64,000 nucleotides of DNA from Deinococcales bacterium. GTDB lineage: Bacteria > Deinococcota > Deinococci > Deinococcales > JAAFIG01. Position numbers and translations under genes: made by a program. The stretch spans positions 62,001 through 126,000 of the forward strand of contig JAAFIG010000004.1 in the NCBI GenBank assembly GCA_013298595.1, in the 5' to 3' direction. Every line of letters starts with the position of its first letter. The first letter of the stretch is position 1. Below are positions 1 through 64,000 of the stretch, piece after piece. Below the pieces are notes generated by a model. That model was not told where the DNA came from. It did no database searches and saw nothing but the letters and a program-made list of their open reading frames with translations.

Positions 1-101
1 GGGTTTATTGGTGTCAGTAACACTGTTTGCCTGAGAAGACTGGCTTGCCACAGCAATGCTTCAAGATTGGCTGAAATCAGAATTTGCGGTTGGAAAATCA
101 T
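1..101 (-). CDS. Possible N-terminal end of a truncated minus-strand gene
   Basis: A reading frame opens with ATG at 101 and stays open leftwards to the window edge, giving about 33 codons starting MIFQPQILIS. No clear ribosome-binding site precedes it and the product is not recognisable. It may be the start of a gene lying outside the window, or chance. Low confidence. Confidence 0.15.
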   Translation of the reverse strand, partial: MIFQPQILISANLEALLWQASLLRQTVLLTPIN

Positions 102-111
102 CACATAATCA

Positions 112-131
112 TAACAAAATCGTAACAAAAT
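112..131 (+). promoter_or_regulatory. Direct repeat TAACAAAAT with 11-bp period
   Basis: TAACAAAAT occurs at 112-120 and again at 123-131, exactly one helical turn apart, in the AT-rich region before the lipoprotein gene at 325. Paired direct repeats with an 11-bp period are typical of OmpR/PhoB-type regulator sites. That reading is an inference from spacing only. I see nothing else identifiable between 132 and 310. Confidence 0.25.
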
Positions 132-324
132 AAAAAACGCTATTGCGAAGCTCGAGCTTTGGCTGCTCAAAAGCTCATCAAACCCAAACTGCACCAAAAT
201 CTCATATATAAGACTTATTAAAGTTTTGTGTGATTTACAGCGTACTCATGATAAATTCTTTGCACCAATACCTCATTCTCGAGGCTTAGCGTTCTCGAGT
301 ACCGAAGTATTTTTGGAGGTTTTC

Positions 325-1188
325 ATGAAAAAATTAGGATTAGTTGTAGCTGCGTTCTTACCGTTCGTCCTCAATTCGTGTTTGAATCAAACACCACCAA
401 TTAATACGGTCAGTCCCGCTGGTGTTTATCAGGATTCCAATGTCTTAACTGTTGGTATTTGCGGTGCAGTTAACGGCTCGAGTTTAAAATTGCGTTTTGT
501 GATTCCCGAACCAACCGCTACTGGAGCAATTAATTTTCAAGTTGTCTCGGATTCATTTACGCCACCTGGTGGGTTAAGTAGTGGTAATGGTGTGGTCACA
601 CAAACGGTGATTGGTTCGTATGCCAATACCTCGAGTGCTTTGACTGGTTCGTTTAAAGTAGATTCCAATACCACCACAATATCTGGGGCATTTAATGAAG
701 CTCGAACTCAGTTTTCTGGAACGTTAACAGCTTCGTGTACTAATTCGCCAAGCAGTTCTCCTGTTAATTACACTTTTGTGGCTGTTAAACAAACAGGTTC
801 GGTCAGTCCTGTTGGATTGTACAAAGATAACAATGTCAGTAACACAAGTTTTTGTGCGACTGCGGCTGGTATAACCACCAAAATTTCGCTTTCTTTGCCC
901 GAACCTTCCACTTCTGGCGCACTGAGCATTCCTGTCACAGTGCAAAACATTACTGATACAACGAACAGCACCTCGAGTGGCACACTGACAGGTTCGTACA
1001 ACGCTGGCACGGGTAACTTCACGGGTTTTGGTACGATTACACTCGAGGGTGGCACAACCAGCAATACAGCCACTGTTAATGGCAACCTCAATTTACTAGC
1101 AAATCAAATCTTTGGTTCGCTCACCCTGACTTGTGGCTCGAGTCCAACGCCATCTGGAACACTCAAATTCTTAGCTGTCAAACAATAA
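325..1188 (+). CDS. Two-repeat exported lipoprotein of unknown function
   Basis: The start at 325 is chosen because GGAGGT lies 6 nt upstream and the protein then opens with a lipoprotein signal peptide (MKKLGLVVAAFLPFVLNSC, lipobox LNSC). The mature protein has two related repeats of about 130 residues. Each begins SPAGVY or SPVGLY, contains a PEP(S/T)-(S/T)GA motif and ends in a Cys followed by FxAVKQ. A conserved Cys near the start of each repeat could form a disulfide with the late Cys. The composition is rich in Ser, Thr and Asn, as in beta-sandwich surface proteins. The family is not recognised. It converges on glgA with only 6 bp between the stop codons. Probably surface-anchored; the role is unknown. 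Confidence 0.75.
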   Translation: MKKLGLVVAAFLPFVLNSCLNQTPPINTVSPAGVYQDSNVLTVGICGAVNGSSLKLRFVIPEPTATGAINFQVVSDSFTPPGGLSSGNGVVTQTVIGSYANTSSALTGSFKVDSNTTTISGAFNEARTQFSGTLTASCTNSPSSSPVNYTFVAVKQTGSVSPVGLYKDNNVSNTSFCATAAGITTKISLSLPEPSTSGALSIPVTVQNITDTTNSTSSGTLTGSYNAGTGNFTGFGTITLEGGTTSNTATVNGNLNLLANQIFGSLTLTCGSSPTPSGTLKFLAVKQ

Positions 1189-1194
1189 GCTTTT

Positions 1195-2535
1195 TTACGC
1201 GCCGTACAACTGCAAGTATTGTTGTGCGGCGTTATCCCATGAAAAATTGGTCTGCATTGCCTCGAGCACCTTAGCTTCCCAAGCTGGTGTACGCCATTGA
1301 GACCTTGCATAACTGGCTGTATTTGCTAATGCACGGCTCGAGTATTCCCAGAACGGGTATCCCCTACTTTCAGGCACGGTATCCAGCAACCCACCAACTG
1401 CTCTGGCGATTGGTAATGTGCCATAACGCATACTAATCATTTGTGATAAACCACAAGGCTCGAACAAACTTGGCATCAGAAACGCATCTGCTCCAGCGTA
1501 AATCCGATGAGCAAAAGGTTCGTTAAAACCACTCGAGAAGTGAATATTAGGTCTGGTTTCCATAAACCAACGCAAACCTTGTTCTGCACCTGTATCACCA
1601 CTACCAAGCACCACGATATTCCAATCGCGTGCCATTTCCTCGAGTGCTCCAAACATAATACTCAGACCTTTTTGCTCGGATAAACGGCTCACCATTGCCA
1701 GTGTTGGGCGGTTTGGATCAAGATTTAATTCTTGGCACAAAGCAACTCGGGCTTTTTCCTTCCCTTTAAAATCCGAGAATTGCTGCGAGATGTGTTTATC
1801 CGAACTCGGATTCCAATAATTGGTATCTATGCCATTCAAAATACCTGTGACCCCTCGAGATCGCAGAACGCCGTCTAAGCCAAAGCCACCCTCGGCTGTG
1901 GTAATTTCCCAAGCGTATCTTGGTGAGACAGTGCTGATTACATCTGAGTAAGCAATACCTGCTTTTAAGCAATTGGCATCGCCGTTATACTCAAGACCAT
2001 CCGTCCAATCCGATAATCCTGTCCAGGACCGAACATCTTCGAGATTCCAACGCCCATGAAAAGCCAAGTTATGAATTGATAAGACACTATGACGGCGTTG
2101 AGCATCTGGCACGTCACCATATTTGAGTAAAGGCGCAATCAAACCTGTTTGCCAATCGTTCAGATGATAGGCATCTGGGAAGAAATGCAATCCATGCAGC
2201 ACATGTGGCACAGCCAAACAAAACTGAGCAAAACGATAAACATCATCCGAGTAACCGTAATAGTCATCCCGATCAAATAAACTACCACCCACAAACACCC
2301 AACGCACCCCATGCTCGAGTTTATCGGACACACCCATTGGTGTAGAAAGACGCGGCGCAGCAATATCCCAAAGATAATAGGGCACAATATTTTTTAGGGT
2401 TTTATACCAAGGTGATACCACCACAACCTCATGCCCCATCGCTGCCAAAGCAATTGGCAAACTCGAGGCAACATCGGCAAGACCACCGGATTTAGAGAAT
2501 GGATGAACTTCACTCGAGATAAACGCAATTCGCAT
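1195..2535 (-). CDS. glgA: Glycogen synthase (GT5, ADP-glucose)
   Basis: Transfers glucose from ADP-glucose to the non-reducing end of an alpha-1,4-glucan in the cytoplasm. The start at 2535 gives MRIAFISSEVHPFSKSGGLADV, the GT5 N-terminus with its donor-binding K-x-G-G-L motif. A GGAGG lies 5 nt upstream, so the longer frame to 2559 is unlikely. Further family marks are LNDWQTGL around residue 140, SRLSEQKGL at the start of the GT-B C-terminal domain, and EPCGLSQMISMRYGTLPI near the C-terminus. At about 446 residues it is slightly short for the family. No glgC, glgB or glgP lies nearby, so it appears to be a single-gene unit, probably read from its own promoter. Confidence 0.93.
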   Translation of the reverse strand: MRIAFISSEVHPFSKSGGLADVASSLPIALAAMGHEVVVVSPWYKTLKNIVPYYLWDIAAPRLSTPMGVSDKLEHGVRWVFVGGSLFDRDDYYGYSDDVYRFAQFCLAVPHVLHGLHFFPDAYHLNDWQTGLIAPLLKYGDVPDAQRRHSVLSIHNLAFHGRWNLEDVRSWTGLSDWTDGLEYNGDANCLKAGIAYSDVISTVSPRYAWEITTAEGGFGLDGVLRSRGVTGILNGIDTNYWNPSSDKHISQQFSDFKGKEKARVALCQELNLDPNRPTLAMVSRLSEQKGLSIMFGALEEMARDWNIVVLGSGDTGAEQGLRWFMETRPNIHFSSGFNEPFAHRIYAGADAFLMPSLFEPCGLSQMISMRYGTLPIARAVGGLLDTVPESRGYPFWEYSSRALANTASYARSQWRTPAWEAKVLEAMQTNFSWDNAAQQYLQLYGA

Positions 2536-2563
2536 ACTTGCCTCCAAAATCTGACACAATAAC

Positions 2564-2592
2564 TTGACACAGTGCGGCTGAGTTCGTACACT
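2564..2592 (+). promoter_or_regulatory. Strong sigma-70 type promoter for rpoD
   Basis: A perfect -35 TTGACA (2564-2569) is separated by 17 bp from a -10 TACACT (2587-2592). It points towards rpoD, whose start codon is at 2739, so the transcript would carry a leader of about 140 nt. Confidence 0.7.
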
Positions 2593-2597
2593 TTACC

Positions 2598-2658
2598 TTC
2601 CTTCGAGGTATTGAAGGAAGCAACCCAATTAAGTCACGGCTCGGATGCTGCATTCCGA
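2598..2658 (+). other. Two small hairpins in the rpoD leader
   Basis: The leader holds two inverted repeats. TTCCTTC and GAAGGAA flank an 8-nt loop near 2598-2620, and CTCGGA and TCCGAG flank the bases around 2640-2658. Neither is followed by a T-run, so they are not obvious terminators. They could shape translation or stability of the sigma factor mRNA, but there is no direct evidence. Confidence 0.3.
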
Positions 2659-2738
2659 GTCGAATTTTCCGTGCGGAACTTTTTTGGGCTTAGCAACGTA
2701 TAAGAAAGGTACTCGACAAACTCGAGTCAGGGGGATCA

Positions 2739-4628
2739 ATGGCAAAGGCACCAGTCAGCAAAGCAAAAACGCCAGTCAAACCAGCCGCGAAAGCCGCTCC
2801 CAAAACCACTGGGGGCAAAAACGCCGCGAAACCAAGCGCCAAAGCAGCGCCTAAACCTGCCGCCAAAAAACCTGTTGCCCAGAGTAAACCTGCAACAAAA
2901 CCCAGCCCTAAACCAGCGTTAAAAACATCATCCTCGAGCAGTAAAGTCAGTGCAAAACCCGCACCAACCAAAACTGCCCCTAAGAAAGTGACGAAAACAA
3001 CAACACCCATGAGTAAACCTGCTGCTAAACCAGCTGCAAAACCAGCTGCAAAAACACCAACCGCTCCTCCAACAAAACCCACGACTAAACTAGTCTCTCG
3101 AGCAGCCACAACCAGCAAATCCGCACCTGCTGCCAGCAAAAGCAACTCAAGCAAAACCTCAGTTGCTGCAAAAGCTACCCCAACAAAAACAGTTGCACCA
3201 GCTGCCAAACCCGTTACACCTAAACCCGCTCCTGTTGCAGCAAAAACTGTTGCACCTAGCAAAACACCTGCCAGTCCTGCGGTTAAAGCACCTGCGAGCA
3301 AACCAACTGGGAAAGCTGCCACACCACCAAGTAAAGTGGCAGGTAAACCAGTTGCCGAAGCAAAACCCACAGAAACCAAAGCTACTGGCAAGAAACGGGC
3401 TTGGGTTGATACTGATGCCATCCGCGATTTAGTTAAACGCGGCAAAAAAGAAGGCATGCTCAACAGTGCCGAAGCCGCTGATGCACTCGGTAAAGCCTTG
3501 CGTGAACTCGGCTTAAACCCCGACGAAACTGATGAATTTGATGATTTGATGCAGTACCTGCAATCCGAAGGTGTTTTCATCGAAGACCTAGCCGATGACG
3601 AAGAACTCGAGATGGACGACGAAATCGGCTTGGACGGCGCGTTTGACGAAGAAGGCGAAAAAGAAGAAGACCTCGAGTCTCGGGTAGCTGAGGAAACAGG
3701 TCGTCTTTCCACCAACGACCCAGTGAGGCAGTACCTACACGAAATTGGACGCGTTGCCCTTTTAACTCTCGAGGAAGAAATTGATCTTGCTCGCCGTGTC
3801 GAAGAAGGCGAAGAAGCCAAAAAGTCTTACGCTGAACTGCCCGATGATGCCGAAGAACGCGCTCGCCGTACCCTCAAACGGCGCGGACAAGACGGCGATG
3901 CCGCCCGTCAACACTTAATTGAAGCTAATTTACGCTTAGTGGTATCAATTGCTAAAAAATACACGGGACGCGGCATGAGCTTCTTAGACTTAATCCAAGA
4001 AGGCAACCAAGGCTTAATCCGTGCCGTCGAAAAATTCGAGTACAAACGCCGATACAAATTCAGTACCTATGCCACATGGTGGATTCGTCAAGCCATCAAC
4101 CGCGCCATTGCCGACCAAGCCCGCACCATCCGCATCCCTGTGCACATGGTCGAAACCATCAACAAACTCACCCGCACTGCCCGCCAACTGCAACAAGAAC
4201 TCTCTCGAGAACCCAGCTTTGAAGAGATCGCTGAGCAAATGGGACCAGGATGGAACGCCGAAAAAGTCGAAGAAGTGCTCAAAGTCTCCCAAGAACCAGT
4301 CTCCCTCGAGACCCCAATTGGTGACGAAAAAGACAGCTTCTATGGCGATTTTATTCCCGATGATAACCTCGACACGCCAGTAGACAACGCTGCCAAGAGC
4401 CTATTATCTGAAGAACTCGAGAAAGCCCTTGCTAAACTCACTGAACGCGAAGCGATGGTCTTAAAACTCCGCAAAGGCTTAATCGACGGACGCGAACACA
4501 CCCTCGAGGAAGTTGGACAGTACTTTAATGTCACAAGGGAACGCATCAGGCAAATCGAAAACAAAGCCCTACGAAAACTCAAATACCACGAAAGCCGCAC
4601 CCGCAAACTGCGCGACTTTCTGGATTAG
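2739..4628 (+). CDS. rpoD: Primary RNA polymerase sigma factor with long basic N-terminal extension
   Basis: Housekeeping sigma factor, directing core RNA polymerase to -35/-10 promoters. AGGGGG upstream supports the start. Residues 1 to about 220 are low complexity, built from Lys, Ala, Pro, Thr and Ser and resembling a histone H1 tail. They are followed by a short folded segment, an acidic stretch (about 265-315), and the conserved core: [12 protein letters not shown] (about 326, region 1.2), [19 protein letters not shown] (about 393, region 2.1-2.2), [14 protein letters not shown] (region 2.4), and the region 4 helix-turn-helix [20 protein letters not shown] (about 588). The core matches Deinococcus RpoD closely. 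The gene has its own promoter and a strong terminator just after the stop. Confidence 0.97.
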
Positions 4629-4634
4629 AAAGAC

Positions 4635-5981
4635 TCAAGGCGCTGCTACGGCAGCGCTTTTTTCTTGCTCTCGAGCCGCTTTTTGCTGCCGCAAAAGCCA
4701 GTTATCGTAACGGAAATTTTCTTTAAACAAATTAGGAGAATTCATATCACCCATGATCTCGAGTGGCAAGCCATCCACTTCGATCCAAGCATGCCCCTCG
4801 AGCACACCACCTACTTTACGCACACCACTGACAAAACTGGCTGCAAAACCATCTCGAGAAAGTACTCGTAATAAAACCAATGATTTTGGTACACAAGGAT
4901 TTTTTTGCAAACGCAGCAAACGACTAGCCAATTTAACTCCGACACACCATTTAATGAGTTTGCCGAATGTCGGTCGCTCATGAGATTGGGTATCAAAACC
5001 AGCCACCAAAAGATTCAAATCCGCAGACTCATCTCGAGCTTTTATTGCCTTGAGTAACAAGCCAATGCTCTGCCACAGATATGCGATTCTCGAGGGTGCA
5101 TTCTTGATGCGATCAAAATAATAATCAAATTCGTAAGAACCTAATTCAGAAGCACACTGAAAATCCCATTGAAGCTGCTGCAAACGTGAAGGTGGTTGTA
5201 AATCAAGTATATGCAACCACGGATCGCAAGTCTCAAGCGTGATAGCAATATTTTTCACACAACCCAATTCCTTAGCTCGAGCTAAAACAGCATCTCGAGT
5301 GATAACACTTTGTTCTTTCAAAGCCAATAAATCTGTGTAATCCGAAGCCTTACGCTTCCACCGATCACCCCAACGACGATTAATCAAAAAAGCAATCACA
5401 TGATCTACAGGTTGTGGAATCCACATTGGCTCACCCAGTAATTCAACTTTGACTGCACTTTCAGCGATAGCTGCTGTAAAACGCTGACGCTTTCTCGAGA
5501 AAGCATCTGTTTGCAATAACTCGAGATGAATATCAATTCGCACAGTTCGGTCTGGTGTGAACAAATGACTAAACTCATGGTCATAACCAAGAGCATCATC
5601 GTCCATACGACAACTCTCCAGCCAACCAGTATCTCGACCTAAATCCACAGCTGTTTTGGCTTCTTCAAGACTAAAAAGAACATCAATATCGCCATAAGAA
5701 CGCTCAAATGAATTCACATAAACAAATTCAGATAAAGCAAAACCCTTAAAAATCATTGGACGTAAACCAGCTTTGTTCCAGATTTTCAGGAGTCCAACAA
5801 AATGTTGGCGTACCAAACTTTGCTGTGCAGCTCGAGCTAGGATAGTAGGACGTAAAGATTTACGTGTTGGATGTTCAACCTCTAATTGTGAATACACCCA
5901 TCCCTCGAGTTTCAAAGCCTGAACTTCATTCAGCAAAGGCACGTCAACACGTTGACCAAGCAAAAATTCAACCACACTCAT
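4635..5981 (-). CDS. Nucleotidyltransferase (NTP_transf_5) fused to a lasso-B2-like transglutaminase domain
   Basis: A two-domain protein of 448 residues. The N-terminal two thirds looks like the uncharacterised NTP_transf_5 family: FKGFALSEFV followed by SYGDIDVLF, the G-D-x-D metal motif of nucleotidyltransferases, then DIHLEL. The C-terminal part resembles Transglut_core3, the cysteine-protease-like fold of lasso peptide B2 proteins: NPCVPKSLVLLRVL (Cys363), EGHAWIEVDG (His397) and an acidic residue at 403 or 412. It overlaps the upstream capD-like gene by ATGA, so it is translated with the polysaccharide operon and is its last gene. No asparagine-synthetase partner or lasso precursor is visible nearby, so a lasso peptide role is not supported. 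Modification of a peptide or sugar at the cell surface is possible. The terminator of rpoD lies inside its 3' end. Confidence 0.7.
   Translation of the reverse strand: MSVVEFLLGQRVDVPLLNEVQALKLEGWVYSQLEVEHPTRKSLRPTILARAAQQSLVRQHFVGLLKIWNKAGLRPMIFKGFALSEFVYVNSFERSYGDIDVLFSLEEAKTAVDLGRDTGWLESCRMDDDALGYDHEFSHLFTPDRTVRIDIHLELLQTDAFSRKRQRFTAAIAESAVKVELLGEPMWIPQPVDHVIAFLINRRWGDRWKRKASDYTDLLALKEQSVITRDAVLARAKELGCVKNIAITLETCDPWLHILDLQPPSRLQQLQWDFQCASELGSYEFDYYFDRIKNAPSRIAYLWQSIGLLLKAIKARDESADLNLLVAGFDTQSHERPTFGKLIKWCVGVKLASRLLRLQKNPCVPKSLVLLRVLSRDGFAASFVSGVRKVGGVLEGHAWIEVDGLPLEIMGDMNSPNLFKENFRYDNWLLRQQKAAREQEKSAAVAAP
4640..4663 (+). terminator. Rho-independent terminator of rpoD
   Basis: GCGCTGC (4640-4646), loop TACG, GCAGCGC (4651-4657), then TTTTTT. 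It lies directly behind the rpoD stop codon and overlaps the 3' end of the convergent gene at 4635-5981. Confidence 0.85.
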
Positions 5982-7828
5982 GAGGCAATGAAATCCCGAA
6001 ACGTTGGAATTAAACGCTTAAATTCAGCCCGAACAGCTCCTGCATCCCCTCGAGCTGCGGCTTCTTTCAAAACGGCTAATTGTGCTTCAAAATTTGCTGG
6101 TGGTGCGGATTCTTTTGCGACAAAAATCTTTGTATGCTTAGAAGCCGATGTACCTTCTTCAGCAGTTAACAATTCCTCAAATAATTTCTCACCAGGTCGC
6201 ACACCACTAAAGACAATTTCGATGTCCCTACCAACTTCAAAACCAGACAAACGAATCACATCTTTAGCAAGGTCAACAATCTTCACAGGTTCACCCATAT
6301 CAAGTACATATACGGCACCATTATCAGCCAGCCCACCAGCCTGTAAAACCAATTGTGATGCTTCTGGAATAGTCATAAAGTACCGAGTCATGTCTGGGTG
6401 AGTAATTGTCACTGGACCACCCGCTTTAATTTGTTCTTGAAACAATGGAATCACGCTTCCTCGAGAACCAAGCACATTGCCAAATCGTACTGAAACAAAG
6501 TCTTGATTTGGCTTGGCTCGAGCTGCGCCACGTTGCACCAAAAATTCTGCTACACGTTTAGAAGCACCCATTACTGAAGTTGGATTAACAGCCTTATCTG
6601 TGGACACATTGACAAGTCGTTGTACGTCAAACTCGAGACATAAATCCACGATATTGGACGAACCTTGAATGTTATTAGCCACTGCCTCCCAAGGGTTTTC
6701 TTCCATTAAAGGCACATGTTTATGGGCTGCAGCATGAAAAACGACTTGTGGTTTGAACCGCTCAAACGCTCGACGTAACGTACTCACATCTCGCACATCA
6801 GCAATCACAGCATGGGTCTCGAGTTCAGGATATGTTCTCCGCATTTCTTGCTGAATCAGATAAACACTATTCTCGCCTCGCCCAAGCAAAATCACTTTTG
6901 CAGGGGCAAACCGCGCTACTTGACGCACAATTTCTGATCCAATACTGCCACCTGCACCTGTCACTAACACAGTGCGATTCTCAAGATACCCAGCAATTTC
7001 AGCCGTCTCAAGCTTCACCGAATCGCGGCGGAGTAAATCCTCGAGTGATACTGAACGAATCTGTGAAATGCCAACTTTACCCGACAGAATTTCAAAAACA
7101 CCAGGAATAATTCGGTACGGAATACCAGCTTCTCGAGCCAAATCCACAACGCGGCGCACAACCCGACCAGAAGCGCTTGGAATCGCAATCAACACTTCGG
7201 TCGCACCAGTTTCCAGCACAACTCGAGGAAGAGCATCCACTACACCCAGAAGTGGCAAACCAACAAAACTCTGACCAGCCTTAGCGCGTTCATCATCCAA
7301 AAAACCAATGGGTTGCAAACCAGATGCAGGATGACGAATCATCTCCCTTGCAATAATTGTTCCAGCTTCACCAGCACCGACAATCAAAACCCGTTTACCA
7401 CGCCCAGCTTCGAGACCAGCAAGACTAACCGCTTGGCGTTCAAACAAGACTCGAGCCAGCAAACGCAGCCCGCCCAGTGCCAGCGCCGCCAATACGCCTT
7501 CAATCAGTGGAACGCTTCGTGGCACAAGAGTCCAGCCAGAAAGTACAAAATTAAGTAAATAAACAGGAACCGTCCACAGCGCCAAGACTGCACCTAAACG
7601 GTACAAATCACGCACACCAACCTTATGCCAAGACTGCCGATGCAGCCCAAAGAAATACAGTAATCCAGCCTTTGGAATCACACCAAAAGCCACATACCAA
7701 ACAATCACGCGCTTATGCTCGAGAAGTGGCAAATCAATTCGGACAAAAAAAGCCAGCAGACCAACAAAAGACCAAGCCAATAAATCCAGTACAAATTTTT
7801 CTTGAGTTGGACGAGACAGACGCGACAT
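5978..7828 (-). CDS. Membrane-bound CapD/WbpM-type nucleotide-sugar 4,6-dehydratase
   Basis: Likely converts a UDP-HexNAc (commonly UDP-GlcNAc) to the 4-keto-6-deoxy sugar, the first step to many deoxy-amino sugars. About 616 residues. Several hydrophobic helices occupy residues 1 to about 120, then a Rossmann segment (VLIVGAGEAGTIIAREM), then a second SDR domain with VTGAGGSIGSEIVRQ around 290. The family signature NPTSVMGASKR carries Met in place of the usual SDR Tyr. MTRYFMTIPEA and RPGEKLFEELL complete the family pattern. It lies in the minus-strand polysaccharide operon between the polymerase-like gene and the fused nucleotidyltransferase, which it overlaps by 4 nt. The exact substrate cannot be read from sequence. 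Confidence 0.9.
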   Translation of the reverse strand: MSRLSRPTQEKFVLDLLAWSFVGLLAFFVRIDLPLLEHKRVIVWYVAFGVIPKAGLLYFFGLHRQSWHKVGVRDLYRLGAVLALWTVPVYLLNFVLSGWTLVPRSVPLIEGVLAALALGGLRLLARVLFERQAVSLAGLEAGRGKRVLIVGAGEAGTIIAREMIRHPASGLQPIGFLDDERAKAGQSFVGLPLLGVVDALPRVVLETGATEVLIAIPSASGRVVRRVVDLAREAGIPYRIIPGVFEILSGKVGISQIRSVSLEDLLRRDSVKLETAEIAGYLENRTVLVTGAGGSIGSEIVRQVARFAPAKVILLGRGENSVYLIQQEMRRTYPELETHAVIADVRDVSTLRRAFERFKPQVVFHAAAHKHVPLMEENPWEAVANNIQGSSNIVDLCLEFDVQRLVNVSTDKAVNPTSVMGASKRVAEFLVQRGAARAKPNQDFVSVRFGNVLGSRGSVIPLFQEQIKAGGPVTITHPDMTRYFMTIPEASQLVLQAGGLADNGAVYVLDMGEPVKIVDLAKDVIRLSGFEVGRDIEIVFSGVRPGEKLFEELLTAEEGTSASKHTKIFVAKESAPPANFEAQLAVLKEAAARGDAGAVRAEFKRLIPTFRDFIAS

Positions 7829-7849
7829 AAGAAAATTGTACCACCAACC

Positions 7850-9376
7850 TCAAGAAATCACAGAAGGTAGGGTAGAATCTGAAATCGTCTTTTCGGATTT
7901 CTTAAATCCTGCAGCTGCCATCCAGAAGGCTAGGTGTACAGGTGCATAGAAAAATAAGTAATCCACAGAATTAATCACAAAAATTGCCGCCAACAAAGCC
8001 AGTGCACCCGCATCTCGAGCGCGCCATGCACGTAATACCACCCAAAGCCACAACCATAACATAGCACATAAACCAACTAAACCACTTTCAACAGCCATGT
8101 TTAACCATAAGTTATGTGCATGCGTCAAAGATTCCTTAACTACCCCGAATCTTGATGCTCGAGTATCAAGATTAATTTGTAAAGCAGAAACTAAATCCCC
8201 ACCCGTACCAATTAGAAAAGTGCGTGGATTCTCGAGCCAAACTTTAATCGCTAAACGCCAAATCTCGATGCGACTTCGAGCAGAGTCATTGTCCACTACG
8301 TTCAGTGCGCGTACACTATATGGGGTTTGTGCAAAAGTTTGGGCTTGGTTTTTTGGCATCGTTACTACTTGTCCTATAAAAATTCCAAGCAGACCAAGTA
8401 CAAAAAGCCATGGCATAAGTCTATATAAACGGGAACGCATAATTAAAAGTACAGCAAGTCCAATAATAAAAGCAATGAATGCCGCTCGTGATCCAGAAAG
8501 AAATATGCAGAGCAGCGCGGGAACAAACGGAACTATAAACCATAGATAACTAGAGGCTAAAACGACTGCGATCAATCCAATCATGACCACTTGTGAACCA
8601 AATGCATTCTCATTAAAAGAAAACCCTTTGGCTCGAGAAAAAGTATCTAGCCGCTCCTGCCAAGATGGTGGCACTAAAGCAGTAAGTCGCATATTTCTAA
8701 TTTCAATATCTGCATCCCCAGTTTTCCATGTCCCAGCACCACCAAATCCAAATGCGCTAATCGCACGTTCGGGAAGTTCTACTTCCAATTGGCAAAACGT
8801 CCAATCCGACTTAATTGAACAACGTTTTTCGATTTTTTTACTCTCTTTACCCCAATAAGAAAACCATATATTGACATCTTGAGGCTTGTCCATCCTCATC
8901 TCTACTTGATAGCTCACTACTCCTGAGCCTTGATAGTCCAATAATTGTAAAGCCCAAGCATCGCTTTTATCTACAGCTGTAAATCGTTTATAGTTATCTA
9001 TATAAGCTAGTTTTGTCACTGTTGGGGTGAGTTGCCAAATAGGTTCTATCAGAAAACCAAATGTTTTGGAGGCAAAAAGTAAAGCCAAACAGCTTAAACC
9101 GAAAAAAAGTCCAAAAAACAATCCTCTTTTCTCCGAAAAACCCTTCAATGCATTGAGCCAAAAAAAAGCATAAATAGGAAAAAGTATAACAGACCAATTG
9201 GCTGTTCTTACAGTTAAAATAACCCAAAAAAAAATAAACAAGACTGCCAAGTGCAAAGGTGGTTTAAATGTTAGTTTATTTTTTAAAAAATAGAAAATAC
9301 CTAATCCAAGCAGTAATACACTTATTATTTCAGGTGAAAAAGTATATATAAAACCAACGATTAGAATCAGAATCAC
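7850..9376 (-). CDS. O-antigen ligase/polymerase-like membrane protein with an embedded soluble domain
   Basis: A 508-residue multi-span membrane protein. The C-terminal half carries the Wzy_C/O-antigen ligase pattern: a loop with GTGGDLVSALQINLD and THAHNLWLNMAVESGLVGL, followed by helices. Residues about 148-228, between the early helices, form a soluble insert with alternating hydrophobic strands and two Cys (KRCSIKSDWTFCQLEVEL), ending DIEIRNMRL. This resembles a carbohydrate-binding jelly roll. The start is GTG overlapping the TGA of the sugar transferase gene (GTGA), which implies coupling. Its job is probably chain polymerisation or transfer of the finished glycan to an acceptor. A second Wzy-like gene is at 16569, so a ligase role is likely for one of them. 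Confidence 0.75.
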   Translation of the reverse strand: MILILIVGFIYTFSPEIISVLLLGLGIFYFLKNKLTFKPPLHLAVLFIFFWVILTVRTANWSVILFPIYAFFWLNALKGFSEKRGLFFGLFFGLSCLALLFASKTFGFLIEPIWQLTPTVTKLAYIDNYKRFTAVDKSDAWALQLLDYQGSGVVSYQVEMRMDKPQDVNIWFSYWGKESKKIEKRCSIKSDWTFCQLEVELPERAISAFGFGGAGTWKTGDADIEIRNMRLTALVPPSWQERLDTFSRAKGFSFNENAFGSQVVMIGLIAVVLASSYLWFIVPFVPALLCIFLSGSRAAFIAFIIGLAVLLIMRSRLYRLMPWLFVLGLLGIFIGQVVTMPKNQAQTFAQTPYSVRALNVVDNDSARSRIEIWRLAIKVWLENPRTFLIGTGGDLVSALQINLDTRASRFGVVKESLTHAHNLWLNMAVESGLVGLCAMLWLWLWVVLRAWRARDAGALALLAAIFVINSVDYLFFYAPVHLAFWMAAAGFKKSEKTISDSTLPSVIS

Positions 9377-9966
9377 TTATTTCCTTTATTGCTTAAAACG
9401 GCATGTAATGTTTCGTAAAGTATACGCATATCAAGTGAAAATGAGAAATGATGGTAATATTCAGTATCAAGTTTAACTTTTTCTTCATCACTCAAACTAT
9501 CGCGTCCTCGAACTTGGGCTAACCCTGTAATTCCAGGTAAAATATTTTCAACACCTTGAACTTGGCGCATTTGAAGCAACGATACTTGAGAGGGTAAAGC
9601 AGGTCGTGGTCCAATGAAGCTCATTTGCCCCAACAAAATATTTATTATTTGAGGTAATTCATCAAGACTGGTTTTCCTAAGCCAGTAACCAACCCGAGTG
9701 ATAGGATTAAGACCCAGTTTTTGCATATCTTCAGTAGAAACATTAGGTGTTCCCACTTTCATTGTCCTGAATTTATAGCATTTAAAGATTTTACCGCGAA
9801 AACCAACTCGATTTTGTATAAAGAGAACTCCACCTGAAGAATCTATCATAATTAAAAACGAAAAAATAATAAAAAGAAAGCCAAAAAAAGGTATTAAAAA
9901 AAGGGTAAAAAGGTAGTCTAAAAAACCTTTAAAGTAACGATATCTGTTTTTCTGTAGTAATTTCAT
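9373..9966 (-). CDS. Undecaprenyl-phosphate sugar phosphotransferase (PglC/short WcaJ type)
   Basis: Initiates the repeat unit by moving a sugar-1-phosphate from a nucleotide sugar to undecaprenyl phosphate at the inner membrane face. 197 residues, the length of the minimal monotopic phosphoglycosyl transferases. One N-terminal re-entrant hydrophobic segment is followed by KCYKFRTMKVG, LRKTSLDELPQIINILLGQM (the Asp-Glu catalytic dyad), SFIGPRPALPSQ, PGITGLAQVRGRDSLS and KLDTEYYHHFSFSLD. All motifs of the bacterial sugar transferase family are intact. Its first substrate could be the product of the CapD-like enzyme or a UDP-HexNAc. Confidence 0.9.
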   Translation of the reverse strand: MKLLQKNRYRYFKGFLDYLFTLFLIPFFGFLFIIFSFLIMIDSSGGVLFIQNRVGFRGKIFKCYKFRTMKVGTPNVSTEDMQKLGLNPITRVGYWLRKTSLDELPQIINILLGQMSFIGPRPALPSQVSLLQMRQVQGVENILPGITGLAQVRGRDSLSDEEKVKLDTEYYHHFSFSLDMRILYETLHAVLSNKGNK

Positions 9967-9967
9967 A

Positions 9968-10846
9968 TTAAATTAATCCTTGATTCCTCATAAGTTCCAC
10001 TTCAATCGCTATACCCGCATTAAATTCTCTGGGTATATAATTGAGTTCAATTTGAGCCTTAGAAATATCAAAAGCTTTATTCTCTTGTAATCTTAATACT
10101 TGTTCAACTGTAATTGGAAATCGAGGAATTAAAGAACCAACTTCAGCGCCTAGTTTTGCTAAACCAAGTGGAATATTTAGCAAATGAACATTCTTTTCAA
10201 GTATTTCAACAATCGTAAGAATCAAATTGCGATAAGAAATCTCGCGTAAGCCACAAATATTATATGCTTGATTTTCAGATTTGCTTGATATGATTGCAGA
10301 AACTATACCAGAAGCCAGATCATCAACAAAAACAGGCTGCATTAAGCTTTTTCCTTCACCAAACAATGGGAAAATCGGATATGAATTTAAAAATCTAATG
10401 AGACGGCTCATATTTCGGTCACGCAAATGCCCATAAATCATACTAGGGCGCAAAATAGTATATGTAATACCACTATTTTTTATTTTCTCTTCATTGATTT
10501 TATAAATTTCTGAGAATTGATTATATGAAGAAAAAATGCCAGTTGTGGTTACGAAAAAAGCACGCTCAATGCCAATTTTTTTAATCGCTTCCAGCGAAAT
10601 ATGGTAATGTTTAGGGTGTGTTATATCAATATAAGTAATATCTTTATTTAGAACTTTTTTATAGGTATCTGGGTTTAATACATCACCCTCAAAAATGACT
10701 ACACCTGATTCTTTAAGAAAACTAATACCTTCTCGAGAAGTTGCTCTTACTAGACAACCAATCTGAGCAGGATCTATCGTTTTAATCATTTCTTTAATAA
10801 CAGCATTACCCGTACCAGACGTACATCCTGTAATAAAATATTTCAT
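9968..10846 (-). CDS. Extended SDR NAD-dependent epimerase/dehydratase
   Basis: 292 residues with an N-terminal Rossmann motif (TGCTSGTG), a YNQFSEIYKINEEKIK stretch that supplies the Tyr and Lys region, and LRPSMIYG typical of nucleotide-sugar SDRs. A strong GGAGG precedes the ATG. It sits between the WbuB-like transferase and the PglC-like enzyme. Such genes next to fnlABC/wbuB often reduce a 4-keto sugar, for example to form FucNAc or QuiNAc, but the substrate here is not determined. The gene is AT-rich and has a single CTCGAG. Confidence 0.75.
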   Translation of the reverse strand: MKYFITGCTSGTGNAVIKEMIKTIDPAQIGCLVRATSREGISFLKESGVVIFEGDVLNPDTYKKVLNKDITYIDITHPKHYHISLEAIKKIGIERAFFVTTTGIFSSYNQFSEIYKINEEKIKNSGITYTILRPSMIYGHLRDRNMSRLIRFLNSYPIFPLFGEGKSLMQPVFVDDLASGIVSAIISSKSENQAYNICGLREISYRNLILTIVEILEKNVHLLNIPLGLAKLGAEVGSLIPRFPITVEQVLRLQENKAFDISKAQIELNYIPREFNAGIAIEVELMRNQGLI

Positions 10847-10941
10847 AAAACCACCTACCTCCTTATTTTAGATGAAGACAAACAACAAAAACAGGGCGAG
10901 GTGTTTATTGAATGTGCTTCTGTTATCATTGCAAATTTTTC

Positions 10942-12153
10942 TTATTCAGCAAGGAGTTCAAGAAAACGATCCAGTACTTTTTCACGAGCAAAGTGTTGCT
11001 CATAGTAGTAACGACCGTTAACACCAAGTTGTTCGAGTTGCGTAGAATCCATTTGGTACAAGCTTAAAATAGCATCTTTAAGTGCAATATGATCTTCTGG
11101 TCGACAAACCAAACCTGCATTTGCCTCCTCAATAATGGTGGCACCACTACCTTCTAACGCAGCGATAATTGGGCGACCACATGCCAAGTAGGATTGAATC
11201 TTCGATGGGATTGTAAGTTCAAAAATTGGGTTTCGCTTAAGGGACACTACAGTAACGTGCGCTAGCGCAAATAGTTGAGGCATTTCTTCAGGTAAGCGTC
11301 TACCTTTAAAAAACACATTCGGCAAATCTTTAGCTATCTTTTCCAAAAATATCCGATTTGATCCATCACCATATATCACTATTTTGATATTACTAAACGA
11401 AACAAGTTCTCGAGCAGCTTGAATCAGTATTTCCAGATTTTGGGCTGCACCAAGATTACCCGCAAAAATAACATTAAAAGACTGATCTAAACCCTCGATT
11501 TGTGCAATTTCTCGATTTTTAATTACAGGTATATATATATCTTCAGACCAATTAGGTAAGTATATAATATCATTCTTTGCGATACCATATTTTTCGATTT
11601 TCTCAGACATATTCTTAGATTGAATTAAAATTTTATTTGATGATTTATATATAAACTTTACGATAATGTCAACGAGACGAAGAATCTTGATATTCTTCAC
11701 TTGCCCACTTGCTTCAAGACTTTCAGGCCATAGATCTTGTACATAATGAAAAATAGGAGCTTTGCTTCGTTGGAAAAAGCGAAGCAAAATGCTCGGTAAT
11801 GCAATTGTAACTGGTGATAGTTGCCATGTGACAATTTTCTGGTAGTCTCGAGAGCGTATAACAAATAATCCTATCAAAAAAGCACTTATTGGAAACGATA
11901 GATAATTTAAGATTCGTCTCCATTTTGAATAACTCGTGTCTGGGAAAATAGGAACTCTAATGATACGAATACCCTCCTTATACTCAATCTGACATAGGCT
12001 TTGCTTATATCCATCGTATATTTTTCCTTTCGGATAATTTGGGAATCCCGTTAATACAGTCACTTCGCAGCCCCGTTGCTGCAAGCCATTGACAAAATCG
12101 CCAACACGAAATGGCTCGGGCGGAAAATATTGCGAAACCACTAAAACTTTCAT
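10942..12153 (-). CDS. WbuB-like glycosyltransferase (GT4)
   Basis: 403 residues, GT-B fold. MKVLVVSQYFPPEPFRVGDF at the N-terminus followed by VTVLTGFPNYPKGKIYDGY is the signature of WbuB-type transferases, which usually add L-FucNAc. The C-terminal half contains NVIFAGNLGAAQNLE and a late SYLACGRPIIAAL with EANAGLVC donor-binding residues. It follows the three fnl genes in the same direction, which agrees with use of UDP-L-FucNAc. It is cytoplasmic, working on the lipid-linked intermediate. Confidence 0.87.
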   Translation of the reverse strand: MKVLVVSQYFPPEPFRVGDFVNGLQQRGCEVTVLTGFPNYPKGKIYDGYKQSLCQIEYKEGIRIIRVPIFPDTSYSKWRRILNYLSFPISAFLIGLFVIRSRDYQKIVTWQLSPVTIALPSILLRFFQRSKAPIFHYVQDLWPESLEASGQVKNIKILRLVDIIVKFIYKSSNKILIQSKNMSEKIEKYGIAKNDIIYLPNWSEDIYIPVIKNREIAQIEGLDQSFNVIFAGNLGAAQNLEILIQAARELVSFSNIKIVIYGDGSNRIFLEKIAKDLPNVFFKGRRLPEEMPQLFALAHVTVVSLKRNPIFELTIPSKIQSYLACGRPIIAALEGSGATIIEEANAGLVCRPEDHIALKDAILSLYQMDSTQLEQLGVNGRYYYEQHFAREKVLDRFLELLAE

Positions 12154-12163
12154 ACTTCAAAAC

Positions 12164-13294
12164 CTAACCCTTGCGCCAAACAACTCGATTGATATAGTCA
12201 GTATAGCTTAAAATCAAGCGCACAACTTTTTCCGAAACATTAGGCATACTGTAATCTGCAACAGGGCGAAAATTTGGAACTTCTCGAGAATGGCGTTCTA
12301 AAAGAGCCAATCCTTGCAAAATTCTGGTTTGTTCAAGTCCAACCATAATGACGCTGGCCTCTTCCATTACTTCTGGTCGCTCGTGGGTTTCTCGAATATT
12401 CAAAGCAGGAAAATCAAGAATAGCAGATTCTTCGGAAATTGTGCCTGAATCAGAAAGCACAGCTTTAGAAGATTTTTGAAGCTTGATATAGTCAAAAAAG
12501 CCCAATGGCTTGAGAAGCTCTACACGACTGTCAAATACCAAGCCAGATGCTGTTATTCGCTGTTGGGTTCGTGGATGAGTAGAAACGATAATTCTCTTTC
12601 CAAATTGCTCAGCAATAACATTCAGACTTTGATGCAAATGTTTGAGATTTGTTTCTGAATCAACGTTCTCTTCGCGGTGAGCACTAACCACAAAATAATC
12701 TTGATCTTTCAAATTCAGTTGGTTAAGAACCTGACTCGCTTCAATCCCAAAACGATAATACTCGAGGACCTCAAACATTGGGCTTCCTGTCTTAATAACG
12801 CGATCTGGAAGCAGACCCTCTCGTAATAAATATTCTCTAGCTATACTTGAATATGTCAGATTAATATCAGCAATATGATCTACAATTCGTCGGTTGGTTT
12901 CTTCAGGAACCCGTTGGTCAAAGCAGCGATTCCCCGCTTCCATATGAAAAATTGGAATTTTACGACGCTTAGCTGAAATAGCCGCCAAGCTGCTATTGGT
13001 ATCTCCGAGAATTAAAATGGCTTCGGGTTTTTCTTGAACCAGCAAAGCATCTATTTTGATAATTACTTGCCCGATTGTTTCCGCAGCTGTTTGACCTGCT
13101 GCATTCAAAAAATAATCTGGTTTCCGAATCTCGAGATCATCAAAAAAGATCTGATTCAGCTCATAATCATAATTTTGACCAGTATGAACCAGAACATGAT
13201 TTGCCGTTTGATCAAGAACAGCAATGGTTCGGGATAGGCGGATAATTTCTGGACGAGTACCAACAATAGTCATGATTTTCATTTTTGAACTCAT
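12164..13294 (-). CDS. fnlC: UDP-N-acetylglucosamine 2-epimerase family, FnlC/WbjD type
   Basis: Non-hydrolysing 2-epimerase fold, 376 residues. The N-terminus contains VGTRPEIIRLSRTIAVLD and HTGQNYDYELNQIFFDDL followed by KPDYFLNAAG, the variant found in FnlC/WbjD, which finishes UDP-L-FucNAc synthesis, and not in WecB. SAHREENVD and the SDSGTISEESAILDFPALNIR stretch are intact. It overlaps fnlB by ATGA (13291-13294), as expected for a co-translated pathway, and precedes the WbuB-like gene by 10 bp. Confidence 0.88.
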   Translation of the reverse strand: MSSKMKIMTIVGTRPEIIRLSRTIAVLDQTANHVLVHTGQNYDYELNQIFFDDLEIRKPDYFLNAAGQTAAETIGQVIIKIDALLVQEKPEAILILGDTNSSLAAISAKRRKIPIFHMEAGNRCFDQRVPEETNRRIVDHIADINLTYSSIAREYLLREGLLPDRVIKTGSPMFEVLEYYRFGIEASQVLNQLNLKDQDYFVVSAHREENVDSETNLKHLHQSLNVIAEQFGKRIIVSTHPRTQQRITASGLVFDSRVELLKPLGFFDYIKLQKSSKAVLSDSGTISEESAILDFPALNIRETHERPEVMEEASVIMVGLEQTRILQGLALLERHSREVPNFRPVADYSMPNVSEKVVRLILSYTDYINRVVWRKG

Positions 13295-14382
13295 ACCAAC
13301 TCCGCAGTTGTGTCAGGTGCATCTGCCTGAAATAATTCATGAGTCCAAAACAATGTCACAAGCTCTGTTGAACCCACATTTGTTATATTATGTGTATGTA
13401 AGGTTGGAATATCAACATATGCAGGTCGACTACCTGAAACCCGAAAGGTTATCGTTTGCGAACTCAGAACTTGACGAACTTTGATTTCAGCTTCACCAGA
13501 AATGACCAGAAAACGCTCTATTTTATGTAAGTGGTAATGATTGCCTCGAGTAATACCCGGCTTAGTTGTAGACAAAAATGTTTGCCCACAGCTATAAGTT
13601 TTAACTGATTCAAATAGTGAACCACGTACATCTGAATGCATAGAAAGATATCTAGGATACATCTGGGGAAATAGATAGGAACGATATGTATTAAACAAAT
13701 CTCTATTTAGGTTATCACGCACATCTGGAAAAATATGCTCTGAGTACAATTTATGGAACTCACTTATTTTCTCAATTAACTGCTGCTTGTTCATTTCCTG
13801 TCCACGCAATTGAAGTTCACCTGCGCGCTTTTCTTGAGCAGCTCTCCATAAAGCCTGTGCGACCACTTGTGCATGGAGTAGCTCAAAAGAGGCATCTTGA
13901 TTTGTAGTCATAAACTCTTTTTTGTTGACGATATGGTCTAAGAGTTTTAGAACCAACGAATCTGGATCAAATTCACCAAAAACCTTAGGTAGTGTAACGT
14001 ACCAAAAAGAGTCCTTTAAGTGCAAAAAACGCTTCTCAAAAAGAGAAAAGCATTCATACCTAAACCGCTCTTGTTGTTTTTGAAACCCAAAAGAAATTGG
14101 ACAATCTACAATAAACAGTTGTATTTTGTCTGATATTCGATCAATAGCAGTCAGTATCGCCTCAACGCGTGATGTATTGATCAGAGTATGCTCTTCACCA
14201 AGCATTTCTACAAAATAAAAAATAACATCACTCTGCCTAACAAATGACTCGAGTGAAAGACTTTCAAATAGCGTATCTTGAGTTACATACTGAATCTGAA
14301 GATCAGGCATCGTCTTTAGATAAACAGCCACATGCCAACCCAAAAAAGCCCTTAGATCTGCAATACCGACTGCAAGACTCAT
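13291..14382 (-). CDS. fnlB: Bifunctional reductase with C-terminal cupin, FnlB/WbjC/CapF type
   Basis: Second step of UDP-L-FucNAc synthesis: C3-epimerisation and C4-reduction of the keto intermediate. The N-terminal part (about 1-245) is an SDR-like domain. The C-terminal part (about 246-363) is a cupin with GITRGNHYHLHKIERFLVISG and DIPTLHTHNITNVG supplying metal-binding His residues. This arrangement matches CapF. It is flanked with 4-nt overlaps by fnlA upstream and fnlC downstream. The Rossmann glycine motif at the extreme N-terminus is weak (MSLAVGIADLRAFLGWH), so a few N-terminal residues may have been lost or the start may lie slightly off. Confidence 0.87.
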   Translation of the reverse strand: MSLAVGIADLRAFLGWHVAVYLKTMPDLQIQYVTQDTLFESLSLESFVRQSDVIFYFVEMLGEEHTLINTSRVEAILTAIDRISDKIQLFIVDCPISFGFQKQQERFRYECFSLFEKRFLHLKDSFWYVTLPKVFGEFDPDSLVLKLLDHIVNKKEFMTTNQDASFELLHAQVVAQALWRAAQEKRAGELQLRGQEMNKQQLIEKISEFHKLYSEHIFPDVRDNLNRDLFNTYRSYLFPQMYPRYLSMHSDVRGSLFESVKTYSCGQTFLSTTKPGITRGNHYHLHKIERFLVISGEAEIKVRQVLSSQTITFRVSGSRPAYVDIPTLHTHNITNVGSTELVTLFWTHELFQADAPDTTAELV

Positions 14383-15410
14383 GTTGACAATCCTAATTCA
14401 TGGCGAACTTCTGGCAATGTGAGCAGTAATTGCTTAACTTCATCAATACCTAGCTGTTGTGTGTTGTGTGAGTGATAGTCTTCAAGTTTATTTTGCTCTA
14501 GGGTTCCCTCAGTAAAGTATTTGCTATAATTGAGATCTCTATTATCCATTGGAATTCGATAATAGTCACCCATATCTTCAGATTTTAAAAGTTCTTCGCT
14601 TGTTGCAAGCGTTTCATAGGTTTTCTCTCCATGGCGAACTCCGATAACTTGGACAGGATTTGTGGCACGAAACAATTGCTTAAGAGCCTCAACTAATGTC
14701 GCAACTGAACAAGCAGGCGCTTTACGAATAAAAATATCTCCTTGGTTAGCATTCTCAAAAGCATGAATCACCAATTCAATCGCAGTAGTTAAAGAAAGTA
14801 AAAAACGTGTCATTTCGGGATTTGTAATGCTCAGAGGCTTACCTTGCTTTATCTGAGAAATAAAGAGTGGAATAACCGAACCTCTTGAATACATTACATT
14901 TCCATACCGCACACTACTGATGATGGTCTGCTCTGGATTCAAATGCCTAGAAGCAGCTGCTGCAATCTTTTCCATGAGGGCTTTTGTCATACCCATGGCA
15001 TTGACTGGATAGACCGCTTTATCTGTACTTAAACAAACCAATCGCTTAATCCCATGGCGAATAGCGCTTTCAATTACATTCTGGCTACCAATCACATTTG
15101 TAAGCACTGCTTGCATTGGAAAAAACTCGCAGGATGGCACTTGTTTTAGTGCTGCTGCATGGAAAACCAAATCAATACCCTGCATAGAGTGGTCAAGGCT
15201 ATGTATATCTCGAACATCACCAATATAAAACTTAACCCTAGGATCAGCCACCTCATTACGCAAGGTTTCTTGCTTCAATTCATCCCTGGAAAAAATCCGA
15301 ATCTCTCTTACATTATCTTTGAGTAGTCGATAAAGCATTTCTTTACCAAATGAACCTGTACCTCCAGTTATAAGCACTGAAGAGTCGAACAAAGAACCAA
15401 ATTCAGACAT
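14379..15410 (-). CDS. fnlA: UDP-GlcNAc 4,6-dehydratase/5-epimerase, FnlA/CapE/WbjB type
   Basis: First enzyme of UDP-L-FucNAc synthesis. 343 residues, SDR fold: VLITGGTGSFGKEMLYRLL near the N-terminus, FSRDELKQE, FYIGDVRD, HAAALKQVPSCEF, then LVCLSTDKAVYPVNAMGMTK with the Met-Lys pair in place of Tyr, and NPEMTRFLLSL. All motifs of the FnlA/FlaA1 family are present. It begins the fnlABC block, overlapping fnlB by ATGA. A CTCCT-complementary site lies just before the ATG. Confidence 0.92.
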   Translation of the reverse strand: MSEFGSLFDSSVLITGGTGSFGKEMLYRLLKDNVREIRIFSRDELKQETLRNEVADPRVKFYIGDVRDIHSLDHSMQGIDLVFHAAALKQVPSCEFFPMQAVLTNVIGSQNVIESAIRHGIKRLVCLSTDKAVYPVNAMGMTKALMEKIAAAASRHLNPEQTIISSVRYGNVMYSRGSVIPLFISQIKQGKPLSITNPEMTRFLLSLTTAIELVIHAFENANQGDIFIRKAPACSVATLVEALKQLFRATNPVQVIGVRHGEKTYETLATSEELLKSEDMGDYYRIPMDNRDLNYSKYFTEGTLEQNKLEDYHSHNTQQLGIDEVKQLLLTLPEVRHELGLST

Positions 15411-15424
15411 GTCTTTCCTCCTAA

Positions 15425-16588
15425 TTAATTATAACGGTCCATGAGCTCATAAAAATCTTTATGTAAATTCGTAAAAAGTTGGTGGTTTATAATGTATTGG
15501 CGAGCCCCTTTGCGCCAAGCATATCTAAGTTCAGTATTCGAGAAAATATTAAAGGAAGCACGAAAAGCATCCAAAAACTCTTCTTTATTCATAGGGTTTA
15601 CATTAAATCCTGCTTGATAAGTACTTAGTTCCTGCCACGGAGTATTAAATCCGATTAGTACAGGAATTCCACTAAAAAGCGCTTCGACAATAGAATGTCC
15701 AAAATTTTCAGATCCAGACATCGAAATAAATAAATCATATTCACAAAGTTTTGAGACAAGTTCTTGGTAGCTTTGGGGTCCAAAAAACTTAACTCGATCA
15801 ACCAAATTGGTGTTTTGGCTAATTTCATAGCATTTATCCCAATAATTTTTGTCCTCAGCAACACCAAAAACATCAATTCTGAATTCAAAATCAACTTCAC
15901 GCAAATACTCCAAAAGCAAATGGAGGTTTTTAATTGGGCTAATCCTTGCTGCCCAAATAACTCTAAAAACACCAGAGTCATTCAGTTTTTTTTCAATAAA
16001 TGGCAAGGTAAGATCAGGAAAATCGCTTGAGATTTTAACTTTAAACTGAGGAAAATTTCTTAAAATATCTAATTTTTCAAAATCACTGGATGCTTGAAAA
16101 GTGGTATGGGACTTACTTAGAAGTCTACATAAAATAAAAATGTATAATCTTTTAAGAAAAGCTTTTAAGTTTTTCGAAGTTCCCAAGGCATTAACCGATA
16201 ACTCACCTCTGGTCGCAAAAATAAGATGAGTTTTTTGATAAAAGAGCCTTAAGAATAAAACTGGTAAAAATGTAAATTGAAGAGAAAAAACACTGTTAAC
16301 GTAGAAATGATCGAAATCGTATTTAGTAGTTATTTTTCTTAACGTATTAAAAAAATTAATAAATCCCTCAGTATAAAATATATTTTTTATAAAAACATCA
16401 ATTTTTTGACAGTCTTTACTATCAAGCAAAGTTCTATCTATGTCTATATTTCTAGAAATAACTGCATATTCTACCTTATCATTCGTAGAAATTATAAGAT
16501 TAAATAAGCTTCTGATTGGACCACCAGCTTTATAAGCTGGTGAAAAGTAATCTGAAAAAACTAGTATTTTAACTCTTTTTTCCATCAT
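15425..16588 (-). CDS. Glycosyltransferase family 4
   Basis: 387 residues, GT-B. The N-terminus reads KILVFSDYFSPAYKAGGPIRSL, the acceptor-side glycine motif of GT4. The C-terminal domain has VIWAARISPIKNLHLLLEYL and GSENFGHSIVEALFSGIPVL, the E-x7-E donor motif region. No CTCGAG occurs in the gene, and it is clearly AT-rich. It overlaps the upstream Wzy-like gene by 20 nt. Sugar specificity is unknown; it probably adds one residue of the repeat unit. Confidence 0.85.
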   Translation of the reverse strand: MMEKRVKILVFSDYFSPAYKAGGPIRSLFNLIISTNDKVEYAVISRNIDIDRTLLDSKDCQKIDVFIKNIFYTEGFINFFNTLRKITTKYDFDHFYVNSVFSLQFTFLPVLFLRLFYQKTHLIFATRGELSVNALGTSKNLKAFLKRLYIFILCRLLSKSHTTFQASSDFEKLDILRNFPQFKVKISSDFPDLTLPFIEKKLNDSGVFRVIWAARISPIKNLHLLLEYLREVDFEFRIDVFGVAEDKNYWDKCYEISQNTNLVDRVKFFGPQSYQELVSKLCEYDLFISMSGSENFGHSIVEALFSGIPVLIGFNTPWQELSTYQAGFNVNPMNKEEFLDAFRASFNIFSNTELRYAWRKGARQYIINHQLFTNLHKDFYELMDRYN

Positions 16589-17822
16589 TCTCCAATCTAA
16601 TAATTTTCGAAGTAAAAGCGAACAAAAATAAAAATAAAATTATATTAACTCTATTATAGAGAATAACTAAACCACCAAAGCTTGCAAAAAAGATAAACGT
16701 GATCAGGACAAGTATAAACTGAGCTTCGGGATACTTAAGTCGCTTCATTACAAAATATAAAAGTAATACAAAAGGAGTTAATGTAAAAATCAAAGAAAAA
16801 ATCCCACCTTGCGAAAGAATTCCCAGTAAACCGTTATCAAGTGTTTCAAAAGCATTTACACCAATTCCCGTCACGAATAAGTAATTCTCGAAAAGAAAAG
16901 AAAAATAGTTAACTGTGTCACTATTGGTATTTCCAAATCTGCCTCCCGAGAACAAATCAACAATATTAGAATCAGAAGAAACATCAAAGAGTCGCAAAAA
17001 AAAGTCCAAACCTCTCCAAGAAGAAAACAAGCCACTGGAAATTGAAATTAAACCTACAATAATTATAAGAAAAAACATTGCTGATCCCATGAGTAAAAAA
17101 CGCTTATTTGAAAAAGCCAAATACATACTCCAAATTAAACACAGACCTACTCCAAGTGGGAAAAAAATTTTTGATACTGAAATAAATCCAGCGAGAAATA
17201 TCACAAGAATCATCCCACCCTCAAAAAAGCTAATCCGTGCTCGTGCCACAATAAGGTAAATAGCTAAGAAAAATACAACAGTGTAAGCTATCCCTGCTTC
17301 ACTTGGCTGATTGAAGATTCCGCTGAATCTACCCAATTGAGCAGCCAACTCGGATACCGATAAATCACCGTTAGGTGTTGGAGGATTATAAAAACTTAGA
17401 ATAAATGGGGTTAAATTATTCTGAGAAGTTTGATATAAAACGATAATTGAATTAACGAACATTAAATAAACATACATCTTGATAAAAGAAAAACTAAGGC
17501 TAACCCTACTTAGCAAGATCAAAAGAATTATTGGAGCAAGGTTCTTTTCAAAACCACTAATAATTTTCGGCAACTCTATTGGCATAATTCGTTTTTCCAT
17601 ATTTAAAGTAGTAATGCCTACAATCCAAAAAAAATTAATTACTAAAAAGAATAAAAAAATATTCATTGGATAGGTTATTTTGATTTTCTTATTTTGAAAA
17701 ACAAAGCTAAAAAATACACAAACGTATACAAAAATTAAACCAACATAAAAAGGCAAATTGGAAAAATATGGTGTAAATGCAGAAACAAGTATTAGAGAAA
17801 CAGCAATAGTATTAAGAATCAT
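16569..17822 (-). CDS. O-antigen polymerase (Wzy-like)
   Basis: 417 residues, nearly all hydrophobic, with about ten to twelve predicted membrane spans and a longer loop around residues 255-310 (SSSWRGLDFFLRLFDVSSDSN region). This is the layout of Wzy polymerases, whose sequences diverge too far for motif recognition. It starts with ATG overlapping the upstream GT2 gene and overlaps the downstream GT4. No CTCGAG occurs in the gene. It would join lipid-linked repeat units at the outer face of the inner membrane. Confidence 0.75.
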   Translation of the reverse strand: MILNTIAVSLILVSAFTPYFSNLPFYVGLIFVYVCVFFSFVFQNKKIKITYPMNIFLFFLVINFFWIVGITTLNMEKRIMPIELPKIISGFEKNLAPIILLILLSRVSLSFSFIKMYVYLMFVNSIIVLYQTSQNNLTPFILSFYNPPTPNGDLSVSELAAQLGRFSGIFNQPSEAGIAYTVVFFLAIYLIVARARISFFEGGMILVIFLAGFISVSKIFFPLGVGLCLIWSMYLAFSNKRFLLMGSAMFFLIIIVGLISISSGLFSSWRGLDFFLRLFDVSSDSNIVDLFSGGRFGNTNSDTVNYFSFLFENYLFVTGIGVNAFETLDNGLLGILSQGGIFSLIFTLTPFVLLLYFVMKRLKYPEAQFILVLITFIFFASFGGLVILYNRVNIILFLFLFAFTSKIIRLENDGKKS

Positions 17823-19014
17823 ATTTAATACTCAGTTTATTATCAATAACATATTTTTTTAAGCAATCTGAAGCCTCTATAATTTCTTTATCATTAACGT
17901 TTAGAAATAATTTATATTTACCAAATTTTCCTATTTTTAATAAAATTTCATAAATCCTAATCAATAAAATTCTATAAAATTTAACTACAATTTTATAGAA
18001 TAGTTGGAAAAGGCTATAATCTCTCATATGATGTAATCTTAGAATCTCTTTAGCAATCAATGAAGCTTTTGAAAAATTGAAAAACAATGTATTAGCATAC
18101 ATCTCCGAAAAGTTTAACTTTGTACGTATCTCTTCAGAGGACATTCCCAGTTTCTTCAGTGTTTCTATTCCTGAATGCGCCCAAACAGTTTGCACACTAT
18201 ATAGTCTAGGTAAAAAAGTGGGCCAGTTCTGTGCAAAAGCTTTTGTTTGAGAGTGGTCTTCTAAACGTCCAAAATGTGCACCCGAACTACTTTTTCCTGA
18301 TCCGCTGGCCGCAGAAAATCCTGGTAAAAAGATTGGATAATCGACAACAATATGTGTTGCAATTATAGTGGAGAGTCCTATAGCAATAGATATATCTGGA
18401 CTTGTTCCAAAAAACAAGTTACCTAATAAAGCACGTAGCTCTTGTAGTTTTTCACGGGAAACAATTCCATAATATAGCTTGGGTAGTGTTGAAAAGTTCT
18501 GCATACCGCTATTTAATAGAACTTCTAGCTCGAGTTGAGGTTCAAATACTTGCATATTACCATCAAAAGGGTAAACTTTTAAGCTTTTTGAGTCTGATTT
18601 TCCAAAAATTTTATGAGAGTAATTTTCCCAAAAGTAAAGAGCCGATGTTTTAAACGCAACTGAATGAATCTTTTTCAATTGCATCCACTCTACAAACGAC
18701 ATTATCTCAGGTAGTACAAGATCATCGTCTCCAATAATACAAGCATACTCTCCATTAAAATCACTTACAGCATTATTAAAATCATCGCAAAACCCCAAAG
18801 ATTGTGCATTAAAACGATATGAAATATGATTTATAATCTCTTTAAGCTCATTTTTAAGTATATTTTCTTCACTCGTATCGTATATTATAATTTCTAATTC
18901 TCCATTTTTAATATATTTTTCAAAATCTTTCACCAAGTTTTTTATAACAATTGCCGCAGTATATTTTCTATTTTTTGTAGGTATTATCAAAGATAACAAA
19001 GTTTTATTTTTCAT
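17812..19014 (-). CDS. Glycosyltransferase family 2
   Basis: 400 residues. The GT-A N-terminus reads LSLIIPTKNRKYTAAIVIKNL, and GEYACIIGDDDLVLPE contains the DDD/DxD metal and nucleotide-sugar site around residue 97. The long C-terminal half (about 200-400) is poorly conserved and includes a hydrophobic segment near 340-360 that may attach it to the membrane. One CTCGAG occurs (18528), the first after a gap of more than 4 kb. Specificity is unknown. Confidence 0.8.
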   Translation of the reverse strand: MKNKTLLSLIIPTKNRKYTAAIVIKNLVKDFEKYIKNGELEIIIYDTSEENILKNELKEIINHISYRFNAQSLGFCDDFNNAVSDFNGEYACIIGDDDLVLPEIMSFVEWMQLKKIHSVAFKTSALYFWENYSHKIFGKSDSKSLKVYPFDGNMQVFEPQLELEVLLNSGMQNFSTLPKLYYGIVSREKLQELRALLGNLFFGTSPDISIAIGLSTIIATHIVVDYPIFLPGFSAASGSGKSSSGAHFGRLEDHSQTKAFAQNWPTFLPRLYSVQTVWAHSGIETLKKLGMSSEEIRTKLNFSEMYANTLFFNFSKASLIAKEILRLHHMRDYSLFQLFYKIVVKFYRILLIRIYEILLKIGKFGKYKLFLNVNDKEIIEASDCLKKYVIDNKLSIKYDS

Positions 19015-19073
19015 GTAAAATCCTATATTTTTGACTGAATTACCAAGTGAAACGCGCTAATAAAAAGTAATAT

Positions 19074-20324
19074 TTAAAATGATTTATTAAATAGAAGTTT
19101 TCTTTCGGAAAATATCAAAAAAAATCCAGAGAAGCATAATGCAAACATCCATCCATAAATAAAAGAGTAAATATTTTTAATACCAAACCCTATAAAAATT
19201 AAAATGAAAAGCATACAATATGTAGATATAATATTGTTACGAATTTTTCCATAAAAAATATTCAGTAAATATGGCACAATACCTATGGCAGAGATGCTCC
19301 ATGCAACGATGAGAAAACAAAGTACCAATACACTTTCACTGTTAAATCGGAGATAAGCTATACCCAGAACTAAAAAAGCCAAAATAATTAATAAGTGTGT
19401 CAATGTAACTATTTTAAGGTTTCTCCAAAAAATTTCTCGAGTATACTTGATACTTCTATACTTTGTTGGATCAACTTGAGATACAGCCACAAATATCCCT
19501 GATAGAACTTGTAATCCTTTATTCATTAAGTCATATACAGCTACAAAACCACCGCTTACTGCACTTGAGAAAGACATTTTTATAATCAAGTCAAACAATA
19601 GGGCAGGCACCTGAAGCAGAAAATAACCAAAAAATTCTTTTGTTTCAGGTAGTTTTAATTTCGCCAAGCTTTTTATATTTTCATTTGATTTTTGTTGATT
19701 AAAAAGCGGTTTTTTATATATTCTGCGTATCGAAAATCCCAAAAGAATTATTGTCAACAAAAAATTGTACATCAAAGTGATATATATTGGATTAAAATAT
19801 GATGCACCTTCCATAAATAGAATTACAAGTAGAGTAATCAAAATATTTAAAACAAATTTTTCCATAATCAAGCCATTAGAATCTAGCCACGCCGAAAAAA
19901 AACTACTAAAATTTTGAAAAATGCCCGATATAACTAGCAGTTGAATTGCAAAATAATCAACTATTCTTATGTTTAGCGTCGTCAAGATCTGTGGGAAAAA
20001 TATATAAATTATCAGATTAGTAATTGTTCCAAATATAATAATTGTTTTAATTTTGTGAAAAAAATTCTCTTTTCCACGTTTATCCGAGTTGAAAAATTCT
20101 TTTCCATTCCGTAAAATAAACGTATTTAGACCAAAATAAAATAATGAAAAGAAACTTACTACTGAAATCATTTGAATGTAAAACTTTAAGTATTCATCTC
20201 CAAAGAAAATATTAATTTTTCTATATAACACAACGTAGTAAACTACCGTAACTATAGAATAGATTAAGGATGCTAGTCCACTTTGATATTTTTTATTGTT
20301 TATAATTGATTTAATAAAATTCAT
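19074..20324 (-). CDS. Wzx-like polysaccharide flippase
   Basis: About 416 residues with 12 hydrophobic stretches, no large soluble domain, and the general layout of the MOP/PST exporter superfamily (Wzx). The start at 20324 (MNFIKSIINNKKYQSGLASL) is preferred because Wzx proteins commonly begin this way. An in-frame ATG at 20348 would add eight residues, and neither has a good ribosome-binding site. It lies between the second rmlD-like gene and the GT2 gene and would move the lipid-linked repeat unit across the inner membrane. Strongly AT-rich, with one CTCGAG. Confidence 0.8.
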   Translation of the reverse strand: MNFIKSIINNKKYQSGLASLIYSIVTVVYYVVLYRKINIFFGDEYLKFYIQMISVVSFFSLFYFGLNTFILRNGKEFFNSDKRGKENFFHKIKTIIIFGTITNLIIYIFFPQILTTLNIRIVDYFAIQLLVISGIFQNFSSFFSAWLDSNGLIMEKFVLNILITLLVILFMEGASYFNPIYITLMYNFLLTIILLGFSIRRIYKKPLFNQQKSNENIKSLAKLKLPETKEFFGYFLLQVPALLFDLIIKMSFSSAVSGGFVAVYDLMNKGLQVLSGIFVAVSQVDPTKYRSIKYTREIFWRNLKIVTLTHLLIILAFLVLGIAYLRFNSESVLVLCFLIVAWSISAIGIVPYLLNIFYGKIRNNIISTYCMLFILIFIGFGIKNIYSFIYGWMFALCFSGFFLIFSERKLLFNKSF

Positions 20325-20433
20325 AATGACTAAAAGCTGAGAGAACATCGAAATTATTTTTAGAGTGACTAAAATCTTTCTCGGACTTTACATTTGTTTG
20401 ATCTTATAAAAAAATAATTCGAATTAAATCTAT

Positions 20434-21192
20434 CTATGAGCCTTCAATTTTTTCAAAATCATTCAAACGTAATTTCACACTTTCCCACTGACTCGTATCC
20501 AAACTAAAATCAATGGGTTGACTGCTTAGATTACTATTTTGAAATCCTCTTTCAATATTCTTGTGTCTAACGATAACAAGATCATAGATACTCTTTCTTT
20601 GCGTAGCAACATGTAGTATTTTCTCATCTATTTGATCGATGTTATTTAGATATATCATTAACTCTTTTCCAATTACGTCTATGTAGTCTGCACTTGTAAA
20701 TTTGTCAACATAAGCAGCTTTAAAATTCCATTCAGAGCCTATAAAACTTGTTCTGATTATCCGTGCCTTATCAACAGACATTGCTGCTTCTTCTGCAACC
20801 AATTTAGATATGGCATAAAAACCAGTCGGATTTGGGCAATCGTCTTCCTTATATAACCCTTGCTTACCATCAAAAACATAATCCGTGCTCACATAAACAA
20901 CTGGTATCGATTTCTTCTGAGCGGCTCTCATAACATGTCTAGTGCCTATCACATTTGTTTGCCAGCAAATATTTTTTTCCGTTTCAGATTTTGAAACATT
21001 TGTATAGGCTGCTAAGTGCAAAACTAAAGATGGGTCACTCTCGCTTATCTGCTGATCGACATCCTCAAAATTGCAAATGTCCATTGTTTGTCTAGTTGTG
21101 GGTGTAACAGACCAACTTGAAGAGTTTAATCTTCTCATCATTTCTGTTCCCATTCTCCCATTTGCCCCAGTCAATAAAATTCGTCTTTGCAT
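20434..21192 (-). CDS. RmlD-like dTDP-4-dehydrorhamnose reductase paralogue
   Basis: 252 residues, SDR. It shows LLTGANGRMGTEMMRRL, LHLAAYTNVSKSE, VYVSTDYVFDG and the catalytic Y-x3-K in FYAISKLVAEEAA. It is clearly related along its whole length to the product of 23943-24671 (shared TSADYxDVI, RTSF, ERKSI/QRKSI, SLDxSxW motifs), but has no CTCGAG while the other copy has several. Both are shorter than classic RmlD (about 290). It may be a redundant reductase or act on a different 4-keto sugar. Gap 21193-21313 separates it from rfbA. Confidence 0.8.
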   Translation of the reverse strand: MQRRILLTGANGRMGTEMMRRLNSSSWSVTPTTRQTMDICNFEDVDQQISESDPSLVLHLAAYTNVSKSETEKNICWQTNVIGTRHVMRAAQKKSIPVVYVSTDYVFDGKQGLYKEDDCPNPTGFYAISKLVAEEAAMSVDKARIIRTSFIGSEWNFKAAYVDKFTSADYIDVIGKELMIYLNNIDQIDEKILHVATQRKSIYDLVIVRHKNIERGFQNSNLSSQPIDFSLDTSQWESVKLRLNDFEKIEGS

Positions 21193-21313
21193 AAATCACT
21201 TTCCAAGTTCAGTCAGTCTTACACTTAATTGTTTGTATCTGATTAGGAATGAGGTACAGTCACAATTTCAACAAGATTCAATGTTTTGGAACTTCTTTCA
21301 ATAATTTGCTACA

Positions 21314-22378
21314 TTACAATTTAACAGTACTTCTATCACCCAAAAAGAACTGCACCGTATTCCTTCGTTCCACTTCGCCAAGTACGCGCACTTCTTCACC
21401 AAGAATACTCGAGTCTACACGCCGCGCAATACCCTCAAGCTTAGCACCTTGCATTAAAATACTGTACTCAAGTTCACAGTTTTTAACAACAGCGTTTTCG
21501 CCGATACTGGTGTATGGTCCAACGTAGGCATTTTCGACAACTGCGCCAACTGCAATACTGATTGGTCCGCGCAATCTCGAGTTTTTGATGCTTGCCCCAA
21601 CTGCAATTTGTACTTCACCCACGATTTCTGAGCTTTCCACGTCGCCTAATATCTTACGCTCGATTCTTGAGAGGACAAGGCGGTTGGCATCAAGCAGGTC
21701 TGCGGCATTGCCAGTGTCTTTCCAGTAGCCACGTACTTCCTCGGCATTAACGTTAAAACCAGCCTCGAGCAAATTCTGAATGGCTTCTGTAATCTCGAGT
21801 TCACCTCGAGCTGATGGTTTTAAGTTAGCAATAATTTCATGGATTTTGGAGGTGAAAAGGTAAACACCAACCAGTGCAAGGTCAGAAATAAATTCTTTTG
21901 GTTTTTCAACGAGACGAACAATTTTGCCACTCGAGTCGCGTACTGCCACGCCAAAACTCGAGGGATTTGGTACTTTGGTCAACAAAATACAGGCTTCGAC
22001 TCCCCCTGCATTGAATTTCTCGAGCATATGCCCAATGCCACCGTCAAGTAAGTTATCCCCTAGGTACATGATGAACGGGTCATTCTCGAGGTACGACTGA
22101 GCGATTTTGACGGCATGTGCCAACCCTCCAGGGCGATCTTGGAGAATGTAAGTAAGTTTTGCGCCTAGTCTCGAGCCATCCCCGAGGTGAGCTTTGACTT
22201 CCTCACCAGTTTCTGGGGAAATGATAATGCCGATATCAGTAACGCCAGCCCGAACAATATCTTCGATACAGTAATCAATGTTGGCTTTATTGGCAATTGG
22301 TACAAGTTGCTTTGCTCGAGTATGGGTGAGCGGGCGTAGGCGAGTACCTTTGCCACCCGACAAAATTAAGCCTTTCAT
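21314..22378 (-). CDS. rfbA: Glucose-1-phosphate thymidylyltransferase (long form)
   Basis: Makes dTDP-glucose from dTTP and glucose-1-phosphate. 354 residues. The nucleotidyltransferase core begins MKGLILSGGKGTRLRPLT, with LGDNLLDGG (metal Asp) and LVEKPKEF; WKDTGNAADLLDANRLVL ends the catalytic domain. The C-terminal hexapeptide repeats (about 250-345; VAVGAS, ISIAVGAVVENAYVGPYTSIG) make it the long RmlA-like form common in Gram-positives, archaea and Deinococcota, about 60 residues longer than E. coli RmlA. It overlaps rfbB by ATGA. Confidence 0.93.
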   Translation of the reverse strand: MKGLILSGGKGTRLRPLTHTRAKQLVPIANKANIDYCIEDIVRAGVTDIGIIISPETGEEVKAHLGDGSRLGAKLTYILQDRPGGLAHAVKIAQSYLENDPFIMYLGDNLLDGGIGHMLEKFNAGGVEACILLTKVPNPSSFGVAVRDSSGKIVRLVEKPKEFISDLALVGVYLFTSKIHEIIANLKPSARGELEITEAIQNLLEAGFNVNAEEVRGYWKDTGNAADLLDANRLVLSRIERKILGDVESSEIVGEVQIAVGASIKNSRLRGPISIAVGAVVENAYVGPYTSIGENAVVKNCELEYSILMQGAKLEGIARRVDSSILGEEVRVLGEVERRNTVQFFLGDRSTVKL

Positions 22379-23394
22379 ACTTTAACCTCGAGACGTTTGG
22401 CATATTGCCGATTATAATAGGCTTGGAAGCTCGAGGATTCACGGACAGGTTGCCAGTACTCAGGATGCTCAAAGTACCATTTAGCAGCAGCAGCCACAGC
22501 TTCTTTGGGTTGGTATTGGGCTTTCCATCCGAGAGCTTCCAGTTTTTTGACACTGACACTGTAACGCCGATCGTGCCCTGCTCTGTCTGTGACGTGGCGA
22601 ATAAGGCTGCGAGGTTTTCCAACAGTCTCGAGTAGCACTTCAAGCATTGCCATATTGGTGATTTCTTGACCAGCTCCTACGTTGTAAATCTCACCAATGG
22701 TGCCACGCTCGAGCACCGTTAATATACCTGTGCAGTGATCGGATACATGGGTGTAATCTCGCATCTGTAGACCATCGCCGTAGACTGGCAACGGTAAATC
22801 CAGCATGGCGTTTGTGGTGAACAGTGGGACGACTTTCTCGAGGAATTGGTAAGCGCCGACATTGTTGCTCCCTCGAGTGATGGTGGTTTGTAAGCCATAT
22901 GTCACGAAGTAACTTTGCACCAATTGATCGCCAGCGGCTTTGCTAGCGCTATATGGACTGCGTGGCGCGAGAATATCAGACTCCAAGCTGTGATGATCAC
23001 CTTCGATCGTGCCGTACACTTCATCGGTACTGATTTGATGGAAACGCAATTTATGTTCCCTTGCGACCTCGAGCAGCACATGAGTGCCAATCACATTGGT
23101 TTGAGAGAAGACAAATGGATTGAGAATACTTTGATCCACATGGGTTTCAGCTGCAAAATTGACAATTGTATCCACTTGTTGGCTGGTGACGAGATGCCTC
23201 ATTAGCTCGAGATTGGCTATATCTCCAATAACCACCTCAAGATTTGGATGTTGCTCGGGCAGGTTATCGCGCCGCGCTGCATAAGTCATTTTGTCCAGCA
23301 CAACCAATTTGAGATTCGGGCGAGTCTCGAGCAGTAATCGCACAAAATTTGCGCCAATAAAGCCACAACCACCTGTGATGAGTAAGGTTTTCAT
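22375..23394 (-). CDS. rfbB: dTDP-glucose 4,6-dehydratase
   Basis: Second step of dTDP-L-rhamnose synthesis. The start at 23394 gives MKTLLITGGCGFIGANFVRLLL, the Rossmann motif, and makes an ATGA overlap with rfbC. The longer frame to 23436 is therefore rejected. 339 residues, with FAAETHVDQSI, HQISTDEVYG, the Y-x3-K pair in SPYSASKAAGDQLVQSY, and ITRGSNNVGAYQ. All catalytic residues of RmlB are present. Several CTCGAG sites mark it as native compared with the AT-rich centre of the locus. Confidence 0.95.
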   Translation of the reverse strand: MKTLLITGGCGFIGANFVRLLLETRPNLKLVVLDKMTYAARRDNLPEQHPNLEVVIGDIANLELMRHLVTSQQVDTIVNFAAETHVDQSILNPFVFSQTNVIGTHVLLEVAREHKLRFHQISTDEVYGTIEGDHHSLESDILAPRSPYSASKAAGDQLVQSYFVTYGLQTTITRGSNNVGAYQFLEKVVPLFTTNAMLDLPLPVYGDGLQMRDYTHVSDHCTGILTVLERGTIGEIYNVGAGQEITNMAMLEVLLETVGKPRSLIRHVTDRAGHDRRYSVSVKKLEALGWKAQYQPKEAVAAAAKWYFEHPEYWQPVRESSSFQAYYNRQYAKRLEVKV

Positions 23395-23927
23395 CCGCGA
23401 TTCTCCTGCCATAAATCTGCGCCAAAAGCATCCCAAGGTAAACGACCTTCATTTGGGTCTGCGAGATTAAATTGTTGATCCATGCTGTAAAGTAGGGTGG
23501 CACCATCAATACCCGCTTGATACCCATGTGCCACACCAGCTGGGATATAAAGTTGCATGGGTTGCTCACCTGACAATATCACGCGGCGTTTGACTCGAGC
23601 GGTTGGGCTACCATCTCGGCAATCGACTAACCAAACCATCAGTTGCCCTTCGATCACAGTCCAAATCTCGTTTTGAGGCAATTTTGTGTGAATGTGAAAC
23701 GCATTAACTCGGTGCGGAGCAGCTTTGGAAACACTGATTTGCCGAGGCTCGAGCGGAGTTGGGATTCCTTCAACCCCAGCATCTGATAAGCGCACATATT
23801 CCATAAACCAACCATTTTCGGAACGGTTTTTTCGGAGTGGGTGCAGCCAAACCCCTTGGATTGAAGGCGCAGGTGGATACGCCTCAAAAGTTAATTGATT
23901 TTGAAGTTCTGGGATGAGTTGGATCAT
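23391..23927 (-). CDS. rfbC: dTDP-4-dehydrorhamnose 3,5-epimerase family protein
   Basis: 178 residues with a cupin fold like RmlC. HRVNAFHIHTKLPQNEIWTVIEG supplies the His-containing strand, and YIPAGVAHGYQAG is the conserved late motif, with Tyr-rich LLYSMDQQFN after it. The classic catalytic H-x-D pair is less clear than in E. coli RmlC. Position between rfbD and rfbB with a 4-nt overlap makes the assignment secure in context. Confidence 0.88.
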   Translation of the reverse strand: MIQLIPELQNQLTFEAYPPAPSIQGVWLHPLRKNRSENGWFMEYVRLSDAGVEGIPTPLEPRQISVSKAAPHRVNAFHIHTKLPQNEIWTVIEGQLMVWLVDCRDGSPTARVKRRVILSGEQPMQLYIPAGVAHGYQAGIDGATLLYSMDQQFNLADPNEGRLPWDAFGADLWQENRG

Positions 23928-23942
23928 CAGCGCATCAAAATA

Positions 23943-24671
23943 TCACATAAATTGACGTTTCAAGTCCTGCCAACGACTCGAGTCTAAGCTAACATCTGGT
24001 GGGATATGGACTTTGGCTCCGACAATGGTGCCAGCTTGAACGTGTGGGTTGCGTCGCTTGGCTAACTCGAGGATACTTTTACGTTCGGTAACAACATGCA
24101 GCACATCAGCTTGGATACTTGAGAGATTGAGTAATAACAACTTAAGTTCTGAGGCGATGACATCCGTGTAATCGGCACTGGTGAACTGATCGGCAAATGC
24201 CATTGGGTATTTCCAAACCGCATCTTTAAAACTGGTACGAACAATCAAACTGTTTGTCGTAGCTCGAGCGGCTTCTTCAGCAATTGCTTTAGTTAAGCTG
24301 TAATAATTGCTCGGGTTTGGCGCATCCGTTTCCTTGTACATGCCTTTTTCGCCATCGAAAACATAATCGGTGCTGATGTGTACCAAACGAGCACCAATTT
24401 GAGCCGAGGCTCGAGCTATATTTCTCGAGCCGACCACATTGACAGCGTAACAAGCTGTATGGTCTTGTTCAGCTTTGGCAACATCGGTATAGGCAGCCAT
24501 GTGTAAGACAATATCTGGCTGAGCGGTTGAGATAGCTCGAGTAACACTGTCTACATTAGTGATACTCACTGTTTGGCTCGAGGGAGCAATAACTTCCCAA
24601 CCATGTTTGATGAGTCTAGGGAGTAATTCGCTGCCCATCCGCCCAGAACCACCAGTCACAAAAATCTTCAT
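23943..24671 (-). CDS. rfbD: dTDP-4-dehydrorhamnose reductase
   Basis: Last step of dTDP-L-rhamnose synthesis. The start at 24671 gives MKIFVTGGSGRMGSELLPRL. A TAAACT hexamer ends 7 nt upstream, so the mRNA is probably leaderless, and the 78-residue longer frame is rejected. 242 residues with LHMAAYTDVAKAE, VHISTDYVFDG and the Y-x3-K in YYSLTKAIAEEAA. First gene of the minus-strand polysaccharide operon. It is paralogous to 20434-21192. Confidence 0.88.
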   Translation of the reverse strand: MKIFVTGGSGRMGSELLPRLIKHGWEVIAPSSQTVSITNVDSVTRAISTAQPDIVLHMAAYTDVAKAEQDHTACYAVNVVGSRNIARASAQIGARLVHISTDYVFDGEKGMYKETDAPNPSNYYSLTKAIAEEAARATTNSLIVRTSFKDAVWKYPMAFADQFTSADYTDVIASELKLLLLNLSSIQADVLHVVTERKSILELAKRRNPHVQAGTIVGAKVHIPPDVSLDSSRWQDLKRQFM

Positions 24672-24678
24672 AGCGAAC

Positions 24679-24684
24679 AGTTTA
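24679..24684 (-). promoter_or_regulatory. -10 element of a probable leaderless promoter for rfbD
   Basis: TAAACT on the minus strand ends 7 nt before the rfbD ATG. No good -35 is visible at the usual distance. The same arrangement recurs before several other genes of the window. Confidence 0.4.
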
Positions 24685-24764
24685 CCGAGTCTCGAGGTTG
24701 AAGCACATCCCGACGACTCGAGGTACAAGCGCAACACCCTACGATCCGAGGTACATTTATACGC

Positions 24765-24793
24765 TTGACTCGAGTCCAGACTCATGAAACGAT
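24765..24793 (+). promoter_or_regulatory. Candidate promoter for the metK leader
   Basis: TTGACT (24765-24770), 17 bp, then AACGAT (24788-24793). The -10 is weak but places the transcription start at about 24800, exactly where the candidate riboswitch begins. Confidence 0.4.
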
Positions 24794-24800
24794 TACTTTG

Positions 24801-24926
24801 CTTCATCCAGAGCAACGCGAGCGTCCTGGCGCATTGACCGTTGCAGCAACCACACCGAGGTTTCCTCGAGGATATGGTGCTTCTGCCAGCCGTTTCCCAA
24901 AACAACAGGGCAGCGGAGCGATGAGG
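24801..24926 (+). ncRNA. Candidate SAM riboswitch (SAM-I/SAM-IV clan) upstream of metK
   Basis: A four-stem layout can be drawn. P1: CTTCATC (24801-24807) with GATGAGG (24920-24926). P2: GCAAC (24812-24816) with GTTGC (24840-24844). P3: CACC (24853-24856) with GGTG (24876-24879). P4: CTGCC (24883-24887) with GGCAG (24909-24913). Conserved SAM-I strings are in the right places: CAGAG after P1, AGCAACC after P2 and GGTGC closing P3. A second hairpin, GGAAGGG-TTTG-CCCTTCC (24925-24942), overlaps the end of P1 but has no T-run, so the output mechanism is unclear. The position before SAM synthetase fits feedback control by its product. Confidence 0.62.
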
Positions 24927-25031
24927 AAGGGTTTGCCCTTCCAGAAAGGGTTCGCCACGCCATAATACGGTTATCGTTTTTCATTAACTTGAGGAATTCT
25001 CGAGTGCATTCATGTTTTTTGGAGGCTTGTT

Positions 25032-26198
25032 ATGACAAAGCGTCTTGTTAGTTCTGAATCTGTGACAGAAGGACACCCTGATAAACTCGCGGATCGGATT
25101 TCCGATTCGATTCTCGATGCGTTTTTAACCCAAGACCCAAAGTCTCGAGTGGCATGTGAGACTTTGGTAACCAAAGGCTTGGTTTTGGTGGCAGGTGAGA
25201 TTACCAGCACTGCTGAGTTTGTTGATGTGCAAAGCACCGTTCGTCGGGCAATTACCGAGGTTGGGTACACCTCGGCTGAACTTGGCTTTGATGCCGATCA
25301 TGTGGCAGTGCTGAATACCATCACAGGGCAAAGCCCAGAAATTGCCAGCGGCGTCAATGTCTCTACCGAGTGGCGCAGCGGCGACCGCGACCCCCGCAAC
25401 GAACGCGGTGCAGGCGACCAAGGCTTAATGTTTGGCTATGCCAGCAATGAAACCCCAGAACTCATGCCTACACCGATTTGGTTAGCGCATCGTATCTCGA
25501 GACGTTTAGCTGAAGTTCGTAAAAATGGCACTTTGGCATACCTTCGCCCCGATGGAAAATCTCAAGTCACGCTTTTTTACGATGGCACCAAACCCATTGG
25601 ACTCGAGACAGTGGTGGTCAGCACACAACATGCACCCGAGATAAGCCAAGAACAAATTCGTGCTGATGTAATTCAACATGTGATTCGACCTGTAATCCCA
25701 GACTGGCTTGACTCGAGCGATGTAAATTACTTAATTAACCCATCAGGCTCATTTATTTTTGGTGGACCCGGTGCAGATACAGGCTTAACCGGACGCAAAA
25801 TTATTGTTGATACTTACGGCGGAGCCATCCCACACGGCGGCGGCGCTTTCAGTGGCAAAGACCCAACCAAAGTAGACCGTAGCGCTGCATATTACGCTCG
25901 GTACATGGCAAAAAACATTGTTGCCGCAGGACTTGCCGAACGCGCCATGGTCGAAGTGGCATATGCCATTGGCAAAGCTCACCCTGTTAGCCTACGAGTC
26001 GAGAGTTTTGGCACAGGCAAACTCTCGGATTTACAACTGAGTGCACTGGCTCGAGAACACTTCGACCCTCGCCCGCTGGCAATTATCGAAGAGCTAAGTT
26101 TAGAGAATGCCATTTACGTACCAACCTCGAGTTATGGGCATTTTGGACAAGCACACCTGCCTTGGGAACAAACAGATCGGGCTGCTAAACTCGGCTAA
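25032..26198 (+). CDS. metK: S-adenosylmethionine synthetase
   Basis: Makes SAM from methionine and ATP. 388 residues, normal length. A strong GGAGG lies 7 nt upstream of the ATG. Signature segments are intact: [20 protein letters not shown] at the N-terminus, [12 protein letters not shown] (about 131), and [19 protein letters not shown] with [22 protein letters not shown] in the C-terminal part. It lies behind the candidate SAM riboswitch. The remnant and restriction-modification genes follow in the same direction, and then metH. Confidence 0.96.
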
Positions 26199-26479
26199 GC
26201 TACCTCGAGAACATTGTTGAAAAGGTGGTGCAGCAACTGGCTCAGGATTTGAAAGCAGCTTTTCCAGATATGAAAGGTTTCTCGAGAACCAATTTGTTAT
26301 ACATGAGGGCATTTGCAATGGCTTATCCGCACCTTGAATTTGTCCAGCAAGCCGCTGGACAATTACCTTGGTTTCATAATTGCGTCATTCTGGATAAATG
26401 CAAAACCCTAGACCTACGTGAAACATACATGCGAGCCGCTTTTGAGAATGGTTGGAGCAGAAGTATTTTCGAGCATTGA
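26193..26479 (+). pseudogene. Remnant of a YhcG/DUF1016-type nuclease gene
   Basis: The frame read from about 26193 carries VVQQLAQDLKAAFPDMKGFS, NLLYMRAFA, FVQQAAGQLPWFHNCVIL and GWSRSIFEH, the central part of the DUF1016 N-terminal domain of YhcG-like proteins. No proper start is present, the upstream residues are degenerate, and the frame stops before any PD-(D/E)xK nuclease domain. This is a fragment left from a longer gene, next to the restriction-modification pair. Such decayed defence genes often mark an exchange hotspot. Confidence 0.7.
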
Positions 26480-26544
26480 AGAGCTTGAAGCTCGACTAGG
26501 CAGACTCAAGGACAACGAATGACGAGTGGTGATACACTTTTCGG

Positions 26545-26661
26545 ATGATGGTTCTTCTCGAGCGACAATACAGTATCAATTCACTTGAATTAGCTACAGC
26601 GCTTGGGCTGCAAATCACAAGACAAGCCAGTACTCGAGGTGCTAAAAAATGGCACAAATAG
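26545..26661 (+). CDS. Possible small ORF overlapping the methyltransferase start
   Basis: A 38-codon frame, MMVLLERQYSINSLELATAL and onwards, ends at 26661, 13 bp inside the methyltransferase gene. The stretch SINSLELATALGLQITRQAS could be read as a helix-turn-helix, which would suit a small controller. It lacks a good ribosome-binding site and could equally be a leftover of the decayed gene upstream. The region 26480-26544 holds only a short open stretch (IEELEARLGRLKDNE) that again looks like a gene remnant. Confidence 0.25.
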   Translation: MMVLLERQYSINSLELATALGLQITRQASTRGAKKWHK

Positions 26662-27680
26662 CGTTGTTCGATACTCCAGCTCCAGCTTTTCAGCCCCTGT
26701 TTCTTTGTGGGGATGCACTGCGCGTTTTGCAAACATTACCGAGTGCCAGTGTAGATTGTTGTTTAACCAGTCCACCCTATTGGGGTCATCGGGAGTACGA
26801 AAGCGCTGGAATTGGACTCGAAGTAGATTACACCGATTATGTTCAGGCTCTAGTCCAGATTTTACTCGAGGTCAAACGAGTCTTAAAACCCACAGGGTCC
26901 TTATGGTTAAATCTAGGCGATACTTACTTAGATAAGCACTTAATGGGCATTCCGTGGCGTGTTGCACTAGCTTTAATGGATTATGGTTTTATTCTTCGCA
27001 ATAGCATAATATGGAATAAACTCAAAGGCGCACCTGACAATTCCAAAGATAAACTACGCAATTTGCACGAAAATATTTTTCATTTTGTAAAATCTAAAAA
27101 TTACTATTACGACACTGATGCAATTCGCAGTAAGCCTCGAGCTAGCAAAGTTCAAAACGGCAAAGTCATTTCTGCCACTGGCGTAAGCGGTGTGCGTTAC
27201 AAGCGCCAACTCGAGCTTTCAACTGCTCTAACCACACTAGAGAAACAAGCGGCATTTATAGCTTTAGAAAGAGTTCTAAATGATGTCACCACAGGTGCAA
27301 TCTCGGATTTTCGGATGGTTATTCGTGGACAACAGCGCACCACCCATTCGGATCAACAAAAAGTGTCAGGACGTGCCAAGGAATTACAACAAAAAGGATA
27401 TTACTTCCTTAAATATCATCCTAACGGAGCCAAACCCAGTGATGTCTGGGAAATTATTCCTGAAGATACACAAAAACGCCAAACTCATTACGCCCCGTTC
27501 CCAGAGGATTTGTGTCGTATCCCAATCCTCAGTACCTGTCCAAAAAATGGTGTGGTACTAGACCCTTTTTGTGGCACTGGCACAACCATGTTTGTCGCCC
27601 AGCAACTCGAGCGGCAGAGTATTGGTATTGATTTATCAGCAGCCTACTTAGAAATCGCAAAAAACAGGTGCGAGAAATGA
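26649..27680 (+). CDS. Beta-class DNA methyltransferase (N4-cytosine or N6-adenine)
   Basis: 343 residues. Catalytic motif IV (TSPPYW, about residues 40-45) precedes the SAM-binding motif I (DPFCGTGTT, about 305-313), which is the beta-class order, with a target-recognition region between them (about 110-270). TSPPYW is most often found in N4-cytosine enzymes. GAGGTG lies 7 nt before the ATG. It overlaps the downstream endonuclease gene by 13 bp, so the two form a type II restriction-modification pair. Its target cannot be read from sequence. Confidence 0.9.
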   Translation: MAQIALFDTPAPAFQPLFLCGDALRVLQTLPSASVDCCLTSPPYWGHREYESAGIGLEVDYTDYVQALVQILLEVKRVLKPTGSLWLNLGDTYLDKHLMGIPWRVALALMDYGFILRNSIIWNKLKGAPDNSKDKLRNLHENIFHFVKSKNYYYDTDAIRSKPRASKVQNGKVISATGVSGVRYKRQLELSTALTTLEKQAAFIALERVLNDVTTGAISDFRMVIRGQQRTTHSDQQKVSGRAKELQQKGYYFLKYHPNGAKPSDVWEIIPEDTQKRQTHYAPFPEDLCRIPILSTCPKNGVVLDPFCGTGTTMFVAQQLERQSIGIDLSAAYLEIAKNRCEK

Positions 27681-28495
27681 GCGCCCTCCTCGAATTATTT
27701 GGACACTCTGCCCAGACCCAAGCTGATTGGCAAACCGTACTCCTCGAACAGCAATGTCCTTATTTAAATAAAAAATGTGTCAAAACCCGTAAAAGTAGTC
27801 CAGAAATTGCAATTGGAACATGCAGTGTGGCTTATAGACAGCACACCGATGGCATAATTATCTGCCCTCATCGCATGCTTGAGCGTCAACAAATCTTCTT
27901 TGACACACTGCATTTACTGGAAAATCACGAACCAGGCAATCAACTGCATATTGTATCCGAGGTGAGTATTCCTGGTGGCAGCGTGGATTATTTTTTGGTC
28001 AGTGCCAAAAACAATAAAGTACAGGATTTTGTAGGCATTGAAATTCAAACCCTAGACACCACAGGCAGCCTATGGAATGAACGGCAAAAATTTATAATTG
28101 CTCAAGGACAAGCTGCCATACTCGAAGGTAACAAAAGTTTTGGTATGAATTGGAAAATGACCGCAAAAACCATTCTAGTACAACTGCATCATAAAATTCA
28201 GACCTTTGAACATCTGGGTAAGCATTTAGTATTAGTGATTCAAACACCATTTGAAATGTACATGAGACAAGAATTTAATTTTTCGAGCATTAGCAAGGTT
28301 AAACCCACCGATGCACTTCAGATTCACACTTACAAATTAGCTAATCATCAGATTCAACTCGACGAGCGCTTCAGCACAAACTCGATAGGATTAAGTGAAG
28401 CACTTGGGCTACAAGCCGAAGCCAAGCTGGAACTCGAGATCATAAAAATGCAACTCGAGACGAAATTAAATCCGCAGAATATTTTGAAAATATAG
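27668..28495 (+). CDS. NotI-like type II restriction endonuclease
   Basis: 275 residues; NotI is near 380. Resemblance to the NotI family is seen in ELFGH at the N-terminus, four cysteines (27, 34, 49, 63) in a CPY-CVK-TCS-ICPH pattern like the NotI metal-binding cluster, and a catalytic core SIPGGSVDYF then GIEIQTLDTTGS. Asp104, Glu122 and Gln124 would form the D...ExQ variant of the PD-(D/E)xK nuclease site, as in NotI. It overlaps the methyltransferase gene, its probable partner. The C-terminal half is shorter than in NotI, so the recognised sequence may differ. Confidence 0.75.
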   Translation: MREMSALLELFGHSAQTQADWQTVLLEQQCPYLNKKCVKTRKSSPEIAIGTCSVAYRQHTDGIIICPHRMLERQQIFFDTLHLLENHEPGNQLHIVSEVSIPGGSVDYFLVSAKNNKVQDFVGIEIQTLDTTGSLWNERQKFIIAQGQAAILEGNKSFGMNWKMTAKTILVQLHHKIQTFEHLGKHLVLVIQTPFEMYMRQEFNFSSISKVKPTDALQIHTYKLANHQIQLDERFSTNSIGLSEALGLQAEAKLELEIIKMQLETKLNPQNILKI

Positions 28496-28545
28496 AGATT
28501 CAGAACATTCAAACCCAATTAGTTGTATGACCTTGGTGATAAATT

Positions 28546-28956
28546 ATGAATAAACTGAAAAAAGCTCAAATAGACTGGGAAATCATAATCAAAGAAACTT
28601 TCATTGTGTTGGTTGGTTTTGTAAGTTTTGGCGAAACTGTTAGAGGAAACACGCCACTGACACATTTTTCAGCAGGAATAGTTTATATTCTCTTGCTTAC
28701 ATTTTTCATATCTTCAATATTTCGTAACAATACAACGGGGCTAGTACATCAGGGACATCAAGAGCAAAAAGCATTTATGCGTCATTGGATTCAAAAATTT
28801 TATTATGATTTACGTAGTGTTCAACGAAATTATATTTACTTCACTGCTGCAATGCTTGTAAGTCTCTACGTATTTTGGCTTTTAAGTAAAGGGGCAAGTG
28901 ACTGCTCTACAAGTCTTATACAAGGAAATGGAATAGCACAATGCTTTTTCAAATAG
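28546..28956 (+). CDS. Small membrane protein of unknown function
   Basis: 136 residues with three likely membrane helices (about 17-34, 42-60, 97-113) and a basic His/Gln-rich loop (HQGHQEQKAFMRHWIQKFYYD) between the second and third. Two or three Cys lie near the C-terminus (SDCSTS, AQCFF). No CTCGAG and a different base composition from metH. It lies 50 bp after the endonuclease gene, in the same direction, and may belong to the same acquired unit. I do not recognise the family. Confidence 0.55.
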   Translation: MNKLKKAQIDWEIIIKETFIVLVGFVSFGETVRGNTPLTHFSAGIVYILLLTFFISSIFRNNTTGLVHQGHQEQKAFMRHWIQKFYYDLRSVQRNYIYFTAAMLVSLYVFWLLSKGASDCSTSLIQGNGIAQCFFK

Positions 28957-28959
28957 ACT

Positions 28960-31900
28960 ATGGTAGATAACATTTCTTCTCTCCTCGAGTCGCGCATTTT
29001 GGTTTTAGATGGCGCGATGGGCACTATGATTCAGCAGCATAATCTGCATGAAAAAGATTTTCGTCACTCGAGTTTTTCAAGCGTGCTGAGCTTATTTGGC
29101 GATAACGATTTGCTTTGTATCTCTCGTCCTGATGTAATTCAGGGGATTCATGAAGCGTATCTCGAGGCTGGTGCGGATATTATTAGCACTAATACGTTTA
29201 ATGCCACAGCCATTTCTCAACTCGATTATGAAATGCAATCTCATGTACGGGAAATCAATTTGGCAGCGGCTAAAGTGGCAAGGGCGGCAGTGGATAAATT
29301 CCAGAGTCTCGAGAAACCTCGTTTTGTGGCTGGTGCACTTGGTCCAACCAGTCGCACAGCAAGTATTAGCCCTAAAGTAGAAGATGCTGCGTTTAGAAAT
29401 GTAACGTTTGATGAATTGGTAGAAACCTACACCGAACAAGCCACAGCTTTACTTGATGGTGGCGTGGATTTGCTGCTCCTCGAGACAATTTTTGATACGT
29501 TGAATGCCAAAGCGGCTTTGTTTGCGCTCGAGAATATTTTTGAAACTCGAGGACAACGAACACCATTGATTATTTCTGGCACGATTACTGACCAATCTGG
29601 ACGAACGCTTTCTGGGCAAACAGCAGAGGCTTTTTATATTTCTGTTAAGCACGCTAAGCCGCTGGCTGTGGGCTTAAATTGTGCTTTAGGTGCGGAGATG
29701 TTCCGCCCGCACCTTCGCGCCCTCTCGAGTATTGCAACTGAGTTCGTTAGTTGTTACCCCAATGCGGGTCTGCCCAATGCTTTTGGTGAGTACGACGACA
29801 CCCCTGCTTATATGGCGCAAGTGCTGGGCAATTTTGCCAAAGAAGGGTTACTAAATCTTGTTGGTGGTTGCTGTGGTAGCACCCCAGAGCATATTCGTGC
29901 CATTGCTGATGCTGTTCGTGGACTCGAGCCTAGGCGGGTGCAGGGGGCTTTGGCGAGTCAGCGACCCAGCCCGTCAAGTGCATCTTTAGGGTCAAGAGAG
30001 GGCGACCACAAGGGTCGCCCCTACGAGAAATTACCAATGTTCTCAGGTCTCGAGCCGCTTGTCATTACATCGGAAACGAATTTTGTCAATGTTGGTGAAC
30101 GCAGCAACATCACGGGAAGTCCAAAGTTTTCCAAGGCGATTCTCGAGGGTGATTTTGAAGCTGGTTTGATGATTGCTCGGCAGCAAGTAACGGCTGGGGC
30201 GCAAATTGTTGATGTCAATATGGATGAGGGTTTGTTGGATTCGCAAGCGGCAATGGTTAAATTCCTCAGTTTGCTGGCAGGTGAACCTGAAATTGCTCGC
30301 GTGCCTTTGATGATTGACTCGAGTAAATGGGACGTGCTCGAGGCTGGGTTGAAGTGCGTGCAGGGAAAAGCCATTGTAAATTCTCTGAGCCTCAAAGATG
30401 GTGAACTCGAGTTTAAGCGTCGGGCAGAGTTGGTTCGGCGTTATGGTGCAGCAGCGGTGGTGATGGCGTTTGATGAGGCTGGTCAGGCAGATACCCTCGA
30501 GCGACGCAAAGAAATTTGCTCGCGGGCGTATAAGATTTTGCTCGAGCAAGGTTGGGATGCGACGGATATTATCTTTGATCCAAATGTTTTAACCGTGGCA
30601 ACAGGTATCGAGGCGCATAACAGTTATGCTTGGGATTTTATTGAAGCCACGCGCTGGATTAAAGAAAATTTATCTGGGGCATTGGTTTCGGGTGGTATTA
30701 GCAATGTCAGTTTTAGTTTCCGTGGCAATAATACGGTGCGTGAAGCAATGCACAGTGTGTTCTTGTATCACGCGATCAAAGCTGGTTTGGATATGGGAAT
30801 TGTCAATGCTGGCATGCTCGAGGTGTACGAAAATATTGCGCCTGAATTGCGTGATTGCGTTGAAGATGTGATCTTAAATCGGCGTGAGGATGCGTCTGAT
30901 CGGCTGCTCGAGTTGGCGAATAATCTGAAAACCGTTGGGGCGAAACGTGCCTCGCCCGAACAGCAACAATGGCGTTCGTTGGCGGTTGAAAAACGGCTCG
31001 AGTATGCGTTGGTGCAAGGTATTGCCGATTTTATTGAAACCGATGTCGAAGAAGCACGGCATTTATTTGCTCGTCCGCTCGAGGTGATCGAACAACCACT
31101 GATGCGAGGCATGAATGTTGTGGGGGATTTATTTGGGGCTGGGAAAATGTTCTTGCCACAAGTGGTTAAGTCGGCTCGAGTGATGAAAAAAGCGGTGGCG
31201 TACTTAACACCGTTTCTCGAGGCGGATAAACTTGGTAGTGGCTCGAGCAGCGCGGGTAAAGTGCTGATGGCAACAGTCAAAGGCGATGTGCATGATATTG
31301 GCAAAAACATTGTCGGTGTGGTGCTGGGTTGCAATGGTTACGAAGTCACAGATATGGGTGTGATGGTTTCGGCGGAACGGATTCTCGAGAAAGCTGTGGA
31401 AAGTGGTGCGGATTTAATTGGTTTATCGGGTTTAATCACACCGAGTTTAGATGAAATGGTGCATGTGGCAAAAGAAATGACTCGGTTGGGGATCAGCACT
31501 CCCCTACTGATTGGTGGGGCAACCACATCTAAGGCGCATACAGCAGTCAAAATCGAACCTGTTATTAGCAGCCCAGTGGTTCATGTGCTCGACGCATCTC
31601 GAGCTGTGACAGTGGCTCAAAAATTGCTCTCGAGTGAACGTGACGCGTACCATCAGGATATCAAAGCAGAATACGCGGCACTGCGAATCGCTCGGGCTGA
31701 ACGCACGATAAAGTTCTTATCACTCGAGGAAGCTCGGGTGCGTAAACCTGTGCTTGAGTACGCACCTGTTCAACCAGCGTGGTTGGGGACAAAAACGCTC
31801 GAGTTTACAATTTCTGAGTTGCGGGAATTGATTGATTGGACACCGTTTTTTATTGCTTGGGAACTTAAAGGGCGTTACCCTTACATTCTCGAGGATGTGG

Positions 31901-32667
31901 CGGTTGGCAAACAAGCCAAAGAATTATTTGCCGATGCCCAAAAAATGCTGGATGTGCTTGAGACAAAACTCGAGGCTCAAGCGGTGATTGGTTTTTGGCA
32001 AGCCAATGCTGTCGGTGATGACATTCATTTGACCATAGGGGAAACATTGCATACGATTCGTCAGCAGCGTGACCAACGCGAGGCGAATACGGCTTTGTCA
32101 GATTTTGTTGCACCGCTCGAGTCTGGGGTGAAGGATTTTGTTGGGGCGTTTGCTTGTACGATTCACGGTGCAGAACAACTGGCTCGAGATTTTGAACTCG
32201 AGTTAGATGATTACAATGCCATTTTGGTTAAGGCACTGGCGGATAGGTTGGCAGAAGCGCTTGCCGAGAAATTGCACGCAGATGTGCGGCGGACACATTG
32301 GGGTTATGCTCCAAACGAAGATTTAACCACGCAGGATTTGATTAAGGAGCGGTACGCTGGTATTCGACCCGCGCCAGGGTATCCCGCACAACCTGACCAT
32401 ACAGAAAAAGCCACGATTTTTCGGTTACTCGAGGCTGAGCGAATTGGTCTGGAATTAACCGAATCATTTGCCATGACACCAGCCTCGAGTGTGTCTGGGT
32501 TGTATTTTGCACATTCCGACTCGAGGTATTTTGCTGTGGGACGTGTGGCACAGGATCAAGTGCTGGATTATGCGACTCGTAAGGGTATCAGTCTCGAGGT
32601 AGCAGAGCGTTGGTTAGCACCGATTCTGGGTTATGAACCAAGTCGAGAGTTTGTGGCAGCGGATTAG
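28960..32667 (+). CDS. metH: Cobalamin-dependent methionine synthase
   Basis: Transfers a methyl group from methyltetrahydrofolate to homocysteine through cobalamin. 1235 residues with all four modules. Homocysteine domain, about 1-325: [10 protein letters not shown], and the zinc cysteines in [10 protein letters not shown] and [10 protein letters not shown]. Folate domain, about 362-620: [14 protein letters not shown]12 domain, about 650-890: [20 protein letters not shown], the D-x-H-x2-G motif. SAM activation domain, about 930-1230: [12 protein letters not shown]. The linker between the first two domains contains an in-frame repeat insertion of roughly 30 residues with [10 protein letters not shown] count about 37 CTCGAG sites in the gene. 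Start ATG at 28960 has no clear ribosome-binding site. Confidence 0.96.
30000..30025 (+). repeat. ACAAG-loop palindromic repeat inside metH
   Basis: Stem GGGCGACC (30000-30007), loop ACAAG, GGTCGCCC (30013-30020), then CTACG. It lies in frame within the metH linker and encodes GDHKGRPYE. The same loop and flank occur at 38711-38736, with different stem bases. Confidence 0.8.
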
Positions 32668-32734
32668 TGGAACTTTTTGGTGGGTAACTCGTATTGCATG
32701 GTGGCAAGGAATTGCCTAATTCGGAGGAGGATTC

Positions 32735-33250
32735 ATGCGAAAACTAGGAATTGCTGTTCTGGTGGGGATTTTTGGGGTTGTGGGTCTGGCGCAAGAAACA
32801 AAACTCGAGCGTAATAATCCAATGCCTGAGGTGAGTATGCAAACCTTGGCTGGTGAGAATGTCAAACTCTCGAGTTTACAAGGTAAACCTGTGGTGCTGA
32901 ATTTCTGGGCTTCGTGGTGTGGTCCGTGTGTCGCGGAGATTCCTGTGCTCGAGCGGTTTCAAGAAAAATACCCAAAAGTGCAGTTTATTGGTGCGAACGT
33001 TGGCGAATCCAAACGCACCATCTCAAAATTCTTGGTTGAAAACCCAATCAAATACCCTGTGTGGATGGATCAACCCGATGGTGGTTCTAATCTCGAGGTG
33101 CTGTTAGCACCTTGGCAAGGTCAGGCTCGAGGTTGGTTTATTCCGTTTACAGTAGTGGTGCGTGCCAATGGTGTGATTGAAGAAGTGGTGCGTGGCTTTG
33201 ATGGGTCTGGTCGTGAACTCGAACAGATTATTCGGGAGGTCTTACAATGA
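32735..33250 (+). CDS. Exported TlpA/ResA-type thioredoxin-like protein
   Basis: 171 residues. The signal peptide MRKLGIAVLVGIFGVVGLAQ is followed by a thioredoxin fold of the TlpA/AhpC-TSA kind: VSMQTLAGENVKLSSLQGKP, then NFWASWCGPCVAEIPVLERF with the redox pair C-G-P-C, and a late FIPFTVVV with the cis-Pro. It would reduce or isomerise disulfides in the cell envelope, possibly for cytochrome c maturation. GGAGGAGG precedes the ATG. It overlaps the next gene by ATGA, so the two are probably translated together. Confidence 0.88.
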   Translation: MRKLGIAVLVGIFGVVGLAQETKLERNNPMPEVSMQTLAGENVKLSSLQGKPVVLNFWASWCGPCVAEIPVLERFQEKYPKVQFIGANVGESKRTISKFLVENPIKYPVWMDQPDGGSNLEVLLAPWQGQARGWFIPFTVVVRANGVIEEVVRGFDGSGRELEQIIREVLQ

Positions 33251-34107
33251 AATCTATTAAATCATTTCTGGTTGTAGCGGCTTTGATTGTGCCTAGTGCA
33301 GCGGCTCAGACGTATTTACCTGAAACCAGTACCAATCCATTGTTTGGCGAGTTGTTATGGCACACCATGGCGTATCGGCAAGATGTGGCGGTTTACCCAG
33401 GCGAGTTCGCGCCGCGCATGCCACTCGAGATTAAAATTCCTGATGGTGGGCGCTTAATTGGTTCGGTAGTACGCGAGTATGGATCGCGGACAAGGGATGT
33501 GCAAGTGGTGATGGATAGTAAATTAACCATCGAACAGGTGGGGTCGTTGTACCGTGCTCAGATTGTTAGTCCTTGGCGTGAAGTGCAACGCCGAGTCAGT
33601 GGTTTTGCATTTTCGGCTGTGGCAGAACCACCTATTAATTCCGTGACTTTGTGTAATCCAAGCACAGGTACTCGAGTGGATATTTATGGTTTACCAAAGG
33701 ATGATCGCAATTGGCAGACCAGTGCTTCGTTTGTGTATGTGAATTTTTTTGAAGGTCCTCGAGCCAACCCAAGTTGCGAGGATACCAGTTGGATCTTTCC
33801 TGTTTTATTAATGCCTCGCAATGTCAGCCCAATTGGTTTTAATGGTTTTAACATGGGCGAATTTAATACCGATTCGATTGCCTTTGAAGCCCAAAATGCC
33901 GATGCTAAAAAACTATTTGAAGGCTTTGCTAGCCAGTTGCCAGCTTCGTGGAAACGTTTAAGTCTGGATGAACGCGATCAGGAAATAAGTGCCGTTTACC
34001 GATACGAAGACAGCAACCAAAGCGGACTGGCGATTTTGTCGGTCAGTGGGTTCAAAGAACGCCCAGACGCATTTTTAGCCCGTTTGGTTGCCTTGCCTAA
34101 GTTTTAA
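33247..34107 (+). CDS. Exported protein of unknown function, coupled to the TlpA-like gene
   Basis: 286 residues with an N-terminal signal peptide (KSFLVVAALIVPSAAAQ). The mature part is mixed alpha/beta with two Cys (TLCNPSTG and PSCEDTSW) about 45 residues apart, which could be a disulfide substrate for the thioredoxin-like protein encoded just upstream with an ATGA overlap. No family is recognised. It ends 2 bp before the convergent acetyltransferase gene. Confidence 0.65.
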   Translation: MKSIKSFLVVAALIVPSAAAQTYLPETSTNPLFGELLWHTMAYRQDVAVYPGEFAPRMPLEIKIPDGGRLIGSVVREYGSRTRDVQVVMDSKLTIEQVGSLYRAQIVSPWREVQRRVSGFAFSAVAEPPINSVTLCNPSTGTRVDIYGLPKDDRNWQTSASFVYVNFFEGPRANPSCEDTSWIFPVLLMPRNVSPIGFNGFNMGEFNTDSIAFEAQNADAKKLFEGFASQLPASWKRLSLDERDQEISAVYRYEDSNQSGLAILSVSGFKERPDAFLARLVALPKF

Positions 34108-34108
34108 C

Positions 34109-34627
34109 TTATCTCAGCACAGGTTCACGCTCGAGTGGCACTACTTGGCGCGGATTTTCTTTGTTCGGCTCGAGGTGCTTGGCGTACCAAGAAATCAGTG
34201 GTCTGGCATCGATGGCAAAAGTGTAACCTAAACGTTCCCAGAACCTCACTGCACCAGGGTTATTGCCAAAAACACCAGCGAGGATTCTCGAGGCTTTGTT
34301 GGTTAAGCGTTCCTCGAGGTGTTGCATGATTTCGGAGCCAAGTCCGAGGTGCTGGTATGTTTCGGCAACCAACAGTAAGTTGACAGTGGCATCGCTGGGT
34401 TTTGGGTAATCGAGGGTGGTATCTAAGTAAGCAACAATTTGATTTTCAATAAAGTAAAACTCGAGTGTGCGGCGTGGATTGGCGAGGGCGGTTTCGAGTT
34501 CTCGGGTGACATCTTCAATGCTGGGGATTGGAGCGGCAATAATCTCGAAGTAACGGGTGCTGCTTTGATAAAGATTGTGCAGCGCGGAAATATCTGCCAT
34601 TGTAGCAGGACGGTTAATCAGTTTCAC
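34109..34627 (-). CDS. GNAT-family N-acetyltransferase
   Basis: 172 residues, GTG start. The acetyl-CoA binding motif is seen in LLLVAETYQHLGLGSEIMQHLEE (the Q/R-x2-G-x-G/A region), followed by GNNPGAVRFWERLGYTFA, the usual GNAT C-terminal strand. The substrate is unknown. TAGAAT lies 9 nt upstream of the start, so a very short leader is likely. Confidence 0.8.
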   Translation of the reverse strand: MKLINRPATMADISALHNLYQSSTRYFEIIAAPIPSIEDVTRELETALANPRRTLEFYFIENQIVAYLDTTLDYPKPSDATVNLLLVAETYQHLGLGSEIMQHLEERLTNKASRILAGVFGNNPGAVRFWERLGYTFAIDARPLISWYAKHLEPNKENPRQVVPLEREPVLR

Positions 34628-34685
34628 GGCTTTTATATTCTACTACCCAATTCAATGAGAGGTTGGTCATTTGGCAAACAACTTG

Positions 34686-35294
34686 TTAACGACGACGTTT
34701 TCTTTTACCAAAAAATCTCGGCTGCATGTCTGGTGCAACCCCATCTGCCATCAAATGTAACCATTGGGAAATATAATACCCAAATAACAAACCTAAACCC
34801 ACTTGACCAGCTAAAATACCGCTACTGAACACGTTTTGTAGACTCTCGAGCAGATCATAAACAACGCCTCGAGTGACCCCCGGCAGTTTAGTCTCGAGTA
34901 CCGGTTGGCGTAAAAAGAAAATGGGAATGGCAAGTAGCAAACAGAGGTATGCCACTCGAGTCAGTGGTCCAACAATCCATGTGTGCGATAAGCCTCGGTG
35001 CGAGAAAACCATGCCGTAAGGAATCCATAAGAAACCAAGGATGCCCCAGTTGCGTTTTGAATCCACATTTTGCTCGGCAAGATCAAGATCTGGCGATAAC
35101 ATAAAGGTTCCAGCCAGAAAAGCTCCTGAGAAAGTGAGTAAGGTGGTTGGCTCGAGTCGAACCCAGTTCGCAGCATGAGCGTAACCGTAACAACCAGCAA
35201 TACCAATGTAGGAAAGCGAATTAATTAAATTATGAACACGACCTGAAGGCACGATGGGTATTCTATGCCAGACATCTAAGCGAAGTCTAAACAC
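34686..35294 (-). CDS. DUF2227-like metal-binding membrane protein
   Basis: 202 residues. It has the DUF2227 pattern: FMLSPDLDL, then a WGILGFLWIPYGMVFSHRGLSHTW segment with His residues that could bind metal together with the DLD aspartates, and HLMADG near the C-terminus. Four hydrophobic segments suggest a membrane location. The layout is like that of membrane metal-dependent hydrolases (YdjM-like). The C-terminus is very basic (GKRKRRR). It is divergent from the subtilisin-like gene, sharing a short intergenic region. Confidence 0.68.
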   Translation of the reverse strand: MFRLRLDVWHRIPIVPSGRVHNLINSLSYIGIAGCYGYAHAANWVRLEPTTLLTFSGAFLAGTFMLSPDLDLAEQNVDSKRNWGILGFLWIPYGMVFSHRGLSHTWIVGPLTRVAYLCLLLAIPIFFLRQPVLETKLPGVTRGVVYDLLESLQNVFSSGILAGQVGLGLLFGYYISQWLHLMADGVAPDMQPRFFGKRKRRR

Positions 35295-35347
35295 ATATTT
35301 AAGGTGCGCCTAATCATTGTCATGCGTTTATGCTCGAGACTAGCGTT

Positions 35348-37411
35348 ATGAAACGAATCTTGTTCGCTTTTGGTGCTTTAACCCTAGCTGCTAGTTTAGT
35401 AGCTTGCCCGAAACCACCAGCACCGCCGCCGCCTGTTAACAGAGTAACTGTTCAGCAAAGTGGTGCGACTATTTTGCGCAGTGTAGCAATTAATACACAA
35501 GTTAAATTTGCGGCTACTATCGAAAATACCACCGATCAACGCGTTACTTGGAGTATCGCTGAAGGTGGCGCAACTCGAGGCACCATAGACGCAGAGGGTA
35601 ATTACACTTCGCCTGCAAGTGTTCCCAGCCCAGCCATTGCAACAATTCGGGCAACGAGTGTGGCAACACCAAGTATCTTTGGAGAATTTCAATTGGCAAT
35701 TATTGCATCTGGTGGTATCAGTGGCACTGTCACTCTTGGTGTTGGTTTATTGAATGCCCCTGTTTTGCTGCAATCCGCTCAAGTGAATTTGCAAGCCGTA
35801 CCGAGCCGTCAAGTAACACCAGATTGGCAAGCTGCTCGTACTCAAGGCGAAGTTTTGATTGTGCCAAATACAGGTATTTCTGTGCAAAGCCTCTCGAGTC
35901 AAAGTGCAACATTACGCAGTACCACCAGCAAAACCGAAAGTGGTTTTATCCGAGTGCGTGTGCCAAATGGAACTTCCGATCAAACTTTCGCCGAGAAGCT
36001 TGCCCTCGAGACTGGTGCAACAGTGCAACCAAATTATCGTTATCAGTTACTTGATGCTCCTAATGACGAGTTTTATAACGATCAAGGAAATTTAGTGCAA
36101 ATTGATGCACCTGGTGCTTGGGCAACGCAAGTCAATGTACCTGATGGTTTAGTGGCTGTGATTGATTCGGGTATTAAAGCCGACCATCCCGATATTGCTG
36201 GGCGAATCATCCTTGGTAAAGATTTTTGTCCAACTTTTACCACAGCTTGTCAAGGCGAAGATAATGCTCCTGATGATTTTGCAGCCGCTGGTGGACATGG
36301 CACTTTTGCTGCGGGCATGATTGCTGGAGTCACCAATAACAAAGCTGGTATTGCAGGACTAACACACAGTGGAAAAGTTTTGACGGTCAAAGTTTTTGGT
36401 CAAGATGCTGGTGGTGCTGGTGCAGATACCGTAGCGTTATCAAAAGGCATTCGCTATGCTGTAGATCAGGGCGCAAAAGTGCTGAGTATGTCGCTTGGTG
36501 TTTGTGCTTCGCAAGCAAGTGCTTTTGATACTCCAGATAAACTGACCGAGAATGCCATTACGTATGCTGTCGGTAAAGGGGCTGTTTTGGTAGCAGCGGC
36601 TGGTAATAACGGAGCCACTGGCTGCCCTATCCCTGATCCAAATGATCCTCAAAAAACCATTAACGACCCTAGCATCATGTTTCCTGGCAATAACCCAAAT
36701 GTCATCGCTGTTGGGTCTGTGAATGGTGCAAATGTGCGTTCAAGTTTTAGTGCAACTGGTGCGCCGCTAGATATTGTTGCACCTGGCGAAAACTTGTTGT
36801 CTTTAAGCCTTTTAGGTGCTTATGAACGCAAATCGGGTACAAGCTTTGCTGCGCCACAAGTTGCAGCTATTGCAGCTTTAATGATGGCTAAAACCCCAAC
36901 ATTAACTCGAGTTGAAATTCAAAATATTCTCGAGAGTACAGCCAAGGATTTGGGTTCGGCTGGTAAGGATACTTCTTTTGGTGCTGGTTTGTTACAAGCA
37001 GGTGCGGCTTTGTCTAAAGCTGCGAATACTAGTGCTCCGCAAGTCAAAACCAGTGTCTATATGTACGCAGATCGTTTGCGTGATGCACCACTTGTCAGTA
37101 GCAATCCTCCTATCAATTGTCCAACGGTTATAACCAGTAATTTAGATTGCTTTGATGGTGCAAGTGCACTGGCTGGACGGGCTGTTGTAACCATTAATGG
37201 CACCAGTGGCGCTGTGGCGTATAGCATTACCCTCTCGAGGAATGGTCAACCTTTGCAAGCTGGTACGTATGTTGTCACTGCGTGTATCAACAAGAATAGC
37301 AATGCTTCGGCTTGTGACGCTGGCGATGTTGGTTTTTTTGGCACAACCGTGCTCAATTATAATGGAACAGCTTTACCGGGTAATGATTTAACACTTAAAA
37401 CCTTGCCTTAA
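35348..37411 (+). CDS. Subtilisin-like serine protease lipoprotein
   Basis: The start at 35348 gives MKRILFAFGALTLAASLVAC, a lipoprotein signal with lipobox LVAC; six extra codons from 35330 are possible. 687 residues: a Pro-rich linker (PKPPAPPPP), an Ig-like domain (about 30-120), a propeptide-like segment (about 190-240), the S8 domain, and a 130-residue C-terminal beta domain. The catalytic triad is Asp about 273 in AVIDSGIKADHPDI, His about 315 in GGHGTFAAGMIAG and Ser about 499 in SGTSFAAPQVAA. Probably an active surface or periplasmic protease. A strong terminator follows. Confidence 0.9.
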   Translation: MKRILFAFGALTLAASLVACPKPPAPPPPVNRVTVQQSGATILRSVAINTQVKFAATIENTTDQRVTWSIAEGGATRGTIDAEGNYTSPASVPSPAIATIRATSVATPSIFGEFQLAIIASGGISGTVTLGVGLLNAPVLLQSAQVNLQAVPSRQVTPDWQAARTQGEVLIVPNTGISVQSLSSQSATLRSTTSKTESGFIRVRVPNGTSDQTFAEKLALETGATVQPNYRYQLLDAPNDEFYNDQGNLVQIDAPGAWATQVNVPDGLVAVIDSGIKADHPDIAGRIILGKDFCPTFTTACQGEDNAPDDFAAAGGHGTFAAGMIAGVTNNKAGIAGLTHSGKVLTVKVFGQDAGGAGADTVALSKGIRYAVDQGAKVLSMSLGVCASQASAFDTPDKLTENAITYAVGKGAVLVAAAGNNGATGCPIPDPNDPQKTINDPSIMFPGNNPNVIAVGSVNGANVRSSFSATGAPLDIVAPGENLLSLSLLGAYERKSGTSFAAPQVAAIAALMMAKTPTLTRVEIQNILESTAKDLGSAGKDTSFGAGLLQAGAALSKAANTSAPQVKTSVYMYADRLRDAPLVSSNPPINCPTVITSNLDCFDGASALAGRAVVTINGTSGAVAYSITLSRNGQPLQAGTYVVTACINKNSNASACDAGDVGFFGTTVLNYNGTALPGNDLTLKTLP

Positions 37412-37427
37412 TGCTCTGGTCTTTCGA

Positions 37428-37452
37428 GCCTCCCAACAATGGGAGGCTTTTT
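37428..37452 (+). terminator. Rho-independent terminator after the protease gene
   Basis: GCCTCCCA (37428-37435), loop ACAA, TGGGAGGC (37440-37447), then TTTTT. Confidence 0.88.
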
Positions 37453-37508
37453 CATGCTTCTCACAGCAACAAAGTATCATTGAATTCCTCGAGATAGCTC
37501 GAGTCTTT

Positions 37509-38675
37509 ATGAAACGATTCTTTTTTCCTTTTTTGTTATTAGCTGCCTTAGTTGGTTGTGGTGTTTGGAGTTTTCCTGCTTGGGGTGTGCTTGGTCGGTT
37601 TGCAGCATTGCCTGCTGCGCCAAGTCAAACCATCACTTTTTTACTGGCTGGGGTTGGGCATCATTATGTGGGGTATCACACGCGAGGTACGCTCGAGGAT
37701 GATTTTACTTCTGGGCTGACTGATACGATGGTAGTGGTGCAACTTAACCCTGCTCAGAAAGCCATTAAATTGCTTTCAATTCCTCGGGATACCCATGTTG
37801 GTGCGGGGAATAGCACTCAAGATAAAATCAATGCAGCCATGCTGGGTGGTTTTGACTCGAGTGTACGAGCAGTTGAGGGTTTACTCGGTTTACCTTTGGA
37901 TGGGTATTTATTTGTTTCGATAGATGGCACCAAAGCTTTGGTGGATGCCCTTGGTGGGGTGCAAGTTTATGTACCTAAAGCAATGCAGTACAAGGATACT
38001 GCTGCAAAACTCGAGATTAATTTACAACCTGGACTGCAAACCTTAAATGGTGCTCAAGCCGAAGGGTTTGTACGTTTTCGTTACGATAATCTTGGTGATA
38101 TTGGTCGTGCTCAGCGGCAACAAGCCTTTTTTCGGGCTTTGCTCGAGAAGTTACGACAATTGGGCACTGTTGGGCGTTTACCCCAATTGGCAAAGGTTTT
38201 TGAGCAACACGTTCGTACCAATTTAACTCGTCGTGAAGTTGGTGCGGCTTTAGGGTTTTTGTTACAAAAACCTCGAGTGGATACTTTGTTACTGCCAGGG
38301 GATTTTGGTAGATTAGGTCGGCTTTCTTTTTGGATTCCCGATTCTCGAGCTGTGCAAGCTTTGGTCAATGGTAATTTGCGAAATCAAAATCAGGGTACAA
38401 CCCGTGACCCACTCGAATTAAGTATTGCCATTGTCAGTCAAGATGCCACTCGAGCCAGAAAAGCTCGGGATACTTTACGCCAACAGGGTTTTCGTTTTGT
38501 CTGGATTGCCGAGGCAAACAATGCAGGGAATCCAAGCCAAACCGAAGTGCTGGCAAGCACCAACTTAATAGATGCTCGAGTGATCAAATCTAAACTTGGT
38601 GTTGGTTCAGAACGCATCAGTGGCGAGGGTGTACTGGGCGCAGATGTGACCATTTGGTTAGGCAAAGATTATTAG
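37509..38675 (+). CDS. LytR-CpsA-Psr (LCP) family protein
   Basis: 388 residues. LCP proteins attach lipid-linked polymers to the cell envelope. An N-terminal hydrophobic anchor (about 1-30, with GCG that could be a lipobox) is followed by the LCP domain: GLTDTMVVVQLN, LLSIPRDTHVG, KINAAMLGG, GYLFVSIDG, LDALGGVQVYVP and GFVRFRYDNLGDIGRAQRQQ, where the Arg and Asp residues bind the pyrophosphate lipid. The C-terminal part (about 300-388) is a LytR_C domain (LSIAIVSQDATRARKARDTL). It could handle the product of the polysaccharide locus, but it lies 13 kb away. Confidence 0.9.
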   Translation: MKRFFFPFLLLAALVGCGVWSFPAWGVLGRFAALPAAPSQTITFLLAGVGHHYVGYHTRGTLEDDFTSGLTDTMVVVQLNPAQKAIKLLSIPRDTHVGAGNSTQDKINAAMLGGFDSSVRAVEGLLGLPLDGYLFVSIDGTKALVDALGGVQVYVPKAMQYKDTAAKLEINLQPGLQTLNGAQAEGFVRFRYDNLGDIGRAQRQQAFFRALLEKLRQLGTVGRLPQLAKVFEQHVRTNLTRREVGAALGFLLQKPRVDTLLLPGDFGRLGRLSFWIPDSRAVQALVNGNLRNQNQGTTRDPLELSIAIVSQDATRARKARDTLRQQGFRFVWIAEANNAGNPSQTEVLASTNLIDARVIKSKLGVGSERISGEGVLGADVTIWLGKDY

Positions 38676-38704
38676 ACCTCGTGCATCAATCATTTTTGTT
38701 GCCT

Positions 38705-38788
38705 AAAACAGGGTGATGACAAGCATCACCCCTACGTTCAATACGTGGATTTTCGTAGGGTGCGAACCTTGTGTTCGCCCTGTTTTCA
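38705..38788 (+). repeat. Head-to-head pair of ACAAG-loop palindromic repeats
   Basis: First copy: GGGTGATG (38711-38718), loop ACAAG, CATCACCC (38724-38731), then CTACG. Second copy, inverted: CGTAGGGTGCGAAC, loop CTTGT, GTTCGCCC (to 38780). The pair is bounded by AAAACAGGG and CCCTGTTTT, so the whole can fold into one larger structure. It lies between the LCP gene and the convergent acetyltransferase gene. Confidence 0.75.
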
Positions 38789-38809
38789 ATAATTTCTCAT
38801 ACAAGAAGT

Positions 38810-39424
38810 CTATTGATTACGCCACTCGAGCAGCAAAGCACAATTTCTGGATTCGGCATCTTCGATGTACTGGTGTAAAACCCGTACAGGCTCGAGACCA
38901 TTTCGCAGTTGTGGTGTGAGGGTAGGATCAATCAGTGTGCCAGCAATAACTGCTTGCACGTATTCTTCGGGGCTGAGCTGTAGGTGTTGCTCGAGACCAG
39001 GCATTCGACCTGCTGCCATAAATCGTTGTAAACCGAGTTGTTTTACTAATGCAAATCGTGCTTGGTACAAAGCTCGAGCCACACCTTGACCACGCCAGAT
39101 TGGGCGGACTGCCATGTCCACGCCATACAACGTTGTACCCTTGGGCTGATGATTACGAATAAAACCATCGTCCGTAGCAGCAGCAAATGTATGAGGTACT
39201 TGCTCGAGGATAAGTGCTGTTGCTGAGGCAATCAGTTGCCCATCTATTTCGACACATAACGCTCCTTGTGGGAATATTTGCAAATGCGAAGCAATTTGAG
39301 CTTCACTCCACAATTGATCTTCAGGAAAAGGTGCAGGAAAGCATTCGCGTTGAATCTCGAGCAACTGCGGGTAATCTTTTAGGGTATACGTACGAATTAG
39401 CACATTAGACCATTTCAAAATCAT
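38810..39424 (-). CDS. GNAT-family N-acetyltransferase
   Basis: 204 residues. VLIRTYTLKDYPQLLEIQRECF is the typical N-terminal strand and helix, and VDMAVRPIWRGQGVARALYQARF is the acetyl-CoA motif A (R-x2-G-x-G/A). The end of the domain is less typical; it carries MPGLEQHLQLSPEEYVQAVIAG, as in GNATs that carry a C-terminal tail. The start overlaps the channel gene by 20 bp, implying one transcript. The substrate is unknown. Confidence 0.78.
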   Translation of the reverse strand: MILKWSNVLIRTYTLKDYPQLLEIQRECFPAPFPEDQLWSEAQIASHLQIFPQGALCVEIDGQLIASATALILEQVPHTFAAATDDGFIRNHQPKGTTLYGVDMAVRPIWRGQGVARALYQARFALVKQLGLQRFMAAGRMPGLEQHLQLSPEEYVQAVIAGTLIDPTLTPQLRNGLEPVRVLHQYIEDAESRNCALLLEWRNQ

Positions 39425-40352
39425 TTAATTTACGAACATCTATGGCAGCACCACCTTGGGCATTTGGCACGTAAATATTGGCAAATTTGGCATTCCAAAC
39501 AATCTCTTCGGCTTTATATGAACCTCGGGCATGAATACGTTGAAATAAAACATCATCTAAGCCATGAATGACAATCAGTAACTCGGCTTGGCTAGCATCT
39601 AAATCTGCTTCCGAGATTCCCCACAACGGGCTTTTTTCATCAATTGGATGCACCAAAGTCCATGCCAAACTAAAAAATGCCACTTTTTCACGCTCGAGTG
39701 GTAAACCATAAAAACGCCGCATTCGTTTACCATTAACCATTTCAAAGCGTGCCAAACTCACTTGGGCTTCGATATCAATGATTTCATTACGAAAACCATT
39801 GGTAATGCGAAACATCAGTGCCTGACCACCCTGAAAAGGGGCAATCAATGCGTTTTTGCTCCATAAAATCCTCGAGACAGGTTTAGAAAACCTAGAAAAA
39901 ACCACACCTGTAATTAAAGCCGCACCAACCAAGCCTAAAAACGCTTCGATACTCGAGACAATATGAGCTGCAATGTTATTGGGAGCGATATGACCATACC
40001 CAATGGTTGATAGTGTTTCGATACTAAAGAAAAATCCTCGCCAGAACAAATTTTCAATAGGATTAGGAATGGTCATGAATAACGCATCCGAGCCGCAAAG
40101 TACATAAAAAACAGCGAAGATCAAATTAACCAGCACAAACGAACCTGTTAAAATCGAAAAAAACGCCCACCACGGCATGACAATTAAGGCATAAAACGGG
40201 CTGAGACTCGAGAACCAATCTAAACCCATCCGCCTCGAGTTAAAACTGCCATCTTTGTTGAGGAAACGCGCTGCGTTTTCGGCTTGTACACGACCAATGC
40301 CTAGGTCATCTGGAACAGGCATTTGTATAGGAGGTGATTCTGGGTGCGACAT
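39405..40352 (-). CDS. Inward-rectifier type potassium channel (KirBac-like)
   Basis: 315 residues with the start at 40352, chosen because TATGCT lies 6 nt upstream, giving a leaderless mRNA; the TTG-started extension to 40409 is unlikely. Two membrane helices (about 65-90 and 125-150) flank the pore helix and selectivity filter FFFSIETLSTIGYGHIAP. The C-terminal half is the cytoplasmic beta-sandwich of Kir channels: ALMFRITNGFRNEIIDIEAQVSL, HPIDEKSPLWG and SYKAEEIVWNAKFANIY. N-terminal LDWFSSLSPFYALIVMPWWAFF is the slide helix. Probably tetrameric in the inner membrane. Confidence 0.9.
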   Translation of the reverse strand: MSHPESPPIQMPVPDDLGIGRVQAENAARFLNKDGSFNSRRMGLDWFSSLSPFYALIVMPWWAFFSILTGSFVLVNLIFAVFYVLCGSDALFMTIPNPIENLFWRGFFFSIETLSTIGYGHIAPNNIAAHIVSSIEAFLGLVGAALITGVVFSRFSKPVSRILWSKNALIAPFQGGQALMFRITNGFRNEIIDIEAQVSLARFEMVNGKRMRRFYGLPLEREKVAFFSLAWTLVHPIDEKSPLWGISEADLDASQAELLIVIHGLDDVLFQRIHARGSYKAEEIVWNAKFANIYVPNAQGGAAIDVRKLNDFEMV

Positions 40353-40358
40353 ACAACT

Positions 40359-40364
40359 AGCATA
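40359..40364 (-). promoter_or_regulatory. -10 element (TATGCT) of the channel gene
   Basis: TATGCT on the minus strand, then AGTTGT, then ATG. No ribosome-binding site is present, so the transcript is likely leaderless. Confidence 0.5.
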
Positions 40365-40465
40365 ACGGGTAGATATGGTTTGAATAAATAGGTAGAAAAG
40401 CTCAGACAATTTTTGCTTGAGCTTTGAGGATGTACTAGCCTATTAAAATTCGGTGATGCTAGATG

Positions 40466-41557
40466 TTACCGACTTGGTTGCTCGAGTTGTGCTAAAACCA
40501 CGCCTGTTGCATTATTCACTGCCACAATTCGTTTGGCTTTTGTCGCACCTGTCACGAAGACACTGACAAATGGACTGGTTAAAGCTTGGGTTTGAATTGT
40601 ACCAGCGGCTGGTTCACTCAGGTTAAGGCGCAAGGTTAGTACGTTACTCTCGAGTTTTGCATTGGCAACAGCCAAGCCGTAGCCACCTGTTGGTTTTTGT
40701 CCAACAAAGAACGTAATGGCACTAGCTCGAGTGAAATCCAGATTTGGCACACTTGGAATGGGTAATTGGTTGCCATTCATGATTTTCCAAGTCTGGGAAA
40801 AACTATTGGTGTTGGTATCCCAACGCAGTAACGGCTTTGTATCGGTGTAGGCAGCATTACCACCCTGAAGAATGGGGCGTACATTCAGTGGTTCGTTGTT
40901 GGTAAAACCACCCAGTACATCCACTGGTAAACCAACTTGTACAAATAAAGCCGTTAAATTAACACGATCTGGGCGCGGCTCGAGGGCGAGGTACGAATCT
41001 GGGATATTGGGGTATTCAAGTAAAGCAATTGCCAGTGGTTGCTTGTACTTATCTTGCAAGTACCCTTGTAAAGCATCAGCTTCGTTGTTGTTTAATTCGC
41101 CGATGCCTCGTAAACCATTGCGTTCACGAATCTCGAGCCGAAGCTTTGTGTCACGCTCGAGGTCTTCGCGGCTACCAGCGTCAAACCATTTTTTACCATC
41201 AAAATAAACAAGTTTCTGAATGGTTTCTCGAGACAACACACTGAGGTCACTCGAGAATGGAATAGTTGCTACCGAAACCACTTCACGTAAATCCTTTGGA
41301 CGCGTTTGCAATGTGGCAACACCATTCACACTCAGCGCCGTTGGTACTGCCAGTCCACCAATTGGTGATGTTCCACTGAGCGTAAGCGTATTCGAGCCAA
41401 GTTGAATAGCTCGAGTTTGTCCAGCTTCGAGTTTGCCATAAAAAATAGTTTGTCTGTCTTGTATACCGTACATAACAATATCGGTGATGTTGTACCCAGA
41501 TGGTTGCCAAGCACAAGCACTTAAAATCAGTAAAAGCACTCCAAGAAAAACACGCAT
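40466..41557 (-). CDS. Lipoprotein of unknown function
   Basis: 363 residues. The signal peptide MRVFLGVLLLILSAC has lipobox LSAC. The mature protein seems all-beta: an early domain with repeated short strands, a middle segment (about 115-185) with LDxDxK-like acidic and basic stretches, and a C-terminal beta domain. I recognise no family. TACCAT, 6 nt, ATG upstream suggests a leaderless mRNA. It diverges from the thioesterase gene. Confidence 0.65.
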   Translation of the reverse strand: MRVFLGVLLLILSACAWQPSGYNITDIVMYGIQDRQTIFYGKLEAGQTRAIQLGSNTLTLSGTSPIGGLAVPTALSVNGVATLQTRPKDLREVVSVATIPFSSDLSVLSRETIQKLVYFDGKKWFDAGSREDLERDTKLRLEIRERNGLRGIGELNNNEADALQGYLQDKYKQPLAIALLEYPNIPDSYLALEPRPDRVNLTALFVQVGLPVDVLGGFTNNEPLNVRPILQGGNAAYTDTKPLLRWDTNTNSFSQTWKIMNGNQLPIPSVPNLDFTRASAITFFVGQKPTGGYGLAVANAKLESNVLTLRLNLSEPAAGTIQTQALTSPFVSVFVTGATKAKRIVAVNNATGVVLAQLEQPSR

Positions 41558-41625
41558 GGCACTATGGTAAAGCTTTATTTACCATGAAATATGAATCAGG
41601 ATTAAAGTAATCATTTACCTAGGCT

Positions 41626-41631
41626 TAGAAT
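41626..41631 (+). promoter_or_regulatory. -10 element (TAGAAT) of the thioesterase gene
   Basis: TAGAAT, then TGGCAC, then ATG. The identical hexamer and spacing occur before hemD at 61365. Confidence 0.5.
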
Positions 41632-41637
41632 TGGCAC

Positions 41638-42009
41638 ATGCAATTCATTCACTTCTTACGAGTTCGCTACAGTGAACTCGACCCTCAAGGTGTGGTTTTC
41701 AATGCCAATTACCTGATGTACTGCGATGATGCCCTCGAAACGTGGTTTCGTACCACCATCCCCGAAGGATTAGAAGCGCATGATTTAGATTTGATGCTCA
41801 AAAAAGCTGTGCTCGAGTGGCTCTCCCCTGCTCGACTTGGTGACACACTCGAGATTGGTGTGACTATCTTGAGATGGGGAAATTCTTCGTTTGATGTTAA
41901 GTTCAAGGTAGATGGAATTTTTAATGCTGTTATCACCTATGTCTGCGTACAGCATTTAACTAATGCGCCACAGCGTTTTCCAGATTTCTTACGTGAAAAA
42001 TTATCATAG
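41638..42009 (+). CDS. 4HBT/YbgC-like acyl-CoA thioesterase
   Basis: 123 residues, hot-dog fold. RVRYSELDPQGVVFNANYLMYCDDA is the 4-hydroxybenzoyl-CoA thioesterase signature with catalytic Asp in ELDPQGVVFNANY. The second half has LEIGVTILRWGNSSFDVKFKV, as in YbgC/FadM. The substrate is not known. TAGAAT, 6 nt, ATG (41626-41640) suggests a leaderless mRNA. It converges on tatD. Confidence 0.87.
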   Translation: MQFIHFLRVRYSELDPQGVVFNANYLMYCDDALETWFRTTIPEGLEAHDLDLMLKKAVLEWLSPARLGDTLEIGVTILRWGNSSFDVKFKVDGIFNAVITYVCVQHLTNAPQRFPDFLREKLS

Positions 42010-42016
42010 TGTTTTC

Positions 42017-42769
42017 TTAACTCAGTTTGTAAACTGCTCGAGCATTAGCACTGGTGATACTTTCAAGTTCGGCATACTCAAGTTGGCGCACACCCGCTAG
42101 TACCTCAAGTGTGTGCTGTACATACTCAGGACGGTTTGGTTTACCACGAAAAGGAATCGGTGCAAGGTATGGTGCATCTGTTTCGACCAGTAACCGATTT
42201 TCAGGCACCAGCACGGCTGCATCCCGAATTTTCTGCGCGGTTTTATACGTAATATTACCTGCAAAAGAAACATAAAAACCCAATGCTAAACCAGTCTCGA
42301 GCAATTCTGCATCGCCAGCAAAACAATGCAAAATACCTTGAGTCCAGCCTGCATTTCGCAAAATTGCCGCGCAATCAGCAAAGGCTTTTCTTGAGTTATC
42401 CTTATCGCGGCAATGAATAACAATTGGTTTCTCGAGCTGGCGCGCCAAATCCAGTTGCCATTCAAAACTGGCAATTTGATTTTCTGGTGTAGCAGCATCC
42501 CAGTAATAATCCATGCCGCTTTCACCAATACCTACCACTTTAGGTTTTAATACCAATGCCTCGAGCAAGGCAACTGTTTCACTCGAGAACATATTCGCAT
42601 CTGTGGGATGTAAACCAACGGTGGCAAAAACATTGGGAAACTGCTGTGTTAGCGCTAGACAATTTCTGGCACGCTCAGGATTAAAGCCAATTGCAATTAA
42701 AATCTCGAGTTCAGCCGCACTGATTTCAGGGTTTGGCACAGCGTCCAAATGGCAATGTGTGTCTATCAT
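42017..42769 (-). CDS. tatD: TatD-family metal-dependent deoxyribonuclease
   Basis: 250 residues from the ATG at 42769, which gives MIDTHCHLD at the N-terminus and an ATGA overlap with the upstream gene. The TIM-barrel metal ligands are all visible: H-x-H in DTHCHLD, Glu in GIGESGMDYYW, His in PIVIHCRD, His in ILHCFAG and Asp in LLVETDAPYLAP. Family members have 3'-5' DNase or D-aminoacyl-tRNA deacylase-like activity. Confidence 0.92.
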   Translation of the reverse strand: MIDTHCHLDAVPNPEISAAELEILIAIGFNPERARNCLALTQQFPNVFATVGLHPTDANMFSSETVALLEALVLKPKVVGIGESGMDYYWDAATPENQIASFEWQLDLARQLEKPIVIHCRDKDNSRKAFADCAAILRNAGWTQGILHCFAGDAELLETGLALGFYVSFAGNITYKTAQKIRDAAVLVPENRLLVETDAPYLAPIPFRGKPNRPEYVQHTLEVLAGVRQLEYAELESITSANARAVYKLS

Positions 42770-43758
42770 GGAGTTACCGTGATGTTTTGAATGTGTTCCC
42801 AATCCGACCAGCCTTTAATCGGAATGGTCACAATGACTTGCCATTGCACTTGATTATCTGCCGCCATAAAGGTAGTGGCAGCCTCGGCTGGTATAGCCAT
42901 CTCGAGATTAAATTCGATGTTTTCGCCTCGGCGTACAGCTCGAGCCTCGCTGACTTGACTGATTTGCTCAAGCACTTTTTTGGTGTTGACAGAGCGATTG
43001 GTGCCGCTGCCTGTAGCATAAATTTCGTTTTGTACCAGTTTCACTTCGATTTTCTCGAGTTCAAATTCGGCTTGAGTCGTGGTAGCAAAACGGATTTGAA
43101 TGTTTTTGCTGGCTTGGACAATAATGGGTTCGATGGTGAGTTGAACATTGCCAAGTTTCGCTTGAGCGAATTGGTTTCGTAGCATTGTATAGATAACAAA
43201 TCCACCCAGTCCTAAAATAAAACCGCCAATTAACAAGGCAATTATGGCAGGAGGTTGAATCAAAAATACCAGCCCTGCAATCAAACCGATCAGGAAAACA
43301 CCACAACCCATAGCACCCAAGTATCCGACTTTGGTAGCAATTTGCGGGACTGGTTTAGGAACCGCATAAGTAGGTCCAAAGTCCACGCTTGGCATGTTTG
43401 GCATTGCACCAAAAATAAAATCGGTTTCGGCTTTGGTTTTACCAAATAAACCACCGCTTTCGGCACGCACATACCAGTCAAGATTGGTGTATGTGCCCCT
43501 ATAAGTAAATGGTCCATCGGGCATGGTGAACGAAAATGGCACTTCGCTCGAGCCAGCTCCCCAAGTTTCAGCAATGGTTTGTTCGGCTCGAGCACCATGA
43601 TCGCCACTGCCTTTGCCATGAGCACGCCATTCGCGGATGAGCTGGATTTTACCTCGTCCACCATCAGGGTCGTGTACTGTGACGACACCACTGACCATAT
43701 CTCCTGCCAGGTAGACACCATCGGGGCGGTCAAGACGAATTTCGAGTTTAAAACTCAT
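42766..43758 (-). CDS. Arrestin-like protein with central membrane hairpin
   Basis: 330 residues. The N-terminal domain (about 1-120), beginning LEIRLDRPDGVYLAGDMVSGVVTV and continuing with VPFSFTMPDGPFTYRGTYTNLDWYVRAE, resembles an arrestin/Spo0M N-domain. Two membrane helices follow (about 145-166 and 170-190). The C-terminal domain (about 200-330) is a second beta-sandwich with EFELEKIEVKLVQNEIYATG and WQVIVTIPIKGWSDWE. A GGAGA site precedes the ATG. It overlaps tatD by 4 nt. Function unknown; arrestin-like folds serve as binding scaffolds. Confidence 0.65.
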   Translation of the reverse strand: MSFKLEIRLDRPDGVYLAGDMVSGVVTVHDPDGGRGKIQLIREWRAHGKGSGDHGARAEQTIAETWGAGSSEVPFSFTMPDGPFTYRGTYTNLDWYVRAESGGLFGKTKAETDFIFGAMPNMPSVDFGPTYAVPKPVPQIATKVGYLGAMGCGVFLIGLIAGLVFLIQPPAIIALLIGGFILGLGGFVIYTMLRNQFAQAKLGNVQLTIEPIIVQASKNIQIRFATTTQAEFELEKIEVKLVQNEIYATGSGTNRSVNTKKVLEQISQVSEARAVRRGENIEFNLEMAIPAEAATTFMAADNQVQWQVIVTIPIKGWSDWEHIQNITVTP

Positions 43759-43805
43759 ATCTCTCCAATCAAATAATCACTGCCAAACGGCCACAATCAT
43801 GATTT

Positions 43806-44195
43806 TTATAGTGCAGCGATTAACTCGATTTCCAATAACCAATCTGGATTTCCAAGGGCGGATACGGCAACCAAGGTACTGGCAGGGTATGCATCTTTGT
43901 AGAATTTTGAGCGCACCGCCATAACTTCACCAACTCGTGCTATGTCCACCACAAAGATAGTGGCTTTGACGGCATGTGCAAAAGTTGCTTTATGAGCTTT
44001 TAAAATCGTTTCTAGGTTTGTAAAAACCTGTTCAGCTTGGGCTGTCATATCGCCAATACCAACAGTGTCCCCTTGGGCATTACGAGGCACTTGACCAGAA
44101 ATAAATAATAATTTGCCAGCAGTAACAACCACAGATTGCGAAAATTGACCATCTGGTTTGGCAACTTCTGGAGGATTATGAAATTCAATGGTCAT
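43806..44195 (-). CDS. RidA/YjgF family enamine-imine deaminase
   Basis: 129 residues, full length. LLFISGQVPRNAQGDTVG is the RidA signature, and ATIFVVDIARVGEVMAV with PASTLVAVSALGNPDWLLEIEL forms the trimer core. The usual catalytic Arg in the late R-x-(C/T/A) motif is not obvious (PASTLVAVS), so it may belong to a RidA subfamily without imine deaminase activity. Confidence 0.85.
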   Translation of the reverse strand: MTIEFHNPPEVAKPDGQFSQSVVVTAGKLLFISGQVPRNAQGDTVGIGDMTAQAEQVFTNLETILKAHKATFAHAVKATIFVVDIARVGEVMAVRSKFYKDAYPASTLVAVSALGNPDWLLEIELIAAL

Positions 44196-44259
44196 GGATT
44201 TCTTTATTATTGCATGATTGATCTATTTGAACGCATTAACAAGTCTCCATTTGTTTGCA

Positions 44260-44886
44260 TTAATAGTTCATTTGCTGATACGCATCGTACAATGCCCCTT
44301 GAATCCCTCGTAGGTCATCACCAAATTGGTGCAGCAGTTGCTCGAGTTGCGCTTTTGATAAACGTGGAATTTCGCCACTCGAGCGCCGCGCCCACTCGAG
44401 TCGTTTCTCGATGATAGTCTCGAGTTTATCTAAGGTTAAACCTGTCAGATGCAGGATTTGCACATTAAAACCTGCTCGCTCGAGTTCTAATTTGTGATTT
44501 TCGTGTGATGCAATCACCCAAGTTTTTGCTCGTTGCCAGACAAGCAAGCGAGTTAATCTGCCTAAACGTTGGGCTTCATCTAAGAAAATAAGTTCGGCTC
44601 GAGGAATTCTTGGCTGCCGACCCATTTCGGGTAAATGCAAATAGGGTGCTTCTGGGTGTTGTTGCCACAATTTTTGTAAATGCGTAGTTTTGCCTCGACC
44701 TTTTTCTCCTAGAATTAACAAAGCTGTTTTTGGTCGGGCATCAAACTCGGGTATTTCCACGGCTAAATCTGCTAATTGCTCGAGCAACACTTCGCAAAAA
44801 GGATTGCAGCGCAAATTTACATGTGCAAAGGCTCGAGTGGGTAACACCCCTAAATTGTAAGCAATTGTGGCTGTCCATGCTGGCAA
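44260..44886 (-). CDS. Stand-alone P-loop ATPase
   Basis: 208 residues. Walker A is GEKGRGKT (about residue 58) and Walker B is LIFLDEAQRL, followed by a sensor-like WVIASHENH. The N-terminal NLRCNPFCEVL resembles the start of AAA ATPases of the TniB/ORC-like group. The C-terminal helical part (LDKLETIIEKRLEWARR) is lid-like. No partner gene is recognisable next to it. It diverges from murQ. Confidence 0.7.
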   Translation of the reverse strand: MPAWTATIAYNLGVLPTRAFAHVNLRCNPFCEVLLEQLADLAVEIPEFDARPKTALLILGEKGRGKTTHLQKLWQQHPEAPYLHLPEMGRQPRIPRAELIFLDEAQRLGRLTRLLVWQRAKTWVIASHENHKLELERAGFNVQILHLTGLTLDKLETIIEKRLEWARRSSGEIPRLSKAQLEQLLHQFGDDLRGIQGALYDAYQQMNY

Positions 44887-44912
44887 TGGCTTTAGAAGAC
44901 TACGATGATCTT

Positions 44913-44927
44913 GTTTACCAGTAAACT
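44913..44927 (+). promoter_or_regulatory. Palindrome GTTTACCAGTAAAC overlapping the murQ -10
   Basis: GTTTAC-CA-GTAAAC (44913-44926) is a perfect interrupted palindrome. Its right arm contains TAAACT (44922-44927), which lies 6 nt before the murQ ATG and could be its -10 element. A repressor bound here would block transcription. Confidence 0.4.
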
Positions 44928-44933
44928 ATTCCC

Positions 44934-45824
44934 ATGAATTCATCCATAACTGGCACCGAAAGCATTAACGAAGCCACCAAAAACCTAGATTTACTTGGTA
45001 CCACTGCACTTGTACAAACCCTTGTTGCTGATCATGAAAACGCTGTACAAGCTGTACTGCAAGCCTCGAGCAACATTGCTTTAGCCGTAGACCAAGCCGC
45101 TGCTCGACTTGCCCAAGGTGGGCGCTTATTGTACGCAGGGGCTGGTACAAGTGGGCGTTTAGCGTATTTAGACTCGAGCGAATTAACACCAACATTTGGT
45201 TGGTCTAAAGAACTGGCTCTGGTGGCAATGGCTGGTGGTCAGAGTGCTGTGTTTCAAGCTGTCGAAGGTGCCGAGGATGATTTTGCAGCTGGTCAACAAG
45301 ATATTTTTAATTTACAAGCCAATGCTCGTGATGTCGTGATTGGTATTGCTGCCAGTGGTGGCACACCTTATGTGCTTGGGGCACTCGAGGCGGCAAAAAT
45401 TGTTGGTGCACTACGCATTGGTTTATCCAATAACGCCAATGCAAAAGTACTCGAGCACGCTGATATTCCTGTTTTACTCGAAACTGGTGCGGAGGTCATT
45501 TCGGGTAGTACACGCTTAAAAGCAGGCACAGCGCAAAAAATCGCACTCAATACGCTCTCGAGTGCGATTATGGTACGGCTGCATAAAGTGTATGGAAATC
45601 TGATGGTGGATTTACAAGCCACCAATATCAAACTGGTGGCTCGAGCTGTGCGTTTAACAAGACTGGCAACCAACGCAACCGACGAAGCCGCCACAACTGC
45701 TTTACAAGATTGCAATTATCATGTCAAAACCGCCATTGTGATGCTGCTCAAAAATGTCACAGCGCCTGAGGCTCAAAATTTACTCGAGCAAACAAAAGGA
45801 AATGTCCGCGCTGCGATAACTTAA
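44934..45824 (+). CDS. murQ: N-acetylmuramic acid 6-phosphate etherase
   Basis: Cleaves the lactyl ether of MurNAc-6-P in cell-wall recycling, giving GlcNAc-6-P and D-lactate. 296 residues. [14 protein letters not shown] is the N-terminal signature, the SIS domain contains [24 protein letters not shown], and the catalytic Glu lies in [33 protein letters not shown] is the MurQ core. Leaderless start is likely. It overlaps ispF tail to tail by 4 nt. No murP or anmK is in the window. Confidence 0.93.
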
Positions 45825-46300
45825 AACTCGGAGCCTGTGGCTAACAGCACTGTGGCTCGGGTTTGTACGTGCATTGGGGCTAGACCTTCAGATGTTTTAA
45901 AAGTGATACCAACATTTTTGGGGTTTGTGCCCAGAAGTTTTGCCAGATGATCGCGCATGGTGTCCCGCAGAGCACCTAATTTTGGGCGATCAAGGGTTAC
46001 AACTACAGCTAAATTGATAATCTCGAGGTTGGCTTTTTGCACCCGATCCAAGCAATCTCTAAGAATAATACTCGAGTCCACTCCTTGCCATTTTGGATCT
46101 GTATCAGGGTAAAGCTTGCCAATATCACCAAGTGCAAGGCTCGAGAGTAGCGCATCAGAAACGGCGTGCAGAATTGCATCACCATCCGAATGAGCAATTG
46201 CCCCGTGAGGCGAATCGGGAATCTCGAGTCCTGCGAGGATGAGTTTGCGTCCAGCCTCGAGCCGATGGGCATCTTCGCCATAACCAATTCGGTAATTCAT
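45821..46300 (-). CDS. ispF: 2-C-methyl-D-erythritol 2,4-cyclodiphosphate synthase
   Basis: MEP isoprenoid pathway. 159 residues, normal length. [22 protein letters not shown] carries the D-x-H zinc ligands, [26 protein letters not shown] gives the third His and substrate loop, and [14 protein letters not shown] is the C-terminal signature. TAATCT ends 7 nt before the ATG, again suggesting a leaderless mRNA. Confidence 0.95.
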
Positions 46301-46322
46301 GATGCTTAGATTAACGCAATTG

Positions 46323-46928
46323 TTAATAGACTTGTGCCAATCTCGAATGATGCAAATTCTGACCCAATCCGTAAAACTCGAGAAAACTCATGATTAACGG
46401 TTGCCATTTATCCGTATCTACCAAATGGCGTTTTTCTGGGTTAAGAATTGATTCATCCATGTAAACTCGAATGATTTTTACTTCGATAGCGGCGGCTGAA
46501 TCTGCGTTAAAAGAATCAATCCGTTGCACAATTGCCTCGAGTTGCACTGGGCATTCTAAAACTCGAGGTGGTTTGACTAGTTCTGACGCAATTGGTGTTA
46601 ATCCCGCGAGGGCGAATTTATCTTTGACTTGGGCAAAACCCATTTTGGCTTTATGGGGTGGCATGACACTGGAACTGGTGGTTAAAGCCAATTGGTCAAC
46701 ACAAGCAACCATTTTAGCAGAAGGTAAATTAAGCACACATTCACCTGTGCGTCGTAAATTCTCGAGGGTTTTAGCGGTTTTTCCCAGTCCTAGCATGCAG
46801 GATTGTCCTAACCACCAAGCACTGGACATTGGGGCAAGATTGGGCGAGCCATCTTCATTGAGGGTACTAACAAGAACAACAGGCGTGCCAAAGTACATGA
46901 TTTTTGGTTCAACAATTTTGTGATTCAT
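46323..46928 (-). CDS. Flavin reductase-like (DIM6/NTAB) FMN-binding protein
   Basis: The start at 46928 ([20 protein letters not shown]) is preferred over an eight-codon extension. 201 residues. [22 protein letters not shown] and [20 protein letters not shown] form the FMN-binding split barrel of the flavin reductase family, with [19 protein letters not shown] between. The partner oxygenase, if any, is unknown. Confidence 0.82.
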
Positions 46929-47040
46929 AGGTATTAAGCTTAGGTCGAGCACCCAAAAGCCACAATCTGATTCTTGTGCAGCAATAAAAGCTCTATTTAA
47001 TCTCGAGTTTAAAAATCTGTCCTTTGCGCCTCACCACCCA

Positions 47041-47046
47041 TATGAT
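47041..47046 (+). promoter_or_regulatory. -10 element upstream of rplM-rpsI
   Basis: TATGAT followed by AAAGT is a good -10. The -35 region is not clear. The resulting leader of about 150 nt (47053-47202) is GC-richer than its surroundings and ends in a GGAGA ribosome-binding site. I could not fit it to a known ribosomal protein leader. Confidence 0.4.
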
Positions 47047-47202
47047 AAAGTCCTAACTTGGCTTGGTCTTTGGTAGAGGTACGAGCCACCGGCAATACCG
47101 CCCGGACAACCCTCGAGACGACGTTCCCCCGAGCTGGCATCTCGAGCCACAAAGCGGCTTAACCGCACAGCAGACAATGCTTTGCGATTTTGGAGAATCA
47201 TC

Positions 47203-47652
47203 ATGTTCAAAACGTACTTACCTGCTAAAACAGACCCTCGCTGGGTTGTTGTGGATGCTGAAGGCATGACCCTTGGTCGTTTAGCAACCCAAATTGCCAC
47301 GCTGATACGCGGCAAACACAAACCCGATTACACCCCACACCTCGGCAACGGCGATTATGTGATCGTAGTCAACGCCGAAAAAGTGGTGTTAAGCGGCAAC
47401 AAAATGAGTGGCAAAATCTACACTCGTTACAGCGGCTACCCAAGTGGTTTGAAACTCGAGCCAGCCAACATCGCCATCGAAAAGCATCCAGAACGCGTCA
47501 TCGAACACGCCGTCTTTGGAATGTTACCAAAAGGACGTTTAGGACGTGCAATGCACACCCACTTAAAAGTCTACAAAGGCGAAACCCACCCACACGAAGC
47601 ACAAAAACCCGTCAAACTCGAATTGCCACACGGCAAGAATGAGGTGAAATAA
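47203..47652 (+). CDS. rplM: 50S ribosomal protein L13
   Basis: The start at 47203 gives [21 protein letters not shown], the normal L13 N-terminus, with GGAGA upstream; the seven-codon extension is rejected. 149 residues. [61 protein letters not shown] and [16 protein letters not shown] are all conserved. The stop and the rpsI start share one base (TAATG), as expected for the usual L13-S9 pair. Confidence 0.97.
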
Positions 47653-48044
47653 TGGCAGTCGAGATGTTCTACGGCACTGGTCGCCGCAAAGCCAGCATCG
47701 CTCGAGTTTTCCTCAAAAGCGGCGAAGGTCGAATCACCGTCAATGGCAAAGATTTCCAAGATTACTTCCGTGGTATCTTACGTGCCTTACAAGCCCTCGA
47801 GCCATTGCGTGCCACTGGAGCAGTTGGTCGTTTTGACGCTCGTATCACCGTCGAAGGTGGCGGTCCCAGCGGTCAAATAGACGCAATTAAACTCGGACTT
47901 GCTCGAGCCTTGGTACGTTTAGACGTGGACAACCGCGCTAAGCTCAAACCAGCTGGCTTATTAACCCGCGATTCCCGCGAGGTCGAAAGCAAAAAAGCAG
48001 GTCTCAAAAAAGCACGTCGCGCCCCACAATTCAGCAAGCGTTAA
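47652..48044 (+). CDS. rpsI: 30S ribosomal protein S9
   Basis: 130 residues. YGTGRRKASIARVFL is the N-terminal signature, GGGPSGQIDAIKLGLARAL the central one, and LLTRDSREVESKKAGLKKARRAPQFSKR the basic C-terminal tail reaching the ribosomal P-site. It is coupled to rplM and followed by a strong terminator. Confidence 0.97.
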   Translation: MAVEMFYGTGRRKASIARVFLKSGEGRITVNGKDFQDYFRGILRALQALEPLRATGAVGRFDARITVEGGGPSGQIDAIKLGLARALVRLDVDNRAKLKPAGLLTRDSREVESKKAGLKKARRAPQFSKR

Positions 48045-48065
48045 AATTTTGTTCAAAACAAAAAA

Positions 48066-48093
48066 GGCAAAGAGAAAATCTTTGCCTTTTTTG
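48066..48093 (+). terminator. Terminator after rpsI, possibly bidirectional
   Basis: GGCAAAGA (48066-48073), loop GAAAA, TCTTTGCC (48079-48086), then TTTTTT. A-runs on the left and T-runs on the right lengthen the stem, so it could also end transcripts of folA from the other side. Confidence 0.85.
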
Positions 48094-48121
48094 TTTTACC
48101 TTCGCTAATCACCACTACGGT

Positions 48122-48607
48122 TTACGATTTCTTGCGCTCGAGCGTGACCCATTCAAAATTAAACGCATGTTTTTCGTCTATGCCATGTGCTACTCTCGAG
48201 GTTTCTTGCCACTCGAGCGCATTCCAACTGGGGAAGAACACATCGGCACTGGCTACTCGAGTATTGACAAAAGTCAGGTGTAATTTTGCGGCATGTGGTA
48301 GTGCAAGGCTGTATACCTCTCCTCCACCAATCACCATCAGGTTTGGCTCGAGGGCAAGGGCTTCTTCTAAATGATGTACCACTTCGATGCCAGCTGCGTT
48401 AAAACCCGTGTCCCGAGTCAGAATGATATTTCGACGCTTAGGCAGTGGTCTGCCGATGCTGAGGAAGGTTTTACGCCCCATCAGCACAGTTTTGTCTAAA
48501 GTTATTTGCTTAAAGAATTTGAGATCGTCGGGTAAATGCCAAGGCATGGCGTTGTTAAAGCCAATAGCGTTGTTCAGGTCAAGGGCTGCTACAAGCTCGA
48601 GATTCAT
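48122..48607 (-). CDS. folA: Dihydrofolate reductase
   Basis: 161 residues. The N-terminus [29 protein letters not shown] holds the active-site Asp, [26 protein letters not shown] the NADPH-binding region, and [23 protein letters not shown] the conserved glycine turn. It overlaps thyA by ATGA, matching the coupled need of the pair: thymidylate synthase oxidises the folate that DHFR reduces. Confidence 0.95.
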
Positions 48608-49398
48608 ACAGCAACCACGGCTTTGATACGTGGGTGCGGGTTGTATTCCTCGAGACTAATATCTTCAAGCGTAAACCCAAATAAATCTTTGATATTTGGG
48701 TTTAACACCACTTTTGGTAATGGACGAAGTTCTCGAGAAAGTTGTAATTGCACTTGCTCGAGGTGATTGTTGTAAATGTGAGCATCGCCGAAAGTATGCA
48801 CAAATTCGCCTAACTCGAGATTGCAGACATGAGCAATCATTTGGGTTAGCAGTGCATAAGAAGCAATATTAAATGGCACGCCAAGAAAAGCATCGGCACT
48901 GCGTTGATAGAGTTGGCAGGAGAGTTTGTTATTGGCTACATAGAACTGGAACATGGTGTGGCACGGTAGTAATGCCATATCAGGTAAATCCGCAACATTC
49001 CAAGCAGAAATAATTAAGCGTCTCGAGTCAGGGTTTTTCTTGATTTCCTTGAGTAACCACTGCATTTGGTCTATGGTTTGATTGTTTTTACCCGTCCAGG
49101 AACGCCATTGATGCCCGTAAATTGGTCCTAACGAACCATCAGCTCTTGCCCATTCCCGCCAAATAGTCACTCCCATTTGCTCGAGAGTATTGTTGTTGGT
49201 ATCGCCTGTTAAAAACCACAGCAGCTCACCAGCTACACTTTTCCAATGGACTTTTTTGGTAGTTACCAACGGGAAGCCTTTAGCCAAATCAAATCGCATT
49301 TGATACCCAAAAACACTGCGAGTACCCGTACCAGTGCGATCCGATTTTTCGATGCCATGCTCGAGGATATGCTGTAAAAATTGATGGTATTGCTGCAC
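48604..49398 (-). CDS. thyA: Thymidylate synthase
   Basis: 264 residues with GTG start. TAGACT ends 5 nt upstream, so a leaderless mRNA is likely. [52 protein letters not shown] with the catalytic Cys, [26 protein letters not shown] and the final [10 protein letters not shown] are all conserved. Full length. Several CTCGAG sites. Confidence 0.96.
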
Positions 49399-49415
49399 AA
49401 ATCAGTCTACCTTTT

Positions 49416-49928
49416 TTAGATATGATGCGCCACAAAACGTTGCAAATCATCAAATAAATCGAGGTACTCAACTGCAAAACGCGCTATTGCCATTGAGGTC
49501 ACGCCACCATACACAGGCATATCTGCTTGGATGACAAGTTCATCTTCGCTATTGAGGTAACACTTGCCAAAGGTATACATGGCATTCCAAACATTACACA
49601 AATGCACATCTAAGGAATGTTCTGGGAAGATAATCTGAAAACCAATGGCTAAATCTGCCACTCGAGTTTCGCTTTCTTCATCACTGACCGTGTACAACTG
49701 AATGCCATGCGAAATACCCAAATGCGTTAAATACAAAGCATCAGCACTACCCGAATCTGCAAAGGTCACAGCGAAACCAAATGCCTCGAGTAAACTCTTT
49801 AATTGAGTTGCATCAATAGCTTGCCAAATTTGCTCAGGTACACTCGCTCGAGCAATTTGAGCCAGTAAAGTTGGTTTCGAGAAAGTGTCTGATTCGTACT
49901 TAAAATCTGCATTTTTAATTTTTTGCAC
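49416..49928 (-). CDS. YbjN-domain protein
   Basis: 170 residues. LKSLLEAFGFAVTF and then VHLCNVWNAMYTFGKCYLN, ELVIQADMPVYGGVTSMAIARFAVEYLDLFDDLQRFV are typical of the YbjN family, whose members are implicated in stress adaptation and protein stabilisation but have no defined activity. It starts 1 bp after the stop of the 61-residue gene, so both are probably in one transcript. Confidence 0.78.
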   Translation of the reverse strand: MQKIKNADFKYESDTFSKPTLLAQIARASVPEQIWQAIDATQLKSLLEAFGFAVTFADSGSADALYLTHLGISHGIQLYTVSDEESETRVADLAIGFQIIFPEHSLDVHLCNVWNAMYTFGKCYLNSEDELVIQADMPVYGGVTSMAIARFAVEYLDLFDDLQRFVAHHI

Positions 49929-50114
49929 TTAACCACCTAAGTACAAAGGATACTCGAGTTGTGCAGCAATTTGTGTGCTATCAGCTTGCATTTCAAGCAC
50001 TTGGCTTTGTAAACGTTGCAAAGCTGCACCTTCGCCAGCTTGGAGATCTTTGATGCTTTCGAGAACACGATGAGCGGTACTTTGCAAATGCTCGAGTAAT
50101 TGATCCTGATTCAT
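49929..50114 (-). CDS. Small helical protein of unknown function
   Basis: 61 residues, MNQDQLLEHLQSTAHRVLES and onwards. Mostly heptad-like helix up to about residue 50, then a short YPLYLGG tail. A strong GGAGG lies 7 nt upstream, which argues for a real gene. It sits between ilvN and the YbjN-domain gene. The family is not recognised; a coiled-coil partner of the YbjN protein is possible. Confidence 0.6.
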   Translation of the reverse strand: MNQDQLLEHLQSTAHRVLESIKDLQAGEGAALQRLQSQVLEMQADSTQIAAQLEYPLYLGG

Positions 50115-50171
50115 AAAAAACCTCCTGTAGAGCTACTAATTTCTCATTTTGTTTTTCTTGTACCCGACGTT

Positions 50172-50729
50172 TTAGGCTTTGGCACTGATATCTGCCAGCG
50201 GATGCTCGAGTGCATTACTCGAACCCTCATAAACCTGACTCGAGATGTCCACATTGCTGCCTCGAGAAAGCGCAACCCGACCTGTTCGCATGGTTTCAAT
50301 AATGCCAAATGGACGCATTTGTTCAATAAACGCAGTGATCTTACCTTCATCGCCTGTCACTTCAAACACATACGATTTAGAACCAACATCCACATTACGT
50401 GCTCGGAAATCCTCAGCAATCATCCGAATCTCGAGACGCGTTTGTGGGTTCACATGAACTTTGAGTAGCACCAATTCACGGTCAACAAATTTTTCATGAG
50501 CATGATTAACCACTTTTAAAACATCCTCGAGTTTCTCGAGTTGCCGCTGAATTTGATCCGCCATGTAATCAGGCGCTTCGGCAATAAACGTCATTCTCGA
50601 GATGCCACGTTGTTCTGTTGCACCTACCGAGAGCGAATCAATGTTGTAACCACGCCGTGCAAATAAACTGGTGACTCGAGTGAGGACACGTGGTTCGTCA
50701 CGGAGGAAAGCCGAAAAAATATGTTTCAT
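50172..50729 (-). CDS. ilvN: Acetolactate synthase small (regulatory) subunit
   Basis: 185 residues. The ACT domain reads DEPRVLTRVTSLFARRGYNIDSLSVGATE near the N-terminus and binds valine for feedback inhibition. The C-terminal part contains VNPQTRLEIRMIAEDFRARNVDVG, KSYVFEVTGDEGKITAFIE and IETMRTGRVALSRG, as in IlvN/IlvH. AGGAGA precedes the ATG. A 203-bp repeat-rich spacer separates it from ilvB, unusual for this pair. Confidence 0.93.
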   Translation of the reverse strand: MKHIFSAFLRDEPRVLTRVTSLFARRGYNIDSLSVGATEQRGISRMTFIAEAPDYMADQIQRQLEKLEDVLKVVNHAHEKFVDRELVLLKVHVNPQTRLEIRMIAEDFRARNVDVGSKSYVFEVTGDEGKITAFIEQMRPFGIIETMRTGRVALSRGSNVDISSQVYEGSSNALEHPLADISAKA

Positions 50730-50743
50730 TTGTATCTCCTGTC

Positions 50744-50930
50744 AGGCAAGGCTTGCCTCGCGGCTACGGTTGATGTGATTTTGATTTTTGTAGGGGCGAA
50801 TCTTGTATTCGCCTTGAATTGCATTTGGCATTTAGCTTTGGTAGGTTGGGCGAGTTGGGCGAGGCATGCCTCGCCCCTACGGTTGATGATTTTGTATTTG
50901 TTGGTTTGGGCACGCCTTCTCTCTACGAGT
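50744..50930 (+). repeat. Cluster of palindromic repeats between ilvB and ilvN
   Basis: Three palindromes are clear. AGGCAAG-G-CTTGCCT at 50744-50758. GGCGAAT, loop CTTGT, ATTCGCC at 50795-50813, preceded by TAG, which is the inverted form of the ACAAG-loop family. GGGCGAGGCATGCCTCGCCC at 50857-50876, followed by CTACGG. A degenerate fourth copy may lie near 50905-50930. As RNA they would form stems between the two subunit cistrons. Confidence 0.75.
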
Positions 50931-50932
50931 TT

Positions 50933-52630
50933 TTAGGCTGGGACGAGCGCTTTGGTCTCGAGGAATTTTGGATCATCATCAAGCATTTCGTCTAAGCCTT
51001 TACCCGCGGGTACCATTGGGAAGACATTGGCTTCTTGTGGCACTCGTACCTCGAGTACAGCTGGTCCGTCTACGCTGAGCCACATTTCGATGGCTTTCTC
51101 GAGATCAGCTTGGTTATCAGCAGCAAATCCTGGAATTCGATATGCGCTGGCTAAAATCGGGAAATCAGGGTTGCTATCCTCGAGATAGACTTCAGAGTAG
51201 CGACGGCTGTGGAACATTTCTTGCCATTGACGCACCATACCTAAGTAACCGTTGTTGATGATCGCAAATTTCACTGGGATATCGTATTTACGTAAAGTAG
51301 CTAGTTCTTGGATGGTCATTTGGCTCGAGCCATCCCCTGCAATACCAACAACTCGGACTCCTTTGGCATCGCCGCCATCGTGAGCACCAATGGCAACAGC
51401 GGCTCCCATAGCAGCTGGTAAGCAGAAACCCATGGTGCCTGCACCACCGCTATTAGACCATTTGCGCGGTTGTTCAAAAGGGTGAAGTTGTGCGGTCAGC
51501 ATTTGGTGTTGTCCAACATCGGCAACCACAATATCGTTGCCATTGAGTTTACTCGAGATCATTTTGATGGCTTCAGCAGCGCCCCAACTTGGGCGTTTTG
51601 GTTGCCTAGCTTGCCAATCCTCGAGTTTCAACCACCATTCTGGCGTGTCAAGGTAGCTAACTTGTTTGGTTAATGCCTCGAGTGCAGCGGCGCTATCTGA
51701 GTGAATGGGGATAAAAGCTGGGATTAGTTTGTTGTGTTCGGCAGTGTCGATGTCTATGTGGATAATTTGGGCATTTTTGGCAAAGCGACTGGTTTTACCT
51801 GTCACCCGATCATCAAAACGCATACCCACACCAATCAGTACATCGCATTGTGAAATTGCACGGTTGCTGGCAACGCTACCGTGCATTCCTGGCATACCAA
51901 GCCATTGTTTATCGGATGCTGGGTAATTACCAAGCCCCATCAGGGTAGTAATCACAGGCATACCTGTTTTCTTTGCAAACTCGAGAATTTGTGGGGCAGC
52001 ATCGCATGCACCCCCACCAACAACCAGCACGGGTTGCTTAGCACTTTGAATCAGAGCAACTGCTTTAGCAATGGTCTCTGGGTTTGGCTCGAGCCGTGGT
52101 GCTTTGGCATGAGGCTGAGTAATTGGTGCATTGGTTTGGGCTTGTTGCACATCCTTGGGAATGTCCACCAGCACAGGTCCTGGGCGACCCTCGAGTGCTA
52201 TTTGGATAGCTTTTGCTACGGTTTTTGAAATATCGTCTGCGTTTCGTACCAAGAAATTGTGTTTGGTAATCGGCATGGTGATACCAGTAATATCGGCTTC
52301 TTGGAAGGCATCAGTGCCTAGTAATGGCGATGGCACATTGCCTGTAATGGCAAGAATCGGCAAACTATCAAGCATTGCATCGGCAAGAGCTGTCACTAAA
52401 TTGGTTGCTCCAGGACCAGAAGTTGCCATGCAAACACCAAGCCCGCCTGTGGCTCTGGCGTAACCTTCGGCAGCATGACCTCCGCCTTGTTCGTGACGTA
52501 CCAGAATATGCTGAATTGGACTGTCGTATAACGCATCGTAAACAGGCATAATCGCGCCACCAGGATGACCAAAAATATGTTTCACACCATGTGCTTCGAG
52601 GGTTTTTAAGAGGGCTTCTGAACCGGTCAT
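50933..52630 (-). CDS. ilvB: Acetolactate synthase large (catalytic) subunit
   Basis: First common enzyme of valine, leucine and isoleucine synthesis, ThDP-dependent. 565 residues. The N-terminus MTGSEALLKTLEAHGVKHIFGHPGGAIMP carries the substrate region, HEQGGGHAAEGYARATG the catalytic Glu, and ATSGPGATNLVTALADAMLDS follows. The central domain includes HIDIDTAE, and the ThDP motif is GIAGDGSSQMTIQELATL with NNGYLGMVRQWQEMF. GGAGA precedes the ATG. The gene is under the attenuator at 52683-52829. Confidence 0.96.
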   Translation of the reverse strand: MTGSEALLKTLEAHGVKHIFGHPGGAIMPVYDALYDSPIQHILVRHEQGGGHAAEGYARATGGLGVCMATSGPGATNLVTALADAMLDSLPILAITGNVPSPLLGTDAFQEADITGITMPITKHNFLVRNADDISKTVAKAIQIALEGRPGPVLVDIPKDVQQAQTNAPITQPHAKAPRLEPNPETIAKAVALIQSAKQPVLVVGGGACDAAPQILEFAKKTGMPVITTLMGLGNYPASDKQWLGMPGMHGSVASNRAISQCDVLIGVGMRFDDRVTGKTSRFAKNAQIIHIDIDTAEHNKLIPAFIPIHSDSAAALEALTKQVSYLDTPEWWLKLEDWQARQPKRPSWGAAEAIKMISSKLNGNDIVVADVGQHQMLTAQLHPFEQPRKWSNSGGAGTMGFCLPAAMGAAVAIGAHDGGDAKGVRVVGIAGDGSSQMTIQELATLRKYDIPVKFAIINNGYLGMVRQWQEMFHSRRYSEVYLEDSNPDFPILASAYRIPGFAADNQADLEKAIEMWLSVDGPAVLEVRVPQEANVFPMVPAGKGLDEMLDDDPKFLETKALVPA

Positions 52631-52682
52631 GATTGTCTCCTTTGATGCGCCACTACCTGCATGACTTTTTGCTTGAGGATGT

Positions 52683-52710
52683 AAAAAACCCCCGCTGTGG
52701 GCGGGGGTCG
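52683..52710 (-). terminator. Attenuator terminator of the ilvBN leader
   Basis: Read on the minus strand: CCCCCGC, loop, GCGGGGG (plus-strand 52689-52707), then TTTTTT (52683-52688). It ends about 50 nt before the ilvB start codon. Confidence 0.88.
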
Positions 52711-52746
52711 CTTGGCTCTTTCTCGAAAAACTACGCCGCGACCCCC
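52703..52746 (-). promoter_or_regulatory. Antiterminator pairing of the ilvBN leader
   Basis: Plus-strand GGGGGTCGC (52703-52711) is complementary to GCGACCCCC (52738-52746), nine base pairs. The first arm is half of the terminator stem. The second lies within the last codons of the leader peptide, so it is covered when a ribosome reaches the leader stop codon. Confidence 0.8.
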
Positions 52747-52790
52747 TTCGATAGGGCTACGACTACTACAATAATCGGGGCGTTTTTCAT
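52731..52790 (-). CDS. ilvBN leader peptide
   Basis: A 19-residue ORF, MKNAPIIVVVVALSKGVAA, on the minus strand. Two Ile and four Val codons run in sequence, with a further Leu and Val after them. These are the end products of the pathway whose first enzyme follows. Scarce Ile-tRNA or Val-tRNA would stall the ribosome on these codons, freeing the antiterminator arm at 52738-52746. Normal translation to the stop would mask it and let the terminator form. There is no good ribosome-binding site; the start lies 9 nt after the -10. Confidence 0.85.
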   Translation of the reverse strand: MKNAPIIVVVVALSKGVAA

Positions 52791-52799
52791 TACTCGAGT

Positions 52800-52829
52800 A
52801 GCGTATCAGTGGTATACCAAAACTGTCAA
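52800..52829 (-). promoter_or_regulatory. Promoter of the ilv leader
   Basis: On the minus strand TTGACA (plus-strand 52824-52829), 18 bp, TACGCT (52800-52805). It lies in the gap directly after the nrtD stop codon, in the same direction. Confidence 0.75.
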
Positions 52830-52848
52830 GCCCCACTCGAGCCAGAAA

Positions 52849-53676
52849 TTAGTGTTTTCCGAGAACATCTGTTAGTAAATGCACCAATTTGTCGCGCAAC
52901 GCAATAAATTCTACAGAACGGGTTAGTTCAGCTCGAGGGCGCGGACGAGCAAATGGCACATTGATGATTTCTTGGATTCTGGCTTTTGGACCATTACTCA
53001 TCACAACAATGCGGTCTGAAAGATACAGCGCTTCGTCGATATCGTGTGTGACCATGACAACGGTTTCGATACCGCTTTCACCAGTCCACATTTCATTGAG
53101 TTTGTCTTGCAAAGACCCTCTTGTCAGTGCATCCAAAGCACCAAATGGTTCATCTAATAACAATACTTTGGGGTGCGTAGCAAAGGCTCGAGCAATAGCA
53201 ACTCGTTGTTTCATACCGCCCGAAAGTTCACTTGGGCGTTTTTCACGGTGCGACCACAAATTAACAGCCCGCAAAAACACTTCGACTCGAGCTTTGATTT
53301 CGATAGCATTTAAACTTGGGCGAGCTGCCTCGAGTGCCTCAGAAACATTTTGATAAACATTCAGCCACGGTAATAACGAGTAATTCTGGAAAACCACTGC
53401 CCGATCTGGACTAGGTTTTTGAATTTCTAAACCATCAAGTTTAAGACTGCCTGTACTTGGCGACTCGAGACCTGCAATTAAGGAAAGTAATGTACTTTTA
53501 CCGCAACCAGAATGCCCAATTAAACTAACAAACTCGCCCGCTTTAATCTCGAGATTGACATGTTCAATCGCTGTATAAGAACCAAATGATTTTGAAACCC
53601 CGCTGATCTCGAGTCCTGTAGCGCGTTGCAAATGTGAGGCGCTCAGAACAGCACTGGTAGAAATATCGCTGTACAT
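52849..53676 (-). CDS. nrtD: Nitrate/nitrite ABC transporter ATP-binding protein
   Basis: 275 residues. Walker A is GHSGCGKST, the Q-loop is VVFQNYSLLPWLNVYQNV, the ABC signature is LSGGMKQRVAIARAFATHP, Walker B is VLLLDEPFGALDA, and the H-loop His is in VMVTHDIDEAL. This is the NrtD/SsuB/TauB class. Nitrate specificity comes from its operon: nirA, nitrate reductase, nrtA and nrtB all lie upstream in the same direction. No nrtC (the ATPase fused to a sensor domain) is present, so this subunit probably forms a homodimer. Confidence 0.9.
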   Translation of the reverse strand: MYSDISTSAVLSASHLQRATGLEISGVSKSFGSYTAIEHVNLEIKAGEFVSLIGHSGCGKSTLLSLIAGLESPSTGSLKLDGLEIQKPSPDRAVVFQNYSLLPWLNVYQNVSEALEAARPSLNAIEIKARVEVFLRAVNLWSHREKRPSELSGGMKQRVAIARAFATHPKVLLLDEPFGALDALTRGSLQDKLNEMWTGESGIETVVMVTHDIDEALYLSDRIVVMSNGPKARIQEIINVPFARPRPRAELTRSVEFIALRDKLVHLLTDVLGKH

Positions 53677-53714
53677 AAAAAACTCCTTTGAAAAGGGTAA
53701 AAATTTAAAGAATG

Positions 53715-53748
53715 AAAAGGTAAAAGTGAGGAGGAGCTTTTACCTTTT
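53715..53748 (-). other. Hairpin between nrtB and nrtD
   Basis: AAAAGGTAAAAG (53715-53726) and CTTTTACCTTTT (53737-53748) are perfect inverted repeats of 12 bp with a 10-nt loop. It could be a weak terminator or a stabiliser at the end of the nrtB cistron, setting a lower level of nrtD. Confidence 0.5.
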
Positions 53749-53765
53749 CGATTGTAGTTGTCACC

Positions 53766-54593
53766 TTAAACCGTATAGGTGACTTTTTTCTGTGCCCATT
53801 CAAAAACTTTATCGAGCAACAAACCTGTAATACCAATGATGAAAATAGCGCTGATGACTTTTTCATAACTGAGCGCGTTATACGAATCCCAAACGAAGAA
53901 ACCGATACCACTGGCACCTGAAAGCATTTCTGCTGCCACAATTACCATCCAAGCAACACCAAAAGACAAACGTAAACCCGTTAAAATATGTGGCAGAGCA
54001 AAAGGAATCAGCACTTGGCGCACATAACGATCTGGGGTGAAACTAAAAACTCGAGCCACATTTTTATAATCTTTTGGTACACTGGCAACACCAAAAGCAG
54101 TGTTTAAGACTGTTGACCACAAACTGGTAATGAAAATCACAAACACCAAAGCATTCGGGGTGACTTTAAGTGTTACCAAAGCAATTGGGTACCAAGCAAG
54201 CGGAGAAACAGGGCGCAGCACTTGCACAATTGGGTTCATTAAACGCTGCACAAATGGCACACTACCCATAAGCATACCCAGCGGAATTGCCACTAAACCA
54301 CCCAGCAACCAACCTAAGGAGACTCGAGTTAAACTTGCCCAAAGTAAACGCCCAATACCTTGGTCATTTGGTCCACCATAACGAAAAGGGTCTTTGATTA
54401 ATTCCCAAAAAACAACAGCCGTGGCTTGAGGTGTTGGTAAATCAGCGCCAACAAAAGCTCGAATCACTGACCATAATGCCCAAATTAAACCAATGCTTAA
54501 CGCACCAATGCCAAGGCTCGAGACAACAGCAGGGATTTTGAAAGGTTTAATCGGTTTTAACTCCAGTGGTGTGGTTGAAATTTTCTCTGTCAT
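53766..54593 (-). CDS. nrtB: Nitrate ABC transporter permease
   Basis: The start at 54593 (MTEKISTTPLELKPIKPF) is chosen because GGAG lies a few bases upstream; the extension to 54620 is rejected. 275 residues with about six membrane helices. The cytoplasmic EAA-type loop appears around GVASVPKDYKNVARVFSFTP, followed by QVLIPFALPHILTGLRLSFGVAWMVIVAAEML, as in NrtB/SsuC permeases. It works with NrtA and NrtD in the inner membrane. Confidence 0.92.
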   Translation of the reverse strand: MTEKISTTPLELKPIKPFKIPAVVSSLGIGALSIGLIWALWSVIRAFVGADLPTPQATAVVFWELIKDPFRYGGPNDQGIGRLLWASLTRVSLGWLLGGLVAIPLGMLMGSVPFVQRLMNPIVQVLRPVSPLAWYPIALVTLKVTPNALVFVIFITSLWSTVLNTAFGVASVPKDYKNVARVFSFTPDRYVRQVLIPFALPHILTGLRLSFGVAWMVIVAAEMLSGASGIGFFVWDSYNALSYEKVISAIFIIGITGLLLDKVFEWAQKKVTYTV

Positions 54594-54636
54594 AAGAACT
54601 CCACATGGGGCGAAAAACAAGGCGAGAAGCTGCTTG

Positions 54637-54757
54637 GTATCTCACGCCTTCGTTTTAGAATTTCCAAAATTCGTCAATTCTGTCACTTCGGCGTGAGATA
54701 CATTGTCCGTACTCCCGTTGGTCGGAAATGTTTTAGCAAAGAACTCTAAAACATTTC
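54637..54757 (-). repeat. Two inverted repeats between nrtA and nrtB
   Basis: GTATCTCACGCC (54637-54648) pairs with GGCGTGAGATAC (54690-54701), a 12-bp perfect match with a 41-nt loop. GAAATGTTTTAG (54725-54736) pairs with CTAAAACATTTC (54746-54757), with a 9-nt loop. Both would form in the operon mRNA after the nrtA stop codon, a common arrangement that protects the binding-protein mRNA. Confidence 0.6.
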
Positions 54758-54776
54758 GCGGAGATACTTAGGTAGC

Positions 54777-55994
54777 TCAAACGTTTTTAAGATAAGCAGC
54801 TGGGTTGTTTGGATCGAATTTCAGATTATCCAAGGTCAGGCTGAACGGTTTCATATCATCGGTTGGTATGGCAATACCCATTTCCTTTGCCACAGATTCG
54901 TACAGATCCTGCATGATTAATTTATTGGCAACAGCTTTGTAATCTGGAGCCGTTTTTAAATAACCAAATCGTTGGTACTGCGCCATAAACCAAATAGCGT
55001 GCGATAAACGTGGGTACGGGGTTTTACCGCCACGGAAGAACTGCATTCTGTCCTCGAGAAATTGCTTAGTACCAATACCAGCACCCATATCATAACGACC
55101 CTCGAGTCTGCCACTAATCACATCTGGGCTGGCATTGACATATTGGGCTTGTCCGATGGTAGCTGCTGCTTTACGGATATTACCGATATTATCTAACCAC
55201 TCACCAGCCTCGAGAATGGCTTTCATCAGTTTTTTCACAGTTTCGTCTTGTTCAGCAAAATCTTTATTCAAAACCAAAGCTTTTTCTGGGTGGTGTTTCC
55301 AAATTTCTTGGCTCGTAATGGTTGTAAAACCAACATCTTGGGCAACGCCAACACCATTCCACGGCTCACCAACGCAGTAACCCAGCATATTACCAACTTT
55401 CATATTGGCAACCATTTGTGGCGGTGGAATAGTAATAATGCGTTGTTTACTCGAGACACTAGCATCCACACCTGCGGTAGCCAAGTAATTACGCAGCCAT
55501 ATATCGTGTGTACCACCTGGGAAAGTCATAGCAAAAGTCGTGTCTTTACCATCAGCTGCGAGTTTCTCGAGAGCTGGTTTAAGTTTTTTAATGTCGCGTC
55601 CAACGCTGCTTAATGCTTTACCCAAAGTGATTGCTTGACCATTATTATTAAGAATCATAGCAATTTTCATTTCCTTACCTGCTTGCCCACCAATGCCGTT
55701 ATAGACACTAAAAGGCATACCAAATAAGCAATGAGCACCTTGAATATCCCCATTTAAGATACCGTCTCGAAGGGCTGCCCACGAAGCTTGTTTCACAATT
55801 TCGACATCTAAGCCGTACTTTTTGAAATACCCCAATTCTTTTGCCATCACTAAACTGGCACAATCGGTTAACGCAATAAAGCCAAGACGAATGGTTTTTT
55901 GAGCACTGGCTCGAGAAAAAATCTGTGGTACTGCCAAAGCTGCACTGGCAGTAGCAGCGGTTTTGATGAATTGCCGACGATTGATATTGGACAT
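54777..55994 (-). CDS. nrtA: Nitrate-binding protein of the ABC transporter
   Basis: 405 residues. The N-terminus SNINRRQFIKTAATASAALAV has twin arginines and a hydrophobic stretch, a Tat-type signal. The mature part has the NrtA/SsuA fold: LGFIALTDCASLVMAKELGYFKKYGLDVEIVKQASW, then GDIQGAHCLFGMPF, LGYCVGEPWNGVGVAQDVGF, and a late LSHAIWFMAQYQRFGYL. It captures nitrate or nitrite outside the membrane and delivers it to NrtB. Both NrtA and the NarK-like domain upstream bring the same substrate. Confidence 0.92.
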   Translation of the reverse strand: MSNINRRQFIKTAATASAALAVPQIFSRASAQKTIRLGFIALTDCASLVMAKELGYFKKYGLDVEIVKQASWAALRDGILNGDIQGAHCLFGMPFSVYNGIGGQAGKEMKIAMILNNNGQAITLGKALSSVGRDIKKLKPALEKLAADGKDTTFAMTFPGGTHDIWLRNYLATAGVDASVSSKQRIITIPPPQMVANMKVGNMLGYCVGEPWNGVGVAQDVGFTTITSQEIWKHHPEKALVLNKDFAEQDETVKKLMKAILEAGEWLDNIGNIRKAAATIGQAQYVNASPDVISGRLEGRYDMGAGIGTKQFLEDRMQFFRGGKTPYPRLSHAIWFMAQYQRFGYLKTAPDYKAVANKLIMQDLYESVAKEMGIAIPTDDMKPFSLTLDNLKFDPNNPAAYLKNV

Positions 55995-56040
55995 ACATAA
56001 CTCCCTTAGCTAGATGGCTTCATACGAAAGATAGATAAAT

Positions 56041-59000
56041 TTAATCAGCTGCAATAGCATTACTCGAGGTTCGGGCTGGAATTTGAATAATATGTTCGCC
56101 GCTGGTACGAATTAACTCGAGTTCGGTTTTTAAGCGCTCAATTTCAAGGCGAAGCACAGCAATGTAGAAGATGGCAAAACTAATCAGGGTCAGTATCGTT
56201 AGGACAATAAAAATAATTTGTGGATAAGCTTTGCCAAGCGCAGCAAATAACAGTGGTAAAGCAAAACCACCAAGCCCACCAAGTAAGCCCACTAAGCCGC
56301 CAACCACACCAATATCTTTGGCATACCAGTGTGTCACCAGTTTGTAATTACTGGCTTTACCAACGCCCATACCAATACCAACAACAACGGTGATGCAGGT
56401 AAAAATTGGCAAACTGATAATACTTGCAGGTAATGCTAACAAAGCCAGTGCACTCATCATGACAATAAACGAAACAAGTGTGACAGGACGTGCTCCAAAT
56501 TTATCTGAGAGAAAGCCACCCAGTGGACGCAATAAACTAGCTGGAAAAATAAACAAAGCTGTCAGTAAACCTGCAACACTCAGTGGTAAATCGTAAACAT
56601 CCTCGTAATACTTAGGTAACCATAGTGAAAGCGCCACATAAGCACCAAAGAAAATCACGTAATACAAACCAAAACGCCAAACCTGAATTTTTGTTAACGG
56701 ACGCAACCACTCGAGCATGGTTTTACGGGTGGTTGTAGCTTTATCTTTTGGCGCGTAGAACTGCACAAACAAAGCGACCAGCACTAAGGCAATACCAAAC
56801 ATAAATGGCACAAACCGCCATCCATAAAAATACAGACCACTCGAGGCAGGTATCAGACCTATCATGCCTGGAGCCAGAAGTTTTGTGATACTAGCACCCA
56901 CATTGCCAGCGCCAAATGTTCCGAGTGCCAAACCACTTTTTTCTTTTGCTACCCACGCACCAATCCAAGCGTTACCAATAGCAAAACTCACACCAGCAAA
57001 GCCAATAAAAAAGGCTAAGGTCAGAATACTCGAGTAAGTGGTTAGCGTTGGTAAAATAAAGGCTGTACCAGCGGTAAACAGCATCAACGTCACAAACATG
57101 TTGCGTCCGCCAAAACGTTCTGCCATGATACCCGCAGGTAAACGCAAAAGCGACCCTGTGAGAATCGGTACAGCTGTTAAAAGTGCAAATTGCGAATCGG
57201 TTAAACCCATTTCTTTACGCAATGCCAAACCAACAATTGAAAACATCACCCAAACAGCAAACATCAAGGTAAAACCCATTGTGGCAGCAGTAATTACTCG
57301 AGCTTCGGGGGCTTGTGAAAATACAAAAGGACTGGCTTTGGCTCTGGTACGACGGGCTTCTCGAGTGGCAGCTCCTGAAAGTAAAGCGCTATAACCAAGT
57401 GGCAAGTTATTTGGAGCAAAAAATGGTTGATTGACAGGTGTTTCTAAGACATCCGAAATTCGCTCGAGTTGAGCGGGTGTGACCTTAAAATCGGGCATGC
57501 GGCTAGTTGGGTCTAAGGTGGCTTTGGTTAAACGATTGGCATTGGCTAAACCAGCATAATGAAAAGTGCTAAACACTGTGTCTTCACGGATTGAATCTTG
57601 AATCAGCACTGCAAAATCTGCACTACCCGATTCGGTGGTGACGCGCACTTTTTCGCCTTTTAAAACACCATATTGTTTTGCTAGGTTTGGGTGCATCTCG
57701 AGGACTGCATGTGGTGCTTTAGCATTGAGTTTTTCGTTGCGCCGTGTTTGCACACCACTTTGGTACTGATGGGCATTCCGACCCGTAGTGAAGTACACAG
57801 GTCGCTCGAAACTGGCAATCTCGGCGGGTAATCTATAAGCAATTGGCTCGAGATGTGCTTTGCCATCGGCATGAGCAAAACGTACAGCAAAAGGCTCAGG
57901 TATACCTGCATGCCCAAGATCTGGGCATGGGTAAAAAACACCATTTGGTTCAAGTTTTTCGTAGGTGATGCCCGAGTAATCAGCACTCGAGCCTTTAGTA
58001 GCTGCTGCTAATTCTGTGAAAATTTCACGTGGACTACTAAAAGCAAATTTATCACCAACACCAAGCAACTCGGCAATCTGACACAGAATCTGCCAATCGG
58101 CTCGAGCTTCGCCAGGTAAATTCGTGGCTTGGCGACGACGCAAAACTCGTCCCTCGAGATTGGTCATGGTGCCATCTTCTTCAAGCCACATGCTGCCAGG
58201 CAAAACCACATCTGCCAGTTGTGCTGTTTCGGAAAGGAAAAAATCGATGACCACCAAATGCTCGAGGCTACCAAGATGACGGGTTACAGCTAAGCTATTG
58301 GCTGCGCTGACCACAGGGTTAGAACCAAGTACCAGCAAACCCTGAATTTTACGACCACATGCCTCGAGTAATTCCTGAGCGCTCAGCCCTTTACGTGGTA
58401 ATTCTGATTCAGCAATTCCCCAAAAATCGGACATAAAAGTGCGAGCTGCTGGGTCTTCAATCAAACGATAACCTGGTAGTTGATCGGCTTTTTGTCCGTG
58501 TTCACGCCCACCCTGACCATTTCCTTGACCAGTTAAAGGCGCATAAAAACCACCCATTGCCAAGGCTAAATTGAGCAAAGCTTTAATTGTTTCAACACCT
58601 CGAGAAGATTGTTCAGGACCGCGCCCAGATAAAATAAGTAAAGTGCCTTTTTGAGCGCTAGTGCCCATGACTTTGGCTGTTTCACGAATGACCATTGCAT
58701 CCACACCACAACGCGCAGCTGCCCATGCTGGCGTGCAATAACGCACACTCTGCGCCACAGCTGCCCAACCAGAAACTCGAGCTTCGAGAAAGGCAATATC
58801 TAAAAGGTTTTCGGAAATCAGTGCATTGAGTAAACCAAGTGCCAAAGCCAAATCGCCATTTGGTTGCACAGGAATATGCAAAGTTCCAAGTTTGGTACTT
58901 GGTGTGGCACGCGGGTCAACCACAATAATTGGTGCACCATTCTTGCGTGCTCTTGCGACAAATTGCGAAACAGGTGGCAAAGTTTCTGCTAAATTACTGC

Positions 59001-59532
59001 CCCATAAAACAATACAACTTGCCTCGGCGACTTTCTCGAGTGGAAATGGCAAACCCCGATCCATACCGTAAACGGCTCGCATGGCAGCTCCAGCGCTGCT
59101 CATACAGTAACGCCCGTTGTAATCGATATTGGCTGTTTTTAAAGCAACTCGAGCAAATTTACCCAGTAAATATGTTTTCTCATTGGTTAAACTGCCACCA
59201 CCAAACACAGCGAAGGCATTGCGACCATATTCGGATTGAACACGTTTGATGTTACTTGAAACTCGAGCCAATGCCTCTTGCCAAGTGGCAGGTACAAGCT
59301 CACCATTCTGACGCACCAAAGGGGTCAAGAGCCGTTCTGCGTGGCTTGGCTCCTCGAGGGCAGCTAAACCTTTTTTGCAGACACTGCCATGCGCCACAGG
59401 GCAAGCAGGCGTGCTGCGCAATGCCAGTAATTCATTGCCTTTGTGTTCGATTTCAAAAGTACACTGCACTGCGCAATATGGGCAGGTGGTTTTTGTCACC
59501 TGAGCTGTTGGCTCGAGAAATGACATGGTCAT
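56041..59532 (-). CDS. Assimilatory nitrate reductase fused to NarK-type nitrate/nitrite transporter
   Basis: One uninterrupted reading frame of 1163 residues with two complete proteins. Residues 1 to about 720 are a molybdopterin nitrate reductase of the NasA/NarB kind: the [4Fe-4S] cysteines 17, 20, 24 and 52 (TCPYCAVQC, SVCKKG), GRYCMSSAGAAMR, TGQGNGQGGREHGQKADQLPGYR, DFFLSETAQLADVVLPGSMWLEEDGTMTNLEGRV and YFTTGRNAHQYQSG. Residues about 745 to 1140 form a 12-helix MFS domain with FGAGNVGASITKLLAP and GFLSDKFGARPV, as in NarK/NasA transporters. No FAD or [2Fe-2S] domain is present, so reduction probably uses ferredoxin. The reductase is cytoplasmic and would be tethered to its own uptake channel. 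It lies 30 bp after nirA. Confidence 0.9.
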   Translation of the reverse strand: MTMSFLEPTAQVTKTTCPYCAVQCTFEIEHKGNELLALRSTPACPVAHGSVCKKGLAALEEPSHAERLLTPLVRQNGELVPATWQEALARVSSNIKRVQSEYGRNAFAVFGGGSLTNEKTYLLGKFARVALKTANIDYNGRYCMSSAGAAMRAVYGMDRGLPFPLEKVAEASCIVLWGSNLAETLPPVSQFVARARKNGAPIIVVDPRATPSTKLGTLHIPVQPNGDLALALGLLNALISENLLDIAFLEARVSGWAAVAQSVRYCTPAWAAARCGVDAMVIRETAKVMGTSAQKGTLLILSGRGPEQSSRGVETIKALLNLALAMGGFYAPLTGQGNGQGGREHGQKADQLPGYRLIEDPAARTFMSDFWGIAESELPRKGLSAQELLEACGRKIQGLLVLGSNPVVSAANSLAVTRHLGSLEHLVVIDFFLSETAQLADVVLPGSMWLEEDGTMTNLEGRVLRRRQATNLPGEARADWQILCQIAELLGVGDKFAFSSPREIFTELAAATKGSSADYSGITYEKLEPNGVFYPCPDLGHAGIPEPFAVRFAHADGKAHLEPIAYRLPAEIASFERPVYFTTGRNAHQYQSGVQTRRNEKLNAKAPHAVLEMHPNLAKQYGVLKGEKVRVTTESGSADFAVLIQDSIREDTVFSTFHYAGLANANRLTKATLDPTSRMPDFKVTPAQLERISDVLETPVNQPFFAPNNLPLGYSALLSGAATREARRTRAKASPFVFSQAPEARVITAATMGFTLMFAVWVMFSIVGLALRKEMGLTDSQFALLTAVPILTGSLLRLPAGIMAERFGGRNMFVTLMLFTAGTAFILPTLTTYSSILTLAFFIGFAGVSFAIGNAWIGAWVAKEKSGLALGTFGAGNVGASITKLLAPGMIGLIPASSGLYFYGWRFVPFMFGIALVLVALFVQFYAPKDKATTTRKTMLEWLRPLTKIQVWRFGLYYVIFFGAYVALSLWLPKYYEDVYDLPLSVAGLLTALFIFPASLLRPLGGFLSDKFGARPVTLVSFIVMMSALALLALPASIISLPIFTCITVVVGIGMGVGKASNYKLVTHWYAKDIGVVGGLVGLLGGLGGFALPLLFAALGKAYPQIIFIVLTILTLISFAIFYIAVLRLEIERLKTELELIRTSGEHIIQIPARTSSNAIAAD

Positions 59533-59562
59533 ACGGCACTCCCAAAATCAGGAATAAAGCAC

Positions 59563-61092
59563 TTAATCATCAGCTGCCTCAAGTTCTCGAACCAGTAAAT
59601 GCGGCAAGTGCTCACGGGTTAATTGCACTAATTTTTCAGGCAATTCAGTAATTGGTACACGATCAAGAATTTTATGAGCGAGTTGAGCGTTTCGCCCAAT
59701 CATGCCACCAACGTACACATCCACGGCTTCAACCATGACGCCATCTTTTTTAACTTTTGTGCCTTGCAAACCAAAATCACCGATATGATGACTAGCACAA
59801 GCATGTTGGCAACCGCTCCAATGAATCCGAATTGGCTCGATTAAAGGCAAAGCATTCAGCAATTCTGTCTCGAGAATCTGGCTGACCTCGAGGGCACGGG
59901 TTTTGGTTTCAATCACTGCCATTGGACAGAATTCCACACCTGTGCAACTGACCACACCTTCAACAATTTTATTGGGGGTGGCTGTATGCCGCATAAAAAA
60001 CGGATGAGCTAAAACAGTTTCCAAATCAGCTGTTTTAATATTTGGTAAGATTAAATTTTGTTCGATTGTAAAACGTGCTTCGCCTGTGCCATACATATCT
60101 GCTAAGTTCGCTAACTCGAGCAATGCCGTACCTGTAGTGCGTCCAACAGGTACATGAACACCAATGTAATGCAGTCCCAGTTGCTTTTGTGGATTGACAC
60201 CAAGGTGCAAACGCGGTGTGCCCTGAATCCGTAAATCCTCACCTGCCGTCTCGAGACGATAACCAAGGTGTGTCTCGAGTGCGGCACGGAATTTTTCGAT
60301 ACCCCATAACTCGAGTAACCATTTCAGACGGGCTTTATGGCGTTCTTCGCGCAGTCCATGTTGATGGTACAACTCGACGATACCTGCTGTGATTTTTAGC
60401 GCTTGTTCAGGCAAAATCCAAACATCGAGTTCTCGAGCTAACATCGGATGTTTACCACCCACCGCTCCACCAATCATGACGTTAAAACCAAGCATGCCAT
60501 TTTTCCGAGCGGGGTACATACCAATGTCGTTGGTACTGGCACCAAGATCATGGATATGCCCAGTGATATGAATATTCATTTTGCGTGGCAAATTAGCGGT
60601 TGCTGGGTTGCCTTGATCAAAATTGGTAATCCAATCAGAAATTTCACGACAAATTGGTAAGGCATCAATCAGTTCGCCTGAATCGAGTTGAGCCACACTC
60701 GAGGTCACAACATTACGGATACTATCCATGCCGTTTTGCAGACTGGTTAAATGCACAGCCCGCAAGCGTTCATAAACTTCTGGAATATGGCTAGTATCAA
60801 GCCAACGCAATTGCACTTGCTGGCGCGTTGTAATGTCGACTAAATCGTGTCCAAAATCTTTGGCAATACCCGCAATCACTCGTAACTGGGCACTCGAGGC
60901 GACCCCACCAGCCACACGAATACGCTGCATCAGGGTTGGTGGTTCGGTTTCTCTGTACCAAAAACCCAGCCATTTAATACGTTGCTGATCATCTTTGGAA
61001 AGCTCTGCCACAGGGGTACTGGCTAAGCGTGGGAACTCGTTGAGTAGCTCGAGTCCGAGTTTTTCTTGTTTTAAGCGTTCAATTGGATTCAT
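59563..61092 (-). CDS. nirA: Ferredoxin-nitrite reductase (siroheme)
   Basis: Reduces nitrite to ammonium with six electrons. 509 residues from the ATG at 61092 (AAGGGG about 10 nt upstream); a GTG at 61104 is possible. TTRQQVQLRWL and the two half-domains of the sulfite/nitrite reductase fold are present. The siroheme/[4Fe-4S] ligands lie in VVSCTGVEFCPMAVIETK and IRIHWSGCQHACASHHIGDFG (C-x5-C then C-x3-C). It is the first gene of the nitrate operon, divergent from hemD. Confidence 0.92.
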   Translation of the reverse strand: MNPIERLKQEKLGLELLNEFPRLASTPVAELSKDDQQRIKWLGFWYRETEPPTLMQRIRVAGGVASSAQLRVIAGIAKDFGHDLVDITTRQQVQLRWLDTSHIPEVYERLRAVHLTSLQNGMDSIRNVVTSSVAQLDSGELIDALPICREISDWITNFDQGNPATANLPRKMNIHITGHIHDLGASTNDIGMYPARKNGMLGFNVMIGGAVGGKHPMLARELDVWILPEQALKITAGIVELYHQHGLREERHKARLKWLLELWGIEKFRAALETHLGYRLETAGEDLRIQGTPRLHLGVNPQKQLGLHYIGVHVPVGRTTGTALLELANLADMYGTGEARFTIEQNLILPNIKTADLETVLAHPFFMRHTATPNKIVEGVVSCTGVEFCPMAVIETKTRALEVSQILETELLNALPLIEPIRIHWSGCQHACASHHIGDFGLQGTKVKKDGVMVEAVDVYVGGMIGRNAQLAHKILDRVPITELPEKLVQLTREHLPHLLVRELEAADD

Positions 61093-61118
61093 TGCGGTTA
61101 ACACCCCTTACTCGAGGC

Positions 61119-61148
61119 ATGTTAGCCATAATTTATGCAAAATGTCAA
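61119..61148 (-). promoter_or_regulatory. Promoter of the nitrate assimilation operon
   Basis: On the minus strand TTGACA (plus-strand 61143-61148), 18 bp, TAACAT (61119-61124). It lies in the AT-rich divergent region between nirA and hemD (61105-61376), where regulator sites would be expected. I see no site I can name with confidence there. Confidence 0.6.
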
Positions 61149-61364
61149 TTTAAAAGAAACAGTTTGAACATTTTTAATTGTACGTTTTGCAATAAAATAA
61201 GCATAATTTGTAAACTGTATTCAAATATCTGTACATTTTACCGAAGTAAAACCAGCCAAACGTGCGTTTGATTTTGCCAAGCGTGACAAAAAAACAAAAC
61301 ATTGGACTCAGGACAAATTCGCTCACTCGCCCCTCAAACCACCACCAATCATGATCTATTCGCC

Positions 61365-61370
61365 TAGAAT
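61365..61370 (+). promoter_or_regulatory. -10 element (TAGAAT) of hemD
   Basis: TAGAAT, then TAACCC, then ATG at 61377. Same hexamer and spacing as before the thioesterase gene. No ribosome-binding site, so a leaderless mRNA is likely. Confidence 0.5.
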
Positions 61371-61376
61371 TAACCC

Positions 61377-62177
61377 ATGAAAACCAAACCCGATTTCGCT
61401 GGCGTGAATGTACTCTCCCTCGAGTCTCGGCGGGCAGAAGAAATGCAGTCTTTGATTCGCGGTTATAACGGCATTGGCACAGTTGCACCAAGCCTACGAG
61501 AAGTACCGCTTGAAACCAACACACGATTACTCGAGTTTGCTGCCGAGTTACGCATTGGTCAGGTACAACATTTGGTTTGTATGACAGGGGTTGGCACCAA
61601 GTTTTTACTGCAACAACTAAAAAATATTCCTGAAACCATCGCCGCACTGCAAAACACAACCATTGTCATTCGCAGTAACAAAGCCACAAGTGTTCTACGG
61701 GAACATGGTTTAAGCGCTACCTTGGTTAATGATCCGCACACATGGCACGAAATACAAAGTCATTATCAAAACACAGACCTACAAAATCAAACCATTTGGA
61801 TTGCCGAATTTGGCGAAGACACCCCATCCGAGCTGATCTCAAATCTGCAAGCCAAAGGCGCAAAAGTACAAACCTTAGCCCTGTACCGCTGGGCATTACC
61901 CGAAAACACCAAACCACTCGAGGATGCCATTCGTGGTGTTTGCAACAATGAATTTCAGTGGTTATTGCTAACCAGTGGTGTACAACTCTGGCATGCCATC
62001 ACTTTTGCCAAAACACTTGGTCTCGAGACTGATTTTCGCGCAGCCTTGCAAAAAATTCGTATTGCCAGCATTGGACCAAGTTGCAACGAAGCGATTCTCG
62101 AATTGGGGTTTACACCAAGTATTGTGGCAGAACCACATAAGATGGGAACACTGGTCAGAGCCGCCGCTTTGGCATAA
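61377..62177 (+). CDS. hemD: Uroporphyrinogen-III synthase
   Basis: Closes and isomerises hydroxymethylbilane to uroporphyrinogen III, the branch point to siroheme and heme. 266 residues, two-lobed HemD fold: LSLESRRAEEMQSLIRGYNG at the start, VCMTGVGTKFLLQQL, then VVIRSNKAT-like IVIRSNKATSVLREHG, LALYRW, and FQWLLLTSGVQLWHAITFA with IRIASIGPSCNEAILELGF. HemD proteins are poorly conserved, but this pattern is typical. It is divergent from nirA, whose product needs siroheme. Confidence 0.85.
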   Translation: MKTKPDFAGVNVLSLESRRAEEMQSLIRGYNGIGTVAPSLREVPLETNTRLLEFAAELRIGQVQHLVCMTGVGTKFLLQQLKNIPETIAALQNTTIVIRSNKATSVLREHGLSATLVNDPHTWHEIQSHYQNTDLQNQTIWIAEFGEDTPSELISNLQAKGAKVQTLALYRWALPENTKPLEDAIRGVCNNEFQWLLLTSGVQLWHAITFAKTLGLETDFRAALQKIRIASIGPSCNEAILELGFTPSIVAEPHKMGTLVRAAALA

Positions 62178-62233
62178 CACTTGACATCGGGTTCACCCGA
62201 CGTTGCATCCTCAAAGAGCCACAGGAGGCAACC

Positions 62234-62305
62234 ATGAATGGAATACGTAAAACCAAACCCGAACTTGAAGCAATCAGTGCAGATTTTCCGATTCAACTAT
62301 ATTGA
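62234..62305 (+). CDS. 23-codon ORF with strong ribosome-binding site
   Basis: ATG at 62234 is preceded by AGGAGG with ideal spacing, and the frame (MNGIRKTKPELEAISADFPI and three more) ends at 62305. A TTGACA at 62181 could begin a promoter, and CGGGTTCACCCG just after it is palindromic. It may be a small protein, a leader peptide or the start of a gene that has been cut off. Confidence 0.35.
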   Translation: MNGIRKTKPELEAISADFPIQLY

Positions 62306-62410
62306 GACGTTTTGTTTTAGGGTTTTCACACCCCGATTAGTGTGTTCATGACAGTGTTGAGCAATTCCAATGTGTACTTTTCATTTTTATAATACGGTTG
62401 ACCCAAGCGG

Positions 62411-62467
62411 CTCGGGTTTAACGTGTTGCTCGAGTCATTGTTCAAGAGGAAACTCGGGTTCAACGTG
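62411..62467 (+). repeat. Imperfect 15-bp direct repeat
   Basis: CTCGGGTTTAACGTG (62411-62425) and CTCGGGTTCAACGTG (62453-62467) differ at one base and are 42 bp apart. CGGGTT/AACCCG-type motifs also occur at 62190 and 62490. They lie in the non-coding stretch between hemD and the glycosidase gene and might be regulator sites or remnants of a repeat. Confidence 0.5.
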
Positions 62468-62544
62468 AGGCAGACCAAGCTCACCCGATATTAGATCACC
62501 AAGTGTTAACATCCATTCTATATGATGTCAAAATCGGTGTTCAG

Positions 62545-62592
62545 TGGCAGCCGTTGCCCCGCAGCCTGGGGTCAAGTCCAGCATGCATGACC
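62545..62592. repeat. REP-like element (DPRLRGN type)
   Basis: The region contains GCCCC, a 7-nt spacer and GGGGT next to CAAGTCCAGCATGCATGACC. The minus strand would encode HAGLDPRLRGN, the hallmark of a palindromic repeat family widely spread in bacterial genomes. It lies just upstream of the glycosidase gene, in a stretch otherwise without genes. Confidence 0.55.
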
Positions 62593-62650
62593 GCTTTGTC
62601 GCGTGTTCGGAAGCGGTATCCAACCACACGGCAGGTCAAAGGAGATTGAC

Positions 62651-64000
62651 ATGAGTAAGATGACCTCGGGTTGGCTGAATGTGATGGGGCTGTTGATTGT
62701 CGGCAGTGCGCTCTCATTGGCAGGCTGCGAAGCGCAAACACCAATATCCACGCCAACGCCAGTGCCTGACGTGCAAAGCTTCACAAGACAAGATGTAAAA
62801 AGCGTGGATTTTAGTTCTGGGGCAAATTATTTTTCCATCAAGGCGGCTTCTTCAGGCTCGGGGGGTGAAGTTGAGTTACGCCTTGATCGTGCCAATGGTC
62901 CAGTGATCGGTCGCGCTTATTTTCACCATACAGGCAGTCAAACGTATTTCTTGGACTACGAAGCAAAACTCAATCAAGTCGTCACTGGACAACACGATGT
63001 CTATATGAATTTTCAGGACTATTCTGCACCAACGGCTGGTGGAATTCTAAAGATAGGTGACTTTAAGTTTTTAATGACCAATACGAATTCGGCGACTGGT
63101 TCTTCAGGAAACACAGGAGACGCTAGCTTGCATGTTTATGATCCTGTGCCAGAACTAGATCCATCACCGTACTATGAAATCCGTGTTCAGGAAAAAAGCA
63201 AGCTCAACTCGGCTAGCCTCAGTGCGGTCACAAATTGGCAAACCCCTTTCGCGTGGTTCACCGAATGTGTACAAAAAAGCGCACCTGACACCTTTACCGA
63301 TAAGTCATATTACGGTTCTATTGCTGGATGGAGTCACACATTCACCAATTTTGAATTGACTTCTGGCACAACCATTGTTGTAAAAATATCCCGCAAAGCA
63401 ACGAATGACTTTAATGCCCCAGCAGGTCCAATCAGCACCGCTGTTGCATATCCAAAACGCCATGTTTTGTCTACAGAAGTGATTAATGGCGACGTGTACG
63501 TGACCATGAACAAACCAGCCCAAGTGAGCATTGATATTGACGGGCAAATGGATACGCGCAATGCGCCAAGGGTGAAACCAGATGGTTTTCTTTCTGCCGG
63601 TGCGTTTCCATTCGCTGGTCGTAAAGAAGGTTCACATGCCGTTTCAATTTTTGCCAATCCATTCATCACTCCACCCAACAAAAACGATCCAGGCGTGTTG
63701 GTGATTAAGGCTGGGCAAAAGATACCAGCCGATTTGAGCACACGCTCTTGGAGTACCCTTTATTTCGAGCCTGGTGTTCACAAAACTTCGGTGGACGAGG
63801 TTACAGATAAAGACGGCAACAAGAACCTCGTCGAACGGCTATGGAAACCTGAGGATCGGATACCATTGATCAGCGGTCGGAGTTACTACATCCCTGGGGA
63901 TGCCATCGTTTACGGAAATTTCAGCGATTACGACAAAACATCTTCCAACGTGAAAATCTACGGGCATGGTCTCATCTCTGGTTCAAAAATTCTTCACTTT
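62651..64000 (+). CDS. Secreted CBM6-like/beta-helix glycosidase, N-terminal part
   Basis: The frame is open from ATG 62651 (AGGAGA upstream) to the window edge, 450 codons, so the gene is incomplete. The signal is LLIVGSALSLAGC, a lipobox, followed by a Thr-Pro linker. Residues about 50-170 resemble a CBM6 domain: VELRLDRANGPVIGRAYF and TGQHDVYMNF. From about 190 a beta-sandwich with SWSTLYFEPGVHKTS, RSYYIPGDAIVYGNFSD and NVKIYGHGLISGS suggests the start of a right-handed beta-helix, as in GH49 dextranases and related enzymes. It is nearly free of CTCGAG, unlike its neighbours, so recent acquisition is likely. It probably degrades or modifies a polysaccharide outside the cell. Confidence 0.7.
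   Translation, partial: MSKMTSGWLNVMGLLIVGSALSLAGCEAQTPISTPTPVPDVQSFTRQDVKSVDFSSGANYFSIKAASSGSGGEVELRLDRANGPVIGRAYFHHTGSQTYFLDYEAKLNQVVTGQHDVYMNFQDYSAPTAGGILKIGDFKFLMTNTNSATGSSGNTGDASLHVYDPVPELDPSPYYEIRVQEKSKLNSASLSAVTNWQTPFAWFTECVQKSAPDTFTDKSYYGSIAGWSHTFTNFELTSGTTIVVKISRKATNDFNAPAGPISTAVAYPKRHVLSTEVINGDVYVTMNKPAQVSIDIDGQMDTRNAPRVKPDGFLSAGAFPFAGRKEGSHAVSIFANPFITPPNKNDPGVLVIKAGQKIPADLSTRSWSTLYFEPGVHKTSVDEVTDKDGNKNLVERLWKPEDRIPLISGRSYYIPGDAIVYGNFSDYDKTSSNVKIYGHGLISGSKILHF

Follow-up and report, generated by a model that had tools for sequence, protein, structure and literature searches.

CTCGAG, a palindrome in extreme genome-wide excess in Deinococcota, resembles the highly iterated palindromes of cyanobacteria

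The six-base palindrome CTCGAG occurs once per 169 bases across the genome of a Deinococcales bacterium, and some process writes or guards it genome-wide. It is equally dense within and outside genes, is conserved between species, avoids the immediate neighbourhood of other copies, is scarce in an apparently foreign island and is spread, with losses, over related genomes. We consider it very probable that CTCGAG is a word of the same general kind as the highly iterated palindromes (HIPs) of cyanobacteria, under a bias or selection that operates at the level of DNA. How the word is maintained is a matter of more tentative inference, for which we weigh several explanations below.

CTCGAG is in excess throughout the genome

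The stretch analysed here, called the window, comprises 64,000 nucleotides at 43.5% GC (positions 62001-126000 of contig C34), from an assembly (G000) of 68 contigs and 4.58 Mb that is 94% complete. An earlier note, made from the letters of the window alone, had described CTCGAG as hugely over-represented, and the excess is larger than it supposed. The window holds 341 copies, where base composition predicts 11.4 and an order-2 Markov model 24, and the whole assembly holds 27,159, or 5.9 per kb. GAGCTC, which consists of the same letters reversed, occurs only 15 times in the whole genome. The mean spacing over 1.26 Mb of the genome is 169 bp, and the window is typical, because 20 stretches of 20 kb taken from other contigs contain between 2.9 and 7.8 copies per kb. 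Similarly, in a 464-kb sample of the genome the word is about 30-fold over base composition and 14-fold over the order-2 model. A maximal-order Markov model does predict 282 of the 341 copies in the window, but only because CTCGAG itself supplies most of the TCGAG and CTCGA 5-mers on which that model draws. An excess of 10- to 30-fold remains with low-order models, with codon shuffles and in non-coding DNA, so the count is not predicted from shorter words, and the excess is carried by the whole genome. The by-eye counts in the earlier note were exact for both glgA and metH (Table 1), and the flanking bases are as varied as it had said, being close to even with the exception that CCTCGAGG is rare.

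Table 1. Features of the 64,000-nucleotide window
Feature	Position	Strand	Observation
CTCGAG sites	1..64000	.	341 sites; mean spacing 183 bp
glgA	1195..2559	-	TIGR02095, 442 bits; 8 CTCGAG, 5.9 per kb, a typical density
Word-poor island	8633..21408	.	surface-polysaccharide genes, 34% GC; 10 CTCGAG vs 76 expected
Longest CTCGAG-free stretch of the window	14249..18528	.	25 sites expected
NotI-like R-M system, two genes	26649..28495		between metK and metH
N6_N4_Mtase DNA methyltransferase	26649..27680	+	PF01555, 173 bits; TSPPYW motif, N4-cytosine type by motif
NotI-family restriction endonuclease	27668..28495	+	PF12183, 27.2 bits (cut-off 22); PADLOC REase_II
metH	28960..32667	+	TIGR02082; 37 CTCGAG, 10 per kb; 26 in Leu-Glu frame
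Nitrate reductase/NarK fusion frame	56041..59532		one 1163-aa frame: assimilatory nitrate reductase (residues 10-689) and NarK-type nitrate transporter (747-1089); adjoins ferredoxin-nitrite reductase gene

The force behind the word acts on DNA and has left an imprint on proteins

CTCGAG is as dense in coding as in non-coding DNA (5.82 vs 5.80 per kb), and the sites in 1.10 Mb of coding DNA fall in all three codon phases (3581, 1577 and 1262 in phases 0, 1 and 2, respectively); genes were taken as the longest open frames, which makes the phase, density and dipeptide figures approximate. Shuffling synonymous codons within genes, with the proteins kept, leaves 643 +/- 26 of the 6420 observed sites, and shuffling codon order leaves 281. 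Thus the sites do lie in all three frames and between genes, as the earlier note had claimed, and its view that neither codon choice nor a single protein motif is sufficient holds, since synonymous shuffles keep only a tenth of the sites. That codon usage, codon-pair bias or a protein motif makes the excess has next to no chance of being right: 56% of the coding sites sit in the Leu-Glu frame, and CTC and GAG are frequent codons in GC-rich relatives, but the other two phases and non-coding DNA are in equal excess, synonymous shuffles lose 90% of the sites and Glu-Leu has no excess, and the phase, non-coding and shuffle results refute codon usage or a protein motif as the sole cause.

The Leu-Glu pair occurs at 2.35 times the expectation based on residue frequencies, while Glu-Leu occurs at 0.99 times; for G004, a sister genome poor in the word, the corresponding values are 1.03 and 1.11. 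Because coding and non-coding densities are equal, all codon phases are used and Leu-Glu is in excess where Glu-Leu is not, we conclude that the force acts on DNA and not on protein. The word has also altered the proteins, doubling the Leu-Glu pair proteome-wide. For example, the MetH protein of the window contains 29 Leu-Glu pairs, compared with a mean of 8.6 and a maximum of 14 in 79 MetH proteins of other bacteria.

Sites are conserved, resist every substitution and exclude close neighbours

Conservation was assessed in 52 reciprocal-best ortholog pairs between the window's genome and another species (G001), which share 72% nucleotide identity and 42% identity at four-fold sites. CTCGAG is identical in the other species at 51-59% of sites, compared with mostly 3-31% for control words, and its one-mismatch partners amount to 5% or 13%, depending on direction, compared with about 15-62% for the controls. 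A blastn comparison of the two genomes gave 57-61% conservation for CTCGAG; GATGAA, which owes its persistence to its codons, was conserved at 52-57%. Across the 52 orthologs, the density of the word is not lower in conserved genes, and no correlation was seen.

In 464 kb of the window's genome there are 2770 copies of CTCGAG and 1255 one-letter variants, which puts the variants at about 0.7 of chance alongside a 31-fold excess of the intact word. Of these variants, 599 differ at the outer bases, 244 at the middle and 412 at the inner bases; transitions dominate, and C-to-T variants are the commonest. No type of substitution escapes the resistance, and this speaks against a repair system dedicated to one mismatch only. 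Vsr-like repair of T:G mismatches was rejected on these grounds, as the C-to-T near-misses are the commonest and not the rarest.

Neighbouring sites avoid one another. Relative to distances of 100-300 bp, pairs of CTCGAG occur at 0.23 when 6-11 bp apart, 0.45 at 12-20 bp and 0.76 at 21-30 bp, and at the shortest distances G001 has a matching deficit (0.44 and 0.62). This mutual avoidance below about 25 bp is found in all nine codon-phase pairs, and Leu-Glu written in other codons has no short-range deficit. Sites more than about 60 bp apart are spaced almost at random; no 10.5-bp or other long spacing rule was seen, and a period of three reflects codons. Avoidance of hairpins was discarded as a cause, since those distances show no general depletion of inverted GC-rich 6-mers. 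The exclusion zone may be the footprint of a protein, or may reflect a benefit that saturates locally. The tRNA DNA contains no CTCGAG, in a sample that at 764 bp is too small to interpret.

The word is spread across Deinococcota and scarce in an apparently foreign island

The earlier note had proposed a comparison with related genomes, and this places the window within a word-rich clade. All four genomes of its family (f1) carry 5.9-6.5 CTCGAG per kb, and two genomes of genus g11 in the sister family f2 carry 6.2-7.7 per kb, a high density that holds although the sampled GC content ranges from about 44 to 60%. An rpoB tree, in which some GC-rich rows are mis-framed but f1 and f2 are unaffected, recovers the two families as sisters (97/98). 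Also in f2, G008 has 3.6 per kb and G004 0.3 per kb, the latter being nested in the family without the word. The nearest named relative found, a Deinococcales MAG (L112, JANXTZ010000070.1), has 6.55 per kb and no GAGCTC. Further afield, among Meiothermus-type and other relatives, the excess is weaker, but CTCGAG is still the top over-represented 6-mer in samples of six genomes (G006, G025, G044, G046, G052 and G101), with a Leu-Glu excess of 1.25- to 1.66-fold. No CTCGAG excess was seen in plasmid stretches from Deinococcus radiodurans and D. deserti, and no Leu-Glu excess in Thermus pTT27, though plasmids may not represent chromosomes.

Two further observations concern this distribution. First, density rises with genome size (rho 0.54 for 61 of the 111 phylum genomes, uncorrected for GC or phylogeny), a trend also seen within families f3 and f5. 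Second, a virus contig of 110308 bp (L379, IMGVR_UViG_3300018422_000001) contains 318 CTCGAG, or 2.9 per kb, and lacks GAGCTC; eight of its CTCGAG lie at 15-bp spacing at one end. The contig may belong to a phage that infects a word-rich host, and the search tied no host to it.

Within the window, an island of surface-polysaccharide genes is strikingly poor in the word (Table 1; P = 2.5e-21 for the deficit). Its gene content and GC suggest that this cluster is foreign. Recently acquired DNA thus appears to lack CTCGAG, as expected if the word accumulates in place.

Candidate methyltransferase and repair genes

A solitary CTCGAG methyltransferase, which the earlier note had suggested looking for, did not emerge: in a whole-genome search of five families (PF12950, PF07669, PF01555, PF02384 and PF00145), followed by clustering, no methyltransferase was common to all word-rich genomes, which include incomplete MAGs. 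Most word-rich genomes hold several methyltransferases of these families. Enzymes of different descent could share a specificity, so methylation remains compatible with this result.

The best candidate, an orphan-type C5 methyltransferase (L284) closest to the PADLOC orphan model PDLC03716, is present in only 4 of 111 genomes (G000, G001, G012 and G102). Another methyltransferase, from G001 (L021, PADLOC MTase_II), is found at full length only there, with a partial match of 44% in G012 and a match of 29% in G017. The methyltransferase of the window's own NotI-like R-M system (Table 1) was rejected as the author of the word, as the other word-rich genomes do not share it. No XhoI-type system was identified within the searched families, which exclude the XhoI endonuclease family PF04555. 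Mismatch-repair bias, also among the causes listed in the earlier note, gained no support from the mismatch endonuclease NucS, which does not track the word: it is present in word-poor G107 and G110, and was not found in most Meiothermus-type genomes.

Comparison with known systems

In cyanobacteria, HIP1 is GCGATCGC, and the alternates GGCGCC, rCCGGy, GCsGC, GGGATCCC and TCGATCGA are also known; a methyltransferase that fits is present in every genome with highly over-represented words, and methyl-directed repair has been put forward as a model (PMC4390886). The earlier note had named HIP1 as the closest known case, and the general features of HIPs are indeed found here: CTCGAG is a short palindrome in extreme genome-wide excess, within and outside genes and independent of codons, it is lineage-wide with losses, and the sites of other palindromes are often depleted. 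Yet it is not HIP1 proper, as the HIP1 core CGATCG is depleted here (9 vs 167 expected), and it differs in word, in phylum and in having no common methyltransferase among the five families searched. It is also denser, at 5.9-7.7 per kb compared with about 0.5-2.5 per kb for most cyanobacterial HIPs (5930 per Mb for the window's genome vs roughly 500-2500 per Mb), which makes it two to three times denser than HIP1. The measured Leu-Glu imprint on the proteome and the short-range exclusion set it apart as well. Thus, the word and the phylum are new, while the kind is already known. A literature search, with subscription journals poorly covered, found no published description of CTCGAG in Deinococcota, in line with the guess made in the earlier note.

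The same six-base word is known from Nocardia, where an orphan methyltransferase recognises CTCGAG and the motif clusters at dnaA (PMC4752239). Both cases offer a possible methylation target without restriction, but the motif is origin-clustered there and fills the whole genome here. Like the uptake sequences of Neisseriaceae and Pasteurellaceae, CTCGAG is a single word in thousands of copies, and molecular drive may be how such words spread. The uptake words described in those families differ in their greater length, their orientation and their density of about one per kb. Chi and KOPS are likewise oriented words, whereas CTCGAG is its own reverse complement and cannot be oriented. Finally, CTCGAG is recognised by the XhoI and PaeR7I restriction-modification systems, and such targets are normally avoided; here it is enriched, whereas GGCC and CCGG stand at 0.01 and 0.09 of chance.

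How the word may be maintained

At steady state, a 31-fold excess with variants near chance would correspond to fixation being biased towards the intact word by about ln 31 = 3.4 per site. A bias of this size would be enough to push many amino-acid changes, including the extra Leu-Glu pairs, through coding DNA. Our leading but tentative reading, held at a little under even confidence, is that CTCGAG is a highly iterated palindrome kept dense by a DNA-level bias, with marked-site repair as the likeliest version. The six-base palindrome, the resistance to every mutation and the exclusion within about 25 bp point to a dimeric CTCGAG-recognising protein that would act at each site. The site would be marked, probably by methylation, and mismatch repair or recombination would favour the marked strand; lost CTCGAG sites would be restored and near-sites completed. 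This combination of methylation and repair is the mechanism we favour for the maintenance of CTCGAG, with somewhat less confidence again. The fitting methyltransferases of HIP-rich cyanobacteria speak for it; the lack of an enzyme common to all word-rich genomes in the five families searched, and the distribution of NucS, speak against it. We think it rather unlikely, but worth serious consideration, that the word is instead propagated without a cognate methyltransferase, by a new CTCGAG-binding chromosomal protein or a conversion process of Deinococcota.

Selection driven by function would yield the same equilibrium pattern as a bias. For example, each site could be weakly useful to the cell, perhaps as a place where an abundant nucleoid or chromosome-organising protein binds, or as a self mark that protects DNA from a nuclease, with no conversion or repair bias involved. 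The equivalent of 2Ns of about 3.4 would give the same excess and near-miss pattern, and a bound protein, or a benefit that saturates locally, would be in keeping with the exclusion zone of about 25 bp. However, selection would be hard to sustain at 27,000 sites with near-random spacing past 60 bp, no preference for non-coding DNA is seen, the Leu-Glu excess implies a cost to proteins, and G004, within the sister family, does without CTCGAG. On balance, we judge per-site selection to be unlikely, though a real contender.

Drive through DNA uptake, in which competent cells would take up or incorporate fragments containing CTCGAG and the word would spread by transformation, is improbable. Uptake sequences are able to spread by drive, and such drive would resist every substitution in the word. 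But the known uptake words, at 9-12 bp, are much more selective than a palindrome of 6 bp. Fragment uptake also calls for a lower density than the 6 copies per kb seen here, and inverted pairs at close range are avoided.

Least probable of these, and very doubtful, is that the excess is a by-product of restriction, in which other palindromes were purged and a protected CTCGAG was spared. Many other 6-bp palindromes are strongly depleted in word-rich genomes, the GC-rich ones most (GAGCTC 1 vs 138 expected, TCGCGA 1 vs 134), and the densities of CTCGAG and GAGCTC are weakly and inversely related (rho -0.30 over 61 genomes, uncorrected for GC or phylogeny). Sparing, however, predicts a chance level of CTCGAG and not 31 times chance, and G008, at 6-fold over the order-2 Markov model with several palindromes near expectation, comes close to being word-rich without palindrome avoidance. 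As a separate matter, GGCC and CCGG number only 15 and 106 in 464 kb of the window's genome, and together with the palindrome depletion this suggests heavy restriction pressure; the depletion of GGCC is found in G000, G001 and G003 and is absent in G012.

Implications

To our knowledge, HIP1 is still without an agreed explanation, and a further case, from a different phylum and with a higher density, offers a comparative test of the cause of HIPs. Close relatives that span 0.3 to 7.7 sites per kb provide material for such a test, and cultured relatives, such as G044 (judged to be Allomeiothermus silvanus), carry a milder form of the excess. The doubling of a dipeptide indicates that a bias at the level of DNA can shape a proteome, and this imprint matters for analyses of codon usage, protein evolution and gene transfer. 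If CTCGAG does prove to be propagated without a methyltransferase, it would be a genome word with a drive of its own, strong enough to rewrite proteins.

What the first reader, a model, noticed from the sequence alone, without database searches (positions are those of the whole stretch)
56041..59532. Nitrate reductase and NarK-type transporter fused in one protein
One open frame encodes a full molybdopterin nitrate reductase (residues 1 to about 720) followed by a full 12-helix nitrate/nitrite transporter (about 745-1140). This would fix the reductase to the inner face of its own transporter, passing nitrate directly to the active site and limiting nitrite leakage. The operon also encodes an ABC nitrate importer, so uptake is doubled. 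The two modules are usually separate genes.
Basis: partly seen in the sequence, partly recalled or inferred. Interest (0 to 1): 0.78.

Follow-up and report, generated by a model that had tools for sequence, protein, structure and literature searches.

The report
Nitrate reductase fused to nitrate transporter
In one uncultured relative of Deinococcus, the enzyme that reduces nitrate and the transporter that brings nitrate in are encoded as one intact protein; all relatives searched keep them as separate genes or lack the transporter, so this is a genuine but lineage-restricted merger of two operon genes.

Summary
Window 56041-59532 (-) is one uninterrupted 1163-codon frame: an assimilatory nitrate reductase (NasA/NarB type, residues 1 to ~695), a ~47-residue linker, and a complete NarK1-type nitrate transporter (~743-1140). 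It is not one lost stop codon: nasA's stop and narK's own start and ribosome-binding site are both missing. Flanking genes are the operon neighbours found in relatives. Both halves keep their key residues: all 71 columns invariant in 25 other NasA-type enzymes, and 85 of 91 invariant in 38 separate NarKs.

Within reach the fusion is unique. In 111 Deinococcota genomes only this one has it; the congener and the nearest other genus have nasA followed directly by nrtA and no comparable narK. Deinococcus plasmids carry nasA and narK as adjacent separate genes. No fused gene turned up in 72,556 plasmids. No paper describing such a fusion was found in the library held.

Most likely it is a tethered assimilatory unit: a proton-coupled nitrate importer with the reductase held on its cytoplasmic face at 1:1. 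Direct channelling and reduced nitrite leakage are untested. Doubled uptake (ABC plus NarK) is not special; D. gobiensis and a Byssovorax MAG have both as separate genes.

The parts
56041..59532 (-). Fused gene nasA-narK, 1163 aa
   Evidence: Single open frame; ribosome-binding site upstream of its ATG (-6.8 kcal/mol)
57448..59532 (-). NasA/NarB-type assimilatory nitrate reductase part (residues 1-695); 4Fe-4S cysteines C17, C20, C24, C52; Mo-ligand-type C143
   Evidence: Pfam and NCBIfam hits; 71 of 71 invariant residues kept; tree with G001 and G003
57307..57447 (-). Linker, residues 696-742, no start codon with a ribosome-binding site
   Evidence: Alignment of nasA ends and narK starts in relatives; start-site scan
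57372..57376 (-). AGGAG, Shine-Dalgarno-like, with no start codon at a usual distance after it; possible remnant of the lost narK start
   Evidence: interpretation is speculative
56113..57306 (-). NarK1-type MFS nitrate transporter part (residues 743-1140); substrate arginines R797 and R1002
   Evidence: tree
59563..61104 (-). nirA, ferredoxin-type nitrite reductase, upstream in the operon
   Evidence: NCBIfam PRK09566 510 bits (cut-off 594, so below it); Pfam NIR_SIR
54777..55994 (-). nrtA, ABC nitrate-type substrate-binding protein with Tat signal
   Evidence: 88% to the G001 copy; Pfam NMT1_2 and TAT_signal
53766..54593 (-). nrtB, nitrate ABC permease (start moved to ATG 54593)
   Evidence: TIGR01183 214.6 bits over cut-off 209; ribosome-binding site
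52849..53676 (-). nrtD, nitrate ABC ATPase
   Evidence: TIGR01184 311.7 bits over cut-off 291.8
61377..62177 (+). hemD-like uroporphyrinogen-III synthase, divergent; likely siroheme supply for NirA
   Evidence: Pfam HEM4; also next to nirBD in Deinococcus and G003

Best explanation
The gene is a genuine fusion of two assimilation-operon genes, nasA and narK. It arose in this species' lineage when the stop of nasA and the start of narK were lost, probably through one small deletion or rearrangement at the junction. It encodes one inner-membrane protein: a cytoplasmic assimilatory nitrate reductase at the N-terminus, a tether of about 50 residues, and a NarK1-type nitrate/proton symporter. Nitrate taken up by the symporter, or by the NrtABD importer of the same operon, is reduced at the membrane face, and nitrite goes on to NirA. 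The benefit, if any, is a fixed 1:1 ratio and co-localisation, not a sealed channel. Shown: the fused frame, conservation of both halves, operon context and restricted distribution. Inferred: that it is made as one protein, its topology, symport activity, electron donor (ferredoxin) and any kinetic benefit.
For: Single frame. No internal start in the linker or first helix has a good ribosome-binding site, while most other starts checked in and next to the operon have one of -5.9 to -8.9 kcal/mol (nirA's listed start is weaker at -2.5). Deinococcus relatives have a stop, then a ribosome-binding site and ATG between the genes, absent here. Invariant residues kept in both halves: NasA 71/71, NarK 85/91, against 0-5 lost in control NarKs. 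NasA dN 0.18 against a saturated dS in comparison with the congener. Codon usage and CTCGAG density of the narK half are like those of its neighbours, so it is long resident. NasA groups with G001 and G003 (100/100); NarK groups with assimilatory narK of Deinococcus and Byssovorax (100/99). 41-43% identity to NarK1 halves against 27% to NarK2 halves.
Against: Only one genome carries it; no second strain or reads could be checked. No expression or protein data. The NarK part has lost six columns invariant in others, slightly more than controls. Structure prediction was uninformative.
Confidence: 0.8

Rival explanations
1. Assembly or consensus error: in the organism nasA and narK are separate neighbouring genes and the fused frame is an artefact.
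For: The genome is a draft in 68 contigs, the congener is a metagenome bin, and no other genome has the fusion.
Against: A chimera would have to be an insertion, since nrtABD follows on one side as in the nearest relatives and nirA-nasA lies on the other. One base error cannot explain the lack of both stop and start. Codon usage is uniform over the junction.
Confidence: 0.07
2. Fused but not coupled in function: a near-neutral accident in which the halves act as they would apart, or are cut in the linker after translation, with no gain from joining transport and reduction.
For: The linker looks like a plain tether; the operon keeps an ABC importer, so NarK activity may not be critical; the fusion is confined to one lineage. 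In the Paracoccus NarK1-NarK2 fusion the linker acts as a simple tether (PMC5217062).
Against: Both halves stay conserved, which argues against decay of either but not against this reading as such. There is no direct evidence for or against coupling.
Confidence: 0.4
3. The narK half is translated separately from an internal start at M752 (57279) or M757 (57264), so two proteins are made.
For: ATG codons exist at the beginning of the first helix.
Against: No good ribosome-binding site (0.9 and -3.1 kcal/mol against about -6 to -9 for most genuine starts), and the first helix would be cut short.
Confidence: 0.05

Closest known systems
Separate nasA-narK neighbours on Deinococcus plasmids (D. aquaticus, D. 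grandis, D. actinosclerus, D. taeanensis, D. wulumuqiensis, sp. KNUC1210)
   Same: Same two families in the same order; NarK 54-63% identical
   Different: Two genes, in most cases with a clear stop, ribosome-binding site and start between them; NirBD instead of NirA; no nrtABD beside them in these six
nasA-nrtABD operons with a separate narK (D. gobiensis plasmid P1; Byssovorax MAG)
   Same: Same set of parts: reductase, ABC importer and NarK in one operon
   Different: narK is a separate gene at the end of the operon
Paracoccus NarK1-NarK2 fused transporter
   Same: A fusion involving NarK-type nitrate transporters with a linker that acts as a tether
   Different: Two transporters fused to each other, no reductase; serves respiration
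NasA/NarB ferredoxin-type assimilatory nitrate reductases
   Same: Same catalytic domains and cofactor residues
   Different: Those are soluble and single-function (established knowledge)

Membership tests
NasA/NasC/NarB assimilatory nitrate reductase | Molybdopterin oxidoreductase domain set with N-terminal 4Fe-4S motif | tested here: met
   Three Pfam domains over cut-off; C17, C20, C24, C52 kept
NasA/NasC/NarB assimilatory nitrate reductase | NCBIfam equivalog NF047855 (NasC) cut-off 1100 bits | tested here: not met
   770 bits, but it is the best hit and the stand-alone NasAs of relatives also miss it (750, 663), so it is filed only as NasA-type
NasA/NasC/NarB assimilatory nitrate reductase | No export signal (cytoplasmic) | tested here: met
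   Only 16 residues precede the first cluster cysteine, with no Tat or Sec signal visible by eye; no signal-prediction program was run
NasA/NasC/NarB assimilatory nitrate reductase | Nitrate reductase activity | not testable with these tools
   Needs an assay
NarK/NasA-type MFS nitrate transporter | Two substrate arginines (R89 and R305 of E. coli NarK) | tested here: met
   R797 and R1002 align with them and are invariant in 38 separate NarKs
NarK/NasA-type MFS nitrate transporter | TIGR00886 cut-off 311.7 bits | tested here: not met
   197 bits; separate Deinococcota NarKs also miss it (180, 221)
NarK/NasA-type MFS nitrate transporter | NarK1 rather than NarK2 subtype | tested here: met
   41-43% to NarK1 halves, 27% to NarK2 halves
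NarK/NasA-type MFS nitrate transporter | 12 transmembrane helices | tested here: inconclusive
   Nearly full-length alignment to other NarKs; hydropathy resolves 9-10 peaks; low-confidence model with about 12 helices

The most novel reading that the evidence does not exclude
The fusion is a functional transporter-reductase that couples nitrate entry to reduction at the membrane, a previously undescribed design for nitrate assimilation in which the reductase is membrane-bound through its own importer.
Probability: 0.35. Interest if true: 0.65.

Novelty: new variant of a known kind. Interest (0 to 1): 0.42.

Why it matters
If made and active as one chain, it gives a natural, genetically simple test of whether tying an enzyme to its substrate's importer improves use of scarce nitrate. 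It also gives a ready-made fusion for engineering nitrate use. Evolutionarily it is a clean case of operon neighbours merging into one gene.

Tried and rejected
AlphaFold2 on the full protein with the four-sequence alignment allowed: mean pLDDT 39, no usable domain arrangement, so no fold search was run. The one genome-contig scan returned only the congener and a Byssovorax MAG. The genome search reaches only the window's own phylum ('of' accepts G handles only), so other phyla were covered only by the plasmid collection. Literature searches for nitrate reductase-transporter fusions found none. Recent insertion of narK: rejected, because codon usage and CTCGAG density are like those of the neighbouring genes. 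Duplication of the genome's own respiratory NarK on contig C9: rejected, different clade. Two other long MFS frames in the genome (785 and 613 aa) look like ordinary transporters with a large hydrophilic stretch before the last helix, not enzyme fusions.

Full report
What is there. The minus strand of 56041-59532 holds one open frame of 1163 codons. Pfam and NCBIfam place the three domains of a molybdopterin nitrate reductase at 11-689 and a NarK-type MFS transporter from 747. It lies in an operon read leftwards: nirA (59563-61104), the fused gene, nrtA (54777-55994), nrtB (53766-54593) and nrtD (52849-53676), with a hemD-like gene divergent at 61377-62177. This is a nitrate assimilation operon. 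The genome is a Deinococcota draft of 4.58 Mb in 68 contigs; its congener is recorded as a Deinococcales metagenome bin.

Is the fusion real? Six Deinococcus plasmids carry nasA directly followed by narK as separate genes. In five of them a stop is followed by a GGAGG- or AGGAG-type ribosome-binding site and the narK ATG; in D. grandis the annotated nasA end overlaps the likely narK start and was not used. In the window there is no stop, no start codon before the first helix apart from an unsupported TTG, and no good ribosome-binding site at any internal start. Most other starts checked in and next to the operon have sites of -5.9 to -8.9 kcal/mol; nirA's listed start is weaker at -2.5. A lone AGGAG at 57376 with no start codon after it may be a relic of the lost narK start; that is speculation. 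Loss of both signals makes a single consensus error unlikely. A chimera is unlikely because nasA and nrtABD, the genes on both sides, belong to one operon in relatives. Codon usage of the two halves is alike (mean log probability -1.06 and -1.04), and the lineage's CTCGAG motif is present in both halves at densities within the range of neighbouring genes.

Are both halves intact? Seventy-one columns are invariant in 25 other NasA-type proteins and all are kept, including the 4Fe-4S cysteines C17, C20, C24 and C52 and the molybdenum-ligand-type C143. Of 91 columns invariant in 38 separate NarKs, 85 are kept, including R797 and R1002, which align with the substrate arginines of E. coli NarK; control sequences lose 0-5. 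The transporter half is 41-43% identical to the NarK1 halves of rhizobial and Paracoccus fused transporters and only 27% to their NarK2 halves. NarK1 is supported as a nitrate/proton symporter and NarK2 as a nitrate/nitrite antiporter in Paracoccus (PMC5217062). A symporter is therefore the better prediction.

How widespread is it? Among all 111 Deinococcota genomes held, only this one has the fused frame. The congener G001 (NasA 77% identical) and G003 of the same family (61%) have nasA followed at once by nrtA, and no NarK at E <= 1e-40 in the genome. A protein search of 72,556 plasmids found 427 records with a match and six in which one place covers at least 80% of the query, all of them Deinococcus pairs of separate genes. 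Other phyla could not be searched by whole genome, so rarity outside Deinococcota is not established. In the trees the reductase half sits with G001 and G003 (100/100). The NarK half sits with assimilatory narK of Deinococcus and Byssovorax (100/99) and not with the respiratory-type NarKs, one of which lies on contig C9 of the same genome. The simplest history is an ancestral assimilation operon with narK, its loss in the sister lineages, and fusion in this one; a transfer of narK into the operon before fusion is not excluded.

How it works. With no export signal visible on the reductase and the usual cytoplasmic N-terminus of MFS proteins (established knowledge), the reductase should face the cytoplasm, tethered by about 50 residues. 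That supports co-localisation and equal numbers. It does not show channelling, and nothing tested bears on nitrite leakage. Doubled uptake is not special to this gene: D. gobiensis and a Byssovorax MAG have nasA, nrtABD and narK together as separate genes.

Verdict. Real, intact, and apparently undescribed in the papers held, but a merger of two known genes in one species. It is a new variant of a known kind, of moderate interest, that would rise if coupling were shown or more members found.

Noticed in passing
whole window; also L080-L083, L090-L092, L035, L036, L041: The palindrome CTCGAG occurs 341 times in 64 kb where base composition predicts about 11 (30-fold, 5.3 per kb). It is about 19-33-fold over-represented in stretches of all four genomes held of this family, about 5-11-fold in several other Deinococcota families, and about 1-fold in Deinococcus plasmids and 1-2-fold in Thermus. 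It resembles the HIP1 palindrome of cyanobacteria; the HIP paper PMC4390886 does not mention CTCGAG or Deinococcota. Cause unknown; it may deserve its own study.
   Followed up: partly
L035 (G000:C9) 953-8338: A second, respiratory-looking nitrate reductase locus in the same genome: NasC-like reductase, 4Fe-4S ferredoxin protein, Rieske protein, weak NarI-like membrane protein, and two separate NarK transporters.
   Followed up: partly
L028 5899-12452: A Byssovorax (Myxococcota) MAG has nasA, nrtABD and narK in one operon, with NarK 63% identical to the fused one, suggesting transfer of the operon between phyla.
   Followed up: partly
L036 13821-17798 versus window 59563-61104: The nitrite reductase type differs within the family: nirBD in G003 (divergent), nirA in the window operon.
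   Followed up: no
window 62603-64000: Large open frame with a CBM6 carbohydrate-binding domain running off the window end.
   Followed up: no
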